Assembly (NCBI GenBank): GCA_005503065.1
Contig: SCOE01000036.1
Coordinates: 1 to 61,949 of the forward strand
DNA length: 61,949 bases
Reading direction: 5' to 3'
From: Comamonadaceae bacterium ALPHA2B
Lineage (GTDB): Bacteria > Pseudomonadota > Gammaproteobacteria > Burkholderiales > Burkholderiaceae_C
Numbering within the stretch: position 1 is the stretch's first letter; every line of letters begins with the position of its first letter. Of the stretch, positions 1 to 61,949 are shown one piece after another. Made by a program: the position numbers and the translations under genes. Under the pieces are notes generated by a model, which did no database searches, was not told the origin of the DNA, and saw only the letters and a program-made list of their open reading frames with translations.

Positions 1-113
1 ACCGAACAAGGCAAGACATACACTTATCCACAGCCGACCATCGCAAAGTCGGCTTCCACCCCTGGCTCACTTCTCAATCGGCCCGGTGGCTCACTTCTAC
101 TTCGGCGCGGACA
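1..113. mobile_element. Right end of an IS21-family-like element (remnant)
   Basis: No coding region is visible. The 12-mer TGGCTCACTTCT occurs twice as direct repeats (63-74 and 87-98), and the stretch ends in CGCGGACA at 113. Several short repeats beside an end finishing in ACA are typical of IS21-family termini, where the transposase binds. The rest of the element would lie left of the window. The family is inferred from end structure only. Confidence 0.4.
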
Positions 114-175
114 GTTAAGCCGCTTAGGTGAAGCTTGATAGCGGGCACTGGGGCGCAGCCAGAGCTCGCGTAGTT

Positions 176-242
176 GAATTTCAGGTATTTGGCAAATATT
201 TGTTTTTCAGCTATATTGCGTTTATCTGAATCTCAGGTATTC
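176..242 (+). promoter_or_regulatory. hipBA promoter with two operator-like repeats
   Basis: Two near-identical repeats, GAATTTCAGGTATTT (176-190) and GAATCTCAGGTATTC (228-242), flank a good sigma70 promoter with -35 TTGGCA (189-194) and -10 TATATT (212-217), spaced 17 bp. The second repeat is a partial palindrome (GAAT...ATTC) and also covers the ribosome binding site AGGT (235-238) of the antitoxin gene. HipB-type antitoxins usually repress their own promoter, so these are the expected operators. The geometry is seen; the role is inferred. Confidence 0.65.
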
Positions 243-245
243 GCC

Positions 246-506
246 ATGCCGCCGACGTCACATTCACTGGTCACTACCGGCCAACTCGGCTCGATGCTGC
301 AGGCCGCGCGCAAGGCCCAAGGGCTGACCCAGTCGGCGCTGGCTACCCGTATCGGCTTGAGCCAGTCGCGTGTCTCTCATCTCGAACTCCACGCCCACGA
401 GCTGAGCGTGGAGCAACTCCTTGCATGGTGTGCGGCGCTGGGCCTGGAGTTGGCATTGGGGGCGCGGGGCAGGGCGGCGGTGTCGACGCCGACCACGGAT
501 TGGTGA
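246..506 (+). CDS. hipB: HipB-like XRE-family antitoxin
   Basis: An 86-residue protein that is almost entirely an XRE/Cro helix-turn-helix; the segment LTQSALATRIGLSQSRVSHLE contains the recognition helix. It should bind its own promoter and neutralise the HipA-like kinase encoded next. The ATG at 246 is chosen over an upstream in-frame start at 174 because it has AGGT seven bases upstream and the upstream start lies before the promoter. The stop is one base before the hipA start, so the genes are translationally coupled. Family membership is clear; strength of toxin neutralisation is not visible. Confidence 0.85.
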   Translation: MPPTSHSLVTTGQLGSMLQAARKAQGLTQSALATRIGLSQSRVSHLELHAHELSVEQLLAWCAALGLELALGARGRAAVSTPTTDW

Positions 507-507
507 C

Positions 508-1848
508 ATGGGACGTCGATCACACAGCCGCAGCCTGTCCATCTGGACCAACGGTGTTCGCGTCGGCCGATGGACGATCCCTGCTCGCGGAGAGATGGAG
601 TTGCAGTACGACGCGGATTGGCTTGCTGTCGATATGGGCCGACCGCTGTCCTTGTCGCTGCCGTTCAACCTGCAGAACCTGCCGGTCAAGGGCGAGAAGG
701 TCGCCAACTACTTCGACAACCTGCTGCCGGACAGCGACGCGATCCGCCGCCGCGTGGCCGAGCGCTTCAGGACGGGTTCGACCGAGCCGTTCGACTTGCT
801 GAAGGCCATCGGGCGCGATTGCGTGGGCGCCGTCCAAATCCTGGATGAGGAGGAGGTGCCCACGGACTTTGATCGCATCGAGGGCGTGCCCCTATCTGAA
901 GAGGATATCGAGCGGCACCTGATCGAAACCGTTTCGCCGCAGGCCTTCGCTGTGGGCCGAGACCCGGATGCGGACTTCCGCATCTCGCTGGCCGGTGCGC
1001 AGGAGAAGACCGCCTTCCTGTGGTGGGACGGGCAATGGCTGGCGCCGCGTGGCGCCACGCCGACGAGCCACATCTTCAAGCTTCCGCTCGGTCTGATGGG
1101 CGGGCGGCGGGCGGACTTCAGCACGTCCGTCGACAACGAATGGCTGTGCTTGCGGCTGCTGAAAGCCTACGGATTGCCCGTGGCTGATGCCCGCATCGCG
1201 ACCTTCGGCCGGCAGCGTGTGCTGGTGGTGGAACGTTTCGACCGGCGCGTCGCACCCAATGGGCAGTGGCTCATGCGTCTGCCACAGGAAGACTTTTGCC
1301 AGGTCGAGGGCTGCTCGCCATTGCGCAAGTACGAGAATGAGGGCGGTCCAGGGCTCAAGGCCTTGTTCGGTACGCTGCGGCAATCGATGAACGCCGAGGC
1401 TGACATGAAGGCGCTGATGGCGGCGCAGGTGCTGTTCTGGTTGCTGCGAGCGCCCGACGGCCATGCCAAGAACTTCAGCATCCAGCTTCTGCCACGCGGC
1501 CGTTTTCAGTTGACCCCGCTGTATGACGTGATGTCGGTCTACCCGGTGTTGGGCGATGGCCCCAACCAGTGGTCGCCGTATGAAATCAAGCTGGCCATGG
1601 CCCTGCTCGGCAAGAACCGGCACTACGAGATGCACAGCATCCAGCGCAGGCACTTCAACAGCACCGCTCAGAAAGTTGGGTACGCATCGACCGTCGAGTC
1701 GATCATCGAAGAACTCCTGGCTCGTACGCCAGCGGCCATTGCCGAAGTGCAAGCCGAATTGCCACAAGACTTCTCACCGCGTGTCCGCGATGCCATCCTG
1801 GGCGGGCTTGAACAGGCGGCCAGAACACTCGGTGGGATGCCACCGTAA
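508..1848 (+). CDS. hipA: HipA-like serine/threonine kinase toxin
   Basis: A 446-residue protein starting at ATG 508. It has the HipA N-subdomain 1 motif NYFDNLLPDSDAIRRR, the glycine-rich AGAQEKTAFLW, the ERFDRR segment, the catalytic loop DGHAKNFS and the metal-binding PLYDVMS motif. HipA kinases phosphorylate glutamyl-tRNA synthetase or other targets and halt growth; HipB blocks this. Length and motif order match the family, so the kinase looks intact. The substrate cannot be inferred. It forms a two-gene operon with hipB and is followed by IS debris. Confidence 0.88.
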   Translation: MGRRSHSRSLSIWTNGVRVGRWTIPARGEMELQYDADWLAVDMGRPLSLSLPFNLQNLPVKGEKVANYFDNLLPDSDAIRRRVAERFRTGSTEPFDLLKAIGRDCVGAVQILDEEEVPTDFDRIEGVPLSEEDIERHLIETVSPQAFAVGRDPDADFRISLAGAQEKTAFLWWDGQWLAPRGATPTSHIFKLPLGLMGGRRADFSTSVDNEWLCLRLLKAYGLPVADARIATFGRQRVLVVERFDRRVAPNGQWLMRLPQEDFCQVEGCSPLRKYENEGGPGLKALFGTLRQSMNAEADMKALMAAQVLFWLLRAPDGHAKNFSIQLLPRGRFQLTPLYDVMSVYPVLGDGPNQWSPYEIKLAMALLGKNRHYEMHSIQRRHFNSTAQKVGYASTVESIIEELLARTPAAIAEVQAELPQDFSPRVRDAILGGLEQAARTLGGMPP

Positions 1849-2039
1849 GCAGGCGAAGAGCAGGGCGTTTCAGGGCAAGTTCGAGCGCGCTAAGATGTAA
1901 TCTGATCGACGATAAGGCCGAAAGTGTCGACGCCGCGCAAATCGCTCCATAACCCGCGCCAGCATTAAGCGAGCTTTTTTGACGGTAAATGCCGACGGTA
2001 AAATTTACGACGATCATCGCAAATCCCTTTAACCACGCG

Positions 2040-2219
2040 GGCTTGCGAGACCTGTTGATGATCGAGTGGGTGTCATGGTTCAACAACCATCGGCTGATGG
2101 CCCCGTTGGGCTACGTGCCGCCGGCTGAGTTCGAGGCCGCCTACTATCGCAATCTTGAGCAGCAGGCCAGTCCGGCCTGACTCAAGCCAACCGGCCTCCG
2201 TGAAACCCGGGGCGGTTCA
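2040..2219 (+). pseudogene. IS3-family transposase OrfB, C-terminal remnant A
   Basis: Codons up to the stop at 2180 encode the typical end of an IS3-family OrfB integrase (EWVSWFNNHRLMAPLGYVPP, then an AYYR-type tail). The upstream catalytic core is missing. The terminal repeat at 2201-2219 reads TGAAACCCGGGGCGGTTCA and is the reverse complement of the left end of the IS3 element at 12816, so both derive from closely related elements. Confidence 0.7.
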
Positions 2220-2227
2220 GGCGTGGC

Positions 2228-2623
2228 TTGCGATGGGAGACAACAGTTCCCTCATTTCCCGACGGGCCGTGTTTGAGACCCGAGCAGCCAGTCACAGTGC
2301 ATTCGGATCAAGGCAGTCAGTTCACTGGGCATGACTGGCAGGACTTCCTACGCGACCACAAGCTGATCTGTAGCATGAGCCGTCGCGGCAACTGCCACGA
2401 CAACGCCGTGGCCGAGAGCTTCTTCCAGTTGCTCAAGCGCGAACGCATCCGCCGCCAGATCTATCTAACGCGCGATGCCGCCAAGGCCGACGTCTTCAAC
2501 TACATCGAGATGTTCTACAACCCAAAGCGGCGCCACGGCACTGCCGGAGATACTTCGCCGGTAGAGTTCGAACGACGCCATTCCCAACGGCTCAAAAGTG
2601 TCTAGGGAATCCGGGGCGATTCA
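2228..2623 (+). pseudogene. IS3-family transposase OrfB, C-terminal remnant B
   Basis: The frame to 2605 encodes the last two catalytic regions of an IS3/IS150-type DDE integrase: the second Asp in HSDQGSQFT and the Glu in NAVAESFF, then the YNPKRRH and SPVEFE tail. The first part of OrfB and OrfA are missing, so it is inactive. A terminal repeat ending CCGGGGCGATTCA (2611-2623) closes it and resembles the end of remnant A. The two remnants lie in tandem, each keeping only its right end. Confidence 0.72.
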
Positions 2624-3299
2624 GTGCAGCTGCCCGTCAGTGGCGAGGCCCTCGCATCTTTACGAACAGGGCTGGCCCGTGCCGGACCCTCCTACCCTGA
2701 GCAACGGAAGAGACGGTCCGCAAGCGTCTCAATTCTTCCTTGCTTGGGACGAGTGGGAGAAAAGCGTGGAACGCCTGTATTGGATGGATCGCCTTGCGAA
2801 TGGCCGCGACACGCTGGCTGCGAAGAATGTCCGCAAGCCCGGCGTAGTGCTTTGCTGCGAACGGTCAGCCGGCTCGTCGAGCGAGCAAGTTCCACCTCCT
2901 CGGTGTAAACTGATCTTGCCTGTTGGGCGCTTCAGTTTTTAAGGGCCCGCCGCCGCCGACCACTAGAGAGTTTGGCCACCTTTTCCACCTCCCGGGAGCC
3001 GCCTGCAGTGATTCGCGACGCGATCGCGCTACTCACCGTAGAGGCCGGGCCTGATCACGAAAATTCGGCTCGGATCAAATGGGCCGCCTCTAGATAGAGT
3101 GCTGCATAAATCCTCTCCGCGTCATAAAGTGTCACGGGACTACTGTGTGCAGCGAGGTCGACAAGAAGCGATAAGCTGGAACTCATAGTATAAGGGTGCT
3201 TCATGCTGCACACCCACGTGTGCGCCTGTGTTGATACCCGTTGTCATCCACAGTACCGTGCACAGCCCGCGATCTATTGAAGACCACAGTTCACCAGCC
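2624..3299. other. Region without a supportable gene
   Basis: Open frames here are short, lack recognisable motifs and have poor starts. The stretch follows two IS remnants and is probably scar DNA from rearrangement. Confidence 0.5.
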
Positions 3300-3515
3300 A
3301 TGCCGGCTGGCTGGACAGTTCCTGTCGAAAAAGATGCGCTCGGGTACTACTTTGCTGCCGTGACCTATGAGGGGCGCGTCCTTTGTCGAATGTCATTTTG
3401 TCAAGACTTCGAATCCGCAAGCGACGCTGAACGGGAGCTGTTGCTCGCGGCGCGAAGGTGGATCGCCGATCACCTCGCTCAGGCCAGGCAGCCGCAGAGC
3501 GGACGGGGGGTCTAG
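3300..3515 (+). CDS. Small hypothetical protein
   Basis: About 71 residues from the ATG at 3300, acidic and amphipathic (GYYFAAVTYEGRVLCRMS..., then DAERELLLAARRWIADHL). I do not recognise a family. The composition looks protein-like and the C-terminal half should be helical. An upstream alternative start at 3228 would add 24 unstructured residues. Convergent with the DUF3597 gene. Confidence 0.4.
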   Translation: MPAGWTVPVEKDALGYYFAAVTYEGRVLCRMSFCQDFESASDAERELLLAARRWIADHLAQARQPQSGRGV

Positions 3516-3586
3516 CTTTCCAGTTCGACTCTGCATGCCTGGGAATAGGGGGAGCTAATCAGCCGCGCCGCGAAAGATGGAAGTGC

Positions 3587-3997
3587 TCAATCTTTGAGGT
3601 CCGCAGGAACCTTGCCGCCATTGGCTGCCACACGATTCATGACCTGGCGGTGCAGCCAGAGATTCATCTCTGCAGAACCGTCGAGCGCACCCTTATATCC
3701 CAGTTCTGTGGCGAGATCCTTGCGCGCGCTGAGCGAGCTGTCGATATCGAGCAGTTTCAAGAGGTCAACGATCGAGGATCTCCAGTTGAGCTTTTCACCA
3801 CTGCTTGCCGCTTTTTCGGTCAACAGCGCTTCCACGTCAACTTGGGACATGGCGGGTGCGGGCGGTGTAGTACCAGCAGCTGCGGGGGGCGCAACTGTAG
3901 CAGTGGCAGTGGCAGTTGCGCCACCAAGTTGGGACGACGACTGGCTTGCGTGGGCCGACGGAAAGATCTTGCCGAGAATCTTGCCAAGAATGCTCAT
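3587..3997 (-). CDS. DUF3597 domain-containing protein (copy 1)
   Basis: A 136-residue protein: a short N-terminal MSILGKILGKIFPS segment, an Ala/Thr/Pro-rich linker, then the DUF3597 domain (SQVDVEALLTEKA...LNWRSSIVDLLKLLDIDSS...NLWLHRQVMNRVAANGG). The ribosome site AGGAG lies seven bases before the ATG. The family's function is unknown; it is a small helical domain common in proteobacteria. A close paralogue lies at 12360-12794 inside the transposed unit. Confidence 0.8.
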   Translation of the reverse strand: MSILGKILGKIFPSAHASQSSSQLGGATATATATVAPPAAAGTTPPAPAMSQVDVEALLTEKAASSGEKLNWRSSIVDLLKLLDIDSSLSARKDLATELGYKGALDGSAEMNLWLHRQVMNRVAANGGKVPADLKD

Positions 3998-4067
3998 GGG
4001 GAACTCCTGAAAAAAAGCCCAGCCTACTCGGATGCGCAGAACTCGAGAGTAGGACGGCGCTGTACGT

Positions 4068-4543
4068 ATGGGCGTTGGTGTCCTGCCCGTAGTGACCAGA
4101 GCGTTGGCCCAGCAGCTGCTCTACGCCGATGAGGTGCGGTCGATGGCCGAACTGGATATTAAGCACACGACGCCCAGCGCCGCGGAGCTCAAGCTGGCGC
4201 TGCAGCTCATAGACCAAATCTCCGAGGATCACTATCAGGCGGATCTGTTCGAGGACGAGGAGAAGCAGCGCATTCTGGCCGCCATCGACGCCAAGATCGA
4301 GGGTCGTGAGATCGTGGCCGTGGACCACCCGGAGGACCACCCGGCCGGAGAGTGATCGACCTGACGGAAATGCTCAAGGCTTCGCTGAGCCGTGGCAGTG
4401 GCAAGGCGTCCAGGGGAAAGTCCTTCGAAGAGGGCGGCGCTGTGGTGACGCCGCTCAGAGGCGCCGCGAAGGCAGGGCCCAAGCGTGCCCCCAAGGCTTC
4501 ACCCAAGGCGGTCCCCGCAACCAGGACGCGCGCCAGGGGATAG
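4068..4543 (+). pseudogene. ku: Ku DNA end-binding protein, truncated and frameshifted
   Basis: Only the C-terminal third of a bacterial Ku remains: LLYADEVRSMAELDI, then AAELKLALQLIDQISEDHY and FEDEEKQRILAAIDAKIEG to the stop at 4355. The usual continuation VIDLTEMLKASLSRG and the basic Ala/Lys/Pro tail lie in another frame (4352-4543), so a frameshift separates them. The Ku core barrel is missing, so the protein cannot bind DNA ends. Bacterial Ku works with LigD in non-homologous end joining; no ligD is visible in the window. Confidence 0.8.
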
Positions 4544-4546
4544 GGC

Positions 4547-5380
4547 ATGGCGGCTTCGGTGGAGACGCACCCTTACACGCTGGCGGTCGTCCGCCGCATG
4601 TCGGGCCTGAGCCGCCACGCGATCGCTCGGCTTGTCGAGCTTGGCTTCGTGTCGCCCGTGCTGCGCGAGCGCAAGTACAGGTACTCCTTCCAGGATGCCG
4701 TGCTGTTACGGTCAGCGTTCGAGTTGCGCGCGGCCAACATTCCGACGCGGCGCCTCCTGGCTGCTCTGCGGCGGCTGCGCCAGCGGCTGCCGCCGGACGC
4801 GCCAACAGCCGGACTGCGACTCGGCTCCGACGACGGGCAGCGGATCGCGGTGCGCAGCGGCGCTCTGCGCTGGGAAGCTGCGAGCGGCCAGATAATGCTG
4901 GAGCTCGATGCCGCCGACCGTTCGAGCGCCGTCCATCGCTCCGAGCATCTGGCCAAGTCGGGCAGCGCAACCGATCGCGCGGTCGACACCCGTTTTGCGC
5001 AGGCAGAGGCCCTGGAGGACGTCGATCCGATCGCAGCGGAGCGCGCCTACAGAGCCTTGTTGCACGATGACCCCGGACATGCTCACGCGTACCTGAATCT
5101 CGGCTTCATGCTGTGCGAGGCGCAGCGCTTCGAGGAGGCCGAATCTCTATATCGCGACGCACGGCGCCACTGCGAGGACGATCCGCTCATCCTCTTTAAC
5201 CACGCTGTGGCGCTCGAAGCCATCGGCCGCAACGATAAAGCGCTGGCGGCGTACGAGCAAAGCCTGATCCTTGACCCGCAACTGCTAGACGCGCACCAGA
5301 ATGCAGCGTTGCTCTATTCACAGATGGGGAAGCCACAGATGGCCATCCTGCACTTCAGCGCCTATCGTCGGCTTCGCTGA
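4547..5380 (+). CDS. MerR-type HTH and TPR domain protein
   Basis: A 277-residue protein. Residues 5-70 form a MerR-like winged helix (YTLAVVRRMSGLSRHAIARL). A variable linker follows, then residues 155-275 contain about three TPR units (ERAYRALLHDDPGHAHAYLNLG, EEAESLYRDARRHCEDDPLI, DKALAAYEQSLILDPQLLDA). Such MerR/TPR fusions are known beside Ku genes in Burkholderiales, consistent with the Ku remnant three bases upstream. It probably regulated or assisted end joining; this is inference from context. The gene itself looks intact. Confidence 0.72.
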   Translation: MAASVETHPYTLAVVRRMSGLSRHAIARLVELGFVSPVLRERKYRYSFQDAVLLRSAFELRAANIPTRRLLAALRRLRQRLPPDAPTAGLRLGSDDGQRIAVRSGALRWEAASGQIMLELDAADRSSAVHRSEHLAKSGSATDRAVDTRFAQAEALEDVDPIAAERAYRALLHDDPGHAHAYLNLGFMLCEAQRFEEAESLYRDARRHCEDDPLILFNHAVALEAIGRNDKALAAYEQSLILDPQLLDAHQNAALLYSQMGKPQMAILHFSAYRRLR

Positions 5381-6272
5381 GGGCATTCGTTAGCAGCCTT
5401 GAGACGCAAAGGTCACTTTAGAGGGGAGAGATCGCTCGGAAAACCTAGCATGGCTCGATTTTACATAAGGCAAATTGTGTTCTGCAGTAATGTTGGCGCA
5501 AAGTTGTAATTTCGAGAACTGGCCGGCAAAGCGACTTCGCAACAGCGACGAGCTGTGCAGCGCTTGTTGTGCGGCTCCAAGATCGGCAGCGGTAACCCGC
5601 AGGTCCTGCGCATCCGCTCTACCGGACCGTAGGCCAGTTACTGGCGATCGTTTAGCACGACGTTTCGCTTCGAGACCCATTGCCCAGCTGCATATCGTGC
5701 TTAGAGAGCACGACCGTGTTTCCTCATTAGTTAGGCGTCCTATGAACCAATCAATGCCGCCGGTCTCTGTATGGCTCAGGCTGGCCGCAGGCTTTTCCAC
5801 CAGCACCAGCCGGGTGTCACCCGCCATCGCGCGCGCGGCCGGGATCGCCTCGCGACCGCACGTGCGTGGCGTGATTAAATCAGCGGCCAGACCTGCCGGA
5901 CGGCGTCCCGTGCGCAGGGGATCGGCGGTTCGCTCCGTCGCGAGCCCAGGCAGCAAACTCGAGGGTGCAGCCGAACCGCACGTCTTCCTGGAGCGGGATG
6001 CCACGCGCGTTAGCTTCGCCCTCCGCAATCGACTCGCGAACCAATCTGAGGCCGACACCCGATTTCTGCAGCCCTAGCATTAGGCCTTCTTGTCCACCGG
6101 CGCAACCCAGCGCAGTTGGCGTGCTATGTATTGACCAAGCAAGCTGGCATAGTTGGCACTCACGCGCACACGTTCAACCGACATGAGCAGCCTGTAACCG
6201 TTGTCGCGCGTCACCGGAGGTGCAGGCAGCTTGGGGGCTACGGCAACCCTATTCGTGATCAGGAGTTCCGCT
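5381..6272. other. Region without a supportable gene
   Basis: Both strands have long open frames from high GC content, but none shows a recognisable motif, and candidate segments change frame repeatedly. A short minus-strand segment near 6085-6185 could be the C-terminus of a decayed gene (ends RWVAPVDKKA). I assign nothing. Confidence 0.45.
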
Positions 6273-9200
6273 GTGAAATCTGTTGAGCAGAGCGACGACC
6301 GCGACCTTCAGGCCGACTGGAATCTGGCGCTCAGCAAACTGAAGTCTGATGGATACGGATCAGCTGATGCAGTCCTGGCGGCAACTCAGGACAGGCTTCG
6401 ACACAGCCCGGCGATCGCGACGCTCGCAAAATCCGCCGCGCTTAGGGGCGAGCTCGCGTTCTTGGCCAACCAGTTTTCTCGGGCAAGGACACTGCTGGAG
6501 GAAGCCCTTCTTCAAATTGGTCAGCTGCCGGCTAAAGCTCCTCAACTGGAAGTAGCCGCACGCCTGACACTTGCCGACACGTGCCTAAAGTTGGGCAGGG
6601 ACGCGGTCCTTGAAGATGAGATTGCGAAGTGCGCGTCGATCGCTTGTACCCAAGCCCACATCGATGCCCGTGCCGCTGCATCCATCTGGGATCTGTTCCG
6701 CAGACGCATGACACAGTGGCGACGGTTCCATCAGCTGATCTTCTATTGGATGCAGTACGCTGAACACGTTGCTCTCCGTCAGACCAAATGGAATCAGGCT
6801 GAGGCCATCGACGGCCTCGTGGAAGCACAGGGCATGGCTGGAGACGAGGACGGCTTTAGCAGAACGGCTGCTCGCCAACTTGAGCTCATGGCAGAAGCCG
6901 ACCGAGGAAAGCGCCATCAGCCTTTGCTCGCTCCTTTGGTTCGCTCCTGTCTCTGCTTCTCGATGATTGAGCCTCTCGAGTGGTCGGTTGCGGCGTTGAA
7001 GAAAACACTTGATCGGGAGCCCATGCTAGACAACGAAGTGCCGCTACTGATTCGTGTTGCTCAGGCGGAGATCATGCGGTTGCATTCCAAGCCGGCCGAG
7101 GCACTTAGACTACTGTCTATACGCGAAATCAATCATTCATCGGTCAAGCCCTCACCCGCTTTGAAGCTATCTTCCATAGTCCGTGCAAGGTGCCAAGTCG
7201 ATCTTCAGAACCTACTCGAGGCAAGAGCGGCGTGGCTTTTGGCGCTTGAGTCCGCTGGCACGTCCGATCTGCTTAGCCCGCGCCTAAGGTTCGAGGCGTT
7301 ATCAGGAGTTGCGAAGGCCTGCGACCGCACTGGGAAGTACTCCGAAGCTCGAACGGCCTACGAGGCAGCCGCCAAGCTTGCGGAGTTGGTCTTTCCTAAA
7401 GGCGACATCGAACTTTCAGTGGCACTCTACGACTTGGCAGAGATCGAACGCGTGACCGGTCGACCCGACTGGCATTCAGCGATGAATCAAGTGCTGCTCC
7501 TGGAGCAAGGTCAACGCCGCACCAAGTCAAGGTTCTACGCCTTGTTGCAGCGTAAGCTAGGCGAGCATCTGCTTGCGACCGGTAAGGTGACAGAGGCGAT
7601 TTCTAGGCTGACTGAAGCCCTCACCATCTATGAAACTGAAAAGTTTGAATTGGACGAGCGCTACCTGCGCACCGCCGCTTCGCTCGCGCGCGCGGTGAAG
7701 GCGAACGGGCAGGACGAAACTCCAGCACTGCACACGTTGATAGAGCGCGTTCGTTCGAGTGCGGGATCGATTCCATCAGTGCTCGCGGAGGCGTTGCTGA
7801 ATCTCGCTGCGGTCGAGGCGGAACTGGGCCAGCTTGAAGTTGCCGAATCGCTGCTTGACGAAGCAGCGCGGGCTGACGCAGCCCGCGGTGGCCCCAATGA
7901 TGGGACGCTCGGGATCTCGATCCTTAGTCTGCGCGCGACGCTTTGCCTTGCGAAGCAACAGATTGATCAAGCTATTGAGCTTACGTCAAAAATCTCGGAG
8001 AAGAGCGACGCGCGTTTCATAGAACTCTTCCACGGTGGTTCCATTGATGGTGCGCGACTCGCAACCGCGGAAGCCAGACCATCCGTCGAGAGACTGGTTT
8101 GGGCACTTAGTGTGCGTCCTGAGCGAACTGAGGAGCAAGTGCAAGCGACGTACACATTGGCAGTTCGTCGCAAAGGCATTGAGTCCAAGGCCTTTCGCTT
8201 GCGCAATGATAGTGGACTGCCCAATCGTACCGAACTCGAACGCAAGATACAGCGGCAGCGCGCCGCATTGACGAAGCGCAGACTGATAGGAAATTTGGAT
8301 GAAACCGAGATCGTTGAGCCGAGAGATCTGGATCGGAACCAGACCTACCTCAGCCTTCTCACATCGGAGGACCGGCTACGAACCAACTTGTTCGATGTCT
8401 CTGCGGAGGCTATCTTCGAAGAGATGAGTACATCGCGAGCAGTACTCGTAGACGTGCTGGAAGTACAGGGATTCGGTCAGGAGAAGTGTCTAGTTGCCTT
8501 CATCGTCAACGGTTGCCCCGAAACGCCTGTGGGGCTGGTCCAACTCGGAAAAAGTTCGGAGATCGGCACAAGCGTGGACAGGCTGGTTGACGCTATCCAA
8601 AGCGGACTGCCAGCGGAGCATTGGTCGACGGATGCAAGGAATCTATCCGACCTTTTACTGGCAGGCGTCGACCTGCAATGGGCTCCCGATCAATTTGCAT
8701 TCGCGCCAGAAGGCGCCCTTTTGAGGCTGCCAATCGACGTCTTGCTATTGAAGGACGGCCAGCACGTTCTCGATCGATTCGCTACCCGTGTGGTGCTTAG
8801 TGGGCGAGAAGCTCTCCGCAATCTTTACATGCGGCGGATGTCCAGAGACAAGTTCATCATAGCGGACCCCTCTTTCGGCGCTTGCACCAGCAGCCCGGAC
8901 GATCCGGGTGGCTTTCCCTTCGAGCAGCTTCCTGGGACTGCGCGGGAAGGCGCGGCCGTTGCGCAGCGCCTGGAAAACGCGACAATCCTTAGCCAATCCG
9001 AAGCGACAAAGACCAGCCTGTTCAAAATCAGATCACCGGAGATTCTGCATATCGCCACGCATGGCTTTGCAGTTTCTTTCGGAACACGGTGTGAAAGCGA
9101 TCATCTGGCGGCCATCCTTTCTGCTATTTCCGAGCCGCTGCTGAGATGTGGCTTGGCCCTTACAGATGCCAACGCCTTCTCTACTTTAAGAGAACTGGAC

Positions 9201-9677
9201 AGATCTGAAGACGGGATCCTCTGGGGAACAGACATACTTGAACTGGACGTACGGGGCACCGAACTCGTCTATCTTTCGGCGTGCCATAGCGGAGTCGGTG
9301 ACGTTTCCCTGGGCCCGGCGAGCAACAGTCTTGCATTGGCGTTTTGGCTTGCCGGTGCCCGTTCCATAGTCATGACGCATTGGGCCATTGATGACGACCG
9401 CGCCGTGCAGATGGCGTCCGCCTTCTACGACGAGGTTGTTTCTGGCCAGACATATATCCGAGCTCTACGTGCAGCAAAGCTCGCTATCCGCCAAGCCGGA
9501 GCCTCACCGTGTGACTGGGCCGCATTCAACCTGTTTGGCGAGTCGGAGGCGCTATTCGAGTATGGAGGCGTGTTTGTCACTTACGTGGACGGCGACAAGC
9601 TGGTCGCGAGAGATCGGCAAGACCAGTCGTTCTATTCCCAAATGGCCGTGAACAACGGGGTCTCGCCCGCCCCCTAG
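6273..9677 (+). CDS. TPR-CHAT caspase-like protease
   Basis: A large protein of 1134 residues with start GTG 6273, chosen because AGGAG lies seven bases upstream. The first about 600 residues are helical TPR-like repeats (for example EARTAYEAAAKLAELVFPKGD and EAISRLTEALTIYETEKFE). Residues about 760-1115 form a CHAT domain with the clan CD dyad His930 (HIATHG) and Cys1004 (YLSACHSG). CHAT proteases act in conflict and cell-death systems, e.g. TPR-CHAT with gasdermin or Craspase. It is co-directional with the protease cluster at 17146-22185, from which the 10180-16558 insertion separates it. The substrate is unknown. Confidence 0.85.
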   Translation: MKSVEQSDDRDLQADWNLALSKLKSDGYGSADAVLAATQDRLRHSPAIATLAKSAALRGELAFLANQFSRARTLLEEALLQIGQLPAKAPQLEVAARLTLADTCLKLGRDAVLEDEIAKCASIACTQAHIDARAAASIWDLFRRRMTQWRRFHQLIFYWMQYAEHVALRQTKWNQAEAIDGLVEAQGMAGDEDGFSRTAARQLELMAEADRGKRHQPLLAPLVRSCLCFSMIEPLEWSVAALKKTLDREPMLDNEVPLLIRVAQAEIMRLHSKPAEALRLLSIREINHSSVKPSPALKLSSIVRARCQVDLQNLLEARAAWLLALESAGTSDLLSPRLRFEALSGVAKACDRTGKYSEARTAYEAAAKLAELVFPKGDIELSVALYDLAEIERVTGRPDWHSAMNQVLLLEQGQRRTKSRFYALLQRKLGEHLLATGKVTEAISRLTEALTIYETEKFELDERYLRTAASLARAVKANGQDETPALHTLIERVRSSAGSIPSVLAEALLNLAAVEAELGQLEVAESLLDEAARADAARGGPNDGTLGISILSLRATLCLAKQQIDQAIELTSKISEKSDARFIELFHGGSIDGARLATAEARPSVERLVWALSVRPERTEEQVQATYTLAVRRKGIESKAFRLRNDSGLPNRTELERKIQRQRAALTKRRLIGNLDETEIVEPRDLDRNQTYLSLLTSEDRLRTNLFDVSAEAIFEEMSTSRAVLVDVLEVQGFGQEKCLVAFIVNGCPETPVGLVQLGKSSEIGTSVDRLVDAIQSGLPAEHWSTDARNLSDLLLAGVDLQWAPDQFAFAPEGALLRLPIDVLLLKDGQHVLDRFATRVVLSGREALRNLYMRRMSRDKFIIADPSFGACTSSPDDPGGFPFEQLPGTAREGAAVAQRLENATILSQSEATKTSLFKIRSPEILHIATHGFAVSFGTRCESDHLAAILSAISEPLLRCGLALTDANAFSTLRELDRSEDGILWGTDILELDVRGTELVYLSACHSGVGDVSLGPASNSLALAFWLAGARSIVMTHWAIDDDRAVQMASAFYDEVVSGQTYIRALRAAKLAIRQAGASPCDWAAFNLFGESEALFEYGGVFVTYVDGDKLVARDRQDQSFYSQMAVNNGVSPAP

Positions 9678-10171
9678 TTCAGTTGCCGCCGCAATCTCGC
9701 TTTCTGCGGCGAGCAAAGTCGCAGCTGAGCTATGTTCAGAATAGATGGTCATTCGACCAACATGCAAAGCTTCGCAATAGCCCCAGTTTCCGCTCAAAAG
9801 CCGGGACGTCTCCGTTGACTCGGCCGTCCGGTCGGCTGCTTCTGCGCGTTGAGACTTTGATCGAGCAGCAGCCGGACTGAGCCGAGATAGCGCTTCAAAG
9901 CAGTTGCGCGCTCTAGAAGCCGTGCCGAGCATCAGTCACCGTTGGCATCCCAGTTTTGCTCCACGCGCCCCGTATCGTCTGGGCTTGTTCAGCCTACCAA
10001 GAACGCCCCGACGCGCCATCTTGAGCTGAGTTCAATCCCGGACTCGGTGAGTGACACCACGCGTGGGACAGCCGCGCACGCCATCGGGACCAGCCGTCGA
10101 GTCAATCCTGCATGACGAACCGCGATATCGCAGCGAATGCGGCGCTTAGACCCGAAAGTGCCTTGGGCGTC
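9678..10171. other. Intergenic flank left of the IS66-bounded unit
   Basis: No gene is supported. Joining this flank to 16567 onward restores the pre-insertion sequence; the joined minus strand stays open for about 60 codons ending ALQIAREQE...RFVMQD, which may be the tail of a small disrupted gene. I do not recognise it. Confidence 0.4.
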
Positions 10172-10179
10172 TCCTGCTC
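10172..10179. repeat. 8-bp target site duplication, left copy
   Basis: TCCTGCTC immediately precedes the left terminal repeat; the same octamer follows the right terminal repeat at 16559-16566. Eight bp is the duplication size of IS66-family transposition. Confidence 0.85.
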
Positions 10180-10219
10180 GTAAGCGTGGCCTCATCACCC
10201 CATTGATGGCACAGCCCTG
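10180..10219 (+). repeat. Left terminal inverted repeat (solo IS66 end)
   Basis: A forty-base copy of the tnpA-side IS66 terminus without adjoining transposase genes. It directly abuts codons for VTGYGQ of a histidine-kinase receiver domain, with CAG shared at the joint, suggesting an earlier IS66 insertion into the kinase followed by deletion. Confidence 0.8.
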
Positions 10220-10705
10220 TCCGTAGCCAGTGACAGCCACCAGCATGGGGGACGTTTCCATTTCAAGGCGCACGTTCTCAGCAATTTCCCAACCACTTAA
10301 CCCTGGAAGCCCGATGTCGAGAAGCACCAGCGCGGGACGCTTGGACTTGATTTTTGCCAAAGCCTCAGGCCCAGTGCTCGCTCTAACGACCGAGTAGCCC
10401 ATAATCTCGATAAGCAGCGCGAGGGTCTCGGAAGAATCTTCCACGTCGTCCACCACGAGCACGAGTGTGGGTTGAATCTCAGTTGCCTCGTTTTCTGGAC
10501 GCTCAACCCGGGGCAAGCGAACAACGAACTCACTGCCCTCCCCCGGGACACCGCGCGACCGGGCTTCCACTTCGCCGCCATGAAGTTCTACGAGATGCCT
10601 TACCAAAGCAAGCCCAAGACCAAGCCCGCTCTCCGGACGATTGAGGTCTTGTGCTCCTTGCTCAAAGAGATTGAACACTCTAGAAAGCATGTCCGGCGCT
10701 ATGCC
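10220..10705 (-). pseudogene. Hybrid sensor histidine kinase, internal fragment
   Basis: Encodes the end of a HATPase domain (VGIAPDMLSRVFNLFEQ, then the G2 box SGLGLGLALVRHL) and most of a receiver domain (LVVDDVEDS..., LVLLDIGLPGLSGWE, then VAVTGYGQ). The 3' end is cut off by the IS66 terminal repeat and the 5' end by a junction near 10710. The His-box and sensor are missing. It is therefore inactive, although an open frame continues through the repeat. Confidence 0.75.
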
Positions 10706-10714
10706 AACCGTGGA

Positions 10715-10964
10715 CGCCACTTACTTCTTTGTGCGATTCAAAGACAACGGGGTGGGCATAGACTCATAGACTCTTCCCAAGATATTTGACATGTTTACGC
10801 AAGCAGACGGCGCAGCAACAAACAGGGGAAGCGGCCTCGGGATTGGTTTGGCACTTGTGCGTGAAATCGTCGGGAGCCACCGAGGTACTGTTGAAGTTCG
10901 AAGCAAAGGTATCGGGAAGGGAAGCGAGTTCACCATTCGCATTCCGCTTCGCCCACCACGTTGA
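10715..10964 (+). pseudogene. Histidine kinase C-terminal fragment (divergent)
   Basis: The plus strand encodes DNGVGIDS, a stop, then in another frame LPKIFDMFTQADGAATNRG, the G2 box SGLGIGLALVREIV and an end IRIPLRPPR before TGA at 10964. This is the HATPase C-terminus of a kinase related to, but distinct from, the minus-strand fragment it abuts head to head. Confidence 0.7.
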
Positions 10965-10966
10965 AA

Positions 10967-11422
10967 TCACTCGCCAGGCATGTCGTGCTCTCGACCTTTT
11001 ACTGCGTCCATGACGAGGCCGGTGATATCAGTGGTCTTGAAGAGCAGCGTGGCTACCGTCGCAACCGATAGAAGACGCCAGGGTTTCACAAGCCAAAGAA
11101 TCGCACCAGCGCCTGCTCCATACGCTATGAGTTTTGCGGGGTGGCGGGAAGCGTAGTCCTGTAGAAAAGGTTCGCCCAGCTCCACGACGCTGCTCATAGG
11201 GTTGCGTCGCCACCAGCGTCCAAGCCAACTGCTCCTCACTCGATTGTTGAGAGCGTCGATAGGACCCGCTTTTGGGTGGTTTGGAAGCTGCGCAACTTCC
11301 ACCACCGGTCCGGCCTCGTTGGATACTCGGCGAACTTCTTCGTAGCCCATAGCAGCCAAGAGATCGGCTCTCGACACGGCAAGCTTTGCCTTCGCGGTGA
11401 TTGGGCGAACAGTGTCAGTCAT
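10967..11422 (-). CDS. Small membrane protein, downstream gene of YqjD/YqjE-type set
   Basis: A 151-residue protein: a soluble N-terminal half (ADLLAAMGYEEVRRVS), then SSWLGRWWRRNP and two likely membrane segments (AYGAGAGAILWLVKPW, LLSVATVATLLF). I do not recognise the family by name. It overlaps the preceding holin-like gene by eight bases, so it is the third gene of an operon with it and the DUF883-type gene. The position matches the usual third member of yqjDEK-like sets, which are linked to stress and envelope functions. Confidence 0.6.
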   Translation of the reverse strand: MTDTVRPITAKAKLAVSRADLLAAMGYEEVRRVSNEAGPVVEVAQLPNHPKAGPIDALNNRVRSSWLGRWWRRNPMSSVVELGEPFLQDYASRHPAKLIAYGAGAGAILWLVKPWRLLSVATVATLLFKTTDITGLVMDAVKGREHDMPGE

Positions 11423-11795
11423 TCGAAGCCTCCTTCACTTTCCTCAAGACAGTTAGGTCCGCCTCGACTTCTTCCTTCACGTCTTCGACTTTTTCTTTCG
11501 TGGTCGAGCGCATGGCCAGCGCGACGCCGATGGCGGCCAACACCCATGCAACACCGGGAACTGCGGCTAGCACCCAATGAAACGACCCGTGCAAAAAGCC
11601 GAGCATGACAGCTACGCCCGTGAGCCCCAAAGCAAGCATGGCCGACACTACGGCAACCACTCCGCCTGCTGCTCTGACGGCCCATGAGGTAGCCAACGAT
11701 ACGGCCTCGCCCTTCAAGAGGTCGACATAGTTCGCCAGGTGAACAGCGAGCAAGTCGGGGCGGCGAAGGACCGCCCTGAATATGGGGTGAATCAC
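11415..11795 (-). CDS. YqjE/holin-X-like membrane protein
   Basis: A 126-residue protein with an amphipathic N-terminus (LLAVHLANYVDLLKGEAVSLA), two hydrophobic hairpins (AAGGVVAVVSAMLALGLTGV and WVLAAVPGVAWVLAAIGVAL) and a charged C-terminal tail (KEKVEDVKEEVEADL). This is the layout of the YqjE/holin-X superfamily. It follows the DUF883-like gene by 13 bases on the same strand. Family-level role: inner-membrane protein of unknown function, often stress-induced. Confidence 0.65.
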   Translation of the reverse strand: MIHPIFRAVLRRPDLLAVHLANYVDLLKGEAVSLATSWAVRAAGGVVAVVSAMLALGLTGVAVMLGFLHGSFHWVLAAVPGVAWVLAAIGVALAMRSTTKEKVEDVKEEVEADLTVLRKVKEASND

Positions 11796-11808
11796 CGCAG
11801 CCTCACAG

Positions 11809-12117
11809 TCAATCGTAGTAGCGGTAGCTCGGGCGGAGCGCTGACACGAGCAAGGTAGTGAGCAGCGAACTCACCACTGCTGTGGCGACCACCGCTTTGA
11901 CCGGCTCGTCGTTGATGGCCTTCACGACCGAGTCGCATGCGTCGCTGAGCTGAGACCGAGTGGCGTTGAGCTTCTTCCCAGCAGAGTTCACCGCGTTCTT
12001 GGCGTACGCCTTTCCAGCGTCGACCGCTTCAGTTGCAGCGCCTTTCACGCCCCCGTTGGAATCGTTGGAGCTGTGTTCGTCGTTGCGTTGTTGGTCGGGG
12101 GGAGTGTCGTTGTCCAT
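11809..12117 (-). CDS. DUF883/YqjD/ElaB-like protein
   Basis: A 102-residue protein: a polar N-terminus rich in Asn/Asp, a helical stretch (AATEAVDAGKAYAKNAVNSA...LSDACDSVVKAI), and a C-terminal membrane anchor (AVVATAVVSSLLTTLLVSAL). YqjD/ElaB proteins are tail-anchored, stationary-phase and ribosome-associated in E. coli. It is the first gene of a three-gene minus-strand operon and divergent from DUF3597 copy 2. Confidence 0.7.
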   Translation of the reverse strand: MDNDTPPDQQRNDEHSSNDSNGGVKGAATEAVDAGKAYAKNAVNSAGKKLNATRSQLSDACDSVVKAINDEPVKAVVATAVVSSLLTTLLVSALRPSYRYYD

Positions 12118-12359
12118 GGCGTTCCTTGTAGGTTGAGTTCAGGCTCCGGTATCGGTTTTTCCACATTCCCTCTCTGTGAGTCAGCAGAGCACACGTTCGT
12201 AGGCCGGGAGCCTTGCTTCGCGAGCAGCGGCCAGCCGACATTCATTCCGAAGCACATGGCCACCGAACGGGGTCAATTCCTACTTTTCGCTGCAAGCTGG
12301 GCTCACAAAGGCGAAACACGCGTCGAGCAAAGCTCAATCTCTTTCAAACGGAGACCAAC

Positions 12360-12794
12360 ATGGGCATTCTCAGCAACATTTTCAGCAAGATTTTCCCGTC
12401 GTCGCATGCAGCGAACGCACCCGCACAAGCCGGATCGACCGCCCCTACCGCTGGTGCTCCTACCGCCACGCCCTCCGCCGCCACCCCTGGAGGCACCGCA
12501 ACGCCTGCTGCCGCGCCTGCACCTGCCGTCATGAGTGAAGTGGACGTGGAAAAGCTGCTGGACGACAAGGCAGCAAAGGCCGGCGAAAAGCTGAACTGGA
12601 AGACTTCTATCGTCGACCTCATGAAGCTTTTGGACCTGGACAGTTCGCTCAACTCGCGCAAAGAGCTCGCCAAGGAACTCAACTACACGGGGGACACGAA
12701 CGACTCGGCCAGCATGAACATTTGGCTTCACCGCCAGGTCATGAACAAGGTTGCAGCCAACGGCGGCAAGGTGCCAGCGGACCTCAAGGACTAA
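12360..12794 (+). CDS. DUF3597 domain-containing protein (copy 2)
   Basis: A 144-residue paralogue of the protein at 3587-3997, with the same N-terminal MGILSNIFSKIFPS-type segment, a longer Ala/Pro/Thr linker, and the DUF3597 domain (SEVDVEKLLDDKA...NIWLHRQVMNKVAANGG). An upstream in-frame start at 12213 is rejected because the family begins at this ATG. It is a passenger of the IS66-bounded unit. Function unknown. Confidence 0.82.
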   Translation: MGILSNIFSKIFPSSHAANAPAQAGSTAPTAGAPTATPSAATPGGTATPAAAPAPAVMSEVDVEKLLDDKAAKAGEKLNWKTSIVDLMKLLDLDSSLNSRKELAKELNYTGDTNDSASMNIWLHRQVMNKVAANGGKVPADLKD

Positions 12795-12865
12795 AGCACC
12801 CACGCGTCAACACAGTGAACCGCCCCGGGTTTTGAGGAGGCTCTTTTCCCTGAGAGGATGGAGCC

Positions 12866-13192
12866 ATGAGCAAGAAGTCGAACCAGTTTTCACCCGAAGT
12901 GCGCGAACGAGCTGTTCGTATGGTGCTGGAGCACCGGGGCGAGTACCCCTCGCTGTGGGCGGCCATAGATTCGATCGCGCCCAAGATTGGCTGTGTGCCG
13001 CAAACCCTGCACACCTGGGTCAAGCGCCATGAGATCGACAGCGGCGTGCGCGAGGGCATCACCACATCTGAGCTGCAGCGCCTCAAGGAACTCGAGCGCG
13101 AGAACAAAGAGCTGCGCAAGGCCAACGAGATCTTGAAGCTGGCCAGTGCGTTTTTCGCCCAGACGGAGCTCGACCGCCGTCTGAAGTCCTGA
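12866..13192 (+). CDS. IS3-family transposase OrfA
   Basis: A 108-residue OrfA with an N-terminal HTH ([20 protein letters not shown], then [16 protein letters not shown]) and a C-terminal leucine zipper ([20 protein letters not shown]). OrfA binds the element ends; active transposase normally forms by -1 frameshifting into orfB near its end. The protein is intact but the element lacks the catalytic part. Confidence 0.85.
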
Positions 13193-13555
13193 AGGGCTTC
13201 ATCGACCAGCATCGACAGGCCTACGGGGTCGAGTCGATCTGCAAGGTGTTGCAGGTCGCCCCGTCAGGCTATTGGCGCTACGCGAACCAGCAGCGCAACC
13301 CCGAGCGACGCTGCGCCAGAGCACAACGTGACGATGCCCTGATGCCGCACATCCAGCGCGTGTGGCACGCCAACATGCAGGTCTATGGCGCCGACAAGGT
13401 CTGGAAACAGCTCAACCGCGAAGGCATTGCCATTGCGCGCTGCACGGTCGAGCGGCTGATGCGGCGCCTGGGCTTGCAGGGCGTGTGCCGTGGCAAGGTG
13501 GTGCGTACCACCATCAGCGATGGCCGGGCGCCGTGCCCGCTGGACCGGGTCAACC
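13189..13555 (+). pseudogene. IS3-family transposase OrfB, 5' part only
   Basis: The -1 frame relative to orfA encodes [20 protein letters not shown] and KVWKQLNREGIAIARCTVERLMRRLGL, the N-terminal HTH region of OrfB. The IS66 end interrupts it at 13556, before the first catalytic Asp, so no DDE domain remains. Confidence 0.8.
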
Positions 13556-13603
13556 GTAAGCGTGGGCGAAGGCCCATCTTGATCCTGGCTGTTCGGCGGA
13601 ATC

Positions 13604-14125
13604 TCAGATGTCCAGCACGCGGCGCAGCAGCGCGAAGCCCACGCGCCACGTATTGCCACCACCGGCATCGACCGTCGCCGTGCACTCGTTGATCCGCACG
13701 ACGGTGCCAACCACCGTCTGCAGATACTTGTCCTCGAAGGCCACCTTGTCGCCGCGGCGGAAGTCCTCGCGCGTGGGCTTGGGCGCATTCGGCGCAGGCG
13801 GCATCGCTGCGCCTTGCTGCGCTCGGTCGGCGTCGGCTGACGGCGGCTCGATGGCCGTATAGGGCAGCTTCCATTCACGCCGCTCGCGCAGGTCCTGCAG
13901 TACGACCTGCGTGTCCTTCATGGCCAGCACCTTGCCCTCGCGCAGGCCGCCGTCGCGCCAGTCCAGGAAGCGTACCGTCTGGCCAAGGTGCAGGTTCACC
14001 CGCACGGCGATGATGCGACGCGGATCGGCCAGCAGCCGCTCGATGACGGTGCTCAGCTCGAACAGCTGCAGGCTGCTGGCGGTGTTCAGCAGTTCCAGCA
14101 GGCGCGGGTCGACGTCGCGGCTCAT
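13604..14125 (-). CDS. IS66-associated accessory protein
   Basis: A 173-residue protein. The start ATG (14125) overlaps the tnpC stop as ATGA, arguing for translational coupling; an upstream in-frame start is rejected. Segments such as QTVRFLDWRDGGLREGKVL and GDKVAFEDKYLQTVVGTVVRIN look like small beta-barrel repeats. Comparable ORFs occur downstream of tnpC in some IS66 elements; their role in transposition is unknown. Confidence 0.65.
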   Translation of the reverse strand: MSRDVDPRLLELLNTASSLQLFELSTVIERLLADPRRIIAVRVNLHLGQTVRFLDWRDGGLREGKVLAMKDTQVVLQDLRERREWKLPYTAIEPPSADADRAQQGAAMPPAPNAPKPTREDFRRGDKVAFEDKYLQTVVGTVVRINECTATVDAGGGNTWRVGFALLRRVLDI

Positions 14126-15699
14126 GCGGCGCGTCGCTGCTCGTCGCCCACCGCCTCGCCTCTGCCGATGTTCCACGGCAGCAGTTCCTCGATCTGGCAG
14201 ATCGGATGGTCGGCAATGCGCCCCAGCACCTCGCGCAGGTAGGCCTCGGGATCGAGCCCGTTGAGCTTGGCCGTGTGCACCAGGCTGTAGATCGCAGCGG
14301 CTCGCTCGCCGCCGGCATCCGAGCCCATGAACAGGTAGTTGCCCCGGCCCAGCGCTATCCCGCGCAAGGCACGTTCGGCTGCGTTGTTGTCCATCTCGAT
14401 GCGCCCGTCATCGCGGTAGCGCGTCAGCGCCTGCCAGCGTGTGAGGGTGTAGCCGATGGCGCGCGCCAGATCGGACTTGGCCGACACGCGCCCCACCAGG
14501 CTGCTCAGCCAGGCGTGCAGCTCATCGAGCAGCGGGCCGGCGCGGGCCTGGCGGTGAGCCTTGCGCACATCCGGTGGCTGGCCACGGACCTCCTTCTCCA
14601 CCGCGTAAAGCGCCGCGATGCGTTGCAGCGCCTGGGCTGCGATGGAGGCCTCGGTCTTGCCGGCGCTCAGGTACAGGTCCCACCACGGCCGGCGTGCATG
14701 CGCCCAGCAGGCCGCCTCGGTGACCTGGCCGCTGTCGTATAGCTTGCCCCAGCCGCCGTAGGCATCGGCCTGGAGCACGCCCTGGAAGTGGCGCAGGTGG
14801 CGCTGCGGATGTTCGCCCTTGCGGTCGGGCGTGTACTGGTACCAGGCTGCGGGTGGTTCGCCGGCGCCGGCGGGCCGGTCGTCGCGCACGTAGACCCACA
14901 GGCGTGCAGTGCGCGTCTTGCCCTGGCCAGGTGCCAACACCGGCACGGGCGTGTCGTCGGCGTGCAGCTTGGCCGCCGCCAGCGTGTAGCGGCCCAGCGC
15001 GGCCACGAGCGGCGCGAGCAGCCGCTCGCTGTGATCGACCCAGCCGGCCATGGTGGAGCGGTCGATCTGCACGCCGCTGCGCGCGTAGATGCCGCTTTGC
15101 CGGCACAGCGGCAGGTGGTCGCAATACTTGGACACCAGCACGTGGGCCAGCAGGCCTGCTGCGGCCAGCCCGCGTGCGATGGGACGGCTGGCGGCGTCCG
15201 CCTGGAAGATGGACTGGCAGCGCACGCAGGCCAGCTTGGGCCGCACATGGCGGATCACCTTGAAGCGCGCCAGCACGTACTCCAGTTGCTCGGAGACGTC
15301 CTGGCCGATCTGGCGCAGCCGCCAGCCACAGGCGGTGCAACCGCAGGGCTGGCCTGATGCGTCGTGGTGTGCGGCGTTCGTCTCGGGGCGATGCACTTGC
15401 GCCTCGCGCGGCAGGTGCGCCGGCAGGCTGCGGTCGATGGTGGGTGCGTTGGCGGCCTCGGTCTTGGTGCCAGTGGGCTTGCAGGTCGCAACGGGCAGCG
15501 CCTGCTCGTCGATCAGGCTGGCCTGCAGCTGTTCGCTGGAGCTGCCGAACTGCGCGCGCACGCGGCGCAGCAGTTGCAGCTTGAGCTTGTCCACCATCAG
15601 GCGCAGCACGGCGAGTTCGCCATCGCGCACCTCGATCACGCGCAGCAAGCCTTCGACGGTGTGGGGCTCGGCGGGTGGTGGTGTCGACACAGGCCTCAA
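14122..15699 (-). CDS. tnpC: IS66 transposase TnpC
   Basis: A 525-residue DDE transposase. It shows the leucine-rich N-terminus (LKLQLLRRVRAQFGSSSEQL), a zinc-finger-like region (CGCTACGWRLRQIGQDVSEQLEYV, then CVRCQ), the core with DDTPVPVL and QADAYGGW, and the end of the family (IEMDNNAAERALRGIALGRGNYLFMGSDAGGE). Length and motifs are complete, so TnpC looks functional, although tnpB upstream has a damaged start. Confidence 0.9.
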   Translation of the reverse strand: MRPVSTPPPAEPHTVEGLLRVIEVRDGELAVLRLMVDKLKLQLLRRVRAQFGSSSEQLQASLIDEQALPVATCKPTGTKTEAANAPTIDRSLPAHLPREAQVHRPETNAAHHDASGQPCGCTACGWRLRQIGQDVSEQLEYVLARFKVIRHVRPKLACVRCQSIFQADAASRPIARGLAAAGLLAHVLVSKYCDHLPLCRQSGIYARSGVQIDRSTMAGWVDHSERLLAPLVAALGRYTLAAAKLHADDTPVPVLAPGQGKTRTARLWVYVRDDRPAGAGEPPAAWYQYTPDRKGEHPQRHLRHFQGVLQADAYGGWGKLYDSGQVTEAACWAHARRPWWDLYLSAGKTEASIAAQALQRIAALYAVEKEVRGQPPDVRKAHRQARAGPLLDELHAWLSSLVGRVSAKSDLARAIGYTLTRWQALTRYRDDGRIEMDNNAAERALRGIALGRGNYLFMGSDAGGERAAAIYSLVHTAKLNGLDPEAYLREVLGRIADHPICQIEELLPWNIGRGEAVGDEQRRAA

Positions 15700-15759
15700 C
15701 TGTGCCGCAGGGGCGCACCCTGGGCAATCGGTAGTGCCACCGACGGCACGCCGGTGTGG

Positions 15760-16107
15760 CTATGCCGCCAACTCGGGGTGGTGCGTGCGCACCGGCATGC
15801 GCCAGTCGATGCCCTCCAGCAGCATGGACAGTTGCGCTGGCGTGAGGGCCACGCTGCCGCTGCTGGCCTGCGGCCAGATGAAGCGCCCTCGCTCCAGCCG
15901 CTTGCTCAGCAGCAACAGCCCCTGGCCGTCGAACCACAGCAGCTTGACGATGTCACCGCGGCGGCCACGGAAGACGAAGACGTGGCCCTTGAACGGGCTC
16001 TGCGCCAGGGCCGTCTGCACCAGCGCGGCCAGGCCGTCGAAGCCCTTGCGCATGTCGGTGTGACCGGCCACCAGCCAGACCTGGGTGTTCGCTGGCGGGC
16101 CGATAAT
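15760..16107 (-). pseudogene. tnpB: IS66 TnpB (IstB-like orf2) with damaged start
   Basis: The TnpB core is intact (NTQVWLVAGHTDMRKGFDGL, HVFVFRGRRGDIVKLLWFDGQG). The expected start ATGATCGG reads ATTATCGG on the minus strand at 16107-16105. One base (plus position 16105) both changes ATG to ATT here and converts the overlapping tnpA stop TGA to TTA. Translation might still begin at ATT or at an internal GTG at 16071, so loss of function is likely but not certain. Confidence 0.7.
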
Positions 16108-16457
16108 GCGCGCAGCGCCTGCAGGACGGGGCGCAGGTGCTGAAGGTTCGCGTCGGCCGGAACCCGCACGACGGCCTCGCCCAGCGCGATCTCAATCGGT
16201 GCCGATCCTTCGGCCATGCGCGTCGGCACTGCGGCAGGCTCTGGCTGCGTGACGGTCACGGGCAACAGCACGGGAGCAGTCGCAGAAGAGCCCCAGTGCT
16301 CCAGGCGCATCCAGTGGCGCAGCAGGTTCGCGTTGACGCCGTGGCGCACCGCCAGGCCGGAGACCGACACGCCCGGCACACGGGCATGTTCCACCAACCA
16401 AGCCTTGAATGCCGAGGTGTAGATCCGTTTGCCATTGCGCATAGTGCGCTCGACCAT
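15906..16457 (-). CDS. tnpA: IS66 TnpA with read-through C-terminus
   Basis: Starts at ATG 16457 (MVERTMRNGKRIYTSAF) with an HTH of the IS66 orf1 type (VSVSGLAVRHGVNANLLRHW). The family normally ends near LQALRA; here the stop is TTA (16106-16104), so the frame runs about 66 further codons out of frame through tnpB. The extra tail is not protein-like. Start chosen by family conservation over an in-frame ATG at 16508. Confidence 0.7.
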   Translation of the reverse strand: MVERTMRNGKRIYTSAFKAWLVEHARVPGVSVSGLAVRHGVNANLLRHWMRLEHWGSSATAPVLLPVTVTQPEPAAVPTRMAEGSAPIEIALGEAVVRVPADANLQHLRPVLQALRALSARQRTPRSGWWPVTPTCARASTAWPRWCRRPWRRARSRATSSSSVAAAVTSSSCCGSTARGCCC

Positions 16458-16518
16458 CGGGCCGCTCCATTGAGAGATGTGTCCAGAGTCCTGCATATGG
16501 ACACACATGCTCGGCGGT

Positions 16519-16566
16519 CAGGGCTGTGCCATCAATGGGGTGATGAGGCCACGCTTACTCCTGCTC
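16519..16566. repeat. Right IS66 terminal repeat and target duplication
   Basis: 16519-16558 is the 40-bp terminal repeat that matches 10180-10219 in inverted orientation. 16559-16566 is TCCTGCTC, the second copy of the target octamer at 10172-10179. Confidence 0.85.
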
Positions 16567-16788
16567 CCGGGCAATCTGCAAAGCAGCCACCGCGCGCTCG
16601 ACGCAGCCTGGCCAACGACCGCGCTGCGGCGACCTCGGCCCAGCCTAGCGCGACCTACGACCAAAGTAGTACCTCTCTCCGCTGAGAGCCTCAACTTTCG
16701 GCAAATAGCAAGCTCCCGTGACGCTCAGAAAGATTGACGCACCTCAGCCCGATTCGCAAGCGGCCAACTCCGCCGATTGTTTCCCCAA

Positions 16789-17110
16789 ATGGCCACAACA
16801 CTAATCCTGAGCAGCGAGCAATTCCCAGCGCTCGACCTCGCCATCGCCAATGCGTTCGCCCAAGCAGGTTTCAGCTGGAGGTCTTGGCTCGAGCGCAGCA
16901 AGCGACGTCAGCATGTCGCCGTATCAAACATGGATTGCTTTGCTTCAGCCAGGCGCAGTCGTCGAGGAGGTCAGGCACCCAGAGTTCGTGGCACGTGGGT
17001 GTGGCAGCCGCCACTTCGCGCTCAGGAGACATCGGCTTGTCCCGACTCCTCAGCGAGCTCAAGCGCAGCCGCGCGTGGAGTGTCTTGAGCGAGCTCGCGC
17101 GGCATAGCTA
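16789..17110 (+). pseudogene. Possible decayed small gene upstream of the protease operon
   Basis: A frame from ATG 16789 begins MATTLILSSEQFPALDLAIA and FAQAGFSWRSWLERS, reminiscent of helical effector-associated (EAD-like) adaptor domains. Protein-like segments then continue in other frames (PYQTWIALLQPGAVVEEVR; GDIGLSRLLSELKRSRAW with a stop at 17109-17111). This pattern suggests frameshifts in a once single gene. The domain assignment is a guess from a short helix pattern. Confidence 0.3.
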
Positions 17111-17145
17111 AACAGCCTTCAGAGCGCAACGCTAGAGGAAATCGT

Positions 17146-18738
17146 ATGGCGGACTCTCCTGGAATTCTGGCGCGACTCTTCGACCATCTTCGAGGCTCGG
17201 AGAGCACTGAATACACGCACTTTCGCTTGAATGAGCCGGGTGCGTCCCCCCCTGCAATTCGGGCGAACGAGCAATATCTACGCGTATGGCTACGATCGGC
17301 GCGCATCACGCATGAGCGTCGCTGGACAACAAAGTATCGCGCAGGAATCCATGCCCGCTTCGAGCTCAATCACCCAATTCACGGACGCAGCGAGGTCGTA
17401 AGCGTCGTTTCGCCCGACAAACTTTTTGAGGATGCTGACCCTTCCCATCTCGACCGTCTGATCGTTGTCAACCAGCTCCTACTTGGTCCGGTTCCGTACC
17501 TCGGCGAACTTGGAACTGAGATCGGTCTGTTCTCGGTCAAGTCGACAGACCTTGCCAAACCATATTTAGAACTCCTCGCCAGTCTGACGCAGGCAGCGGG
17601 CGTGAGTTTGCTAGCCAAAGCGTCGCCGTGGGCGGCCCCTATTCGACGCGGGGTCGAAATGCTGTTCGCCGAGGAAGGCAATGCTGTCCTTGAGATCGGG
17701 CTTGCACGTACCGAAACCAATCTGGCGACTGGACACTGGATCGTTGCGCGTGTGCCCAAGTCGCAACTCGACTCTAAGATGCTCCGCCTTGATCCGGAAG
17801 ATTTCAGCTTGCGCGACAGCCAGGGCGCGTCTTTGACCGAATTTCCTTACCTGGTGCTCGGCATCGAGGCCTTTGACAGTCGAGACGACTACGCGAGCAT
17901 TCCAGACATACGAGAAGGCTGGGAAGCAATACGCTCCGCGGTTGCCGAGGCCAAGCTAGATGAGGAAGTCCTCCAGCGCTTCGAATCCTTCCGTCGTCGT
18001 ATCCATCTCTCGCACGAACTGGTGCCAGCCGACCGCAGACGCGTTGTCGAGATCTTTGCACGGCAACTGCGCGATGCCGGCTTCGATCTCGCGGCTGCCC
18101 CATCCGATTCAATGGCAACCCGCTCCGATGCGCGAGTGAGACCGAGGAGCACGCTCCCGCTTGTGGAGGATGTCCTGACGCCATCGACCATGCGGGCGGG
18201 TGATGTTACGCTCTGCGATGCCCATGCCGTCGATGAACGATCCTCGTCATCGGAAGATTTTTCCTCGCGCACGAAGTCCCGAAAGACGTCGGTCACTCCC
18301 GCCAGATCCATATTGAGCCGAGGCAGTTGGCGACTGGCGGTCTCGCTGGAACAGCTCCGCCGCAATGTCAACGCTCTCGCTCCTAATCGCAGCAAGCGCA
18401 GCGACGGGGCGATCGGAGACGCAGCGCACTCCACGCGTGATTCGGACCACAACCCGTGGATTCAACTCAATGGCATCGGTGTTGTTACTGCGATCGACAT
18501 CACCCACGACCCAAACGGTGGATGCGACGCAGAACACCTTGCACACTCTCTCATCTCTAGTCGTGATGCACGCATCAAGTATGTGATCTGGAACGGCCAG
18601 ATCTTTAGCGCCACCGTACAGCCATGGACATGGAGACGCTACGGCGGCCGCAATCCACATGACCATCACATCCACATCTCTGTTCAGGCGACGCCTGAGA
18701 GATTTGATGATGCCTCCGACTGGAGTGTGACCGTGTAG
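17146..18738 (+). CDS. M15-like zinc peptidase with large N-terminal domain
   Basis: A 530-residue protein; AGAGGA lies six bases before the ATG. Residues 1-310 are an unrecognised alpha/beta region with hydrophobic blocks (LDRLIVVNQLLLGPVPYLGEL). After a Ser/Arg-rich linker, residues 395-525 resemble an M15-type D,D-peptidase fold: His435 (STRDSDHNP), Asp451 (VVTAIDITHD) and His508/His510 (HDHHIHIS) would bind zinc. No signal peptide is seen, so a cytoplasmic protein target is possible rather than cell wall. First intact gene of a four-gene plus-strand operon with a metalloprotease and a caspase. Confidence 0.65.
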   Translation: MADSPGILARLFDHLRGSESTEYTHFRLNEPGASPPAIRANEQYLRVWLRSARITHERRWTTKYRAGIHARFELNHPIHGRSEVVSVVSPDKLFEDADPSHLDRLIVVNQLLLGPVPYLGELGTEIGLFSVKSTDLAKPYLELLASLTQAAGVSLLAKASPWAAPIRRGVEMLFAEEGNAVLEIGLARTETNLATGHWIVARVPKSQLDSKMLRLDPEDFSLRDSQGASLTEFPYLVLGIEAFDSRDDYASIPDIREGWEAIRSAVAEAKLDEEVLQRFESFRRRIHLSHELVPADRRRVVEIFARQLRDAGFDLAAAPSDSMATRSDARVRPRSTLPLVEDVLTPSTMRAGDVTLCDAHAVDERSSSSEDFSSRTKSRKTSVTPARSILSRGSWRLAVSLEQLRRNVNALAPNRSKRSDGAIGDAAHSTRDSDHNPWIQLNGIGVVTAIDITHDPNGGCDAEHLAHSLISSRDARIKYVIWNGQIFSATVQPWTWRRYGGRNPHDHHIHISVQATPERFDDASDWSVTV

Positions 18739-18801
18739 CGCAAAGGGCGACTGCCCTTACCGTCTATTTTCAGAAGACCTTTCTATCCACGAGGATAAGC
18801 T

Positions 18802-19515
18802 ATGAGTGAGACGACTCGGTCGAACTGGATCTGCACAACACTTGACGTACTTGATTGCTACAGGCCGGCCCTCGGAGCCACAACGTTGCTTACAGCAGGC
18901 GTCGCAGCCAAGGACAAGCTATGGCGAAAAAATGAAACGCTCAGAATACGGTTCTTGCAGGAGGACCAGTCGCTACACGACCGCACCCTGGCCGCCGCAA
19001 GAAGCTGGTTGGTGGATGGGGTGAAGCTTCAAATGGTGCAAGCCGAGCCGCATGAGAAATCTGATATCCGAGTGGGGTTCGACGCCAACAGGGGATCATG
19101 GTCCTACGTCGGCACGGACTGCAGGACCATCCATCCGTCTCAGCCGACTATGAATCTTGGCTGGGCGACTATGGAGACGACGGATCAAGACTTCTCAAGT
19201 GTCGTCATTCACGAGTTTGGCCACGCACTCGGTCTGCTCCATGAGCACAACCACCCGGGCGCCCGATTCAAGTGGAATGTTCCAGCTGTCTATGCCGACC
19301 TCGAAGGCCCGCCGAATTACTGGGATCGAGCAACGATCGACAATAACGTCTTCGCCAAATTCGAGGCCAGCGACGTAGTCGTGACAGATTTTGATGAGGT
19401 CTCTGTGATGATCTACACCGTACCTCCGACGTGGACAGAAGACAAAAGAAGTTTCATGCCATCGTGGAAGCTCTCGGCGGGAGATGCAGCAACGATTCGC
19501 AAGCTCTACGGCTGA
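18802..19515 (+). CDS. HExxHxxGxxH metalloprotease (matrixin/astacin-like)
   Basis: A 237-residue zinc peptidase with the full metzincin motif HEFGHALGLLHEH: His137, Glu138, His141, His147. The Met-turn candidate is SVMIYTVPPT about 55 residues later. The N-terminal part (LWRKNETLRIRFLQEDQSLH) fits metzincin strand I, and the C-terminal LSAGDAATIRKLYG is typical of matrixins. No signal peptide or propeptide is visible. GAGGA is six bases before the ATG. Lies 63 bases after the M15-like gene. Confidence 0.8.
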   Translation: MSETTRSNWICTTLDVLDCYRPALGATTLLTAGVAAKDKLWRKNETLRIRFLQEDQSLHDRTLAAARSWLVDGVKLQMVQAEPHEKSDIRVGFDANRGSWSYVGTDCRTIHPSQPTMNLGWATMETTDQDFSSVVIHEFGHALGLLHEHNHPGARFKWNVPAVYADLEGPPNYWDRATIDNNVFAKFEASDVVVTDFDEVSVMIYTVPPTWTEDKRSFMPSWKLSAGDAATIRKLYG

Positions 19516-19536
19516 GCAAGTTGCGAGCACATATCG

Positions 19537-20010
19537 GTGTGGACACTTGACGGTGACACGGTTGTTCTTGGCAGCCTCAGACTTCGGTTTCATCGGATTG
19601 GTCGGGCTCACTGGGATGCGGCGCGCCCACTGCGCAGTTGGGATGTCGCCCCGCTCTTCCGCGAAGGACGGCGACTGTATGTCCCGTGCGGAGGCTCAGA
19701 AGTGCTGTGGGCGGGAGCGTGGCTTGATGAAGATGGCGTTTCGGGCCAACTGACTGTCGCGAACGTCGGCGCCGCTCGATACGCCACCATCACCCTTCCA
19801 CGGTCGTATCAGATCACCGCGCTCGTGGGTTTGGACGGCACGCCGAACCCTCTGTGCACAAGCTCGCGCCTTGACGTCGTGATGGCGACTGAGGCCCAGC
19901 GCGACGGCTTCTTGCTCGACGTGATCAGGCCCGGAGAATGGGTAGCGCTGTCACGGCGTTTCGTTCCCGAGTGCGTGGCTGCACCTCCGCTTCCCCCGAA
20001 ACTCGGTTAA
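19537..20010 (+). CDS. Hypothetical protein of the protease operon
   Basis: A 157-residue protein from GTG 19537, rich in predicted beta strands (GDTVVLGSLRLRFHRIGR, LVGLDGTPNPLCTSSRLDVV). I do not recognise a family. It begins 21 bases after the metalloprotease gene, and its stop codon overlaps the ribosome site AAGGAG of the caspase gene, so it belongs to the operon. It could be a sensor, adaptor or inhibitor of the adjacent proteases, which is inference from position only. Confidence 0.6.
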   Translation: MWTLDGDTVVLGSLRLRFHRIGRAHWDAARPLRSWDVAPLFREGRRLYVPCGGSEVLWAGAWLDEDGVSGQLTVANVGAARYATITLPRSYQITALVGLDGTPNPLCTSSRLDVVMATEAQRDGFLLDVIRPGEWVALSRRFVPECVAAPPLPPKLG

Positions 20011-20019
20011 GGAGTACTC

Positions 20020-22185
20020 ATGGCCCTAGAACCCGTTCCACACACGTTGGGCCTCTGGCGAACCCACAGATGGGAAAGAGGCGCTCCCGGCGTGTATGCG
20101 CTGGTCATAGGCGTCAGCGAGTACGCCTACCTAGAAGGGGGGCCTAAGCAAGTTGATGAAACCTACGGCATGGGGCAACTGGTCTCGTCGGCGAGAACTG
20201 CGGCGGCTATATTCGAATGGCTGCGCAACGACTTTTCACGCCAGGGCTTGCCTGTCGTACAGTGCCATCTGCTTCTGTCGCCTACGATTGATGAGAAGCA
20301 GGCGCTGGGCGACCGACTGCTGTCCCACTATGCCGCGCCGACGATGCAGAATCTTCAGGCGGCGATTCAGATGTGGACAGGATTCGTTCCGCAGAGCGCC
20401 AAAGGCGCCGATTCGGAGAGCCGGACCTTCTTTTTCTTCAGCGGCCACGGTATTCAGTCCAATTGGCACGGGGCGCTGCTGCCCTCTGACTACTTGGACG
20501 ACAGCATGGGCGCTCCGATGCTTGAGCGCTGTGTCGGTGTGGCGGATCTGCAGACTTGGATGGAACGCAGCGCCGTCACGGAGCATCTAGCGTTGATCGA
20601 TGCGTGTCGCAATGAGTTCTCACCGCTCGCCGCAAAAGGAGCAATCCCGACGAACATCTTTCCGACGGTCGGAACTGCGGGGAGGCCGCCGCGCACATCC
20701 GCGACCCTGCATGCCACTTCTCCCAACGCCGTGGCATTCCAGTCCCCCACACAGCCAGAGACATTCTTTGGCAAGGCTGTCATGGAGGCGCTGAGATCTG
20801 GTGCGGTCGGCCAACACAGCAGCTGGCTGGAGTTTCGAGAGTTGGCCGATTACGTGAAGCCTCGCATTAAGGAGTTGCTGCGTCAGGCCCAGGCAGCATC
20901 AACGGTTGATCAGACAGCACGCTTCCGCCTAGAGGGTGAAGACATTCTTGTGGTCACTGAGCGTTCACAAACGCCAGCTGTCGTGTCCTCGCGACCTGTG
21001 GTGGAAGAAGTGCGCTCAATGCGTTCGGCCAGCGCGGGACATGGCGGCACACCCGAACGCTATCGAACAATGCTTGTCGCAGAGGAACTTCTGAGCGCAG
21101 AGCAGTCGTTTCGCGCGAGTGGCTGCCGCGTGATGAAGTCCATTGCGCTCTCTGCGCTGCGTGATGACCTCGAGCTGGCGGATCGATTTGCGGCGGGAAA
21201 CATGGCCAATCTGTGGCGAAACGGTGTCTCTTCACACGCGATCGCTGACCGCGCCAGACTCGATGATCAAATCATCATCGATGCCGTTCAACGCGACGCT
21301 TCCAATTCATTGGTCACCGTTGATTTGACGCTGCCGCCTCGAGCGGGCGGCGTGCTCATGGTCTTCGAAGGCAAAGACTACATACCTCGCGCGCGTCTCG
21401 CGCTCGCAATGCCGACAGACCTACATCAACAGACACCCATTCGTCTGTCCATGAGCTTCGACAGCGTCAATGGAACCGAAAAGGCTCGCCTGTATCGGAT
21501 CTCTGCACGCCTCGGGCCAGCAGGTGGCAGTGCCGCCTACCAACATCTTTGGGCCATGCACCGAGAAGACAGTGTGGGGCTGCTTGCTTCAGATCTTCTT
21601 GAGCGCCGGATCGGTGATCTGGTTGATGCTCTGCAGCACACGCCCGCCCCAGTTGTCGCCGAACTTGCGACCATCCTCCTTTTCCTTCACGTCGGAAAGG
21701 CGAGAGACCTCCTCAGCTCAAATGCTCTTAGACATGCCATCTCATCCCCCGCAGGCAGGAGTCTTCTAGCCCTCATCAATAAAAACTTTAGTCTAAGAGA
21801 TCAGTCTTGTGCTCAACTTTCAAACATCCACGACTGGATGGCGACAGTTAAAACACTGTTGGATATCGATTGGAGCAGTACTCCACTGTTCGCGGACCTA
21901 CTCGACTTGGCTCGCAATGTAGCAGACAAAATCCTTGAGTTAATCGGGCAGGTACGGCCCAACCCCCTCAACGACCTCCTCGAGAGGATCAACCACGTCT
22001 TCGAAATCTCAGTTCCTGGTGGGCAATTCTTCACCCTCGTCGGCCTGCCGAGACCGCGATGGGCCACCAGCAGGGAAGGACCACTAACGACCGAAGAAAT
22101 GCTGGATGCGCTCCGCTTCATGCCCGAGCAAACTGAACCTATTGTCGCGTCAGCCGGGCAATTGCTGGGGAAGCTTGCCCGCTAG
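20020..22185 (+). CDS. Caspase-family (C14) protease with long C-terminal region
   Basis: A 721-residue protein. Residues 25-275 form a caspase-like domain: YALVIGVSEYAYL at the first strand, catalytic His143 in FFFFSGHGIQ and Cys196 in LALIDACRNEF. The remaining about 440 residues include a beta-rich stretch near 420-500 (VTVDLTLPPRAGGVLMVFEG) and a helical C-terminus. No signal peptide. AAGGAG lies five bases before the ATG. Bacterial caspases are executioners in several abortive-infection systems; here it is the last gene of an operon with two metallopeptidases. Confidence 0.85.
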   Translation: MALEPVPHTLGLWRTHRWERGAPGVYALVIGVSEYAYLEGGPKQVDETYGMGQLVSSARTAAAIFEWLRNDFSRQGLPVVQCHLLLSPTIDEKQALGDRLLSHYAAPTMQNLQAAIQMWTGFVPQSAKGADSESRTFFFFSGHGIQSNWHGALLPSDYLDDSMGAPMLERCVGVADLQTWMERSAVTEHLALIDACRNEFSPLAAKGAIPTNIFPTVGTAGRPPRTSATLHATSPNAVAFQSPTQPETFFGKAVMEALRSGAVGQHSSWLEFRELADYVKPRIKELLRQAQAASTVDQTARFRLEGEDILVVTERSQTPAVVSSRPVVEEVRSMRSASAGHGGTPERYRTMLVAEELLSAEQSFRASGCRVMKSIALSALRDDLELADRFAAGNMANLWRNGVSSHAIADRARLDDQIIIDAVQRDASNSLVTVDLTLPPRAGGVLMVFEGKDYIPRARLALAMPTDLHQQTPIRLSMSFDSVNGTEKARLYRISARLGPAGGSAAYQHLWAMHREDSVGLLASDLLERRIGDLVDALQHTPAPVVAELATILLFLHVGKARDLLSSNALRHAISSPAGRSLLALINKNFSLRDQSCAQLSNIHDWMATVKTLLDIDWSSTPLFADLLDLARNVADKILELIGQVRPNPLNDLLERINHVFEISVPGGQFFTLVGLPRPRWATSREGPLTTEEMLDALRFMPEQTEPIVASAGQLLGKLAR

Positions 22186-22395
22186 CTTTGTGCCTAAGTA
22201 ACGAGCGTTGGCTCCGGGTTGGGTTAATACGTACTTTCCGCGGATTGCTAGACGGTCGTATGACATAACTGTTCTTGTACTTCATTAAGGAAAAACAATC
22301 GAGTATTGTGTTCGGTTGATTGCGGCGACGTGGACGCAATCGCAGGCATTGTCCGCAAGCCTCATTTGGCGTTTCGCCGAGAGCATGTCCCCCGC

Positions 22396-23547
22396 CTAAA
22401 CCGGCATTTCGAAGGCGGCAGGCCATGGAAGCCGCTGCAATCGGTACATCCAGTCGCGGCCGATCGCCTTGTTGACGCCCATCGCGTGGGCGGCCAAGCC
22501 GAATAGGTGGTTCTGCAGGCCGATGACCGAACCGAAGCCACGATGCTGCGCATGGGAGACCGGGCCCTGAGTCTCCAGGAAGTGCAGGTGCATGCGCATC
22601 TGTTCCCGGAACTCGCGCGTCAGCGCAGGGCGGTTGCCGTCGACGAGCAGGCCCAGCACGAGCTTACGCGCACCGGGCGGAATTACCTGTGTCTTGGTTC
22701 GATTCGGCCAGAGAGAGTGGTCAAGCATGATGCGGTAGCACGCCCCGATCACCTCCCGAGCCTTGGTTCTGTCGAACCCTGTCCCTCGAAAGGACAGGGT
22801 CATGTCGTCTGCATAGCGGGTGTAGCGCAGGCAGAAGCGTCGCGCGAGCTGGCTGACTTCTTCGTCGAAGGCGAACGACACCAGGTTGGCCAGCAGCGGA
22901 CTCGTGGGTGCACCCTGCGGCAGGTGCCCGATAGAAGGGTAGACATAGGGACCTGGTACCCCGGATCCCGTGCTCCGCGCAACGTTGCCTTTCGACCGCA
23001 CCCGGGTGCACAGCCGTGCGAGCTCGAACGCAACCAGCGGCTGATAGCCTTGCGCCAAAAAAACCTGGTAGATCTTGGGCTCAAGGATCGAATCGAAGAA
23101 GTTCGACACGTCCAGCTTGATGAGCCAGGATGCGCCACAGTGCACACGGGCCGCCTCCACCACGCTGCATCCCTTGGCATAGGCGGTGCTGGCAGCATGG
23201 GCCTTGGCATGCTGCAAAACGTTGGCGTGGATCCAGCGTTGCGCCCTCAGCAGCAGAGGTTCGGGCGCGCAGATCGTTCGGGGACGTCGCGTCGGACCGT
23301 GGCCGCCGCGCGCCAGCGCGAAGACGCGATAGGGCTCCAGCGTGGCATCCCTGCGGATGACGCGTCGCAGGTAGCCATAGGGCACGTCGCACAGACTGGC
23401 GAGATGACCCAACGACACGATGACGGTCGCGGTCGGATTGACCGCCAGCATACGGCGCGCCGTGGCATCCACGCGAGCCAGGAGGCCTGCATCGATTCCG
23501 GCAACCAAGCCGCTCGACAGATAGTGCTGAGAGTCCCAGGAAGTCAT
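22396..23547 (-). CDS. Retron-type reverse transcriptase
   Basis: A 383-residue reverse transcriptase. Motifs seen: Asp146 in LIKLDVSNFFDSI, QGAPTSPLLANL (211-222), the catalytic YADD (245-248), and the retron-type motif 7 VLGLLVDG (298-304), a variant of VTG. The NAxxH-like block reads AARVH just before motif A. No maturase, integrase or protease domain is present, and the size matches retron RTs. Located 182 bases after a PRTase-like gene, with a structured gap suited to an msr-msd RNA. Retrons defend against phage by guarding effectors. Confidence 0.88.
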   Translation of the reverse strand: MTSWDSQHYLSSGLVAGIDAGLLARVDATARRMLAVNPTATVIVSLGHLASLCDVPYGYLRRVIRRDATLEPYRVFALARGGHGPTRRPRTICAPEPLLLRAQRWIHANVLQHAKAHAASTAYAKGCSVVEAARVHCGASWLIKLDVSNFFDSILEPKIYQVFLAQGYQPLVAFELARLCTRVRSKGNVARSTGSGVPGPYVYPSIGHLPQGAPTSPLLANLVSFAFDEEVSQLARRFCLRYTRYADDMTLSFRGTGFDRTKAREVIGACYRIMLDHSLWPNRTKTQVIPPGARKLVLGLLVDGNRPALTREFREQMRMHLHFLETQGPVSHAQHRGFGSVIGLQNHLFGLAAHAMGVNKAIGRDWMYRLQRLPWPAAFEMPV

Positions 23548-23729
23548 CTACCTTTGAGCCCGCCCTGGCGGGCCAGGACCGCCAGAACCGCAAGGCCACG
23601 CGGCGAGTGTTGGCGGTTCTGATCCTCCAGTAAAGCGGCAGTTCGTCCGAGGTTGCGCGGAATCCGCGTCCCGCAGACCCGATCACTCGGGTCCGCCTCC
23701 CTGGACATAGCCAGGGGACACTAGATTTT
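23548..23729 (-). ncRNA. Candidate retron msr-msd RNA
   Basis: The gap between effector and RT genes is highly structured on the minus strand. A 7-bp hairpin (GACCCGA/TCGGGTC; 23676-23682 with 23687-23693) lies in the msr half. A 9-bp stem with 21-nt loop (CAGAACCGC/GCGGTTCTG; 23583-23591 with 23613-23621) lies in the msd half. CCCTGGC near the 5' end (23710-23716) can pair with GCCAGGG near the 3' end (23563-23569), as expected for the a1/a2 repeats. The branching guanosine is not pinned down. Location and pairing are seen; function is inferred. Confidence 0.5.
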
Positions 23730-25109
23730 CTACACCGGGTCTCTCAGCGACTGCGGATAGTACAGGGATTCGACGGCAGTGACGGGCTTGCTGCCGCCGC
23801 TCTGGTTGAGCTTGCGCAGCAGGCTCAGGCCCGCGGCGCTGAGCTGGCCGTTGAGGTCCAGGTAGCCGTCCCTCGTGCCCCACTCGATGGCAGCCGCGAC
23901 TTCGGACAGCACCAGCAGCGTGGTGGTGGCGACTTCGTCCAGACTTCGGTGCCCTCGGTGCAAAGACGCCAGCACGAGCACCATGTTGCGCGCCGACTCC
24001 GATGACCGCTCGAAGGTCGCGCGCTGCGCAATGGCGGGCAGGCCCAAGGTTTCCAGGGCCAGGGCATCGCGCTGCCTGCGCGTCATGTTGCCAAGCTGCT
24101 GGAACACGGTGCGTGTGGAGCGCGCCGGGAACAACGCCTGCCATGGGGCAAGACGCGAGGTGCTGGTCTCCGTGAAAATCGCAGGCACGTTGTTCGGACA
24201 CGAATGCTCGAACGCGATGAGCGCCCCGACGTTGCCGTACCCAAGGGCCTGGGAGCCGGCAGGTGCCCTGCGCTCGCAAAGCCGGATGATCTCTCCCAAT
24301 TCCTTGCCAGCAAAGGCACTGTGCACGGTCGGACATGGCACCAGGGCGGTCACAACGGGCCTGCAGGGGTGCGCCTTGACTCGGTCGATGCCCGCCTGCG
24401 TAGCGCTGTAGGCGAGTACGGAAATCTTGACCAGTTGGCCAGAACACCAGCTGCGCACCGAGCGGACCCGCCACAGGGAATCGAGAACGGTCGTCAGGCG
24501 CGTACCCGATCCGATGAAATCGGTGAGGACCACAAAGTGGCGAATTTTTTGCTTGCGCACGTGGTTGGCCGATGGATGCACGTGCAAGGCGCTCTGGGTT
24601 GACGCTGCGGAGCTCGCGATGGTGGCGAGGATCCCCTCGCTCCCAGTGGTCTGCAGATCATTGCGCACCGAACGCACGGGCGGCAGTGCCGCGCCGACTG
24701 CCCTCAGCCTCGTTTTCATTCCACGCGCGACTTTCCGCGCTTGCTCCTTGTACATGCGCACCGGCCGCAGCACCTTGCGAGAGATCGGCCTGAATCCAGT
24801 CCGGCGACGCTCGCTCCTCATTGACCAGGTCGGGATGTTCTGCTTCTCGTGGGTCCATCGGTGCGGAATCTCTCGCTCAATGAACACGCCCACGTGCTCG
24901 TGATCGCCCATCCGATGCAAAGCGTTGCCTAGTGTCTGGGCAAGCTGGCTGTAGGTCACGAACCTGAACTTGGACAACAGCTTGCGTCCCAGATCTTGCT
25001 CAAATCCCGGCCGCAGTTGCGTGAGCCACAAGTCCGTTGGCGTCGATGTCGTCGTCATAAGTGGCGACGAGTTCTGATGTCCGTCGGGCAAGCTGTCGCG
25101 CTCATGCAC
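23730..25109 (-). CDS. Phosphoribosyltransferase-like protein, probable retron effector
   Basis: About 459 residues from GTG 25109 (ATG 25058 is an alternative). The PRPP-loop motif VVLTDFIGSGT is at 193-203, preceded by a hydrophobic strand, as in type I phosphoribosyltransferases. Residues about 385-440 (TTTLLVLSEVAAAIEWGTRDG...LSAAGLSLLRKL) look like a winged helix. A PRTase-like protein next to a retron RT matches published type III retrons. It starts 15 bases after the TcmP stop, so it may belong to the LexA-headed operon. Substrate unknown. Confidence 0.65.
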   Translation of the reverse strand: MHERDSLPDGHQNSSPLMTTTSTPTDLWLTQLRPGFEQDLGRKLLSKFRFVTYSQLAQTLGNALHRMGDHEHVGVFIEREIPHRWTHEKQNIPTWSMRSERRRTGFRPISRKVLRPVRMYKEQARKVARGMKTRLRAVGAALPPVRSVRNDLQTTGSEGILATIASSAASTQSALHVHPSANHVRKQKIRHFVVLTDFIGSGTRLTTVLDSLWRVRSVRSWCSGQLVKISVLAYSATQAGIDRVKAHPCRPVVTALVPCPTVHSAFAGKELGEIIRLCERRAPAGSQALGYGNVGALIAFEHSCPNNVPAIFTETSTSRLAPWQALFPARSTRTVFQQLGNMTRRQRDALALETLGLPAIAQRATFERSSESARNMVLVLASLHRGHRSLDEVATTTLLVLSEVAAAIEWGTRDGYLDLNGQLSAAGLSLLRKLNQSGGSKPVTAVESLYYPQSLRDPV

Positions 25110-25124
25110 TGATCGACATGCTCA

Positions 25125-26399
25125 TTAAGCCGCCCCGAACTGGAAGAGGAACGTGCGCTGCGATGGCAACGTCAAGACATGGTCCGATTGCAGGCTGACC
25201 CGCGCTCGGGTGGCATCTCCGGCTTCATCCACCACCCGGATCTCACCGCCGTGATGGAGCGCCAGCAGCGCAGCTTCCACCATGCTGCGCGTCGCCGGAG
25301 TCGTGTTGATCAGACTCAGAAAGAACTGTTCGACCGTCATGCCCTCGCCGCCCTCGGCGAGCATCGCCGGAATTTGCGCCAGCATCTTTTCCTGGCTCAC
25401 GGCTGCCGCCAGGTCGCTGAAATCGAAACCGGCCTGCAGCCGGTTCTCGTCGTCGAACTTCCCGATGTAGCCCGTGCTGAACATGTTCAGGCCCGCGCCG
25501 CCGTAGTGGGCGAAGTGGTTGTGATGCGACCAGTGCGTGGTGGTCATGACGTCGCGCGCCTTCCAGTGCTGGGACAGATGCAGCAGCCAGAAGTCACCGC
25601 GACCGCGCTCCGGGCGAATGAAGAACGGCGTGTAGAAGCGCGCCGAGCACTGCGCGGTCAGGCTCTGGTAGAGCGAGGACTGCAGGTGAACCCGCCACCG
25701 CGGGTTCTGCTTCAGGGCATCCAGCTCATCTGCCGAGACACTGCCGACGATGCCCGTCGCGCGTTCGAAGCTCGCCAGATTCTTGCCATCCAGATAAGTC
25801 AGCAAGGCATCGATGTAGAAGGTGAGGATGATCTCCGCGCGCTTGAGCCTGGCGAAGATGCGCCGCAGACAGTCCACCGGCACGGCCGCATAGCCGAACT
25901 GATCGAGGATGAAAAGTGCACGGCCCGATTTCGGACTGCGCTCGTGGGCCCGTCGGACCAGTGCGTCGCACCGTTCTGCAAACGCACCGGAGACGAGCTG
26001 AATCTTCTGCGATTCGAGTTCGGCCCCGTAGCCGCGCTGCCTCAACAGCCTGTCCAGGTAGTCCAGGGTGGCGCGAGACTCGTCGATGCAGATGAGCTGC
26101 ACGTCGATCTCCAGCGGCTTGCGGCGCTGCTGTCGGGCCATAATCAGCGCCTTGGCCTCCGCGACGGCCTCAAGAATCACGAGCGGTGATCCGAGGACTT
26201 CACGGCCCGTCTCGTTAAGGTAGAGACCTCCCCCACAGAAGCCGTCCACGATGGTTAGTTGGATCCGCTCCTGATGCGGCAGCGGCACCAGCGTCAGGAA
26301 ATACTCGACCAGGTACTGACGCAGCAATGCGTGCTTGACTTCACTGTGTCGTTTCAGCAGCGGCGGCGCGTTCCCCCAGATCCAATCGTAGTGCGACAT
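25125..26399 (-). CDS. tcmP: Three-Cys-motif partner protein TcmP (copy 1)
   Basis: A 424-residue protein with a methyltransferase-like Rossmann start: TIVDGFCGGGLYLNE (residues 49-63) is the SAM-like motif I of the TcmP family. Strands LICIDES and ALFILDQFGYAAVP follow, the latter in the motif IV position. TcmP proteins are found beside DUF5131 (three-Cys) proteins, exactly as here: the DUF5131 gene lies 66 bases upstream. Their reaction is not established; SAM-dependent modification is plausible. Confidence 0.75.
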   Translation of the reverse strand: MSHYDWIWGNAPPLLKRHSEVKHALLRQYLVEYFLTLVPLPHQERIQLTIVDGFCGGGLYLNETGREVLGSPLVILEAVAEAKALIMARQQRRKPLEIDVQLICIDESRATLDYLDRLLRQRGYGAELESQKIQLVSGAFAERCDALVRRAHERSPKSGRALFILDQFGYAAVPVDCLRRIFARLKRAEIILTFYIDALLTYLDGKNLASFERATGIVGSVSADELDALKQNPRWRVHLQSSLYQSLTAQCSARFYTPFFIRPERGRGDFWLLHLSQHWKARDVMTTTHWSHHNHFAHYGGAGLNMFSTGYIGKFDDENRLQAGFDFSDLAAAVSQEKMLAQIPAMLAEGGEGMTVEQFFLSLINTTPATRSMVEAALLALHHGGEIRVVDEAGDATRARVSLQSDHVLTLPSQRTFLFQFGAA

Positions 26400-26465
26400 T
26401 CGGCGGTGCGCTGGGCGCGCTCTTGTTTCCTCGGGCGCCCAATGTGCCAGCCGGTAGCCGTCGAA

Positions 26466-27245
26466 TCAAGGGGGCGCCGCGGCCCCCGGGTCCGCAGAAA
26501 TGCGACGGATCACACGAATCGGCATTTCGTCCCAGGTCCTGCCGCACAGTTCGCGACCGTTGGCGGCCTTCGCCCGCTTCTTGCCGTCGGCGCCCCAGCC
26601 ACCCCATTGCTTGAAGAAGAAGGCGACACCCTGATCCTGGCACTGCAGCCGCACCGCCTCGGCCCACTCCATCTTCATCGGCCGCGCCTTCGGCCCGGAC
26701 TCGCCGCCCACGATGACCCAGTGGATGTCCGCCAGATCGAGTTCGCCCACATCCGACAGCAAGGGCTCCACCGACAGAAAACGAATGGAGGCCGGCACCT
26801 TGCGCAGATGGTCGATGCGCGGCACGCCGTACTTGCGATCCTCCACCGAGACGCCCAGCCAGGCGTTGTTGGGCACTGCGCGCGTCTTGAAGTAGCGGGC
26901 CATGCGCGCGGCCCGCTTGGTGAGTATTTGGTACGTGTGCTGCGGCGTCTGGTCAATCACCGCCAAGACCTTTGCGATGTACGCATCCGGCACCCGCTCA
27001 TGGAACAGGTCCGACATCGAATTCACGAAGTAGACCGTCGGTTTTCTGCGTTTGATCGGATCACCGAGCCGGTCGGGCAACAGCGTGAGCGCAAATCCGT
27101 TCTCGTAGCCCGGCGTGCCCATGGCCTTGAGCCGCTTGGCCATGGCTTCCGCATAGCAGTGCTTGCACCCGGGCGAGATCTTGGTGCACCCGATCGTCGG
27201 ATTCCAGGTCTGCTCCGTCCATTCGATGCTGCTGACCGTTGTCAT
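26466..27245 (-). CDS. DUF5131 / phage Gp37-Gp68 family three-Cys protein
   Basis: A 259-residue protein beginning SIEWTEQTWNPTIGCTKISP. Three cysteines, Cys20, Cys27 and Cys30 (C-x6-C-x2-C), form the three-Cys motif that probably holds an iron-sulfur cluster as in radical SAM-like proteins. Later blocks fit the family (VYFVNSMSDLFH, ILTKRAARMARY, HWVIVGGESGPKARP). The start ATG overlaps the lexA stop (ATGA). The partner TcmP follows. The biochemical role is unknown; the pair is shared with phages and mobile elements. Confidence 0.82.
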   Translation of the reverse strand: MTTVSSIEWTEQTWNPTIGCTKISPGCKHCYAEAMAKRLKAMGTPGYENGFALTLLPDRLGDPIKRRKPTVYFVNSMSDLFHERVPDAYIAKVLAVIDQTPQHTYQILTKRAARMARYFKTRAVPNNAWLGVSVEDRKYGVPRIDHLRKVPASIRFLSVEPLLSDVGELDLADIHWVIVGGESGPKARPMKMEWAEAVRLQCQDQGVAFFFKQWGGWGADGKKRAKAANGRELCGRTWDEMPIRVIRRISADPGAAAPP

Positions 27246-27883
27246 CTGCGTGTCCCTCTCGTCGCCAGGGCCCTGCCCGCTGCCTCTGATCTGTAGTTGC
27301 GCACGATACCCGTGACGACGCCAACGACCGTCAACGACGACGTCGGCACCATGGATGGTCGGCTTCCGCCATGGCCATGGGCTACGAGACGCGGGTGTCC
27401 GTGCTGGCGCCTGAATTCCTTGATGGTGTAGCGCCCGTCAATTTCCGCCACCACGATGTCGCCGTCGCTGGCGGGCAATCCCACCTGCACCGCGGCGACG
27501 TCGCCGCTCAGGATGCCGGCGTCGACCATGGATTCGCCACGCACCTTCACGAACACGGTCTTCGACGGCCTGGAGAGCAGGATCTGGTCCAGCGCCTGAG
27601 CCTGCACCACGCCGGTCGCACTGCTCTCCGCACCGAATCCCGCCCGAATCTCGTCATCGCTGAGCTCCAGCGTGAAGAAGCTCGGCCCGGGCGCCAGACG
27701 CCCGCCCGCCACCTTGGTCACATGGCCCGATGCGATCAGCCGCTGCGTGAGCTTGAACGCCGCGTTCTTTGCCTTGAAGCCCAGTGCCATGGCCATCTGG
27801 CTGTACGACGGCAGGCAGCCCATCCTTGCGTAGGTGTCGCGTAGCCGGCGCAGGTGCACGGCATCGTGGTTGGGTCGGGCCAT
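27242..27883 (-). CDS. LexA-type self-cleaving repressor
   Basis: A 213-residue LexA/S24-family protein. The N-terminal winged HTH covers residues 8-60 (PSYSQMAMALGFKAKNAAFK). The self-cleavage site is Ala81-Gly82, with catalytic Ser118 (VRGESM) and Lys155 (YTIKEF), all present. RecA-stimulated cleavage after DNA damage would relieve repression. Its gene heads the DUF5131-TcmP-PRTase-RT run and overlaps the next gene by four bases. A perfect palindrome covers its promoter. This is probably a dedicated regulator of the island, not the host LexA. Confidence 0.85.
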   Translation of the reverse strand: MARPNHDAVHLRRLRDTYARMGCLPSYSQMAMALGFKAKNAAFKLTQRLIASGHVTKVAGGRLAPGPSFFTLELSDDEIRAGFGAESSATGVVQAQALDQILLSRPSKTVFVKVRGESMVDAGILSGDVAAVQVGLPASDGDIVVAEIDGRYTIKEFRRQHGHPRLVAHGHGGSRPSMVPTSSLTVVGVVTGIVRNYRSEAAGRALATRGTRR

Positions 27884-27919
27884 GTCGCAATATTAGTGGC
27901 CAACCGTCCACTAATCAAG
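27884..27919 (-). promoter_or_regulatory. lexA-like promoter with palindromic operator; leaderless start
   Basis: On the minus strand a -35 TTGATT (27919-27914) and -10 TAATAT (27896-27891) are spaced 17 bp. The inverted repeat ATTAGTGG-N8-CCACTAAT (27892-27915) covers the spacer and -10. Only six bases separate the -10 from the ATG at 27883, so transcription should start at or next to the A of the start codon, giving a leaderless mRNA. There is no ribosome site. Strong autoregulation is the obvious reading. Confidence 0.68.
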
Positions 27920-27966
27920 AAAATGCGGTGGAGGCGCGGCACGCGGGCCGCGCCAGGGATGCATCC

Positions 27967-28803
27967 TCAAAAGAGATCGGGTGTGGCGCTGCGCGCGACG
28001 TCACCCCAGATGCGGTCGGGCAGCGGGTGGCGCGAGAAGAACACTAGGCGGTAGATGGAGTGCCCCCGACCGTTGGTGATCAGTGGCATCTGGCCGCTGA
28101 CCGTGAAGCCCAGTGATGTGATCGTCGAGCACCAGGCACTGAAAAACCAGGACGGGAGGCTCGATTTCGACATCGAATCGCTCGGGATCGCGGCCCGCCA
28201 GCCCGGCAGGGTGTGGTCGAAGCGAGCCCGCCGGGGGTCCAGCTCCATGTCGATGTTGCGCGTCAGATCCATGAGGCTGAAATGGACCGCGAAATCGACG
28301 TACTGCAGCTGCGCCAGACTCTCGATGATGGGGAAGGCGAGGTACTCGAGGTTGTAGGGATCGATGTACGCCAGCGCCAGCGCGCCGAAGGGCACTGCGC
28401 GTGCCATGTCGTCGACCGTCTGGAGGGCGGGGCCGACAAAGGCCTGCACGTTCGCGCCGGCCGCGGCCAGCCGCGACTGGTTAGCTTGGACGCGCTCGGC
28501 CTCGATGTCGCCCACCAGGACGTCGGTAAACGGCACCGTGCACCCGACAGACTCGCGGTAGGCCGCCATGGAACCGCCGTCCCGCGTGAAACCTTCGCCC
28601 TCAACCTGGATGCGACCTGGCCCACAGAAGGGATCGATCAGCACACGTCGCTTGAACTTGCGCCGCGCTTCGCGTGTGGCGTTGATGTATCGCGTGAGGT
28701 ACAGGTGCTTTTGCTCGGGTACCCATCGTCCGACACCGCGGCCATGCGGCCCCCGCTCGATGGGCAAATGAGGATGTGAATCCGGCGGATGGTCATGTGG
28801 CAT
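27967..28803 (-). CDS. tcmP: Three-Cys-motif partner protein TcmP (copy 2)
   Basis: A 278-residue protein from ATG 28803 (MPHDHPPDSHPHLPIERG). The TcmP motif LIDPFCGPGRI is at residues 55-65, followed by a DVLVGDIEAERVQANQ strand (the acidic SAM-ribose site) and LALAYIDPYNLEYLAF. It is shorter than copy 1 and only distantly similar. It lies 83 bases upstream of lexA on the same strand. A longer in-frame extension upstream is rejected as non-protein-like. Two different TcmPs on either side of lexA and DUF5131 may act on different substrates. Confidence 0.72.
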   Translation of the reverse strand: MPHDHPPDSHPHLPIERGPHGRGVGRWVPEQKHLYLTRYINATREARRKFKRRVLIDPFCGPGRIQVEGEGFTRDGGSMAAYRESVGCTVPFTDVLVGDIEAERVQANQSRLAAAGANVQAFVGPALQTVDDMARAVPFGALALAYIDPYNLEYLAFPIIESLAQLQYVDFAVHFSLMDLTRNIDMELDPRRARFDHTLPGWRAAIPSDSMSKSSLPSWFFSAWCSTITSLGFTVSGQMPLITNGRGHSIYRLVFFSRHPLPDRIWGDVARSATPDLF

Positions 28804-29336
28804 CGGCAATCGTTCCCTCTTCCATGCATCGTGGACGCACACAATGTAGTTCGAACAGGCCGACCGAGCGGTCTGCCTGGTCGCGGCCGTGACGCTTCGG
28901 TGTTCGTGGCCGTGGCCGCCCGCAACGGTCGCCCGCAACGGTCGCCCGGGCACGCACCGCAACAGCAATCTGAGAGGGAGAAAACGGACGGAGATATTGC
29001 AGTCGGAGGAAGGCGTCCAGACCCCACGCGTGCACCCATACAACGGGCTGCGCCCTGGGCCCGCGGGTTTCGTCAATTTAAGACGGCAGTCGGAACCCGT
29101 GTGCTGGAGGATTTCGTCGGTCTCAGGCGCGTACCGTCGATCCAGACCTTCTATGGGCTCCTGCGCCGGATCCACGGCACCGCCTCCGTGAACGAATCCT
29201 GCGACTGTGCGCTACGGGGCCCGACAACCATTATTTCGACTACTCGGCGGTACCTCGGTGCGCCCAACAACATCGAATTGCGTAGTCACCACTTAACTGA
29301 AATTTTTTAGCAAGCTCGTTGTCTCATTCAATCAGC
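28804..29336. other. Region without a supportable gene
   Basis: About 530 bases between the TcmP copy and the HNH gene. Short frames exist on both strands with no motif or ribosome site. A duplicated phrase GCAACGGTCGCCCG occurs near 28923-28946. It probably contains the promoter of the second tcmP. Confidence 0.45.
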
Positions 29337-30098
29337 TTACGCTTTTTTATCCGGGACCAAAGGCCCAGATTGTTGGCGCCGGACATCCTCCCTTAGCGCA
29401 ACAACGACAGCTCGTGACCCAGGATGGTCATAGCGACGCGCCAACTCTTCAATGACTTCGAGGACCGACTCCTTGTGAGAAAGACTCTCAATCTCATGAA
29501 AAGCACGCAATGCAATTTCTGCGTCTTCTGAAGCATCGACATCGAAATTGTCTGCAAGACGAGCGGAGTTCAGAGCTTGTATGCCGCAGACGGATATTGT
29601 GGTGCGGCCTTTCGTCGACTCTGTTTTTGACACTATTCGACCTATTGAATCAAACTCTAAATGATCAAACCACTCGTCTAGATGAGGGTGTACTATCGAA
29701 TAATCGCCTGATTCACTTGATAGAGCTTCAAACCGCAGACCCTTGCTGGAGATAGACTGATTTGATTTATGGCCATTGCACAATTTGCATGCCACTGCAA
29801 GGTTGCCGGCGTCAAACATGTATTCTGGATATGTGGATTTATCCAGAATATGCTCGGCATCATAAGTAAGCTTATGGTCGTGAAGTTCGATACTACAATA
29901 GCAACAGCGGCGGCGCTGATTTTTAAAATAGTGTTCCTTTGCTTCAGAGCGAAATTTTGCGATTAGCGGCGCATACTCACCGTCCAAAGTCGACCAATCC
30001 AATTTACTTTCAAGCGCGAGTTGCTTGATCTCCGTGTGTTCAGCTTCTGTCAGCGAGTGCACAGGGGCCAAGACTTTTGCTCGATGACGATAAGTCAT
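29337..30098 (-). CDS. ptuB: HNH endonuclease, PtuB-like
   Basis: A 253-residue protein with an HNH/zinc nuclease core: CCYC (65-68), DAEHILDK (80-87) with the catalytic His83, and CKLCNGHKSN (104-113) completing a Cys4 zinc site. The rest is helical and may bind the ATPase. Its start overlaps the stop of the ATPase gene (ATGA), so the pair is co-translated. ATPase plus HNH in this arrangement is the Septu (PtuAB) anti-phage system, in which PtuB cuts DNA when derepressed. The assignment is by architecture. Confidence 0.78.
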   Translation of the reverse strand: MTYRHRAKVLAPVHSLTEAEHTEIKQLALESKLDWSTLDGEYAPLIAKFRSEAKEHYFKNQRRRCCYCSIELHDHKLTYDAEHILDKSTYPEYMFDAGNLAVACKLCNGHKSNQSISSKGLRFEALSSESGDYSIVHPHLDEWFDHLEFDSIGRIVSKTESTKGRTTISVCGIQALNSARLADNFDVDASEDAEIALRAFHEIESLSHKESVLEVIEELARRYDHPGSRAVVVALREDVRRQQSGPLVPDKKA

Positions 30099-31603
30099 TT
30101 GGATTGTTCCTTTGAGTGAGACCCAACGACCACGCGACGAGCCTTTTCTAGTAGAGCCCGCATCTCTTGAGGCCCTTCTCCAAAGCTTTGATAAAGCGCA
30201 AGGTACTCGTCGAGCTTGTCGAGAGAATACTGCCTGTCAAGGTCAGTTCCTGTCTCAGCGAGAGTAATAATACCAAATATCTCTTTTGAGATGTGGAGAC
30301 TATTCGGAATTGGTGTCTTAAATACGTCCGCCAATAATCCTTCGACGGACTTCGAAGGCAACGCGACTCCATCGTTCAGTAGACCTGTTTGCGCCAATCC
30401 GTTGTCCATAGCAATGATGGCGACGTTATGAGCAGCCGCTGACTGCGCAATGAGCGGCGAATGCGTGGCGATTATTACATGGCAGCCTTTAACTGCCTCG
30501 AGCGCAGTTGCGAGATGACGAAAGTAATTCATTTGCCAGCGCGGATGAAGACTTAACTCAGGCTCATCGATTAGTACGATTGAATCGTCTTCTAGCGCTG
30601 CAGCCAGTCCAAACATCGAGCAAAGCATTTGTTGCTGTCCAGAACTTGTGCGCGTCAAATCGACGGCCCGCCCGCCTACAGGATTAAGCTCTGCACCGGT
30701 GGCTTTAATTAATTCCAGCCTAGCCAAAATGGAAAATGCTTGCAAGTATGGAAAATCTGAGGTCATCCCATGACGATCCTTAAACGCATGAAACTCGAAA
30801 ATTTCACATCCCTCCCGATTTAAGCTAGTCCCTTCGCCTTCGTGGCCGCGAATCATATTGATTGCATGCACGATGTACTCAGTGACTTCCTCGCAATCGC
30901 CATTTGACAACTCTCGACTAAGTCGCTGCAGTACATTCTTGCCAACATAATGATCGTTAAGAGTTAGTTCGCCAGTTTGCGAGAATCGATATAGATCGCG
31001 GGCAAGCGCTTCTGAGTCTCCCGCGGCGTCCGCAATATGGCCAAAGAATTGCTCGGCTCGATATTTAAGTCGTATGCCTTCCTTAAAGCCAAGCTCCTCA
31101 AGTACATCAAATGTGACCTTTGCGGTCGCCGGTCGGTCACTTAATCGAAGAATCGCTCTTTCGACTATGGAGAAAGGGAGTTGTTTGACTTGAACTCTGG
31201 AGCTTTGATGGAAACCGACGCACGAATACTCATCAATTTCAAGCTGCCTGTCTGAATAGACGGGGATATGATATCTCGGCGGAGTGCGGCGCCCCGAAGG
31301 GAAGCGAGAAAACGGGCTGAACGTTTGAGCTATTACGTGAACACGCTCGCGGTCATGGTCATCGTCAAGCTGGTCGGCAGGAGAGGTCGAGTGCCTAAAT
31401 TCGGTGCTTCGACCCCATGTGATTCTCGCGCCAGAAGGGTTGCGTGTTCGACCATGAAATACGTTAGCGATAGTTGCCAATGCGTCGGTCTTTCCAGCGC
31501 CGTTAGGCCCCGTCAGCAGCGAGATGTGGTTTTCCCGCAAGCGGCTGGGAATACCGAAATTTACTTCGACACCTCTAGGTGTATTGACGGTGTAGATAAA
31601 CAT
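30095..31603 (-). CDS. ptuA: AAA/ABC-type ATPase, PtuA-like
   Basis: A 502-residue ATPase with Walker A GPNGAGKT (32-39), an ABC-signature-like RTSSGQQQM, Walker B IVLIDEPELSLHP and a following switch His (VIIATHSP). This is the OLD/PtuA-like SMC-type ATPase class. AT content here is clearly higher than in its neighbours, a sign of separate acquisition. Forms a two-gene unit with the HNH gene. A retron-independent Septu is the simplest reading; type I-A retrons also use PtuAB, but the RT here lies 7 kb away with its own effector. Confidence 0.78.
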   Translation of the reverse strand: MFIYTVNTPRGVEVNFGIPSRLRENHISLLTGPNGAGKTDALATIANVFHGRTRNPSGARITWGRSTEFRHSTSPADQLDDDHDRERVHVIAQTFSPFSRFPSGRRTPPRYHIPVYSDRQLEIDEYSCVGFHQSSRVQVKQLPFSIVERAILRLSDRPATAKVTFDVLEELGFKEGIRLKYRAEQFFGHIADAAGDSEALARDLYRFSQTGELTLNDHYVGKNVLQRLSRELSNGDCEEVTEYIVHAINMIRGHEGEGTSLNREGCEIFEFHAFKDRHGMTSDFPYLQAFSILARLELIKATGAELNPVGGRAVDLTRTSSGQQQMLCSMFGLAAALEDDSIVLIDEPELSLHPRWQMNYFRHLATALEAVKGCHVIIATHSPLIAQSAAAHNVAIIAMDNGLAQTGLLNDGVALPSKSVEGLLADVFKTPIPNSLHISKEIFGIITLAETGTDLDRQYSLDKLDEYLALYQSFGEGPQEMRALLEKARRVVVGSHSKEQSK

Positions 31604-31695
31604 TCAGTGTCCTTGTGTGCCCTAATTCAGGCCTCCGACTGCAGGTCCTGAAAGTTGACTTGTAAACAACTGGTTTGCGAGCAAGCGTCCTGTTT

Positions 31696-33116
31696 TCAGT
31701 TGTGAATCTTTGCGCCGGTATTGCTTGTGGCCCTGAAGTATTTCACTACTGAATCCACGCTTTGGTGCCCCGTAAGTGCCATCGTCTCGGCAAGCGGCAT
31801 GGCCTGGCGCCCCGCCTCGGTTACGAACCCTGAACGGAGCGAGTGAGCAGAAACCCCCCTTCCTCCATCCCGCAGCCAGACACCTCTCCTTCACCACATC
31901 CCGGACAGCCGCGGCTGCCAGCGCTTCTCCGACATGCCCGCCCCGCCGAATCCTCCGGAAGATCGCTCCCTCCTTGATCCTTGTTGCGCAAGCAGCTGGA
32001 GCCAGGCCTGCATCGCCTGGCCCGCGGTGCCTGTGAGTGGCTTCATGTCCTCGGGCCGCAGCTCGCCGCGTTGATTGGTCTTGGAGTGCCGCAGCGTGAA
32101 GATGAAGCCGCCCTCCTCCACCTTTTGAAGATGCTCGATCCGGGCTGAGGCCACCTCGGACCGCCGGCGCCCGCCTGTTGACCAGGCAAAAAGAAGAAGC
32201 GCCCGGTCCCGAACTCCCTTCGGAGACTCATCGCAGGTCGCCAGGATCTGCTGCAGCGGGTCTTTCGTCAGGGCGCGCTGCTTCTGCGGCCGCACGCCGC
32301 GCTTGGCGTAGGCGCGACGCGTGCGCGCGAGGAGTTCTCGCACAAGCGGATCGGCGCAGGGGTTCACCAGGCCGGCCTCGGCGCCGGGCGTGCGGCTGCC
32401 TAGTGGCTGGCCAGCCACCCCTTCCAGGCCTTCGATGCCTGCCCTGGAGGCGCCCAGTACGTCCTCAATGCCGCTGTGCCATGCCCGGCCCGTTTGGGCC
32501 ATCTGGTGGGCCTTGGAGAGCACGGCGTCCTATGCACCAGGGTCGCTAGCGCCGGCGCGCTCGCTTTTCCCTTGTAGCCGCCGGCGACGAGCGCGTCGTC
32601 GACGTCGGGCGGCAGCTCGGTAATGACGTCCGTGAGGACACGTCCTTTTTGCAATCTTTTGGGCTTCGGCGTGGCGACCGCCTCAGCCGGCTGGCCATCG
32701 CCCTCCGGATCTTCGCTCTCCTCCGCCTGGTCGGCGATTGAGGACGCGTCCTCAGCCGACTCCGCTTCCGGCCGCCGGGCGGCGTGGTCGTCGATGAACT
32801 GGACGACCACTGGCACGGGCACGGGAAGCGACAGCGCCTGGCCGTAGCGCGCAGCGAACCATGCACACCAGTAGCGCATGGCGGAGCTGTACGAGAACCG
32901 TGTATTCGTCGCCTCGCCCTGCCGCAGCAATGCTCGCGCCGCCATCTCGGTCGTGGCCGCCAGCCGATGCGGCTCGAGGACCGCGCGGCGGGCCGCGAGC
33001 GAGGCCAGCGGGTGCACGTCCGGGCCCTGGACCTCGCTGGCGGGGCCGCGCACGACCCCCTTGGCGATTTCCGGGCTCGGCTGTTCCGCGGAGGGCGCTC
33101 TTATGGCATTTATCAT
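31696..33116 (-). pseudogene. Tyrosine recombinase A, frameshifted
   Basis: The reading passes through at least three frames. The N-terminal core-binding part runs from 33116 (MINAIRAPS...NTRFSYSSAMRYWCAW). The catalytic Arg region is in another frame (RDRALLLFAWSTGGRRRSEV; LRHSKTNQRGE). The C-terminus FSAHSLRSGF, MALTGHQSVDSVVKYF and the stop at 31696-31698 are in a third. All catalytic motifs are present but split, so the gene is dead. It is divergent from the KfrA-like gene. Confidence 0.8.
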
Positions 33117-33179
33117 ATGTGCGACATATGATTTAATACATCATATCTTGATAAGTCTCGATAACTTTGACTTATCGAG
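33112..33179. promoter_or_regulatory. Palindromes between recombinase A and the KfrA-like gene
   Basis: Two perfect inverted repeats: ATCATATG-N5-CATATGAT (33112-33132), which covers the recombinase start codon, and CTCGATAA-N7-TTATCGAG (33157-33179), with a related half site CTTGATAAG at 33147-33155. They may be KfrA-type operators or a recombinase core site. Confidence 0.6.
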
Positions 33180-33271
33180 GGTTATTCCAGCGATTTTGAG
33201 ATGAATGGCGCATCCGGCGTCCGGGGTCGGCGCGCGGCAGCGATTCCGCAGTTCTGGAGCGAAAGGTCACC

Positions 33272-34342
33272 ATGATCGAATTCAACGAAACGCGTGGGCG
33301 CGGGATCCAGGAGGTCGACGTCTTTACGGCCGCTGACGCCCTGCTCGCCGAGGGAAGGCGGCCCACGATCGAGCGGGTGCGGCTGAAGATGGGCCGTGGA
33401 TCGCCCAACACGGTCAGCCCAATGCTCGAGCGCTGGTTTACGACGCTGGCCGATCGCCTCGTGGGCGTGAAGCCCGCGGCGGGGAGCCCTGCGGGCAACG
33501 ATGCAGATGGCATGCCCACGAGCGTGCGCAACGCGGCGCGGCTGCTGTGGGAAACCGCGCGGCGCGAGGCAGAAGAGGTCCAGCGTGCGGCGCTCGAATC
33601 GGCGCGAGACGAACTACAGGGCCGAGAGGAAGCGCTGGCAGCCGCCCAGGTGACCCTAACCCAGCGTGAAGACGCATTTGCGCTGGCACGCACCAGCCTG
33701 GATGTCGCCCTCACCTCCGCGCAGCAAGCCCGCGAAACGCTGGATCGACAGTTGAACGACCATGTCCTCGAAGCGCAGCGGGTGCGCAAAGGCTTGGAGG
33801 ACGAGGTGAAGCGGCTCAACGCCCTTCTCGCGCAAGCTGCCGGTGCGCAGGAGCAGATGCGCCAGGACCACGCACAGATCGTCACAGCCAAGGATCAGGA
33901 TCTGCGCCAGGCGCTGGAACGGCATGCTGGCCAGGAAAAGCACATGCTCGCCAAGGTCGACCGCGCACGGCAGGCGACTCGAGCGCTGGAGAGTGACTTG
34001 GCAAAGGAGCAGCAGCGGCGCACCAAGTTCGAAGAGTCGGCGGCGAAACGCTTGGAGGCCGAGCTCGGCAGGCAGGCCGAGCTTCGCGAGACATCCCGCG
34101 AGTCGGAAGCACGCCTGCGCGACCAGATCTCTACGCAGAAAGCAGAACTCGCTCATTCTCATTCGGCCACAGCGACCGCGCGGGCGGAAATCGATGCTCT
34201 GAAGCGGCGCCTCGAGGAAGAAAAGTCCGCGCACGAGCGGACGCGCGACATGCTGGGTGCCTCACTTTCACGCAAGTTCACATCAAATGAAGCGACGCAG
34301 GCCCCTGCCGTGAAACGAGTCCGACGAGCACCAAAGTCGTGA
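33272..34342 (+). CDS. kfrA: KfrA-like DNA-binding coiled-coil protein
   Basis: A 356-residue protein: an N-terminal KfrA-type DNA-binding domain (VFTAADALLAEGRRPTIERVRLKMGRGSPNTVSPML pattern, residues 16-52), then a very long alpha-helical coiled coil (about 90-330) rich in Glu, Arg and Ala, and a basic tail. KfrA proteins of plasmids bind palindromes in their own promoter and form filaments that help stable maintenance. Divergent from recombinase A, with palindromes between. A similar pairing with integrases is common on mobile elements. Confidence 0.78.
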   Translation: MIEFNETRGRGIQEVDVFTAADALLAEGRRPTIERVRLKMGRGSPNTVSPMLERWFTTLADRLVGVKPAAGSPAGNDADGMPTSVRNAARLLWETARREAEEVQRAALESARDELQGREEALAAAQVTLTQREDAFALARTSLDVALTSAQQARETLDRQLNDHVLEAQRVRKGLEDEVKRLNALLAQAAGAQEQMRQDHAQIVTAKDQDLRQALERHAGQEKHMLAKVDRARQATRALESDLAKEQQRRTKFEESAAKRLEAELGRQAELRETSRESEARLRDQISTQKAELAHSHSATATARAEIDALKRRLEEEKSAHERTRDMLGASLSRKFTSNEATQAPAVKRVRRAPKS

Positions 34343-34420
34343 TCGAGAGCAACCGCCAAGTTCGGACCTGTAGGCGGACCAAGCCCGGTAGCGGCGCTGC
34401 ATCGCTGCAGCGATGCGTGC

Positions 34421-34440
34421 AGATGACGCATTCGTAATCC
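34421..34440 (+). promoter_or_regulatory. CusR/CopR-like box 1
   Basis: AGATGAC-N6-GTAATCC, about 93 bases before the exported protein gene. It matches the box at 50100-50119 at 12 of 14 arm positions. Confidence 0.5.
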
Positions 34441-34532
34441 GGCGGTCGGGAATTCAGAGAACCCACTTTCTAAAGTTTCGTCATGGCGCTTCGTTTCATG
34501 GCGCCTGCAACCGATTGAAAGGGTTTTTCAAA

Positions 34533-34937
34533 ATGCAGATCACTCGCAAGACCATGGCCGTACTTGCTTCCACGCTGGCGATCACCTGTGCACCGGCTTT
34601 TGCCGGCAATTATGCCGAGGGTGACCCCCGCCCGCAGCCGCTGACCGCACAAGCGTCCGCTGGCGATGTGGCCACTCAAACGCGTCAGTGGATGGCCACC
34701 GCACCTACGGTGGGGTACCCCGAAGGCAACCCGCGCGGCAGCGTTCAGGTCAGTCAGCAGTCCCGCGCACAGGTCAACGCCGAAGCAGTGGCTTGGGCGT
34801 CCTCGGGCATGTCACAGATTGCCTATGGCGAGGTCGGCATGGACAGCATGGGACCTGCATACAAGAGCGCCCTGCAGGCCTTCAATAGCATCCGTGCGAG
34901 CCAAGCCGCCCAAGTGAACGCGCCGCGTGCGCAATGA
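34533..34937 (+). CDS. Small exported protein with YAEGDPRP motif (copy 1)
   Basis: A 134-residue protein with a Sec signal peptide (MQITRKTMAVLASTLAITCA, cleaved near PAFA-GNYAEG). The mature part has two similar segments, GNYAEGDPRPQPL and VGYPEGNPRGSVQ. Paralogous to the gene at 45988-46428. Both lie beside metal-responsive regulator genes and CusR-like boxes, so a periplasmic role in metal stress is likely, though no function is known. The upstream in-frame extension is rejected because it would bury the signal peptide. Confidence 0.68.
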   Translation: MQITRKTMAVLASTLAITCAPAFAGNYAEGDPRPQPLTAQASAGDVATQTRQWMATAPTVGYPEGNPRGSVQVSQQSRAQVNAEAVAWASSGMSQIAYGEVGMDSMGPAYKSALQAFNSIRASQAAQVNAPRAQ

Positions 34938-34945
34938 GGATGCTC

Positions 34946-34969
34946 GCGAGCGGCCGCTGCGCCGCTCGC
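34946..34969 (+). terminator. Hairpin after the exported protein gene
   Basis: A perfect 9-bp stem GCGAGCGGC/GCCGCTCGC with a six-base loop nine bases after the stop. No T-run follows, so it may be a weak or Rho-assisted terminator or an mRNA stabiliser. Confidence 0.45.
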
Positions 34970-34973
34970 GCCC

Positions 34974-34993
34974 GGATGACAGGAATGTAATCT
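34974..34993 (+). promoter_or_regulatory. CusR/CopR-like box 2
   Basis: GGATGAC-N6-GTAATCT, 33 bases before the start of the response regulator pseudogene; related to the box at 50100-50119. Confidence 0.5.
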
Positions 34994-35026
34994 GGGCCCT
35001 AGCCCGACGAGCGATCCGATTGACAC

Positions 35027-35475
35027 ATGCATCTGCTAGTGGTCGAGGACGAAGAGAAGCTCGGTGACTACCTTCGCAAGGGCCTTGTCGAAAGCGGTTT
35101 CAACGTAGAGCTTGCCCGAGAGGGGCCTCACGGACTTGCCCTCGCCCAGACCGGGAACTAGACGCCATCGTGCTGGACATCATGCTGCCCGGCATAGGTG
35201 GCTTTGCCGTCCTTCAGGAACTGCGCAATTCCAGCAAGGTACCCGTGCGCATGCTCACTGCGCGGGACGACGTCGCCGACCGCGTGCGAGGCTTGGAAGG
35301 GGGTGCCGACGACTACCTCGCCAAGCCGTTCGTTTTCACGGAGCTTCTGGCGCGCGTACGAGCGCTTTTGCGGCGCAGCCCGATGCAGGAGGCCACACGA
35401 TACGCGCTGTCAGACCTGCAACTCGACCTGACAACTCGACGCGCCACTCGCGCAGGTCAGCGGCTGGACCTGCCC
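35027..35475 (+). pseudogene. OmpR-family metal response regulator, broken
   Basis: Begins MHLLVVEDEEKLGDYLRKGL, close to the intact CusR-like protein at 49391-50071. One base is missing near 35160 (AACTA-GAC), giving TAG at 35159. The receiver then continues in the next frame with the phosphorylation site LDIMLPGIGGFAVLQ and LTARDDVADRVRGLEGGADD. After LDL at about 35475 the DNA-binding domain is replaced by the 3' side of recombinase B. It is dead twice over: by frameshift and by truncation. Confidence 0.85.
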
Positions 35476-36753
35476 ACCAGGTGCAGCCAGTGATCGCCTT
35501 GGCCATCGATCTCGATCTGTCCCAGGGTGGCGGCCACCAACTCGCTGATCCGCAGGCCTGTGGCATACGCAAAGTCGAGCACGAATCGAAGGCGCTGCGC
35601 CGCTGGCGCGTCCCAGTGGTGCCCCCATTCCAAACCGTTGGCCACCGCCTGGACCAAAGACCATTCACCTTCGCTGAAAACCCGCGTGATGGCGGTCGAT
35701 TCCGAGCGCGATGCACCGTGCACCTTGATGCCGGTAAACGGGTTGGCCAGGGTGTAGCGCTGCTGAATCAGCCAGCGGAACATCGCGCCCACCACCGACA
35801 AGGCGTAGGCCACGGAACGTGGTGCCAGATCGCCCGTGAATGGCTTCCAGTCGCTGGCCGTGCACGGCCGCGCTGGACCCACCCAGCGCCGGGACGGCGT
35901 GGGATGCCGCAGGAACGCGCGGTAGGCGATCGCGTCTTCGGTGGTGAGAGAAGTCAACGCCCGGCCGCGCTCGAGCACGGCCCAGAGAATCAGCCGTTCG
36001 GCTTCCTTGCGATAGGCCACGCTGCGTGGCCTCGGACTCGTGAAGTCCGAGCCAGACCCGCACTACCTCATAGTCATTGTTGGCACTCAGCGTGCAGGTC
36101 GACGCCGGCGCCCGGAAGGTTCCCTGCGAGCCGTCGACATCCTGCGGAACATAGAGCCGTTCTCAAGGCACCACATCGTGCTGCGCGGCGATAGGAACAA
36201 GCGAGCGTGCGCGCTCGGTCAATTCCGCGTGCTCCGCGAAGAAGGCCTCGATGTGCTTGGCGCTGGTCGCGCCAAGGCCCGGGACTGGAGCCCACCAGCG
36301 ACGCCGGCGCGGCACGCGCACCGTCAGGTCGGCCAAGGTCTTGATGCCATGCGCCTCAAGCGCTCGAGCCGCACGCGGCGGTAGCCATTGGTCCACGCGA
36401 TCCGTCACCAGCGGCGCCGGCGTCGGCAGAAGACGCACTGTTTCAATGGCTTGCAGAACATCCCGAGCACGCCGCAGCCGCTCGGCGGCTGGATGCTCCA
36501 ACAGGCTGGCCAGGTCTTCGCGATGGCGAGCGCGTGCGAAGCCGGCCAGTTGCTTGCGGATCACGCTCAGCATCGCGCGCGAGGACTGACCATCCGCGTT
36601 GTCGTGGCCGAGGTAGTGCGCGACGGCAGCAAGGGCGTTCAGGCCGACATACCAAGCCCGCAGCGCAGCCAAAGACGCCGACCTCGGGAATCCGATGGGA
36701 GACTCGACTCCCCCCGATTCAGCCTCGGCCTTCGCAACCTGGTGCGTTTTCAT
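35476..36753 (-). pseudogene. Tyrosine recombinase B (DUF3701-type N-terminus), decayed
   Basis: From ATG 36753 the N-terminal helical DUF3701-like domain is readable (PRSASLAALRAWYVGLN, then VPGLGATSAKHIEAFFAEH) to a nonsense TGA at 36165 where Trp is expected (VVP-stop-ERLYVP). The frame continues, then has a one-base insertion near 36020. The catalytic domain reads DFAYATGLRISELVAATLGQ, with the catalytic Arg, up to the junction with the response regulator fragment near 35476. The His and Tyr motifs are lost. Confidence 0.82.
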
Positions 36754-36779
36754 CGCACGAGTTTGCTCAGATAAAAAAG

Positions 36780-36809
36780 CTATTGTGATAAGAAGAGTTA
36801 TCGCAATAG
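36780..36809. other. dif-like palindromic site upstream of recombinase B
   Basis: CTATTGTGATAA, a six-base spacer GAAGAG, then TTATCGCAATAG: 12-bp arms with one mismatch. Arm length, the GATAA/TTATC inner ends and the 6-bp spacer match the layout of XerCD dif and other tyrosine recombinase core sites. It lies 27 bases before the recombinase start. It could instead be an operator. Confidence 0.55.
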
Positions 36810-37318
36810 TTGCTTTGATTCATTCACTTCTTGTGCTTCAACTGATGCAGCCGTTTTGAGCGGCAAATCCGATTACACCGTGCCTCTGTGATCTCTATGG
36901 AACCCATACCGTCCTCGCGGTGCTTGGGCGCTCGGCGGCCGGCTTCATACGCCTCCCACTTGCGCGGCCGCTACTGGCCCCCTAGCTACGACGCACCAAG
37001 TGAGGCTCGAGGGCCAGCTCCATGGCGTAGGCCCACGGCAGCTGTCGCGGTCGGCGTCACGGGCTGTGACGGGCTATGATTTGAGCCTACGGTTCTCTCT
37101 GCTTTGCGCAACGTGCATTTGGGGCTGCGCGGACCGGTTCGGCCTTCGCATTTGCCCCTTTCCTTGGCGTCTCACTCGCCATCGTCTTGGACGACCGTTC
37201 AAGCAGTTGGTTGATGGCAGTAGTGGGCACTGATGCTCGCAGGCGTACTGTTGGACTTGACGGAATCGCCTGGACATGAATATGCGTACTACAGAGTTGC
37301 TGGACTTCAATCGCGCGC
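36810..37318. other. Region without a supportable gene
   Basis: About 500 bases with short frames only. It separates the decayed recombinase from the phospholipase D-like gene and probably holds that gene's promoter. Confidence 0.45.
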
Positions 37319-38941
37319 ATGAGCGACAAACTGCTCGACATGAAGCAAGAGATTTTTAGCGGACTGATCTGCCGTTGGCGCCTTGCAATGGCGAGCACCT
37401 TGCTCGCTTTGTCTGGTTGCCTCGGGCTACCGCCGGCGCCACCGTCAGCGCCCAGTGACGCACTTGCCGCGTCACCGGCAGCGCCACTTTTCAAAGTCGC
37501 AGAAAATTCACGGGCGGGAGAAGGCAGCAGCGGCTTTCGTTTGCTGCCGTCTGGTACGGACGCTCTACAGGCGCGCCTAGAGCTCGCTCGGCTGGCGACT
37601 AAGTCGCTGGACCTTCAATACTTCATCTTTCAATCCGACTCTACCGGCCGCGAGATGATACGGGCTTTGCGCGATGCTGCGGCCCGTGGAGTTCGAGTGC
37701 GCCTGTTGATCGACGATCTATATACACAAGGTCAAGACGAACTGCTGGGCTGCCTGGCCGCGCACGAGCGAGTCGAGGTTCGGTTGTTCAACCCATTCGC
37801 TCTAAGGGCTGGTGGTGTGTTCGCTCGATTCGCGGCATCGCCATTCTTCTTTGGGCGTTTGAATCATCGGATGCACAACAAGTTGTTTGTCGCCGATGCA
37901 GTCTGGGCGATCACCGGAGGCCGCAACATTGGCGATGAATATTTCACGCGCAATGACGCGGGCAACTTCATCGACCTCGATGTGCTGGCTGCAGGAAAGA
38001 TCGTCGGTGATATGTCTCGCCAGTTCGACCTCTACTGGAACAGTGCCGCCGCTGTGCCAATCGAATACGTCGCGGCACGATCGGCGTCTGTGTCCGCGCT
38101 ATGCGATCGCTTTGAGACGCTGACCCTATCCGCGTCAGCATCGGTGTCGGCGCTGGCGGGGGCCGATGTACCTGACGCGCTGGGCCGTCCCCCAGTGGCG
38201 ACGGAGTTCAATGTTGGCCGTGTACATCTGGCGTGGGGCGACGGCGAATCCTATGCGGACGTTCCTGGCAAAGCGCTCTCCGCATCACAGACCGGAGGAC
38301 GGCAAGAGCATGGCTCCAACCCCGTGAGGCTCAACGCCTTGGAGCACATCCGTGCCGCATCGGGAGAAGTATTGCTTACTTCACCATATTTCATCCCGGG
38401 ACGAGCTGGTGTCAACCTCCTCGCCGAGGCGGTTCGAAAGGGTGTCAAGGTCAGTGTGTTGACCAATTCACTCGCATCGACCGATCAGCCGCTCGTGCAC
38501 GGGGCCTATCGTCGCTATAGACCCGCGCTCCTGACGGCCGGTGTTGCACTATTCGAGTTAAGCCCGCAGCGCGCCGGACGCGACGAGCAACGCAAGCTCT
38601 TTGGACTGTCTGTTGGGGGACTACATACCAAATCGCTTGTGATCGACAGAAAGGAATTGTTCGTCGGCTCCATGAATTTCGACCCCCGCTCCGATCGCAT
38701 CAACACGGAAAGCGCGCTGGCGATTCATGTTGCGGAAGTTGCCGAAGACGCTGCTCGTCTGGCTACATTGTCCAAAATGCAGGCGGCGCATCAACTACGG
38801 TTGCCCGAAGGGCAGACTCTCCAATGGATTGCACCGGCCGACGGCGACGGGCCCGTTCATGTGGATGAACCCGAGTCGGAATTCTGGCAAAAGATCTGGT
38901 TGCTGTTCACCAGTCAATTCGCGCCGGAAGGCTTGTTGTGA
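37319..38941 (+). CDS. Phospholipase D-like lipoprotein (cardiolipin synthase family)
   Basis: A 540-residue protein. The lipobox LALSGC near residues 29-34 marks a periplasm-facing lipoprotein, followed by an Ala/Pro linker. Two HKD motifs are present: H186-x-K in HNKLFVAD with GGRNIGDEY, and H436-x-K in HTKSLVID with GSMNFDPRS. Two HKD motifs make a complete phosphatidyltransferase/phospholipase D active site. It probably acts on phospholipids in the envelope. It converges on cusA, so it is not part of the copper operon. Confidence 0.8.
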   Translation: MSDKLLDMKQEIFSGLICRWRLAMASTLLALSGCLGLPPAPPSAPSDALAASPAAPLFKVAENSRAGEGSSGFRLLPSGTDALQARLELARLATKSLDLQYFIFQSDSTGREMIRALRDAAARGVRVRLLIDDLYTQGQDELLGCLAAHERVEVRLFNPFALRAGGVFARFAASPFFFGRLNHRMHNKLFVADAVWAITGGRNIGDEYFTRNDAGNFIDLDVLAAGKIVGDMSRQFDLYWNSAAAVPIEYVAARSASVSALCDRFETLTLSASASVSALAGADVPDALGRPPVATEFNVGRVHLAWGDGESYADVPGKALSASQTGGRQEHGSNPVRLNALEHIRAASGEVLLTSPYFIPGRAGVNLLAEAVRKGVKVSVLTNSLASTDQPLVHGAYRRYRPALLTAGVALFELSPQRAGRDEQRKLFGLSVGGLHTKSLVIDRKELFVGSMNFDPRSDRINTESALAIHVAEVAEDAARLATLSKMQAAHQLRLPEGQTLQWIAPADGDGPVHVDEPESEFWQKIWLLFTSQFAPEGLL

Positions 38942-38982
38942 TTGCTGATGTCGACAAGGTGCCGTGCTTGGACTTTTCGCCA

Positions 38983-41900
38983 TTACGCTTGGCGAGACGA
39001 ATGCTGATCAGCCGGCTCGCGCGGCCGTCGCATCAGCAGGTACGCCGCGGGGATCACGAACATCGACAGCAACGGGGCTGTGATCATTCCGCCCACCATC
39101 GGCGCGGCAATTCGCTGCATCACTTCGGAACCGGTGCCGGTCCCCCACATGATCGGGAACAGGCCCGCCAAGATGACGGCCACCGTCATCGCCTTCGGAC
39201 GCACGCGCAGCACCGCGCCTTCGCGGATCGCGTCCAACAAATCGGCCGTGCTCGTCTTGCCCTGGTCGACCCGGTCGTCCCAGGCGTGCTTCAAGTACAG
39301 CAGCATGATCACGCCGAACTCCGCGGACACACCGGCTAGCGCGATGAAACCGACCGCCCCTGCGACAGACAGGTTGTAGCTCAGCAGGTACAGCAGCCAG
39401 ATGCCGCCAACCAGGGCGAACGGCAGCGCGGCCATGATCAGGAGCGCTTCGCCGAACCGCTTGAAGGTCAGGTACAGCAGCACGAAGATGATGAGCAGCG
39501 TGAACGGCACCACCACCTTCAGCTTGGCGGTGGCCCGCTCCAGGAACTCGAACTGGCCGGACCAGGAGACGGAGTAGCCCGGCGGCAGCTTCACGTCCTT
39601 CGCGACCGCGCGCTGCATATCCTGCACCGCCGAGCGCAGATCGCGTCCGCGAATGTCCACATAGACCCAGCCCGACAGCCGCGCGTTCTCGCTGCGCAGC
39701 ATGGGCGGCCCGTCCGCAACGCGGATGTCCGCGACATCGGAGAGCAGCAGTCGTGCCCCGCGCGCGGTGACGATCGGCAAGGTCCGCAACCGCTCCAGCG
39801 AATCGCGGATCTCGCGGGGGTAGCGCACATTGATCGGAAAGCGCTGCAGCCCTTCCACTGTCTCGCCGACGTTCTCGCCGCCGACCGCCGAGGCGATGAC
39901 CGACTGCACATCGGCGATGTTCATGCCGAAACGCGCTGCCGCGTCACGCCGGATGTTCACATCCACGTAGCGACCGCCGGCGAGGCGTTCGGCCAGCGCG
40001 CTGGAGACACCCGGCACGTCTTTGAGCACGCGCTCGATATCGACCGTGATGCGGTCGATGGTTGCCAGGTCGGTGCCCGCCACCTTCACACCCACCGGGC
40101 TCTTGATCCCGGTGGCCAGCATGTCGATGCGGTTGCGGATCGGGGGCACCCAGATGTTGGTGAGGCCCGGCACCTTCACGATGCGATCCAGTTCTTCGAC
40201 CAGCTTGTCCTGCGTCATGCCGGCGCGCCACTGTTCGCGCGGCTTGAACTGGATGGTGGTTTCGAACATCTCCATCGGTGCCGGGTCGGTGGCCGACTCC
40301 GCGCGCCCAGCCTTGCCGTAGACGCTGGCCACTTCCGGGACCGTCTTGATCAGGCGGTCGGTCTGCTGCAGCAACTCGCCGGCCTTGCCCGTCGACAGGC
40401 CCGGCAGTGCCGAGGGCATGTAGAGCAGGTCGCCCTCGTCCAGGCGCGGCATGAACTCCCCGCCGATGTGCTTCAGCGGCCACAGGCTCAGGACCAGCAC
40501 GACCACGGCGCCCGACAGCGTCAGCTTCGGCCAGCGCAGTACCGAGTCCAGCAGCGGCCGGTAGACCGTGATCAGCAGCCGGTTGAGCGGGTTGGTCTTC
40601 TCGTCGGGGATCTTGCCGCGGATCAGGTAGCCCATCAGCACCGGGATCAGCGTGACCGCCAGTCCGGCTGCCGCAGCCATCGCGTAGGTCTTGGTGAAGG
40701 CCAGTGGAGAGAACATGCGTCCTTCCTGGGCCTCGAGCGTGAACACCGGGATGAACGACAGTGTGATGATGAGCAGCGAGAAGAACAAGGCCGGCCCGAC
40801 TTCGGCTGCCGAGTCGGCGACGACGCGCCAGTGGCTCTCTCCCTGCAGACGCTGCCCGGGATGCTCGTGGTTCCACTGCTCGATGTGCTTGTGGGCGTTC
40901 TCGATCATCACCACCGCCGCATCGACCATCGCGCCAATGGCGATCGCGATGCCGCCCAGCGACATGATGTTGGCATTGACGCCCTGATAGCGCATCACGA
41001 TGAACGCCGCCAGGATGCCAATCGGCAGCGAGACGATCGCGACAAAGGCCGAGCGCAGGTGGAATAGGAAGATGAAGCACACGACCGCCACGACGAGGAA
41101 TTCCTCGAGCAGCTTGAAGCCGAGGTTGCGCACCGCCCGCTCGATCAGGTTGGACCGGTCGTAGATCGGCACGATCTCCACCCCCTGGGGCAAACTCTCC
41201 TGCAGCGTCTGGAGCTTTTCTTTCACGGCGGTGATGGTTTCCAAGGCATTCTTACCCGAGCGCATCACGATCACGCCGCCAACGGCTTCGCCCTCACCAT
41301 CGAGCTCGCCAATGCCGCGACGCATCTCCGGCCCGACCTGAATGCGGGCCACGTCGCCCAGGCGTACGGACACGCCGGCGTCGGTGGTCATTAGGGGGAT
41401 CTTGCGAAAGTCCTCCAGGCCCTGGAGGTAACCCGTGGCTCGCACCATGTATTCGGCCTCGCCAAGTTCGAGCACTGAGCCGCCGGTTTCTTGGTTGGCT
41501 TTCTGGATGGCCTCGACGACCTGGGTATGCGGGATCCGGTAGGCCGCCAGTTTCTCGGGATCGAGCACGACCTGGTACTGACGCACCATGCCGCCCACGG
41601 AGGCCACCTCGGCGACATTGGGCACGGTCTTCAGTTCGTACTTGAGGAACCAGTCCTGCAGGGCGCGCAGTTGCGAAGCGTCCTGTGTGCCGCCGCGGTC
41701 GACCAGCGCGTACTGGTAGATCCAGCCGACGCCGGTGGCATCGGGCCCGAGCGAGGCCTTGGCACCGGCGGGCAGGCGCGACTGCACCTGGTTCAGGTAC
41801 TCCAGCACCCGCGAGCGCGCCCAGTACAGGTCGGTCCCGTCCTCGAACAGCACGTAGACGAAGGAATCGCCGAAGAACGAATAGCCGCGCACTGTCTTCG

Positions 41901-42135
41901 CACCCGGCACTGACAGCATGGTCGTGGTGAGCGGGTAGGTGATCTGGTTCTCGACAATGCGCGGCGCCTGGCCCGGATAGGTCGTGCGGATGATGACCTG
42001 GACGTCCGAAAGGTCGGGCAACGCATCCAGCGGCGTGCGCAGCACCGAATACACGCCCCAGGCGCTGACCATCAGGGTGGCCAGCAGGACGAGGAACCGG
42101 TTGGCGATAGACCAGCGGATGAGCCTGGCGATCAT
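38983..42135 (-). CDS. cusA: Copper/silver RND efflux pump CusA
   Basis: A 1050-residue inner-membrane RND transporter. The start ATG 42135 overlaps the cusB stop (ATGA). It carries the HME-RND hallmarks, and the three methionines that pass Cu(I)/Ag(I) in E. coli CusA are all conserved in context: [18 protein letters not shown] and [11 protein letters not shown] proton-relay motif lies in the helices around [20 protein letters not shown]. It exports monovalent copper or silver from the periplasm/cytoplasm through CusC. Third gene of cusCBA. Confidence 0.93.
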
Positions 42136-43811
42136 GGCTTGCCCCCCGGCTTGGACGGTGAGGCGGGCACGGCGCCAGGCGCGTCTGGCGTCACGCGGGT
42201 GAGTTGCGGCAGGTCGTCCTTGTCGATGAAGAACTCGAAGCTCGCGCGGTCGCCGGCCTTCACGTTGCCCGGCGCGCCGCCAGGCGGCAGCTTGAACTCC
42301 ATGGTCATCGCGCCCCACTTCATCGTTGGAATCGGACCGTGCGAGAAGGTCATCGTGTCCGCGGTAATGCTTTCCACCTTGCCTTCCCCCAAGTGCTTTG
42401 GAACCCCTGTAGCCGCTGTGGCGGGGGTGCTGACTGCAGGCGCTGCCGCGGTAGGCGCGGCGTTCAGGCGCGCCTCGACACCCTTGAGACTTGCCTCCGA
42501 GTCGATCAAGAACTGCGAGGACACCACGACACGCTGGCCGGCCTGCAGCCCACGCTTGATCTCGGTCTGGCCGCCGCTCTCCAGTCCGATCTCGACGTCG
42601 ACCGGCCGGAACCGACCGTTGTCCTCTGCGAGCATGGCGACCGAGCGCTTGCCCGTCTGGATGACGGCCTCGGTCGGGATCAGCAGCGCCTTGTCGGCGC
42701 GCGTATCCGTGAAATTCATCGAGATGAACATGCCGGGCAACAGCCTGCCGGTCGAATTTGCCAATTCCATGCGTGCTTTGAGGGTGCGCGTCGCCGGATT
42801 CACATCGGGAAGAATGGCTTGCACTCTTCCATCGAAGGTCTCGCCGGGCGCGGCGGGCGTTCTGGCCTGCACCCTGGCGCCCAGTCGAACCAGCGCCGCC
42901 TGGCTCTCGGGGACTTCGGCGCTGGCCCAGACGGTGGCCAGGCCGTTGATGCGAAACAGCGTAGTGCCAGCGCTCACCGTCATGCCTTCGCGCGCGGCGA
43001 GTTCAGTGACGACGCCACCGATTGGCGCGGCCAGCGTGATGCGAGGCTGGGTGCGGCCGCTGCGTGCGACGAGTTCGATTTGTCCGTCGCTCATGCCGAC
43101 CTGGCGCATGCGTTGACGCGCGCCGTCGACCAGTGGGGCCAGGTCGGTGCCGCGCATGCGTTGCACCGACAGGAACTCCTCCTGTGCTGCAATCCATTCC
43201 GGGACGTAGAGCTCGGCCAGGGCCTGGCCTTTCTTCACTTGATCGAGCGTTGCGCGCACGTTCAGGCGTTCGACGTAGCCGGTCGCCCGGGCCTGCACGA
43301 TGACCTGGTCACGCTCGTTGAAGGCGATGCTGCCGACCGTAGCCACCTGCGGCGACACGCTGCCCTCGGACACAAGAGCGGTTCGTACACCCAAATTCTG
43401 CTGCACCCGTGCACTTACCGTCACGCTATTCTGGTCGCCGTCACCGCCTGCGTAGACGGGCGACATCATCATGTCCATGAAGGGCGACTTCGCCGGCTTG
43501 TCGAACTTGTTCCCGGGCACCATTGGGTCGTGGTAATAGAGGATCTTCTTTCCATTGGCCGGATCGGTGTCGCCGGCCTTCAGCCCCGCCGCGATGTGGC
43601 GCCGGGTGGCGTCCTCACCGGTCTCGTTGGCGGAAACTGGTGATGCCATCGGGGCGCTCGCTGTGGGCATGGACGCCGCCGGACTCCCCTTGGCGGTGGG
43701 TGACGGGGCCATGCTCCTGCCGCGCTGCAACCCGAAGGTGTACGCGCCAAGGGCGGCCGCAGCGAGGATCGCCGCAGCGATCAATCCAAGGAAAAAGGGT
43801 CGGGTTTTCAT
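42132..43811 (-). CDS. cusB: CusB periplasmic adaptor with fused CusF domain
   Basis: A 559-residue membrane fusion protein. An N-terminal membrane anchor ([19 protein letters not shown]) is followed by a heavy-metal-binding segment ([20 protein letters not shown]) with Met-rich DMMMSP, then barrel-sandwich and beta domains. Residues about 455-545 form a CusF-like domain with the Cu(I) cluster [12 protein letters not shown] (Trp and two Met). In E. coli CusF is a separate chaperone; the fusion hands copper directly to the pump. Overlaps both cusC and cusA by ATGA. Confidence 0.92.
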
Positions 43812-45163
43812 TGTTGAGGCTCCTTGACGTCCACCGTCGTTGTCGACTCACTGGCAGCGAGTGCTGCGTGGCCGGCCGGAATCAGGAATTCGAGCTGAGC
43901 CCATAGGCTGGCGGTTTCCATCTCGAGGCGCAGACGTTCCATGCGCGTGTCGATCTCCATGCGTCGCGCCTCGAGCGCGGCGCTCAGGGTTCCTGCGCCG
44001 CCGCGGTAGGCGGCCAGTACAGCCTGCGTGCGTTCGGAGGCGAGCGGAATCAGGGAGCTGTCGTACAAAGCCAGCCGCTTCCGGTTGCTCTGCCATTGCT
44101 GCAGCAGGGAGAGTGCTTCGGCGGTGCTTTCTCGGGTGGCCTCTTCCCGCTGGGCCTGCATCTGCTCGGCCGTCGCAAGCTTGGCTGCGAGCTCCCGGTC
44201 CTGGCGATTCTTCTGGTCGAGCTGCAGTGGGATCGACACGTTGAGTGAAACCATGTTCGAGTAGGCTGGACCACGCTGGCTGTACATCAGCTCGACGGTC
44301 CAGTCGGAGCGCTTGTTGCTCTGCGCGACGTCGGCATCCGCGCGCGCTACGGCTTCCTGCCGTGCCATCAGTGCGATCTGGGGATGCTCACCGATGTAAG
44401 CCTCCAGATTGCGGGCGTCCAGGCGGACGGAGCCCAGATCCGGGAGCACCGTCGAGGGCTGGGGTGTGCCCGGCCCAACCCAGCGCGCCAGGCGCGTTTG
44501 AGCCGTGGCGATCTGGCGCTCCTGCGCAAGGATTCGGTCGTCCAGTTGCGCCAATGCGGAGCGCGCAGTAAACACATCGGCCTGCGTGCCACGACCGCCA
44601 CGGTAGGCAGCGTTGGCGCCCTCGATCTGCAGGCTCAGCTCGGCACGTTGTGTTTGCAGGAGGTCTCGCATTCGACCCTGGTAGTAGCGATCGAGCCAGG
44701 CAGTTGCGGTGTCGCGTCGAAGGTTGGCCAAGGCCACGGCGCGACCCGCTTCGGCGACATCGACTTCACGGTCAAAACGCGCCGCGCGAGCCTGGCGCTT
44801 GTCGGAGCGGGTGAGCTCCTGCATCACCCCGATCGAGCGCATCGTCATGAAATCGCGTGTGAGGCTGAAACGGTCGCTGCCGTTGACCGGCAGGTTGCTG
44901 ATGCCGGCCTTCAGCACCGGGTCGGGCAGTTGCCCAGCGGCCACGGCCATGGCGCGCGCTGCGCTAGCAGCCGCATTCTGCGCGACGAGCTGGCGCGAGC
45001 GCTCCTCGGCAAGCCGCAGCGCCGAGTCGAGTGTGAGCGCCTGAGAGGCCTGTTGCGCTCGGGCGTCGAGGCTGAGGGTGCCGGCACACAGCGCCAACGC
45101 CATGGCCCAGTGACGGGGCCAGCGCCCTGCGCTCGGCCTGGCGGGGAAAGAAACGGTGAACAT
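43808..45163 (-). CDS. cusC: Outer-membrane efflux protein CusC (TolC family)
   Basis: A 451-residue TolC-fold protein from ATG 45163, which has AGGAGA just upstream. Signal peptide MALALCAGTLSLDARA. Two repeats of helices carry ALTLDSALRLAEERSRQ, then GNLPV-type loops, NAAYRGGRGTQADVFTARSAL and VLAAYRGGAGTLSAALEARR, the matched repeat motifs of OEPs. No lipobox. First gene of cusCBA on the minus strand, with four-base overlaps throughout. Confidence 0.9.
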   Translation of the reverse strand: MFTVSFPARPSAGRWPRHWAMALALCAGTLSLDARAQQASQALTLDSALRLAEERSRQLVAQNAAASAARAMAVAAGQLPDPVLKAGISNLPVNGSDRFSLTRDFMTMRSIGVMQELTRSDKRQARAARFDREVDVAEAGRAVALANLRRDTATAWLDRYYQGRMRDLLQTQRAELSLQIEGANAAYRGGRGTQADVFTARSALAQLDDRILAQERQIATAQTRLARWVGPGTPQPSTVLPDLGSVRLDARNLEAYIGEHPQIALMARQEAVARADADVAQSNKRSDWTVELMYSQRGPAYSNMVSLNVSIPLQLDQKNRQDRELAAKLATAEQMQAQREEATRESTAEALSLLQQWQSNRKRLALYDSSLIPLASERTQAVLAAYRGGAGTLSAALEARRMEIDTRMERLRLEMETASLWAQLEFLIPAGHAALAASESTTTVDVKEPQQ

Positions 45164-45303
45164 GAGATCTCCTGACGACAAACCCCGTGGGGCAGGTGTC
45201 GGGCCGCTGCGCCACGCACAGGTGAAACCCGTGCGGACGGCAAGGCACGACCGGTGCGCCGTCCCGGCTCGCGAGAGCCGTCGGCGCAGCGTCGATCAGT
45301 GGA

Positions 45304-45750
45304 TCAGGTTCGGTAGACGCAGTGCAGGATGGCGTGCGGGGGCGATGCCGCCACCAGTGCACTCAAGGAAGCCGCCGCAGGGCGTGGAGGCTGTGTTGTG
45401 TCGGGCGCCCAAGGCGTCACGAGAAGCGGTGCCAGCAGCGCGACGGGGATCGTCAGCGTGGATGCATGGTCGCTTTGCTGGCCGAATTTGCAGTGCTCGG
45501 CACAGAGATTGGCAGAGGCCGCATCTGTCATGCCGACCATGTCCCTGCAAGGGGGCGACTGCGTGGTCACGTCATCGCTTACCTCGACAATCGCGGTCGT
45601 ATCGCCGGCCATCGGCATCGAGGCAACTGGGGTCGTGTCCATCGCGGCCGACGAGAGTGCTGGGCAGGCATAGGCGGCGATCGACAACTGCGCGAATAGC
45701 AGCATACCGATCAGCCCGCGGGCGATCAATTGCACCAGGCGGCGTGTCAT
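45304..45750 (-). CDS. Copper-region exported Cys/Met/His-containing protein
   Basis: A 148-residue protein from ATG 45750 with signal peptide GLIGMLLFAQLSIAAYACPA. The mature part contains SPPCRDMVGM, LCAEHCKFGQQSDH and the C-terminal HAILHCVYRT, a composition suited to copper binding. Similar unnamed proteins commonly precede cusC in Burkholderiales. Lies 140 bases upstream of cusC on the same strand and may be co-transcribed. Upstream in-frame codons are rejected because they bury the signal peptide. Confidence 0.62.
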   Translation of the reverse strand: MTRRLVQLIARGLIGMLLFAQLSIAAYACPALSSAAMDTTPVASMPMAGDTTAIVEVSDDVTTQSPPCRDMVGMTDAASANLCAEHCKFGQQSDHASTLTIPVALLAPLLVTPWAPDTTQPPRPAAASLSALVAASPPHAILHCVYRT

Positions 45751-45987
45751 GACTGCGTCCTTGGCAATGCAGACCAAAGCATATTCGTGGCGCGAGGTGC
45801 GCCACAAACGAGCTCGGAAACGCTTGCAATAGAGGCCATGAAAGGACGCATTGGAACGCTGTGTGTGGGACTGGCCTGCGCGAGGTAGTTCTGCGAATTC
45901 TAGACGTTGTGGTCTAGCACAGGCCGCAAGTTGCGGCAATATGCGCGGCTCGCGGTCGCGAGTGCACCGAGGCTGTGCGCCAATCCA

Positions 45988-46428
45988 TCAGCGGCTGGCG
46001 GTTGCAGCCGACCGCGAGCTCTGTTGCGTGATGCGTTCCACCAAGGCCCCAAACTCAGGGCCGTTGCGCAGGCGCGCGTATTCGGCGGCGGCCTGCCTGT
46101 ACGCGGGGCGAGACAGGTCGGCGCCTGCTTCGCCGTTGGTGGCCGCAGCCAAGCCCGACCGAATCCAGGTCAACGTGTCGGCCTGAACCATTGCACGGCT
46201 GTTGGCGCTAACGCTCGCGACAGCCCGCGGATTGCCTTCGGGGTAGCCTTGGTCCGGCGAATTTTGAAGCCAGCTTCGCGTGTCGGCGGCCACAGCGGCG
46301 CGGCTGGTGCTGGAGGTCAGCGGTGCGGGGCGCGGGTCACCTTCTGCATAGTTGCCAGCGAGCGCCGGGCCGGCAATCGCGCTGAGCAGCGCAGCCAACG
46401 TCAATGAGGTCTTGAGGGAGGTCTTCAC
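45988..46428 (-). CDS. Small exported protein with YAEGDPRP motif (copy 2)
   Basis: About 146 residues from GTG 46428 (AGGA seven to ten bases upstream). Signal peptide SLTLAALLSAIAGPALA. The mature N-terminus GNYAEGDPRPAPL and the later QGYPEGNPRAVAS match copy 1 at 34533-34937. The C-terminal region is helical (YRQAAAEYARLRNGPEFGAL). A CusR-like box lies 120 bases upstream. Likely a periplasmic protein of the metal-stress regulon; function unknown. Confidence 0.68.
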   Translation of the reverse strand: MKTSLKTSLTLAALLSAIAGPALAGNYAEGDPRPAPLTSSTSRAAVAADTRSWLQNSPDQGYPEGNPRAVASVSANSRAMVQADTLTWIRSGLAAATNGEAGADLSRPAYRQAAAEYARLRNGPEFGALVERITQQSSRSAATASR

Positions 46429-46548
46429 GATTCGATCCTTTGGCAAAGAAGTGGGCAATGTTCCCGGTCGAGGAGGCGCAATTTAATGTGCGCTTCTCTT
46501 TCCGTGAATCCAACTCTAAGTAGCAGGTCGGCGAATTCCCGCACGCGA

Positions 46549-46568
46549 AGATTACAGTTGCGTTATCT
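46549..46568 (-). promoter_or_regulatory. CusR/CopR-like box 3
   Basis: AGATTAC-N6-GTTATCT upstream of the exported protein gene; one arm base differs from a perfect palindrome. Confidence 0.5.
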
Positions 46569-46613
46569 AGGGTTCATCTCGGTACTGGGGATCAACGCTC
46601 CAGCCAGCGGGCC

Positions 46614-47876
46614 TCAAAGCAGATGCGAAATCGCGCTCACGGGCTTCAACCCCGAACCGAAGCGGCCGATTGCTTCGCGGTGGTTGCCGAGTTCGCTGTA
46701 GGGCAGATACCGGATGCCAAGTTCGGCGACACGCGAAAACGCCGGGCGACGCAGTTGCAGCCGTACGTCGTCGCGTCGTGCATCGGGCGCCACCAGGAAC
46801 ATCGACACCCCAGCGCCCAGTTCCGTGCCCAGCGCAAGGTCCAGCATTCGCACAATGCCCGAGTAGATCGAGGTCGAGTGCTCCACCTCGAAGGCTGCGG
46901 CGATCTTGGAGCCGTCGGCTTCTACCCAGATCACGTCGATCAGGCGCACCGAGTCCACGCCGGGCTGAGCTCCCGAAGGCAACTGCGTCAGGCAGCCATC
47001 GCCGAGTCGCCCTCCTGCATAGCTGCGACCCTGGTCGTTGGATGCGATCCAGACGCCGAAGCCGAGCAATTTGCCCAGGTCGCGCAACCACCCCTGAATT
47101 TCCGTGTGGGTCGCGTCGCTCTCGCGTTCGGCGGCCCACCGCTTGTGAGCGGCGGCCGATTCCTCGCGCACTTTCTCGAGATCGGCCTCCCAGTCCCGGA
47201 TAGCCGCTGTATCGTCGTCGCGCGGCGGTGCCGTGTACCGACCCGAACCGATGTCGAAGAGCAGGCCAGCCAAGGCGCCCATGTCGTTGGAAAGCAGCCG
47301 GCGGTGCTGCGCATTCAGGCGGAGACAGCCTTCGCGCATCGAGAGATAGTGGTCCCACTTGCCAAGCTTGACGTTGCTGCCCGTGAGCGCGTTGTAGCCC
47401 TTCACGATCGCCGTATTGAATGGCATCACGATCGTGGGATGGACGAAGTACAGCAGATTCGCCACGGCCGGCCCGAGGCCCTTGATCTGATGCGCGTCGA
47501 TCCGCCGGATGGCTTCAACCACTTCCTCGGCGCTGTCACAGCAGTCGCAGGCGTGCAGCAGTCGGGCGAAGGCACGTTGGTTGGCGGCGTTCTCATAGAT
47601 GTCGGGAATGCGCAGCTTGGGCTTCCAGAGAAACGCGTGGTCGGCCCCCTTGAAGATCTGGCGCTGCTCAGCGACCGAACCCACGACCGTCTCGAGCGAG
47701 GAGCCGCGGAATGCGCTGCCGAAGGTGCCTGCATCGATGTCCTTGACCACCTGGGCCAGGCCGCGGCGAATGGATCGGAAATTTTTGAGCCTCTCATCCC
47801 ACAGAAACCACGAGTTGTAGGTACTCAACGAATCGGTCTTCCAGTGACCGATGAGAACTTCAAGACCGATAGTCAT
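46614..47876 (-). CDS. HhH/PD-(D/E)XK nuclease-like protein
   Basis: About 420 residues from ATG 47876 (longer starts are possible and no ribosome site is clear). Residues about 110-160 contain a helix-hairpin-helix-like block IKGLGPAVANLLYFVHPTI, followed by MPFNTAI, where DNA glycosylases carry the catalytic Asp. Residues about 320-380 contain IDVIWVEADGSKIAAAFEVE and HSTSIYSGIVRMLDLAL, a PD-(D/E)XK nuclease pattern. A DNA repair or restriction role is likely. It sits oddly inside the copper region, co-directional with cusRS. Confidence 0.6.
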   Translation of the reverse strand: MTIGLEVLIGHWKTDSLSTYNSWFLWDERLKNFRSIRRGLAQVVKDIDAGTFGSAFRGSSLETVVGSVAEQRQIFKGADHAFLWKPKLRIPDIYENAANQRAFARLLHACDCCDSAEEVVEAIRRIDAHQIKGLGPAVANLLYFVHPTIVMPFNTAIVKGYNALTGSNVKLGKWDHYLSMREGCLRLNAQHRRLLSNDMGALAGLLFDIGSGRYTAPPRDDDTAAIRDWEADLEKVREESAAAHKRWAAERESDATHTEIQGWLRDLGKLLGFGVWIASNDQGRSYAGGRLGDGCLTQLPSGAQPGVDSVRLIDVIWVEADGSKIAAAFEVEHSTSIYSGIVRMLDLALGTELGAGVSMFLVAPDARRDDVRLQLRRPAFSRVAELGIRYLPYSELGNHREAIGRFGSGLKPVSAISHLL

Positions 47877-47978
47877 GGGGGAAAGGAGCAATGCGCAGTG
47901 CGCGATAGCGCCGATTGAAACACGGTCCCTGTTGCAGCCGATGTGCAATCTCGGCGCGCCGACCAGGTCGGCCGCGGA

Positions 47979-49394
47979 TCAGTTTTCCGACACCGCCATG
48001 GAAAAGCTGATCTCAGTGACGCCCGATCGGGAGGTGGCGCGGGTTTGGCCTCCATGCATTCGCGCGATCGCGGCGACGATCGCCAAGCCCAGCCCATGGT
48101 GCTCTGAGGAGTCGGTGCGAGACCGCTCCGCCCGGAAAAAGCGTTTGAAAAGATTGGGGAGCATGTCGGCAGCGATCGGCTCGCCACGGTTGGCAACCTT
48201 GATCCAGACCCCGTCTGCCTGTGTGTCGATAACGACCGCGATGGTCGATCCCGGCGCTGCATACCGGCTCGCGTTGCTCAGCAGGTTCGATAACGCTCTG
48301 CGCATCAGACCAGTGTCGATACCAATTCGAGCATCGCCGCTGACATGCACTTTCAGCCCCACGTCTTCGAGCGTAGCCTCGTGAAAATCCAGCACTGTGC
48401 GTACCTGTTCAGCCAGACTGACTGGCGCTGAGCGGCGGGCGATGGCGCCGCGGTCCGCTTGGGAAAGGAAGAGCATATCGATCACGATCGCGGATACGCG
48501 CCGAGCCTCTTCAAGCGCCGACAGCAGCGCGTCACGCAACTCCTCGATGGATCTCGGCCGCGCCAGCTCGACCTCTACCATGCCGATCAGGTTAGCCAGC
48601 GGTGTCCGCAGTTCATGCGCAACGTCCGCGTTGAACGACTCCAACTGCTGATAGGCCTGTTCCGCCCGGTCAAGCACCGCATTGAATTGTGCGACCCAGG
48701 GCGTGATTTCGGAAGCATATGGGGAGGGATCGATGCGCAGTCCCGGGTGCGCCGGTCCTGTGGCGGCGGTCTGCTGGATCAGTTTTTTCAAGGGTTTCAG
48801 GCCTCGACGCACCAGCAGCGCACCGGTCAGGGAGATCATCATGGACCCCAGTACGACTGCGCCGAACAATGTCCAGGCTAGCCGACGCAGGAGCCGATTG
48901 TCTTCCTGGATGTCGATGCCGAGTTGCAGTTGCATGACAGCATCATCCGGCCGAGCCTGAAACCCTTCTGTCGGATTCCACAGCCAGCGAGCGGATGTCC
49001 GGGTTGGTGTGGTCGAGTAGATGGTCTCGTCGCCGCGGCGCAGCACCAGACTGATCTCGGCATGTGTGAGCAAGAAGTCATCCAGTTTGTGACGCAACCC
49101 GTCCGGTCCCATATCGCCGCCGGACTCCTGAATCAGGTGCCGGATCAGTTCGGACTGGCGTTCGAACTCGCTGGCCTGCTTGACTTGAAAGCTCCACGCC
49201 GTGACGGCGTAGATCGCCACGCAGACGAGGCTGAGGCCGATCAATGCCTGCGCCGCAAACCAGCGAGACAGCGCGGCCTGAATGGATCCGGTGCCTTCGG
49301 TGTTGGAGACTGCCTCGGTTGCCGCCGGCTTGACGATCGCAGTGGTGACCGAGGCACTTGGCTCGCAGATGGTTTCAGCGGCGTTCACGATCAA
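47979..49394 (-). CDS. cusS: Heavy-metal sensor histidine kinase CusS-like
   Basis: A 471-residue kinase with two membrane segments ([18 protein letters not shown] and [20 protein letters not shown]) bounding a periplasmic sensor of about 110 residues. A HAMP domain, the His box [17 protein letters not shown] box [12 protein letters not shown], and G boxes VANRGEPI and HHGLGLAIV follow. The start TTG 49394 overlaps the regulator stop; GTG 49388 is an alternative. It should sense periplasmic Cu(I)/Ag(I) and phosphorylate the CusR-like regulator encoded just upstream. Confidence 0.88.
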
Positions 49395-50071
49395 TTGCCC
49401 TGTCGACTCTCCAGCACGTAGCCCATGCCGCGCACCGTGTGCAGCAGCTTCTCTTCGAAAGGATCGTCAATCTTGCTGCGCAGTCGCCGGATCGCCACTT
49501 CCACCAGGTTGGTGTCGCTGTCGAAGCTCATGTCCCAGACCTGATCTGCCAGTTGCGTGCGCGACAGCACGTTGCCCTGGCGGCGCATGAGCAGCGTCAG
49601 CAGCGCGAACTCCTTGGCGGTCAGCTCCAGGCGGTGCCCGTTGCGCGTCGCCTTGCGCGCCACCACATCGAGGTTCAGGTCTTTGAGCGTGTAATTGGAA
49701 ACCTCATGGAGCTTGCCGCGCCGAAGCAGCGCCTGGATCCGTGCAAACAGTTCGGAGAAGGCGAACGGCTTGGCAAGGTAGTCGTCCGCGCCGCTTTGAA
49801 GTCCTCGCACCCGATCGGTTACTTCGTCGCGCGCCGTCAACATCAGCACCGGCATCGACTTGGATTTGCGCAGCGCCTCCAGAACGGCGAAACCATCGAT
49901 GCCTGGCAGCATCACGTCCAGCACCAGGAGGTCGTAGTCCCCATCGAGCGCGAGACTGCGCCCCTCGATGCCCGTGCGTGCGAGGTCGACCACGAAGCCG
50001 CTTTCGGTCAGGCCCTTGACGAGGTAGTCGCCCAGTTTGTGTTCGTCTTCGACGACCAAGATTCGCATCAT
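49391..50071 (-). CDS. cusR: OmpR-family response regulator CusR-like
   Basis: A 226-residue regulator. Receiver: acidic pocket VVEDEHK, phosphoacceptor Asp in [43 protein letters not shown]-terminal winged helix with [17 protein letters not shown] and VRGMGYVL. It is the CusR/CopR/IrlR subfamily. Divergent from the periplasmic copper operon; a perfect box at 50100-50119 lies between and is its likely binding site. Confidence 0.9.
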
Positions 50072-50099
50072 TCAATGTGACGCGCGGGGGCGCGTGTGT

Positions 50100-50119
50100 G
50101 GATTACTTCTTTGTAATCC
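50100..50119. promoter_or_regulatory. CusR/CopR-like box 4 (perfect)
   Basis: GGATTAC-TTCTTT-GTAATCC, a perfect 7-bp inverted repeat with six-base spacer, placed between cusR (minus) and the periplasmic operon (plus). Copper response regulators bind TTAC-N6-GTAA type sites. Confidence 0.7.
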
Positions 50120-50259
50120 AGGTGGCGGGTAGTTGGCGGACTTGCTTCCTAGAGTCATTGCATGCCAGCCAGTCGACTGGCACCGCCGGCTCAGTTGTCG
50201 ATGCTGGCGTGTTCAGTGCAGTTCTCGATGTCCGAACAATTCATTGAAGGAAACCTGTC

Positions 50260-50655
50260 ATGAAGAACCGTCAAATCCTCTCGTTCGCACTCGCCGCCGG
50301 CGTGGGCGCCGCCTTCGTCGCGCCGTTCGCGGCGTATGCGGAAGGTCCGTCGCATTTCGCACCCAGCGAAGCCGGCGTGGTCTATCACCCGAGTGAAGCC
50401 GGACCGGGGAAGACCGCAGCGCAGGTGTTGGCTGAACTCGCGGACGCCCAGAAAACCCCTGCCGGCGCCAGCCTGCTGCGCTGGGGATCCATGAGCACGC
50501 CGAAGGTGGGCGCCTCCAAGTCGCGCGCCGAAGTGGTGGCCGAACTGGAAGCCGCGCAGAAGCAGCCCAACTGGGATGCCGCTGCAAGGCTCGGTGCGCC
50601 CCTGCCAGCGCCCAAGGGTGACGCGAGCAAGGCTCCCGCACAGGCACGGCCCTGA
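50260..50655 (+). CDS. DUF4148-type exported protein
   Basis: A 131-residue protein with signal peptide MKNRQILSFALAAGVGAAFV cleaved near AYA-EGPSH. Two similar repeats, KTAAQVLAELADAQ and KSRAEVVAELEAAQ, are the DUF4148 signature common in Burkholderiales. Function unknown. First gene after the cusR box on the plus strand, so probably copper-induced. Confidence 0.72.
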   Translation: MKNRQILSFALAAGVGAAFVAPFAAYAEGPSHFAPSEAGVVYHPSEAGPGKTAAQVLAELADAQKTPAGASLLRWGSMSTPKVGASKSRAEVVAELEAAQKQPNWDAAARLGAPLPAPKGDASKAPAQARP

Positions 50656-50722
50656 GGGCTACGCGTAGGACTGGATACACGTACAGGCCACCTGACACAA
50701 CGCTCGATCTAGAATTCGCCTT

Positions 50723-51148
50723 ATGCACCGGGTTCGCCTGTTTGTCCTTTGGATCATGATGTTTGCCGTACCCTTCCAGGGGTACGCAGCGGCAGCCATG
50801 GTCTTTTGCGGACCTGGACATGCCGGTGCGATGGCAGAAATGTCTGTTGAGCGGTCTAGGATGCACGACCACGCCCAACATCCGCATGCGGACAGGCGCA
50901 GCGACCATCACCACGAGGCGTCGCAGGCGGCCAAACCACCCGCGAAAGACAGCACTGCCAAGGCTGCGAGCGCGGAACCCGATTCCATGCACAAGTGCGG
51001 AACCTGCGGCGCGTGCCATGCCACGGCGTTGACCAGCACGGTGGAACTTGCCGTTTTCCACCATCTTCCACGCGCTGATCTGGCGGAGCCCACCATCACG
51101 GTGGCCACGCTCGCGCTACGCGTTCTCGACAAACCTCCTCGCGCCTAA
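50723..51148 (+). CDS. His-rich periplasmic copper protein (CopL-like)
   Basis: A 141-residue protein with a signal peptide (LFVLWIMMFAVPFQGYAAAA) and a His-rich middle (HDHAQHPHADRRSDHHHE). A Cys motif KCGTCGACH follows. These resemble periplasmic metal-binding proteins encoded in copper operons. A role in binding copper is inferred from composition. Confidence 0.62.
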   Translation: MHRVRLFVLWIMMFAVPFQGYAAAAMVFCGPGHAGAMAEMSVERSRMHDHAQHPHADRRSDHHHEASQAAKPPAKDSTAKAASAEPDSMHKCGTCGACHATALTSTVELAVFHHLPRADLAEPTITVATLALRVLDKPPRA

Positions 51149-51160
51149 CGCGTTCGTGCG

Positions 51161-51180
51161 CCCGTGACCCTTGTCACGGG
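51161..51180 (+). terminator. Hairpin within the copper operon
   Basis: CCCGTGAC-CCTT-GTCACGGG, a perfect 8-bp stem 12 bases after the His-rich gene. No T-run follows. It may attenuate read-through into the oxidase genes or stabilise upstream mRNA. Confidence 0.45.
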
Positions 51181-51264
51181 TAGCCGCGAACGCTCATGCA
51201 TCGTCTGCGTCATGCCTTTTCGGGCAGCACTGACGCACTCCGTTCATGAACTTGCGAGGATTCC

Positions 51265-51630
51265 ATGTTCCATCTTTCGCCGGCCCGTTGGCTGGCCGTT
51301 TTTCCCGCCGTGGCGGCATTGTCCGCTGTGGCCCAACCTGCGCCTGCGCCGTCCCCCGCACCAGCCAGCGCAGCCGCGACTGAGGCTTCGCCCCCAGTTC
51401 TGACCTACAAGTCCGCACTCGACGGCTATCGCCCGTTTGCGGACGACAAAACCATCCCCTGGAAGGAAGCCAACGAGACGGTCTATCGCCGCGGTGGCTG
51501 GCAGGCCTACGCCAAGGAAGCATCGGGCACCAGCGCGGCAGAGGCCGAATCGCCCAAGCGCCCAGCAGCTGCACCTGGCGCACAGCCGGGTCACTCGATG
51601 CCCATGCCTGCGAAAAAGGAGAAGCCATGA
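51265..51630 (+). CDS. Hypothetical exported protein of the copper operon
   Basis: A 121-residue protein with an N-terminal signal (ARWLAVFPAVAALSAVAQPA), an Ala/Pro linker, a conserved-looking core YKSALDGYRPFADDKTIPWK and a Met/His-containing end (GHSMPMPAKKEKP). Its stop overlaps the next start (ATGA), coupling it to the TolC-like gene. Such small proteins regularly precede the oxidase-linked OEP gene in copper clusters. Function unknown. Confidence 0.65.
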   Translation: MFHLSPARWLAVFPAVAALSAVAQPAPAPSPAPASAAATEASPPVLTYKSALDGYRPFADDKTIPWKEANETVYRRGGWQAYAKEASGTSAAEAESPKRPAAAPGAQPGHSMPMPAKKEKP

Positions 51631-53048
51631 AGCGCGCTCTGCGTTTGACGGCCGTCGCGGTCGCAGTCGTTTTCCTGGCGGGATGCGCCTCGGTCGGTAT
51701 CGACGACGCCCTGAAGGAAACGAACTCCAGCGCGCAACAGTTCACCGAAGGCAAGCTCGAGCTCAGCCGCACCCCCGAACAGCGTGATCGTCGCTCTGCA
51801 CTGACGCAGGAACTGCTGGCCAAGCCGCTGTCGCAGAGCGACGCGGTGCAGCTCGCGCTGGCCAACAGCCCGTCCGTCCAGGCGCTGATCGCCCAAAGCT
51901 GGGGTGACATCGCCGCGGCGAACCAGAGCAGCCGACTGCCCAACCCGATTCTCTCTTTTGCGCGCACGCGCCTGAACAGCGAACTCGAGCTGGAGAGGTT
52001 GCTGTCCTTCGGTCTGGTGGACCTTATCCTGCTGCCGCAGCGGCTTTCGATCTCGAAGAGCCAAGCGAACCAGGCTAAGGTTCAGCTGACCAGCACTGTC
52101 GTCGACCAAGTGACGCAAGTGAAGCAAGCTTGGGTCCGTGCCGTCGCTGCTCAGCAGTCGCTGCAGTACGCCGAACAGGTCAACAAGTCGGCCCAAGCCA
52201 GCGCGGAACTCGCACGACGCATGCAGCAGATCGGGAATTTCTCCAGGCTGCAGCGCGCACGCCAGCAGGTCTTCTATGCCGATGCGACGACACAACTTGC
52301 TGCTGCGCAGCACGCAACGACCGCGGCGCGCGAGGAACTGGTCCGAGCCCTGGGCCTGGACGACAGTCAGGCCGCCAAGCTGAACCTGCCGCAGCGCCTT
52401 CCCGATCTGCCGAAAGCGCCGCGCGAGGCGAAGGAAGTCGCTGCAACCGCCACCGAGCAACGTCTCGATGTCCAGCTTGCGCGCGCGCAATTGGACGTGG
52501 CCGGCAAGTCCCAAGGCATCAACCTGCTGTCGACTTTCATCGACGTCGAGGTGGGCGGTCGTCGCGACACCGTGTTCGACAATGCGGAAAACACGAAGAG
52601 CACTCGCCGAGGCTTCGAGCTCGACATGCGCCTGCCGCTGTTCGACTGGGGGTCAGCGCAACGCGACATGCTGAATGCACAGTCGCTGGCCGCAGCGAAC
52701 CGTTACGACGCCACGATTCGCGGCGCGACTTCGCAACTGCGAGAGGGGTACTCGGCCTACCGCACCGCGTACGACATCGCGCGCCACTACCGCGACGAGA
52801 TCGTTCCGCTGCGCCAGGCCATGGGCGAAGAGAACGTGCTTCGCTACAACGGCATGCTGATCAGCGTGTTCGAGTTGCTCGCCGAAGCACGCGACCAGAT
52901 CGCGAGCGTGACCAACGCCATCAACGCCCAGCAGCAGTTCTGGCTGGCCGACGCGGCTTTGTCCGCCTCGGTGATGGGCAAACCCACTGCCGCGGGCGGC
53001 TCGGTAGCTACCGGCGGAGGCGAAGCCTCTTCTGCTGCCGCGCACTGA
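51627..53048 (+). CDS. TolC-family outer-membrane lipoprotein
   Basis: A 473-residue protein. Signal peptide with lipobox FLAGC near residue 20, then two OEP repeats (LSQSDAVQLALANSPSVQAL; EVAATATEQRLDVQLARAQLDVAG). This lipidated OEP lacks pump genes beside it and instead precedes a multicopper oxidase, an arrangement seen in other betaproteobacterial copper clusters. It may provide an outer-membrane route for copper or for oxidised phenolics. Confidence 0.85.
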   Translation: MKRALRLTAVAVAVVFLAGCASVGIDDALKETNSSAQQFTEGKLELSRTPEQRDRRSALTQELLAKPLSQSDAVQLALANSPSVQALIAQSWGDIAAANQSSRLPNPILSFARTRLNSELELERLLSFGLVDLILLPQRLSISKSQANQAKVQLTSTVVDQVTQVKQAWVRAVAAQQSLQYAEQVNKSAQASAELARRMQQIGNFSRLQRARQQVFYADATTQLAAAQHATTAAREELVRALGLDDSQAAKLNLPQRLPDLPKAPREAKEVAATATEQRLDVQLARAQLDVAGKSQGINLLSTFIDVEVGGRRDTVFDNAENTKSTRRGFELDMRLPLFDWGSAQRDMLNAQSLAAANRYDATIRGATSQLREGYSAYRTAYDIARHYRDEIVPLRQAMGEENVLRYNGMLISVFELLAEARDQIASVTNAINAQQQFWLADAALSASVMGKPTAAGGSVATGGGEASSAAAH

Positions 53049-53069
53049 CCTCACAACGAATTGAACGAC

Positions 53070-54485
53070 ATGACCAGCAGACGCAACTTCATCACCGGCG
53101 CCGGTGCCATCACCGGGGCCGTCGCCGCGGCAAGCGTGAGCAAGGTGGCCATGGCCGCACTGCCGGAGCCCGTGCTCCAGTCCACGCCGAACACCATGCC
53201 CCCGCTCATGCCTTCGAGCGGGCGTCCCTACAACCCTGTGGTCACCCTCAATGGCTGGACCCTGCCTTGGCGCATGAACAACGGCGTCAAGGAGTTTCAC
53301 CTGGTGGCCGAGCCCGTGGTACGCGAAATGGCGCCGGGCTTCAAGGCCAACCTTTGGGGCTACAACGGTCAGTCCCCCGGTCCGACCATCGAGGTCGTCG
53401 AAGGCGACCGGGTGCGGATCTTCGTGACCAACAAGCTGCCCGAGCACACGAGCATCCACTGGCACGGTCAGCGGTTGCCCAACGGCATGGACGGCGTGGC
53501 CGGCCTGAACCAACCACCGATCCGGCCGGGGAAGACCTTCGTCTATGAGTTCGTGGCACGCCGTCCCGGCACTTTCATGTACCACCCGCATGCGGACGAG
53601 ATGACGCAGATGGCGATGGGAATGATGGGTTTCTGGGTCACGCACCCCAAGGCCGAGCACCCACTTATCGAGAAGGTCGACCGCGACTTCGTGTTCCTGC
53701 TCAATGCCTACGACGTGGAACCCGGCAGTGCCACGCCCAAGATCATGACGATGCTGGACTTCAACCTGTGGTCCTGGAACAGCCGGATCTTCCCGGGCAT
53801 CGACTCGCTCAACGTGAAGCTCAACGACAAGGTGCGCATCCGTATCGGCAACCTCACGATGACGAACCACCCGATCCATCTGCACGGGCACGAATTCCTC
53901 GTCACAGGCACCGATGGAGGCCCAACGCCCAAATCTTCGCGCCAGTACGAGGTGACCACTGACGTGGCGGTGGGCCAGATGCGCCAGATCGAGTTCCTGG
54001 CCGACGAGGAAGGCGACTGGGCCTTCCACTGCCACAAGAGCCATCACACAATGAACGCCATGGGGCACGACGTCCCCACGCTGATTGGTCTCGATCACAA
54101 AGACGTCGCCAAGCAGATCTCCAGCCTGGTGCCGGACTATATGGTCATGGGCGAGCGTGGCATGGCCGATATGGCCGAGATGGAGATGCCGATTCCCGAC
54201 AACACCGCACGAATGATGACAGGCGAAGGCCCGTTCGGTTCGGTGGAGATGGGTGGGATGTTCAGCGTGGTCAAGGTGCGCAAAAACCAGAAGGCGGGTG
54301 ACTACTCGAATCCCGGCTGGTTCAAGCACCCGAAGGGCACTGTGGCCTACGAACTGGATGGCCCTGCGCCCGAGACCTCTCGGCAACGCGACGCTGGCGC
54401 CGCCGCGATGCCCGCCAAAAACATGCCCGCCAAGAACATCGAAGTCCAGATTCGCAAACCCGCCAGTGGTCACTCCGGTCACTGA
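53070..54485 (+). CDS. Multicopper oxidase (CopA/CueO-like), Tat-exported
   Basis: A 471-residue oxidase with a twin-arginine signal (SRRNFITG). All four copper-ligand motifs are visible: HWHG, YHPH, HPIHLHGHEF and HCHKSHHTM. The C-terminal part is Met/His-rich (MADMAEMEMPIP), a feature of cuprous oxidases. It would oxidise Cu(I) to less toxic Cu(II) in the periplasm. TTG 53061 is an alternative start; ATG 53070 is preferred. Follows the OEP gene closely. Confidence 0.9.
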   Translation: MTSRRNFITGAGAITGAVAAASVSKVAMAALPEPVLQSTPNTMPPLMPSSGRPYNPVVTLNGWTLPWRMNNGVKEFHLVAEPVVREMAPGFKANLWGYNGQSPGPTIEVVEGDRVRIFVTNKLPEHTSIHWHGQRLPNGMDGVAGLNQPPIRPGKTFVYEFVARRPGTFMYHPHADEMTQMAMGMMGFWVTHPKAEHPLIEKVDRDFVFLLNAYDVEPGSATPKIMTMLDFNLWSWNSRIFPGIDSLNVKLNDKVRIRIGNLTMTNHPIHLHGHEFLVTGTDGGPTPKSSRQYEVTTDVAVGQMRQIEFLADEEGDWAFHCHKSHHTMNAMGHDVPTLIGLDHKDVAKQISSLVPDYMVMGERGMADMAEMEMPIPDNTARMMTGEGPFGSVEMGGMFSVVKVRKNQKAGDYSNPGWFKHPKGTVAYELDGPAPETSRQRDAGAAAMPAKNMPAKNIEVQIRKPASGHSGH

Positions 54486-54493
54486 TTTTTTTT
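54464..54493 (+). terminator. Weak intrinsic terminator after the oxidase gene
   Basis: CAGTG/CACTG stem (54464-54468 with 54480-54484) overlapping the stop codon, followed by eight T residues (54486-54493). The stem is short, so partial termination is likely. Confidence 0.5.
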
Positions 54494-54524
54494 CTTCCAA
54501 CCCCCGACTCGCAAAGGAAACCAC

Positions 54525-55016
54525 ATGAAACACGTCCTCCGCAATACCGCGCTTGCCGCCTTGACGGCACTGGCCGCTGTTGGCGCTTCCGCATCAGGCA
54601 CTCATGCCGGCGGCCACGGCCACGATGCCGACGAGGCGATCGGCAAGCCAGGCGTCGCATCCAAAGCCACGCGCACGATCAACGTGGATATGACGGACAG
54701 CATGCGCTTCACACCTGCCGACATTACGGTCAAGCAAGGCGAAACCGTGCGCTTTGTGATCAAGAACTCGGGGCAGATCAAGCACGAGCTCGTGCTCGGA
54801 ACCGAGAAAGAACTCAAAGAGCATTACGAAGTAATGAAGAAGAACCCCGAGATGGAACATGCCGACCCGAACATGGTGACTTTGGCCGGCGGCAAGACTG
54901 GTGAGATCGTCTGGCAGTTCACCAAGGCAGGCAAGGTCGACTTCGCGTGCCTGCAACCGGGCCACTACGACGCCGGGATGAAGGGCGCCGTGAAGGTGAC
55001 CACCGTCGGCAAGTAA
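54525..55016 (+). CDS. Periplasmic cupredoxin
   Basis: A 163-residue protein: signal peptide (ALAALTALAAVGASASG), a His-rich N-terminus (HAGGHGHDADE), then a plastocyanin-like fold. Type 1 copper ligands are visible: His in IKHELVLG, and Cys, His and Met in FACLQPGHYDAGM. It should shuttle electrons or copper, probably to or from the adjacent oxidase. Confidence 0.85.
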   Translation: MKHVLRNTALAALTALAAVGASASGTHAGGHGHDADEAIGKPGVASKATRTINVDMTDSMRFTPADITVKQGETVRFVIKNSGQIKHELVLGTEKELKEHYEVMKKNPEMEHADPNMVTLAGGKTGEIVWQFTKAGKVDFACLQPGHYDAGMKGAVKVTTVGK

Positions 55017-55091
55017 GTACAAAAGCTTCCGCGGCTACCTTCACTTGGGCGCAGCGGAACTCCAGATTCATTCATCTCCAAGGAGATCCTC

Positions 55092-55466
55092 ATGTTGAAC
55101 ATTCGCATCTCACTCGTGGCATTAGCTGCGGCACTTTTGTTTGCTGGCACGGCCGGCGCGCAATCGCCCAAACCTGCATCGGACATGTCCGGCATGGCTG
55201 AAAAGGCACCGGCGGCAGGCACCGCCGATTCGGCTGCGGCGTCGGAGCTCACAGAGGGCGAGGTCCGCAAGGTGGACAAGGACAACAAGAAGCTCACGAT
55301 CAAGCACGGTCCGCTGAAGAACCTGGACATGCCCGGCATGACCATGGTGTTCGGCGTCAAAGATGACGCCATGCTTGACAAGGTCGAGACGGGCGCCAAG
55401 GTTCGTTTCCAGGCGGAGAAGATCGACGGCAAGATCGTCGTTACCAAGATCGAAGCCGCCCGCTGA
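55092..55466 (+). CDS. CusF-like periplasmic copper chaperone
   Basis: A 124-residue protein: signal peptide LALLFAGTAGA-type, a Met/Ala linker, then the CusF barrel (EGEVRKVDKDNKKLTIKHGP, LDMPGMTMVFGV). The two Met ligands of MTM are present, but the Trp of E. coli CusF, kept in the CusB fusion here, is replaced. Likely binds Cu(I). Confidence 0.85.
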   Translation: MLNIRISLVALAAALLFAGTAGAQSPKPASDMSGMAEKAPAAGTADSAAASELTEGEVRKVDKDNKKLTIKHGPLKNLDMPGMTMVFGVKDDAMLDKVETGAKVRFQAEKIDGKIVVTKIEAAR

Positions 55467-55523
55467 ACGCATCGGAAAACCTAGCCTTGGCCGGCGGTGA
55501 ATGCCGAACGGATGGAGAGAGAC

Positions 55524-56819
55524 ATGACGTACTCCAGTGCTTCGCAAGTCGTTCGGCAAATCCTTGAGGGGCCGGTCACGCGGCCGGCGCTGCTGCGGTG
55601 GCGCCGCCGACAGTTCTTCTCCGAGGCCGGTTTTGCCGGCTACTTCGGCGTCTTCAGGGACTTTTCCGAGGCTCGGCACTGGCTTCCTGAAAACCCGGAG
55701 TTCGATCATGCGGCTTTGGCGGCCGAGGATGTGAACATCCGCACGAAAAAGATCTTTGCCTACGACTATCCGGTGATGTGGTGGCTCGAGCGCGCGTTTC
55801 GGGACGGCGCCACCAAAGTGCTCGATATCGGCGGATCTGTCGGTGTCCATTTCTACGCGTACCGACGTCTTTTTTTCGAGATGCCGCAGGCGTTGTCGTG
55901 GCACGTCGTCGAAGTGCCCGCGATTGCTTCCATCGGCCGAAAAGTGGTCAGGCAGGCACAAGTCGACGCGCTGAGCTTCACCCACACGGATGCCCTGGGG
56001 CAGGCGCTGGCGGGCAACGACATCTGGCCTTCCGCTGGAGCCCTGCACTATGTGGACTATGCGCGCCCTGCCGATCTGCTGAAGCAGTGCGGGAGCCGTC
56101 CACGACACATCTTGCTGAACAAGCTTCCGCTCTATGACGGCGAAGACTACGTCACGGCACAGAACATCGGTGCCGGCTGCTTCGCGCCGATAAATCTCTA
56201 CAACCGTCAGCGCTTGATCAGCGAGGTCGAAGCGTTGGGCTACGCCTTGTGCGACGAATGGCAAGTTCCCGAACGCTCGCTCTATCTGCCGGGGTTTCCC
56301 GAGCTTTGCATCTCTGCGCACAGCGGCCTTTACTTCCGCACGCTGAATGGCGTAAACCAAAGCGTCGATGCGCGACCTAGCCGATCATGGGGTATCAGGC
56401 TGCACATTGTCCGCCGCCGATATGGCGAAGATGAAACATCACATCATCGGCATGGCGCATCCTGTCGCAGGCGGGATTCTTGGTGTGGCGATCTGCGCCG
56501 GCCTGACGGGCTGCGCCGATCTCTACAAGCAGCATCGCGATTTCCAGGATGGTTGGCGGACGGGCGAGATTGTCGAGATCGCCCGGGCGAGCGAGATTCA
56601 GCGCAGCGGTCGCACGGACTGCAGGAAGAAGGTCAGCCACGAGGAGCTTGCACTGCGTCGCTTCGCCATCCTGATCGATCGTTCCACGGGGCAACGCCAC
56701 GCGCACATCGTGATGCTGAATCCGGCGATATCCGTCGAGTTGGGCGACATCGTTTCGACCAACGTCGTCAGGTGCGGCGCGCCCATTCGCGTCTTATCGC
56801 ACAAGCGAGGCGCGGGTGA
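55524..56819 (+). CDS. TIGR04325-type methyltransferase, probably frameshifted at its end
   Basis: Starts at ATG 55524 (GGAGAG upstream). Motif I VLDIGGSVGVHF, then WHVVEVPAI, ALHYVDYARPADLL, LLNKLPLYDG and a C-terminal FPELCISAHSGLYFR fit the TIGR04325 putative methyltransferase family, which ends about here (near 56350). The frame instead continues about 150 codons of non-protein-like sequence over the next gene. A TAG lies in the adjacent frame at about 56379, so a small indel probably removed the true stop. Substrate unknown. Confidence 0.7.
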   Translation: MTYSSASQVVRQILEGPVTRPALLRWRRRQFFSEAGFAGYFGVFRDFSEARHWLPENPEFDHAALAAEDVNIRTKKIFAYDYPVMWWLERAFRDGATKVLDIGGSVGVHFYAYRRLFFEMPQALSWHVVEVPAIASIGRKVVRQAQVDALSFTHTDALGQALAGNDIWPSAGALHYVDYARPADLLKQCGSRPRHILLNKLPLYDGEDYVTAQNIGAGCFAPINLYNRQRLISEVEALGYALCDEWQVPERSLYLPGFPELCISAHSGLYFRTLNGVNQSVDARPSRSWGIRLHIVRRRYGEDETSHHRHGASCRRRDSWCGDLRRPDGLRRSLQAASRFPGWLADGRDCRDRPGERDSAQRSHGLQEEGQPRGACTASLRHPDRSFHGATPRAHRDAESGDIRRVGRHRFDQRRQVRRAHSRLIAQARRG

Positions 56820-56886
56820 CGCGGCCGCCACACGACCTCCACTCATCATTTTGCAGCCAGCCCATCCACAACCTGAGCACCCATGA
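56431..56886 (+). CDS. Lipoprotein of unknown function
   Basis: About 151 residues from ATG 56431. The lipobox LTGC follows a hydrophobic signal (GGILGVAICAG). The mature part has FQDGWRTGEIVEIARASEIQ and FAILIDRSTGQRHAHIVMLN, suggestive of a small beta-rich envelope domain. Overlaps the cytochrome gene start by four bases. Function not recognised. Confidence 0.62.
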   Translation: MKHHIIGMAHPVAGGILGVAICAGLTGCADLYKQHRDFQDGWRTGEIVEIARASEIQRSGRTDCRKKVSHEELALRRFAILIDRSTGQRHAHIVMLNPAISVELGDIVSTNVVRCGAPIRVLSHKRGAGDAAATRPPLIILQPAHPQPEHP

Positions 56887-57310
56887 AATTGTTCGTTCCC
56901 TTTTTGCTCGCAGCTCTCGGCGGGCTTGCCTCTGTTTCCTCTTTCGCAGCTGATTCCATGCCCATGGCCGCGACTGAGAAAGCACTCGTCAGGGCGGTCA
57001 AGGCAGATATCACAAACGGCGAAGTCGTCTTCAATGCAAAGTCCTGCGCCGCGTGCCATAACGCTGATGGCAACTCGGCCATTCCCGCGAATCCAAAGCT
57101 GGCCCAGCAGCATCCCGAATATCTGCTCAAACAACTTCAGGAGTTCAAGTCCGGCAAGCGCAAGAGCCCTATCATGGCTGGCATGGCAGCTATGCTTTCC
57201 GAGCAGGAAATGCGCGATGTCGCCTGGTTCCTTGGGTCCAAGCCCATCAAGCCCGGGTTCGCGAAAGAGAAGGACTTGGTGGCACTGGGCGAGAAAATCT
57301 ACCGTGGCGG
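56883..57310 (+). pseudogene. Cytochrome c (c4-like), truncated
   Basis: Signal peptide ([16 protein letters not shown]) and one c-type haem site CAACH, with the distal Met region [16 protein letters not shown] and AWFLGSKP. It ends after [10 protein letters not shown] at about 57310, exactly where a second haem domain would start in a di-haem c4. Beyond this, sequence belongs to a P-type ATPase gene in another frame. It probably gives a one-haem protein with a junk tail. Confidence 0.75.
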
Positions 57311-57792
57311 CATTGGTGGGCATCGACGAGGTGCACGGCGAAGTCAAGCCCGCCAACAAACTCGCGCTGGTCGACAAGATGCAACGCGAGGGCCGCATCG
57401 TCGCGATGGCCGGCGACGGCATCAACGACGCGCCCGCACTCGCCAAGGCCGACGTCGGCGTGGCGATGGGAACCGGCACCGATGTCGCGATGAACAGCGC
57501 CCAGGTGACGCTGGTCAAAGGAGATCTGCGCGGCATTGCGCAGGCGCGTGCCATCTCCGAGCAGACCATTGCCAACATGAAACAGAACCTCGGCTTCGCC
57601 TTCCTCTACAACACGCTGGGCGTGCCGCTGGCCGCAGGAGTGTTGTTCCCGTTCACGGGCTGGCTGCTGTCGCCGATGATCGCGGCACTGGCGATGAGCC
57701 TGAGTTCGGCGTCTGTGATCACTAATGCCTTGCGATTGAGAGGAACCACAAGCCAAACCCCTGAGTCGCATGTTGATGGAAGATCCACCTAA
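57311..57792 (+). pseudogene. copA: Copper P-type ATPase, 3' fragment
   Basis: The frame from about 57311 encodes the C-terminal fifth of a P1B-type ATPase: [20 protein letters not shown], the hinge [18 protein letters not shown] and the last two membrane helices ([43 protein letters not shown]). The phosphorylation site, actuator and metal-binding domains are missing. The fusion point to the cytochrome gene marks a deletion. Confidence 0.85.
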
Positions 57793-58123
57793 GGGATGTA
57801 GGGACGGAGAGCGGCGTCCTTGAATTTTTCGACGCGGTCGTCATTTGGTTGATCCGCTGGAATTGGGTCGATCCCGCTACTGCCCTGCGATTGGCTTTGG
57901 GCGGTCTGCCCATGCACATGGGTGTTACTCATTGCTTCCCCGTGCAGCGACACGCGCCCAAAGCCGCGTAGCGTGCAAGCGTTCCACCTTCAGAATTCCT
58001 TGAGGCCGGTAGAGTGCGGCATCTTCATTTTCGCGGGTAGCGCCCCAAGTTCACTTGAGCCGCATCAACGACACCACCGACCCGCGGTTCAAGTACGAGT
58101 TCAGCGAGCAGTAGCTGATCTCG
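57793..58123. other. Region without a supportable gene
   Basis: About 330 bases. A plus-strand reading near 58060-58110 (TDPRFKYEFSEQ, stop) looks like a scrap of a coding region. Nothing else is supported. Confidence 0.4.
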
Positions 58124-58913
58124 ATGTTCACTCCCAGCACGGCAGAGTACGGCCTCATCGCGCAGATGTCGCGCCGGGCGCCAATGCAGGCCCTGATTGC
58201 TGCCCAGTTAAAGCTGCTGCAGCGAGGCGGCTATTGCGTCGCCCTCGACAAGGCGCCTGTCATGTTGTTCAAGCGCCCCAGGGTCACGCTCGAAACTTTG
58301 ACGCTGGAGGATCTGGTGACCTATCCGGCTGCGCGCATCGGTCAGAAGGCCTCGGACCGATCGCTATCGCCCCGCTACGCGCTGCGCCTCATGCGGCTGA
58401 TCGACCGCGTGCTGCGGCACCACGCTGGACAGTGCGACACTCCGCCCAACACCGCGGCCTCGGACTGGATAGCGGCCAACCCTGTGGTCCGCTTTTCGGA
58501 GGCGGAGACGAAGGATCCCCTGCCGGAACCTCTCTGTGCCGGAAGCGCGCCAGCTGATCAACCACCTCTCTGCAGCGCGCCCGCGTCCCGGCCGCAACCG
58601 CGACGCACTGGCATCCATCACTTGGCAGGAGGTACGGCGCGACGCGGGTGTCGTCGGAAATCATCTCGTCACTTCGACGCGCATGGGCAAGCCCTCGCTG
58701 GCGGACTCCCAGTACAAGAACGCCGGCCAGGTCCTTGAGGACGCTGGCATGGATTCGCGCGAGGGGGGATCGTTCCGGCTGAGACACACCTTCGCCATGC
58801 GCCAGCTGCGACGCGGCACACCACCCGGTCACGTAGCGGCCTGGATGGGCGTGGAGCCCGCTGAAATGCGACGCTATGAACGCGTCCTGCCGGCGGCCGT
58901 CGAGGTCATCTGA
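58124..58913 (+). pseudogene. Tyrosine recombinase C, frameshifted
   Basis: The first frame (58124 to about 58530) encodes the N-terminal helical domain (AAQLKLLQRGGYCVALDKAP, LRLMRLIDRVLRHHAG). A frameshift near 58530 then moves to the frame ending at 58913, which holds PEARQLINHLSAARP, the HxxR-like FRLRHTFAMRQLRRG, VAAWMGVE and the Tyr in MRRYERV. All late catalytic motifs are recognisable but cannot be made as one protein. Confidence 0.7.
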
Positions 58914-58923
58914 GCCCGCCGCG

Positions 58924-59220
58924 TCAGGCACCCACAGATCGGTGCTTCTCCATATGCCGGTCGAACGCGCGCCGCGCGGCCTCGACGGCTTCTTTGGGAC
59001 CGCGCAGGGTGATCTCGGCAATCCCAACCGGCAATGCGTCCTTGAGCACTGCACGCTTAATGGCGTAGATGCGCTGGTGAATGACCCCGTACTCCGCCGT
59101 CAGAAGCATCGGCGCATCCTTGTCGATGAACAGGCGCCTGGCGATCTCCAGGGTGCGCGCGTCGAATCGCCGAAGCTTGGCGATGCGCGCCAACTCTTCC
59201 TCGTCAATGGTGACGGTCAT
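58924..59220 (-). CDS. TrfB/KorA-like plasmid regulator
   Basis: A 98-residue protein. The block TLEIARRLFIDKDAPMLLTA followed by EYGVIHQRIYAIKRAV resembles the TrfB/KorA DNA-binding domain, which represses plasmid backbone promoters. It is the last gene of a parA-parB-membrane-trfB operon; its start overlaps the upstream gene by 17 bases. The palindrome at 61454-61475 is a candidate target. Confidence 0.6.
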   Translation of the reverse strand: MTVTIDEEELARIAKLRRFDARTLEIARRLFIDKDAPMLLTAEYGVIHQRIYAIKRAVLKDALPVGIAEITLRGPKEAVEAARRAFDRHMEKHRSVGA

Positions 59221-59557
59221 GGCAAGGCAAGATCATGAACAGGCTCATCAATCCCAGATAGGCCCAGTAGAGCACGAGCGCGCCCACCGAGAACGCCAGC
59301 ATGCCCCAGCGCGGGAAGTTCGGGTCACCGATCAGGACCCCGAACACGAGCGTCACCAGGAACCCGAGCAAGGCGATCGGTACCAGCACCGCTCTCACCA
59401 CGGGCTCGGCGAGCACCAGAACGGCGCTCACCAGCACACGAACAACGTGAAAGACCGCAAAGGCGACCCACCACGCACTGGCAATCGCCAGATCACTGGT
59501 GCGGCCAGCGATGCTGCCGTCGACATTGGCACTCTGCATTTCCGATGTCCTTGTCAT
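59204..59557 (-). CDS. Small membrane protein of the partition operon
   Basis: About 117 residues from ATG 59557, which overlaps the parB stop (ATGA). Two or three hydrophobic segments (ASAWWVAFAVFHVVRVLVSA, VLVPIALLGFLVTLVFGVLI, GALVLYWAYLGLMSLF). I do not recognise a family; small membrane proteins are common in plasmid stability operons. Confidence 0.6.
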   Translation of the reverse strand: MTRTSEMQSANVDGSIAGRTSDLAIASAWWVAFAVFHVVRVLVSAVLVLAEPVVRAVLVPIALLGFLVTLVFGVLIGDPNFPRWGMLAFSVGALVLYWAYLGLMSLFMILPCHDRHH

Positions 59558-60459
59558 TTCGCCTCCTCCGTTGCCCAGCACACCGGCTTCAGGGCCGCCA
59601 GCGGCAAGGCGCTGCAGGTCCCGTCGCCGAAGCGCACTTCACCCACGTCCCCGTCATGCGCCTTCATGCGAAGCGAGCCGCGCTTGCCCTCATGTTCCAC
59701 GACAAGCACCGTCTTGCCCCCGCTTCGAGCAGGCGTGCGCGTCGCCGCTGGGTACCCAGAGCCAACCGATCCTTCTCCTCGCGCATTTGCGATGACGGCC
59801 TCCACATTCCCGCGGTAAACCGGCTCCTGGCGCTGCAGCACCGCGCGTAACACCTCGGGCTCCTGGCGCCCCACCGACACCAGCCGGTAAAGGGTCCGCA
59901 CGTCCTCGCTCACCGTCCCGTTCCGTACGGCGTCGATCAACTCTGGCGGCGCGTCATTGAGCGCAGCGGCCTCCGTGATGAAGGACTTCGCCTTGGCTAG
60001 GCGACGAGCGATCTCCGCGCGACTGATGCCCTCTTTCTCGCGCTCGGCGATGAACAGGGCGAGGTCCATCGCCGACATGTCCTCGCGATGAAGGTTCTCC
60101 GCGGCCTGGGCGAACGGATCGGCTCGGTCATCCAGAAACGCCGGGACTGTGGTCAGCTCCGCTTGCCGTGCGGCCCGCACCCGACGCTCGCCTCGATTGA
60201 CGACGAACCGCCCTGCCCGCTCCGGGTGTCGGCGCAGCGAGACCGGCTCGAGCACCCCGTGCTCGCGGATCGAAACGCTCAATTCCTCGATCGACTCTCG
60301 CTTGAAGCTCCGGCGCGGCTGCTTCGGGTCGAAGTCGATGAGCGACAGATCCACGTGGACCGCCGCAGCAGGATCGGAAACGCCCGCCCCCGCCGCCAGA
60401 AAGTCCGAGGCCCGGAACTGGGCAAGCCCGCTCAGATCGAGTGCTTCCAGATCGCTCAT
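59554..60459 (-). CDS. parB: ParB/KorB-like partition protein
   Basis: A 301-residue ParB. The N-terminal domain has FDPKQPRRSFKRESIEELSVSIREHGV and the CTP-binding box GRFVVNRGERRVRAA. A HTH follows (ISRAEIARRLAKAKSFITEAAAL). The C-terminal part has a beta-rich KorB-like end. ParB binds parS and loads on DNA as a clamp. Starts at ATG 60459, overlapping the parA stop (ATGA). No parS was identified with confidence. Confidence 0.88.
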   Translation of the reverse strand: MSDLEALDLSGLAQFRASDFLAAGAGVSDPAAAVHVDLSLIDFDPKQPRRSFKRESIEELSVSIREHGVLEPVSLRRHPERAGRFVVNRGERRVRAARQAELTTVPAFLDDRADPFAQAAENLHREDMSAMDLALFIAEREKEGISRAEIARRLAKAKSFITEAAALNDAPPELIDAVRNGTVSEDVRTLYRLVSVGRQEPEVLRAVLQRQEPVYRGNVEAVIANARGEGSVGSGYPAATRTPARSGGKTVLVVEHEGKRGSLRMKAHDGDVGEVRFGDGTCSALPLAALKPVCWATEEAK

Positions 60460-61256
60460 GCCGTCACTCCTTGCGCGTCGACGAGCGACCGCATCTGCAT
60501 CCGCTGATGAAGGACCCGGAACGCTTCCTTGATCTCGAGGCTGGCTTCCCGGGCAGAGCTCTTACCCAGCTCCCACACCGCCTTGCCCTCCGCCAGCGCC
60601 TCAGGGATCGCGGAGCGCGTCGAGATCCGAGCGGGCACCACGAAGTCGCGGTAGCTTGCCGCCAGTTGCTGCACTGCGGCCTTTTGCCGCGCAGAGTGCG
60701 CGTTGAAGCGGTTCAAGACGATGCCGGCGAGTTCGAGACGCGGGTTGTACCGCTGCCGTACGCCAAACACGGTCTTCAGCATGTCGGTCACACCGTCGAT
60801 GCTGTATTCCTCCAACTCAATCGGGCACACCACGCGCGTGGCCGCGATGAGAGCAGCACTCATGCGCAGTCCGAGTGCCGGCGGCGTATCGATGATCACG
60901 GCATCGAATCTCTCCTCAAGGCCGCACACTGCATCCTTGAACGCTGGAATGACCTCCTCGGGCCTAGCCAGCTCAACATCCGCCAGGCGCTTCGAAGCGG
61001 CGAAGAGTGAAACCCGACGCTGCCTCTCGTCTGCATGCGTGCACGCATCGATCGCGCGCTTGGGACCGAAGAGGTTCGCCGCTATTTCGCCTGTATCGCT
61101 GCTGCGCAATGTCTTCGAGGCGTTGCCCTGTGTGTCCAGATCGATGAAGCACACCGACTGCCGATGCACATCGGCCAGCCACAGCCCGTAGAGCACCGAC
61201 AGCGTCGACTTCCCGACACCGCCCTTCTGATTGCCGAACACGATCACATGGCCCAT
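60456..61256 (-). CDS. parA: ParA partition ATPase
   Basis: A 266-residue type Ib-like ParA. Deviant Walker A NQKGGVGKST (residues 9-18, KGGVGKS), Walker A' FIDLDTQGNAS and Walker B AVIIDTPPALGL. The ribosome site AAGGAGG lies seven bases before the ATG. With ParB it segregates the replicon. The short N-terminus, without a HTH, means autoregulation needs another factor such as the TrfB-like protein at the operon end. Confidence 0.9.
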   Translation of the reverse strand: MGHVIVFGNQKGGVGKSTLSVLYGLWLADVHRQSVCFIDLDTQGNASKTLRSSDTGEIAANLFGPKRAIDACTHADERQRRVSLFAASKRLADVELARPEEVIPAFKDAVCGLEERFDAVIIDTPPALGLRMSAALIAATRVVCPIELEEYSIDGVTDMLKTVFGVRQRYNPRLELAGIVLNRFNAHSARQKAAVQQLAASYRDFVVPARISTRSAIPEALAEGKAVWELGKSSAREASLEIKEAFRVLHQRMQMRSLVDAQGVTA

Positions 61257-61453
61257 AGGAGAACCTCCTTAGGTTGGCAACAGTGCGGATGCACGGCTGC
61301 CCGCATCGACCACTTCGCTACAAGACGTAAAGGCCTTTGCTAGTTGCTCAACACCGCCATCTCGACACAAATAAACCAATAGGTTTCGAATCGCGTTGTC
61401 GACGCGGCCGGACTGGTACTCAGCTTAGCGCGATGCGTCCACGGTGTCCATAG

Positions 61454-61475
61454 TTGCTATAGCAAGCTATAGCAA
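61454..61475. promoter_or_regulatory. Perfect palindrome upstream of parA
   Basis: TTGCTATAGC-AA-GCTATAGCAA: 10-bp arms with a two-base spacer; it contains two direct copies of the octamer GCTATAGC. It lies between divergent genes parA and the exported protein at 61531. It is a candidate operator for the TrfB-like protein or a parS site. Confidence 0.65.
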
Positions 61476-61530
61476 TGTAGAAATTTGCGTTCATTGACAC
61501 AATGCAAGCGCGTGGCCGACATTTCGCGCC

Positions 61531-61949
61531 ATGCAGTCTCAGCAGTTGTTGTTCAGGGAGTCACGCGATAGGTGGCGAGCAGCCCGGCCCGTCTTGGCAG
61601 CAACGCTTGCGATCGCCGCCAGCGTATTTGCATGGGCTGGGCCGAGTTCAGCTGCCGAGCAGCGAACGGTCCTCGCTACGGAACAACGCGCTCGCGACAG
61701 CGACAGAGTCGAGGTACTGCGTCAGGAGCTAAAAAAGTCCGAGGATCTGCTCGCTTCGCTGGCCAGGCGGAAGGCCGAGCGACTCGCGGCGTCCGATGTG
61801 ACCGCTGCCGCCGAGGCAGAAGAGCAGCACCGAAGAACGCTCAGGGACGTGGCGGCCCTGAAGCGAGAGTTGGCCCTGACCTCTCGCCAGGCCACCACTC
61901 CCAATGCCGACCCCTCATCGGTCCAGCCGGTCTCGCGCGCGGCCGCCCC
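61531..61949 (+). CDS. Exported coiled-coil protein, 3' end outside window
   Basis: An open frame from ATG 61531 to the window end, at least 139 codons. MQSQQLLFRESRDRWRAARP is followed by a hydrophobic signal/anchor (LAATLAIAASVFAWAG) and a long charged helix (RDSDRVEVLRQELKKSEDLL, AEAEEQHRRTLRDVAAL). I do not recognise the family; such anchored coiled coils occur in conjugation and plasmid maintenance clusters. Partial gene. Confidence 0.6.
   Translation, partial: MQSQQLLFRESRDRWRAARPVLAATLAIAASVFAWAGPSSAAEQRTVLATEQRARDSDRVEVLRQELKKSEDLLASLARRKAERLAASDVTAAAEAEEQHRRTLRDVAALKRELALTSRQATTPNADPSSVQPVSRAAA

Follow-up and report, generated by a model that had tools for sequence, protein, structure and literature searches.

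The DNA analysed here, a 61,949-nucleotide stretch from Comamonadaceae bacterium ALPHA2B (the window), contains a three-gene unit, METZ-SMALL-CASP, whose recurrence as a cassette is well supported by comparison of sequences across loci. We tentatively read this unit as a cytosolic protease-relay cassette of the kind seen in bacterial conflict systems, in which one protease would switch on another, perhaps in self-destruction or defence.

Organisation of the locus

A preliminary description of the locus had proposed that four predicted peptidases of four families, encoded on one strand, form an intracellular proteolytic cascade. The features are as follows.

6273-9677, + strand: TPR-CHAT gene (CHAT); Pfam CHAT at 6.4e-49, with TPRs; membership of the cassette not established
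17146-18738, + strand: NDOM-M15, the M15-like gene (accessory); N-terminal NDOM at about residues 1-325, C-terminal M15-like domain at about 386-530
18802-19515, + strand: METZ, astacin/myroilysin-type metzincin; Pfam Peptidase_M10 at 2.3e-6, Astacin at 2.4e-5; no signal peptide by eye
18826-18834, + strand: METZ Trp9-Ile10-Cys11, Cys11 being the candidate cysteine-switch residue; (Q/N)W(I/V)C in 12/12 cassette METZ
18862-18864, + strand: METZ Arg21, candidate activation-cleavage site; Arg at the same spacing in 12/12
19210-19242, + strand: METZ zinc site HEFGHALGLLH (from residue 137); three His and the Glu invariant, 12/12
19537-20010, + strand: SMALL, partner protein, predicted beta-sandwich; model pLDDT 91.2; between METZ and CASP in 11/11 other loci
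19984-20007, + strand: SMALL C-terminal tail PPLPPKLG; PP-x-PP-x-x-[GA] at the C-terminus, 12/12
20020-22185, + strand: CASP, paracaspase-like protease with constant C-terminal region; Pfam Peptidase_C14 at 1.4e-7
20020-20964, + strand: CASP caspase-fold catalytic domain, residues 1-315; His143, Cys196; invariant Asp157 and Asp194
21127-22182, + strand: CASP C-terminal region, residues 370-721; common to relatives with a different upstream gene
22396-26399, - strand: convergent neighbour outside the cassette; type III-A retron genes (reverse transcriptase, PRTase-CE) and a TcmP-type gene

All five genes on the forward strand (CHAT, M15-like, METZ, SMALL and CASP) are intact open frames, and the catalytic residues previously assigned to CHAT (His930/Cys1004), METZ and CASP are each found at their given positions. 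The shared strand and the catalytic motifs are likewise as described, M15-like being a label given by motif and domain partners and not by a Pfam M15 match. Gaps of 63 nt (M15-like to METZ), 21 nt (METZ to SMALL) and 9 nt (SMALL to CASP) agree with the tight operon that had been claimed; its good ribosome sites are borne out by Shine-Dalgarno-like stretches 5' of the M15-like, METZ and CASP genes, with a further one 5' of CHAT, but SMALL has no clear one. Inspection by eye of METZ, SMALL, CASP and NDOM-M15 revealed no signal peptide, as had been reported.

The retron genes adjoin the cassette and are likely an anti-phage element beside it. Against the PADLOC models, METZ, SMALL, the M15-like protein and CHAT gave no match at E ≤ 0.1, and CASP matched the generic caspase model only (1.1e-10).

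METZ, SMALL and CASP recur as a unit

The order and strand of METZ, SMALL and CASP are kept in all 11 other loci with upstream sequence, five of which represent one common chromosomal position, and the SMALL-CASP spacing is 8 or 9 nt in 11 of the 12 cassettes. A co-occurrence of this extent exceeds chance. Nearby transposases, an M15-like gene outside the recurring unit and a CHAT gene not tied to it would fit a random gathering of unrelated peptidase genes in a region rich in mobile elements; the conserved three-gene core contradicts this for METZ, SMALL and CASP, and we regard such an origin as very improbable, although CHAT may have arrived in this way.

In four CASP relatives of greater distance, an alpha/beta-hydrolase-like gene takes the place of METZ and SMALL, and no SMALL was found in any of the four, so the slot upstream of CASP looks swappable. 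In five loci (L003, L009, L011, L012, L014; 15 genes, Pfam) the cassette neighbours are mainly of metabolic, polysaccharide, signalling and repair type and form no defence island, which counts against a role in defence. Among the matches listed from the open-licence literature on caspase systems and METZ relatives, none describes a metzincin-caspase cassette; the earlier statement that no described system with this gene set was known likewise holds among the matches listed on caspase systems.

CHAT and the M15-like gene appear to lie outside the core

The preliminary description had grouped CHAT with the other genes and treated the four peptidases as equal members. The comparison does not support four equal members, and it shows no link of CHAT to the others within the range covered. 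In the window, CHAT is 10.3 kb away from CASP on the upstream side, and an IS66 transposase and other genes fill the roughly 7.5 kb between it and the M15-like gene. No CHAT relative was detected in the 11 informative loci within the upstream range covered, which is at most 10 kb and thus just short of the window distance (10 kb before CASP in seven loci; 7.7 kb in L011, 3.0 kb in L005, 2.3 kb in L008 and 2.2 kb in L006). As a control, the CHAT query recovers the genome's other CHAT gene. Three contigs of a single lineage, followed to about 20 kb upstream, likewise have no CHAT gene, a fourth contig ending after 3 kb. On an S. meliloti plasmid, a CHAT gene occurs together with NucA, M15-like and S8 genes, and CHAT may thus have a looser link.

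The M15-like gene was not found in the 11 informative cassette loci, so we rejected it as a core member; from its distribution it looks like an add-on to the cassette. Three contigs (11,124, 11,829 and 15,298 bases) probably carry both M15-like and CASP genes, judging by equal contig sizes (3 of 11, matched against 55), and in one such putative pair the genes are numbered 47880 and 47910 within a single assembly. A lack of co-occurrence elsewhere, which would have refuted the earlier proposal, is thus contradicted for the three-gene unit, and the four-gene set appears only through these size-matched contigs. We use NDOM as a name for the N-terminal domain of the M15-like protein. Among 13 genomes with a CASP relative, Tahibacter alone also encodes an NDOM protein, and does so on a different contig; NDOM was found in 0 of 398 other genomes of the family (no more than two top first-look candidates scored per genome) and in 0 of 397 other genomes of the phylum (at most two best candidates scored each), where two matches covered the M15-like domain only. 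None of 32 proteins, the window protein included and some of them without the domain, matched a Pfam M15 model at E ≤ 10, and the M15 label therefore rests on the motif and the domain partners.

NDOM is also fused in relatives to GDSL-hydrolase or lysozyme-like parts, and NDOM or the M15-like domain lies beside, or is fused to, trypsin, NucA, S8, EAD1-like or nSTAND1 genes (EAD1 matches below the Pfam cut-off). The NucA-trypsin System 3 (PMC7159879) similarly combines several peptidase families per operon, a predicted cascade and peptidoglycan-attacking add-ons, and settings of this kind also contain NDOM and the M15-like domain (L034, L059, L060). It differs from the present locus in that no NucA or trypsin match was found in the 9 + 10 window genes scanned with Pfam, the core here being a metzincin, SMALL and a caspase.

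METZ is an apparently latent metzincin

METZ comes closest to myroilysin, a cysteine-switch astacin (profile match 1.4e-46, 162 bits, the best of three myroilysin chains), and has the HExxHxxGxxHE zinc site that defines astacins (M12A). It shares with myroilysin (M12A, PDB 5GWD) the catalytic core, an N-terminal Cys and a prosegment-like stretch; however, myroilysin is secreted (PMC4377995), whereas METZ shows no signal peptide to the eye and shares its operon with a caspase. In all 12 cassette METZ the N-terminal (Q/N)W(I/V)C is followed ten residues on by Arg. From these features METZ is apparently a latent zinc protease, with Cys11 as a candidate zinc plug.

Outside the cassettes, 4 of 15 plasmid METZ relatives lie directly before another caspase-like gene, among genes annotated as TIR, caspase and trypsin-like; no caspase was seen in the sequence examined for the other 11, nor for 7 of 7 relatives from other chromosomes. 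By eye, 14 of the 18 METZ relatives with no caspase neighbour likewise have an N-terminal Cys, so this residue is no argument for CASP as the activator. Among the four caspase-linked plasmid METZ, L074 has no clear N-terminal Cys, and L072 and L073 depart from the Arg spacing. Nor need METZ-type proteins be proteases: SCO6992 (AbsR1) bound zinc, had no proteolytic activity against either skim milk or azocasein, and is reported to be a beta-glucuronidase (PMC9705864).

Export in homologues, the second point that would have refuted the earlier proposal, gives a mixed answer. The METZ relatives L053, L078, L082 and L085 appear exported by eye, and the M15-like domain is joined to peptidoglycan-binding, lysozyme and SLT domains of cell-wall hydrolases. 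Both observations would suit METZ and NDOM-M15 as enzymes for nutrition or competition that reach the outside through lysis or along a path not yet recognised, with CASP as their maturation protease. Given the lack of visible signal peptides in all four window proteins, and the TIR, caspase and trypsin-like company of the caspase-linked plasmid METZ, three of which have no signal peptide by eye (the start of L074 being unclear), we consider this quite improbable.

SMALL is a predicted folded partner with a conserved tail

SMALL is predicted to be a beta-sandwich with one short helix and no TM helix in the model, and Ig-like and Fn3-like entries are among the matches listed in its fold comparison. 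Conserved residues run along its whole length. The codons of its tail vary by synonymous change while PP-x-PP-x-x-[GA] stays (12/12), the third-last residue is Arg or Lys in 10 of 12, and the model is less confident here (74 and 57 for the last two blocks).

A conserved, less confidently modelled tail beside a metallopeptidase recalls the zincin and FxSxx-COOH pairs of VMAP ternary systems, where the neighbour of a zinc peptidase is small and diverging but keeps a conserved C-terminus (PMC7159879). By analogy, METZ would trim SMALL to release its C-terminal peptide as a signal or toxin, and CASP would be a coupled effector. This is improbable: SMALL is a folded beta-sandwich conserved along its length, its tail is PPxPP and the FxSxx motif is absent, no radical-SAM match was found among the 9 + 10 window genes scanned, and the SMALL relative of L072 lacks this tail.

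SMALL could instead be an immunity-type inhibitor of a METZ toxin, which CASP would degrade or displace, giving a toxin-antitoxin pair with a protease trigger. Its position after METZ in 12/12 cassettes, its absence from the four alpha/beta-hydrolase forms, the Ig-like and Fn3-like matches and the basic residue near the tail in 10/12 are in keeping with such a function, which we rate as fairly improbable.

CASP is a paracaspase-like protease

The predicted structure of CASP is a MALT1-like paracaspase followed by a C-terminal region, and its caspase fold, which carries the catalytic His and Cys, places it in the caspase superfamily (C14). CASP differs from MALT1 (PDB 3UO8) in its C-terminal region, for which a very limited comparison listed no match, and a shared fold is not a shared role. 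Asp157 and Asp194 are invariant in 35/35 sequences; by the residue rule for the paracaspase/metacaspase type, we take them to specify basic residues, and cleavage by CASP is predicted to follow Arg or Lys. MALT1 substrates are of the type L-x-P-R, which the SMALL tail resembles. This tail could be a CASP substrate, but two tails have no basic residue while their CASP keeps Asp194.

Among known systems, EACC1-caspase operons share a constant caspase, a short operon, variable partners and predicted proteolytic activation (PMC7159879, Kaur et al. 2020). Their 5' gene is constant and encodes EACC1, a membrane protein with one TM helix, while the variable part follows the caspase as a fusion. Here it is the upstream slot that varies, relatives have the CASP C-terminal region in common, and the SMALL model contains no TM helix. 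CASP scored 38.7 bits against the NCBIfam model caspase_w_EACC1, below the cut-off of 140, and neither SMALL nor METZ gave an EACC1 match at E ≤ 1.

A model for the cassette

These data allow us to propose a mechanism for the relay. CASP would be the constant sensor and switch, its C-terminal region taking up a trigger, most likely an infecting phage or some other invader. Active CASP may then cut the METZ prosegment after a basic residue, with Arg21 as the candidate site, so that the Cys plug is lost from the zinc site. Freed METZ would degrade cell proteins, leading to growth arrest or cell death. SMALL may keep latent METZ near CASP, or restrain METZ or CASP, perhaps through its PPxPP tail, and NDOM-M15 would add a cell-wall-cutting effector in the ALPHA2B strain. 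The intracellular cascade first envisaged is thus retained in part: the lack of signal peptides, the recurring unit, partner swapping as in conflict systems and the type III-A retron neighbour speak for it; four equal members are dropped, and CHAT membership was not seen in the loci compared.

A more specific version follows the logic of animal caspases in two steps, whereby invasion is sensed by a MALT1-like paracaspase, which then releases a cytosolic, cysteine-switched astacin from latency while a dedicated beta-sandwich partner holds that astacin, with a lipase-like swap and optional cell-wall hydrolases; in this full form we think it unlikely.

If the relay model is right, the cassette would be a minimal three-gene bacterial protease relay, with a paracaspase-like initiator and a latent astacin executioner in one operon, and would be a simple system in which to ask if bacterial caspases switch on a second protease class. 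It would also connect a cytosolic module of defence type with the cysteine-switch latency seen in secreted enzymes. As a search handle, a METZ-type gene immediately 5' of a caspase gene has led in this analysis to more uncharacterised plasmid caspase operons.

A recurrent metzincin, small-protein and caspase cassette

The genes under study are the following:

6273-9677 (+), TPR-CHAT gene (CHAT)
17146-18738 (+), M15-like gene, encoding an N-terminal domain of unassigned fold (NDOM, ~residues 1-325) and an M15-like domain (together NDOM-M15)
18802-19515 (+), metzincin gene (METZ)
19537-20010 (+), small-protein gene (SMALL)
20020-22185 (+), paracaspase-like gene (CASP)

All five open frames are undamaged and lie on one strand, the last four separated by 63, 21 and 9 nt. 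The preliminary description had proposed a four-peptidase module of CHAT, M15-like, metzincin and caspase genes; the catalytic motifs it claimed were found at the positions it named, and Pfam agrees for the CHAT, metzincin and caspase domains. Neither the M15-like gene nor SMALL matched a Pfam family above the family cut-off. On the side opposite CHAT, the cassette is flanked by retron III-A genes (22396-26399, convergent with CASP), comprising a reverse transcriptase (PADLOC RT_III-A, 6.6e-157) and a PRTase-CE gene, accompanied by a TcmP-type gene. Further defence- or stress-type genes are present at 595-1848 (HipA-type), 27245-27883 (S24 peptidase-like) and 30098-31603 (AAA_21).

To follow the neighbourhood across genomes we scanned one genome per species (84,980 species, the stated collection size) with two CASP peptide patterns, which returned at least 12 loci. 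METZ, SMALL and CASP follow one another in this order and on the same strand at all 11 loci with sequence before CASP; the twelfth, L013, begins 141 bases before CASP and was excluded from this count. The gap from SMALL to CASP measures 8 or 9 nt at 11 of the 12 loci (76 nt in L009). Except in L007, METZ either overlaps SMALL or ends no more than 25 nt before it, a spacing that depends on predicted start codons. The 11 loci are not independent, because five (four Pseudorhodoferax and one contig labelled Variovorax) occupy a single chromosomal place and three are from Thauera; the others are one Tahibacter and two MAGs labelled cyanobacterial, labels as deposited. METZ-SMALL-CASP is almost certainly a real functional cassette. 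By sampling, CASP is rare: it occurs in 5/399 family genomes, own genome counted, the other four being, as judged by length, the same contigs as four of the 11 loci. A wider profile matched 4/398 phylum genomes, again including its own, with full-length matches only there and in one other genome (G705). Other metallopeptidase genes adjoin two cassette copies (L009 7299-8381, L011 9989-10852; Aspzincin_M35, PF04228).

Features of the metzincin and the small protein

Among solved structures METZ is closest to myroilysin (E 1.4e-46 with a profile, and 2.7e-33 for the single sequence, covering residues 88-235), an astacin in which a prosegment Cys blocks the zinc (PMC9848320). All 12 cassette METZ proteins carry (Q/N)W(I/V)C in a short N-terminal segment, with an Arg exactly ten residues past the motif Cys; two that appear shorter in the alignment reflect start-codon prediction, and the motif is present in their frames. 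An N-terminal Cys can also be seen by eye in 14 of the 18 METZ relatives that have no caspase nearby, which suggests that latency may be a family trait and the Arg spacing alone peculiar to the cassette. The AbsR1/SCO6992 family model gave METZ 124 bits (6.7e-36), well below its cut-off of 650. In the study of Streptomyces SCO6992 (AbsR1), the protein bound zinc, degraded neither skim milk nor azocasein and is reported to be a beta-glucuronidase (PMC9705864), which stands against a protease role for METZ. A Kovacikia relative of METZ (L079 3821-4898) is divided between two reading frames.

The AlphaFold2 model of SMALL is a beta-sandwich predicted with confidence (pLDDT 91.2) except at its end, which is less certain; no clear match was found among solved folds. 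Its C-terminus reads PP-x-PP-x-x-[GA] in 12/12 proteins with codons that vary synonymously, so that this end seems to be conserved at the protein level.

Metzincins beside other caspases

We examined METZ relatives on 15 of 15 plasmids, of which L077 and L086 are near-copies of each other. On four, the METZ relative is immediately followed by a caspase-like gene in which GHG and D[AC]C motifs occur; for the other 11, no caspase was found in the stretch examined. Chromosomal METZ relatives from elsewhere in the class gave the same result, 7/7 showing no caspase in the stretches examined (2 kb only for L047).

Caspase-like genes directly after plasmid METZ relatives. Each E-value is from a caspase profile excluding that sequence.
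L072, S. terangae: caspase-like gene, 3.5e-25
L073, Cupriavidus: caspase-like gene, 6.8e-25
L074, Thiodictyon: caspase-like part in a TIR-annotated protein, 1.3e-8
L075, Bradyrhizobium: gene annotated caspase, 3.2e-26

A profile excluding all four recovered three and missed L073. In L072 a SMALL relative follows the caspase (17.5 bits versus 3.9 for the best of 500 shuffles). L075 has a possible, weak SMALL relative before METZ (11.0 bits with an L072-containing profile, best shuffle 2.4), and the C-terminal region of CASP is matched there by a gene of its own (4.2e-10). The caspase-like genes that come straight after a METZ-type metallopeptidase on these plasmids belong to other lineages, an uncharacterised general pairing.

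An apparently variable slot upstream of CASP

Four distant, full-length CASP relatives are directly preceded by an alpha/beta-hydrolase-like gene with an SHSMGG motif, forming two-gene operons in a same-order genome (L016), an Agrobacterium plasmid (L057 4687-8061), a Deinococcus plasmid (L058 4649-7908) and a same-phylum genome (L067 7754-11163); neither METZ nor SMALL was found at these loci. Pfam support for the hydrolase is weak (best 0.0044, below cut-off). The CASP C-terminal region is homologous between the two forms (124.8, 117.7, 104.8 and 44.2 bits, profile of that region alone), and in a tree all METZ-type CASPs fall to one side of a 100/100 branch, the partner not being known for eight further rows. 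The slot before CASP thus looks swappable from these comparisons. In L068 and L071 a caspase precedes a gene weakly matching the CASP C-terminal region, with no SHSMGG-type hydrolase found next to it, and L069 has caspases in tandem. A Qat defence gene (QatA) lies ~5 kb from the L057 CASP relative, and the L058 operon has in its vicinity a gene with the annotation thiol-activated cytolysin family.

The CHAT and M15-like genes

As to the remainder of the proposed module, neither an M15-like gene nor a CHAT relative was found in the 11 cassette loci. For CHAT this is a weak test, because upstream stretches reached at most 10 kb and the window CHAT lies 10.3 kb before CASP; none was found in ~20 kb upstream on three contigs of a single lineage either. 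Membership of CHAT is unproven rather than excluded. The M15-like gene starts ~7.5 kb downstream of CHAT, the interval holding an IS66 transposase, further transposase-piece-like genes, a kinase/receiver gene, a DUF3597 gene and a weakly holin-like gene. The sole other CHAT match of the genome (L037 8082-10226) adjoins TPS secretion and ShlB-type transporter genes, a setting unlike that of the window CHAT.

The M15-like assignment was made only from domain partners and the motif H..D..HxH, which we take to be the M15 zinc ligands; the M15 family model matched 0/32 proteins tested. M15-like relatives P0003, P0004 and P0007 are on contigs equal in size to those of CASP relatives P0101, P0096 and P0094 (11 sizes against 55), and one such pair is numbered 47880 and 47910 in a single assembly, so the four-gene form, M15-like plus cassette, is probably present in other genomes. 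NDOM is joined to an M15-like domain, to a GDSL-like hydrolase plus M15-like domain, or to a lysozyme-like part. On an IMG/VR contig (L034 6408-15986) the lysozyme-NDOM protein adjoins EAD1-like (below cut-off), trypsin-like and nSTAND1 NTPase genes, genes that together could make up a conflict operon, on DNA of a prophage or of a host. Fusions of the M15-like domain involve either trypsin together with NucA, or S8, or SLT and peptidoglycan-binding domains. On plasmids it occurs with trypsin-like and AAA genes (L059) and, in S. meliloti (L060 2003-12414), among consecutive NucA endonuclease, M15-like, alpha/beta-hydrolase-like, PAS, CHAT and S8 peptidase genes.

Relation to known systems and a possible relay

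Caspase-centred and multi-peptidase conflict systems have been described, and in the accounts consulted their metallopeptidases are rare effector domains or inactive domains joined to others, or belong to secreted toxins or peptide-processing pairs (PMC7159879, PMC8195603). The trypsin, NucA, S8, nSTAND1 and CHAT neighbours or fusions of NDOM and the M15-like domain resemble System 3 of Kaur et al. (PMC7159879). The cassette falls outside the EACC1-caspase and NucA-trypsin systems by the core test of each, and no description of it was found in the literature on caspase systems, among the matches listed.

The gene order, families, conserved residues and differing upstream partners observed here form the basis of the reading that we favour, though only tentatively as a whole: a relay. 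CASP would sense a trigger, perhaps phage, and once active would unlock METZ, which might then kill or stall the cell; SMALL may hold or restrain, and in strain ALPHA2B NDOM-M15 would attack the wall.
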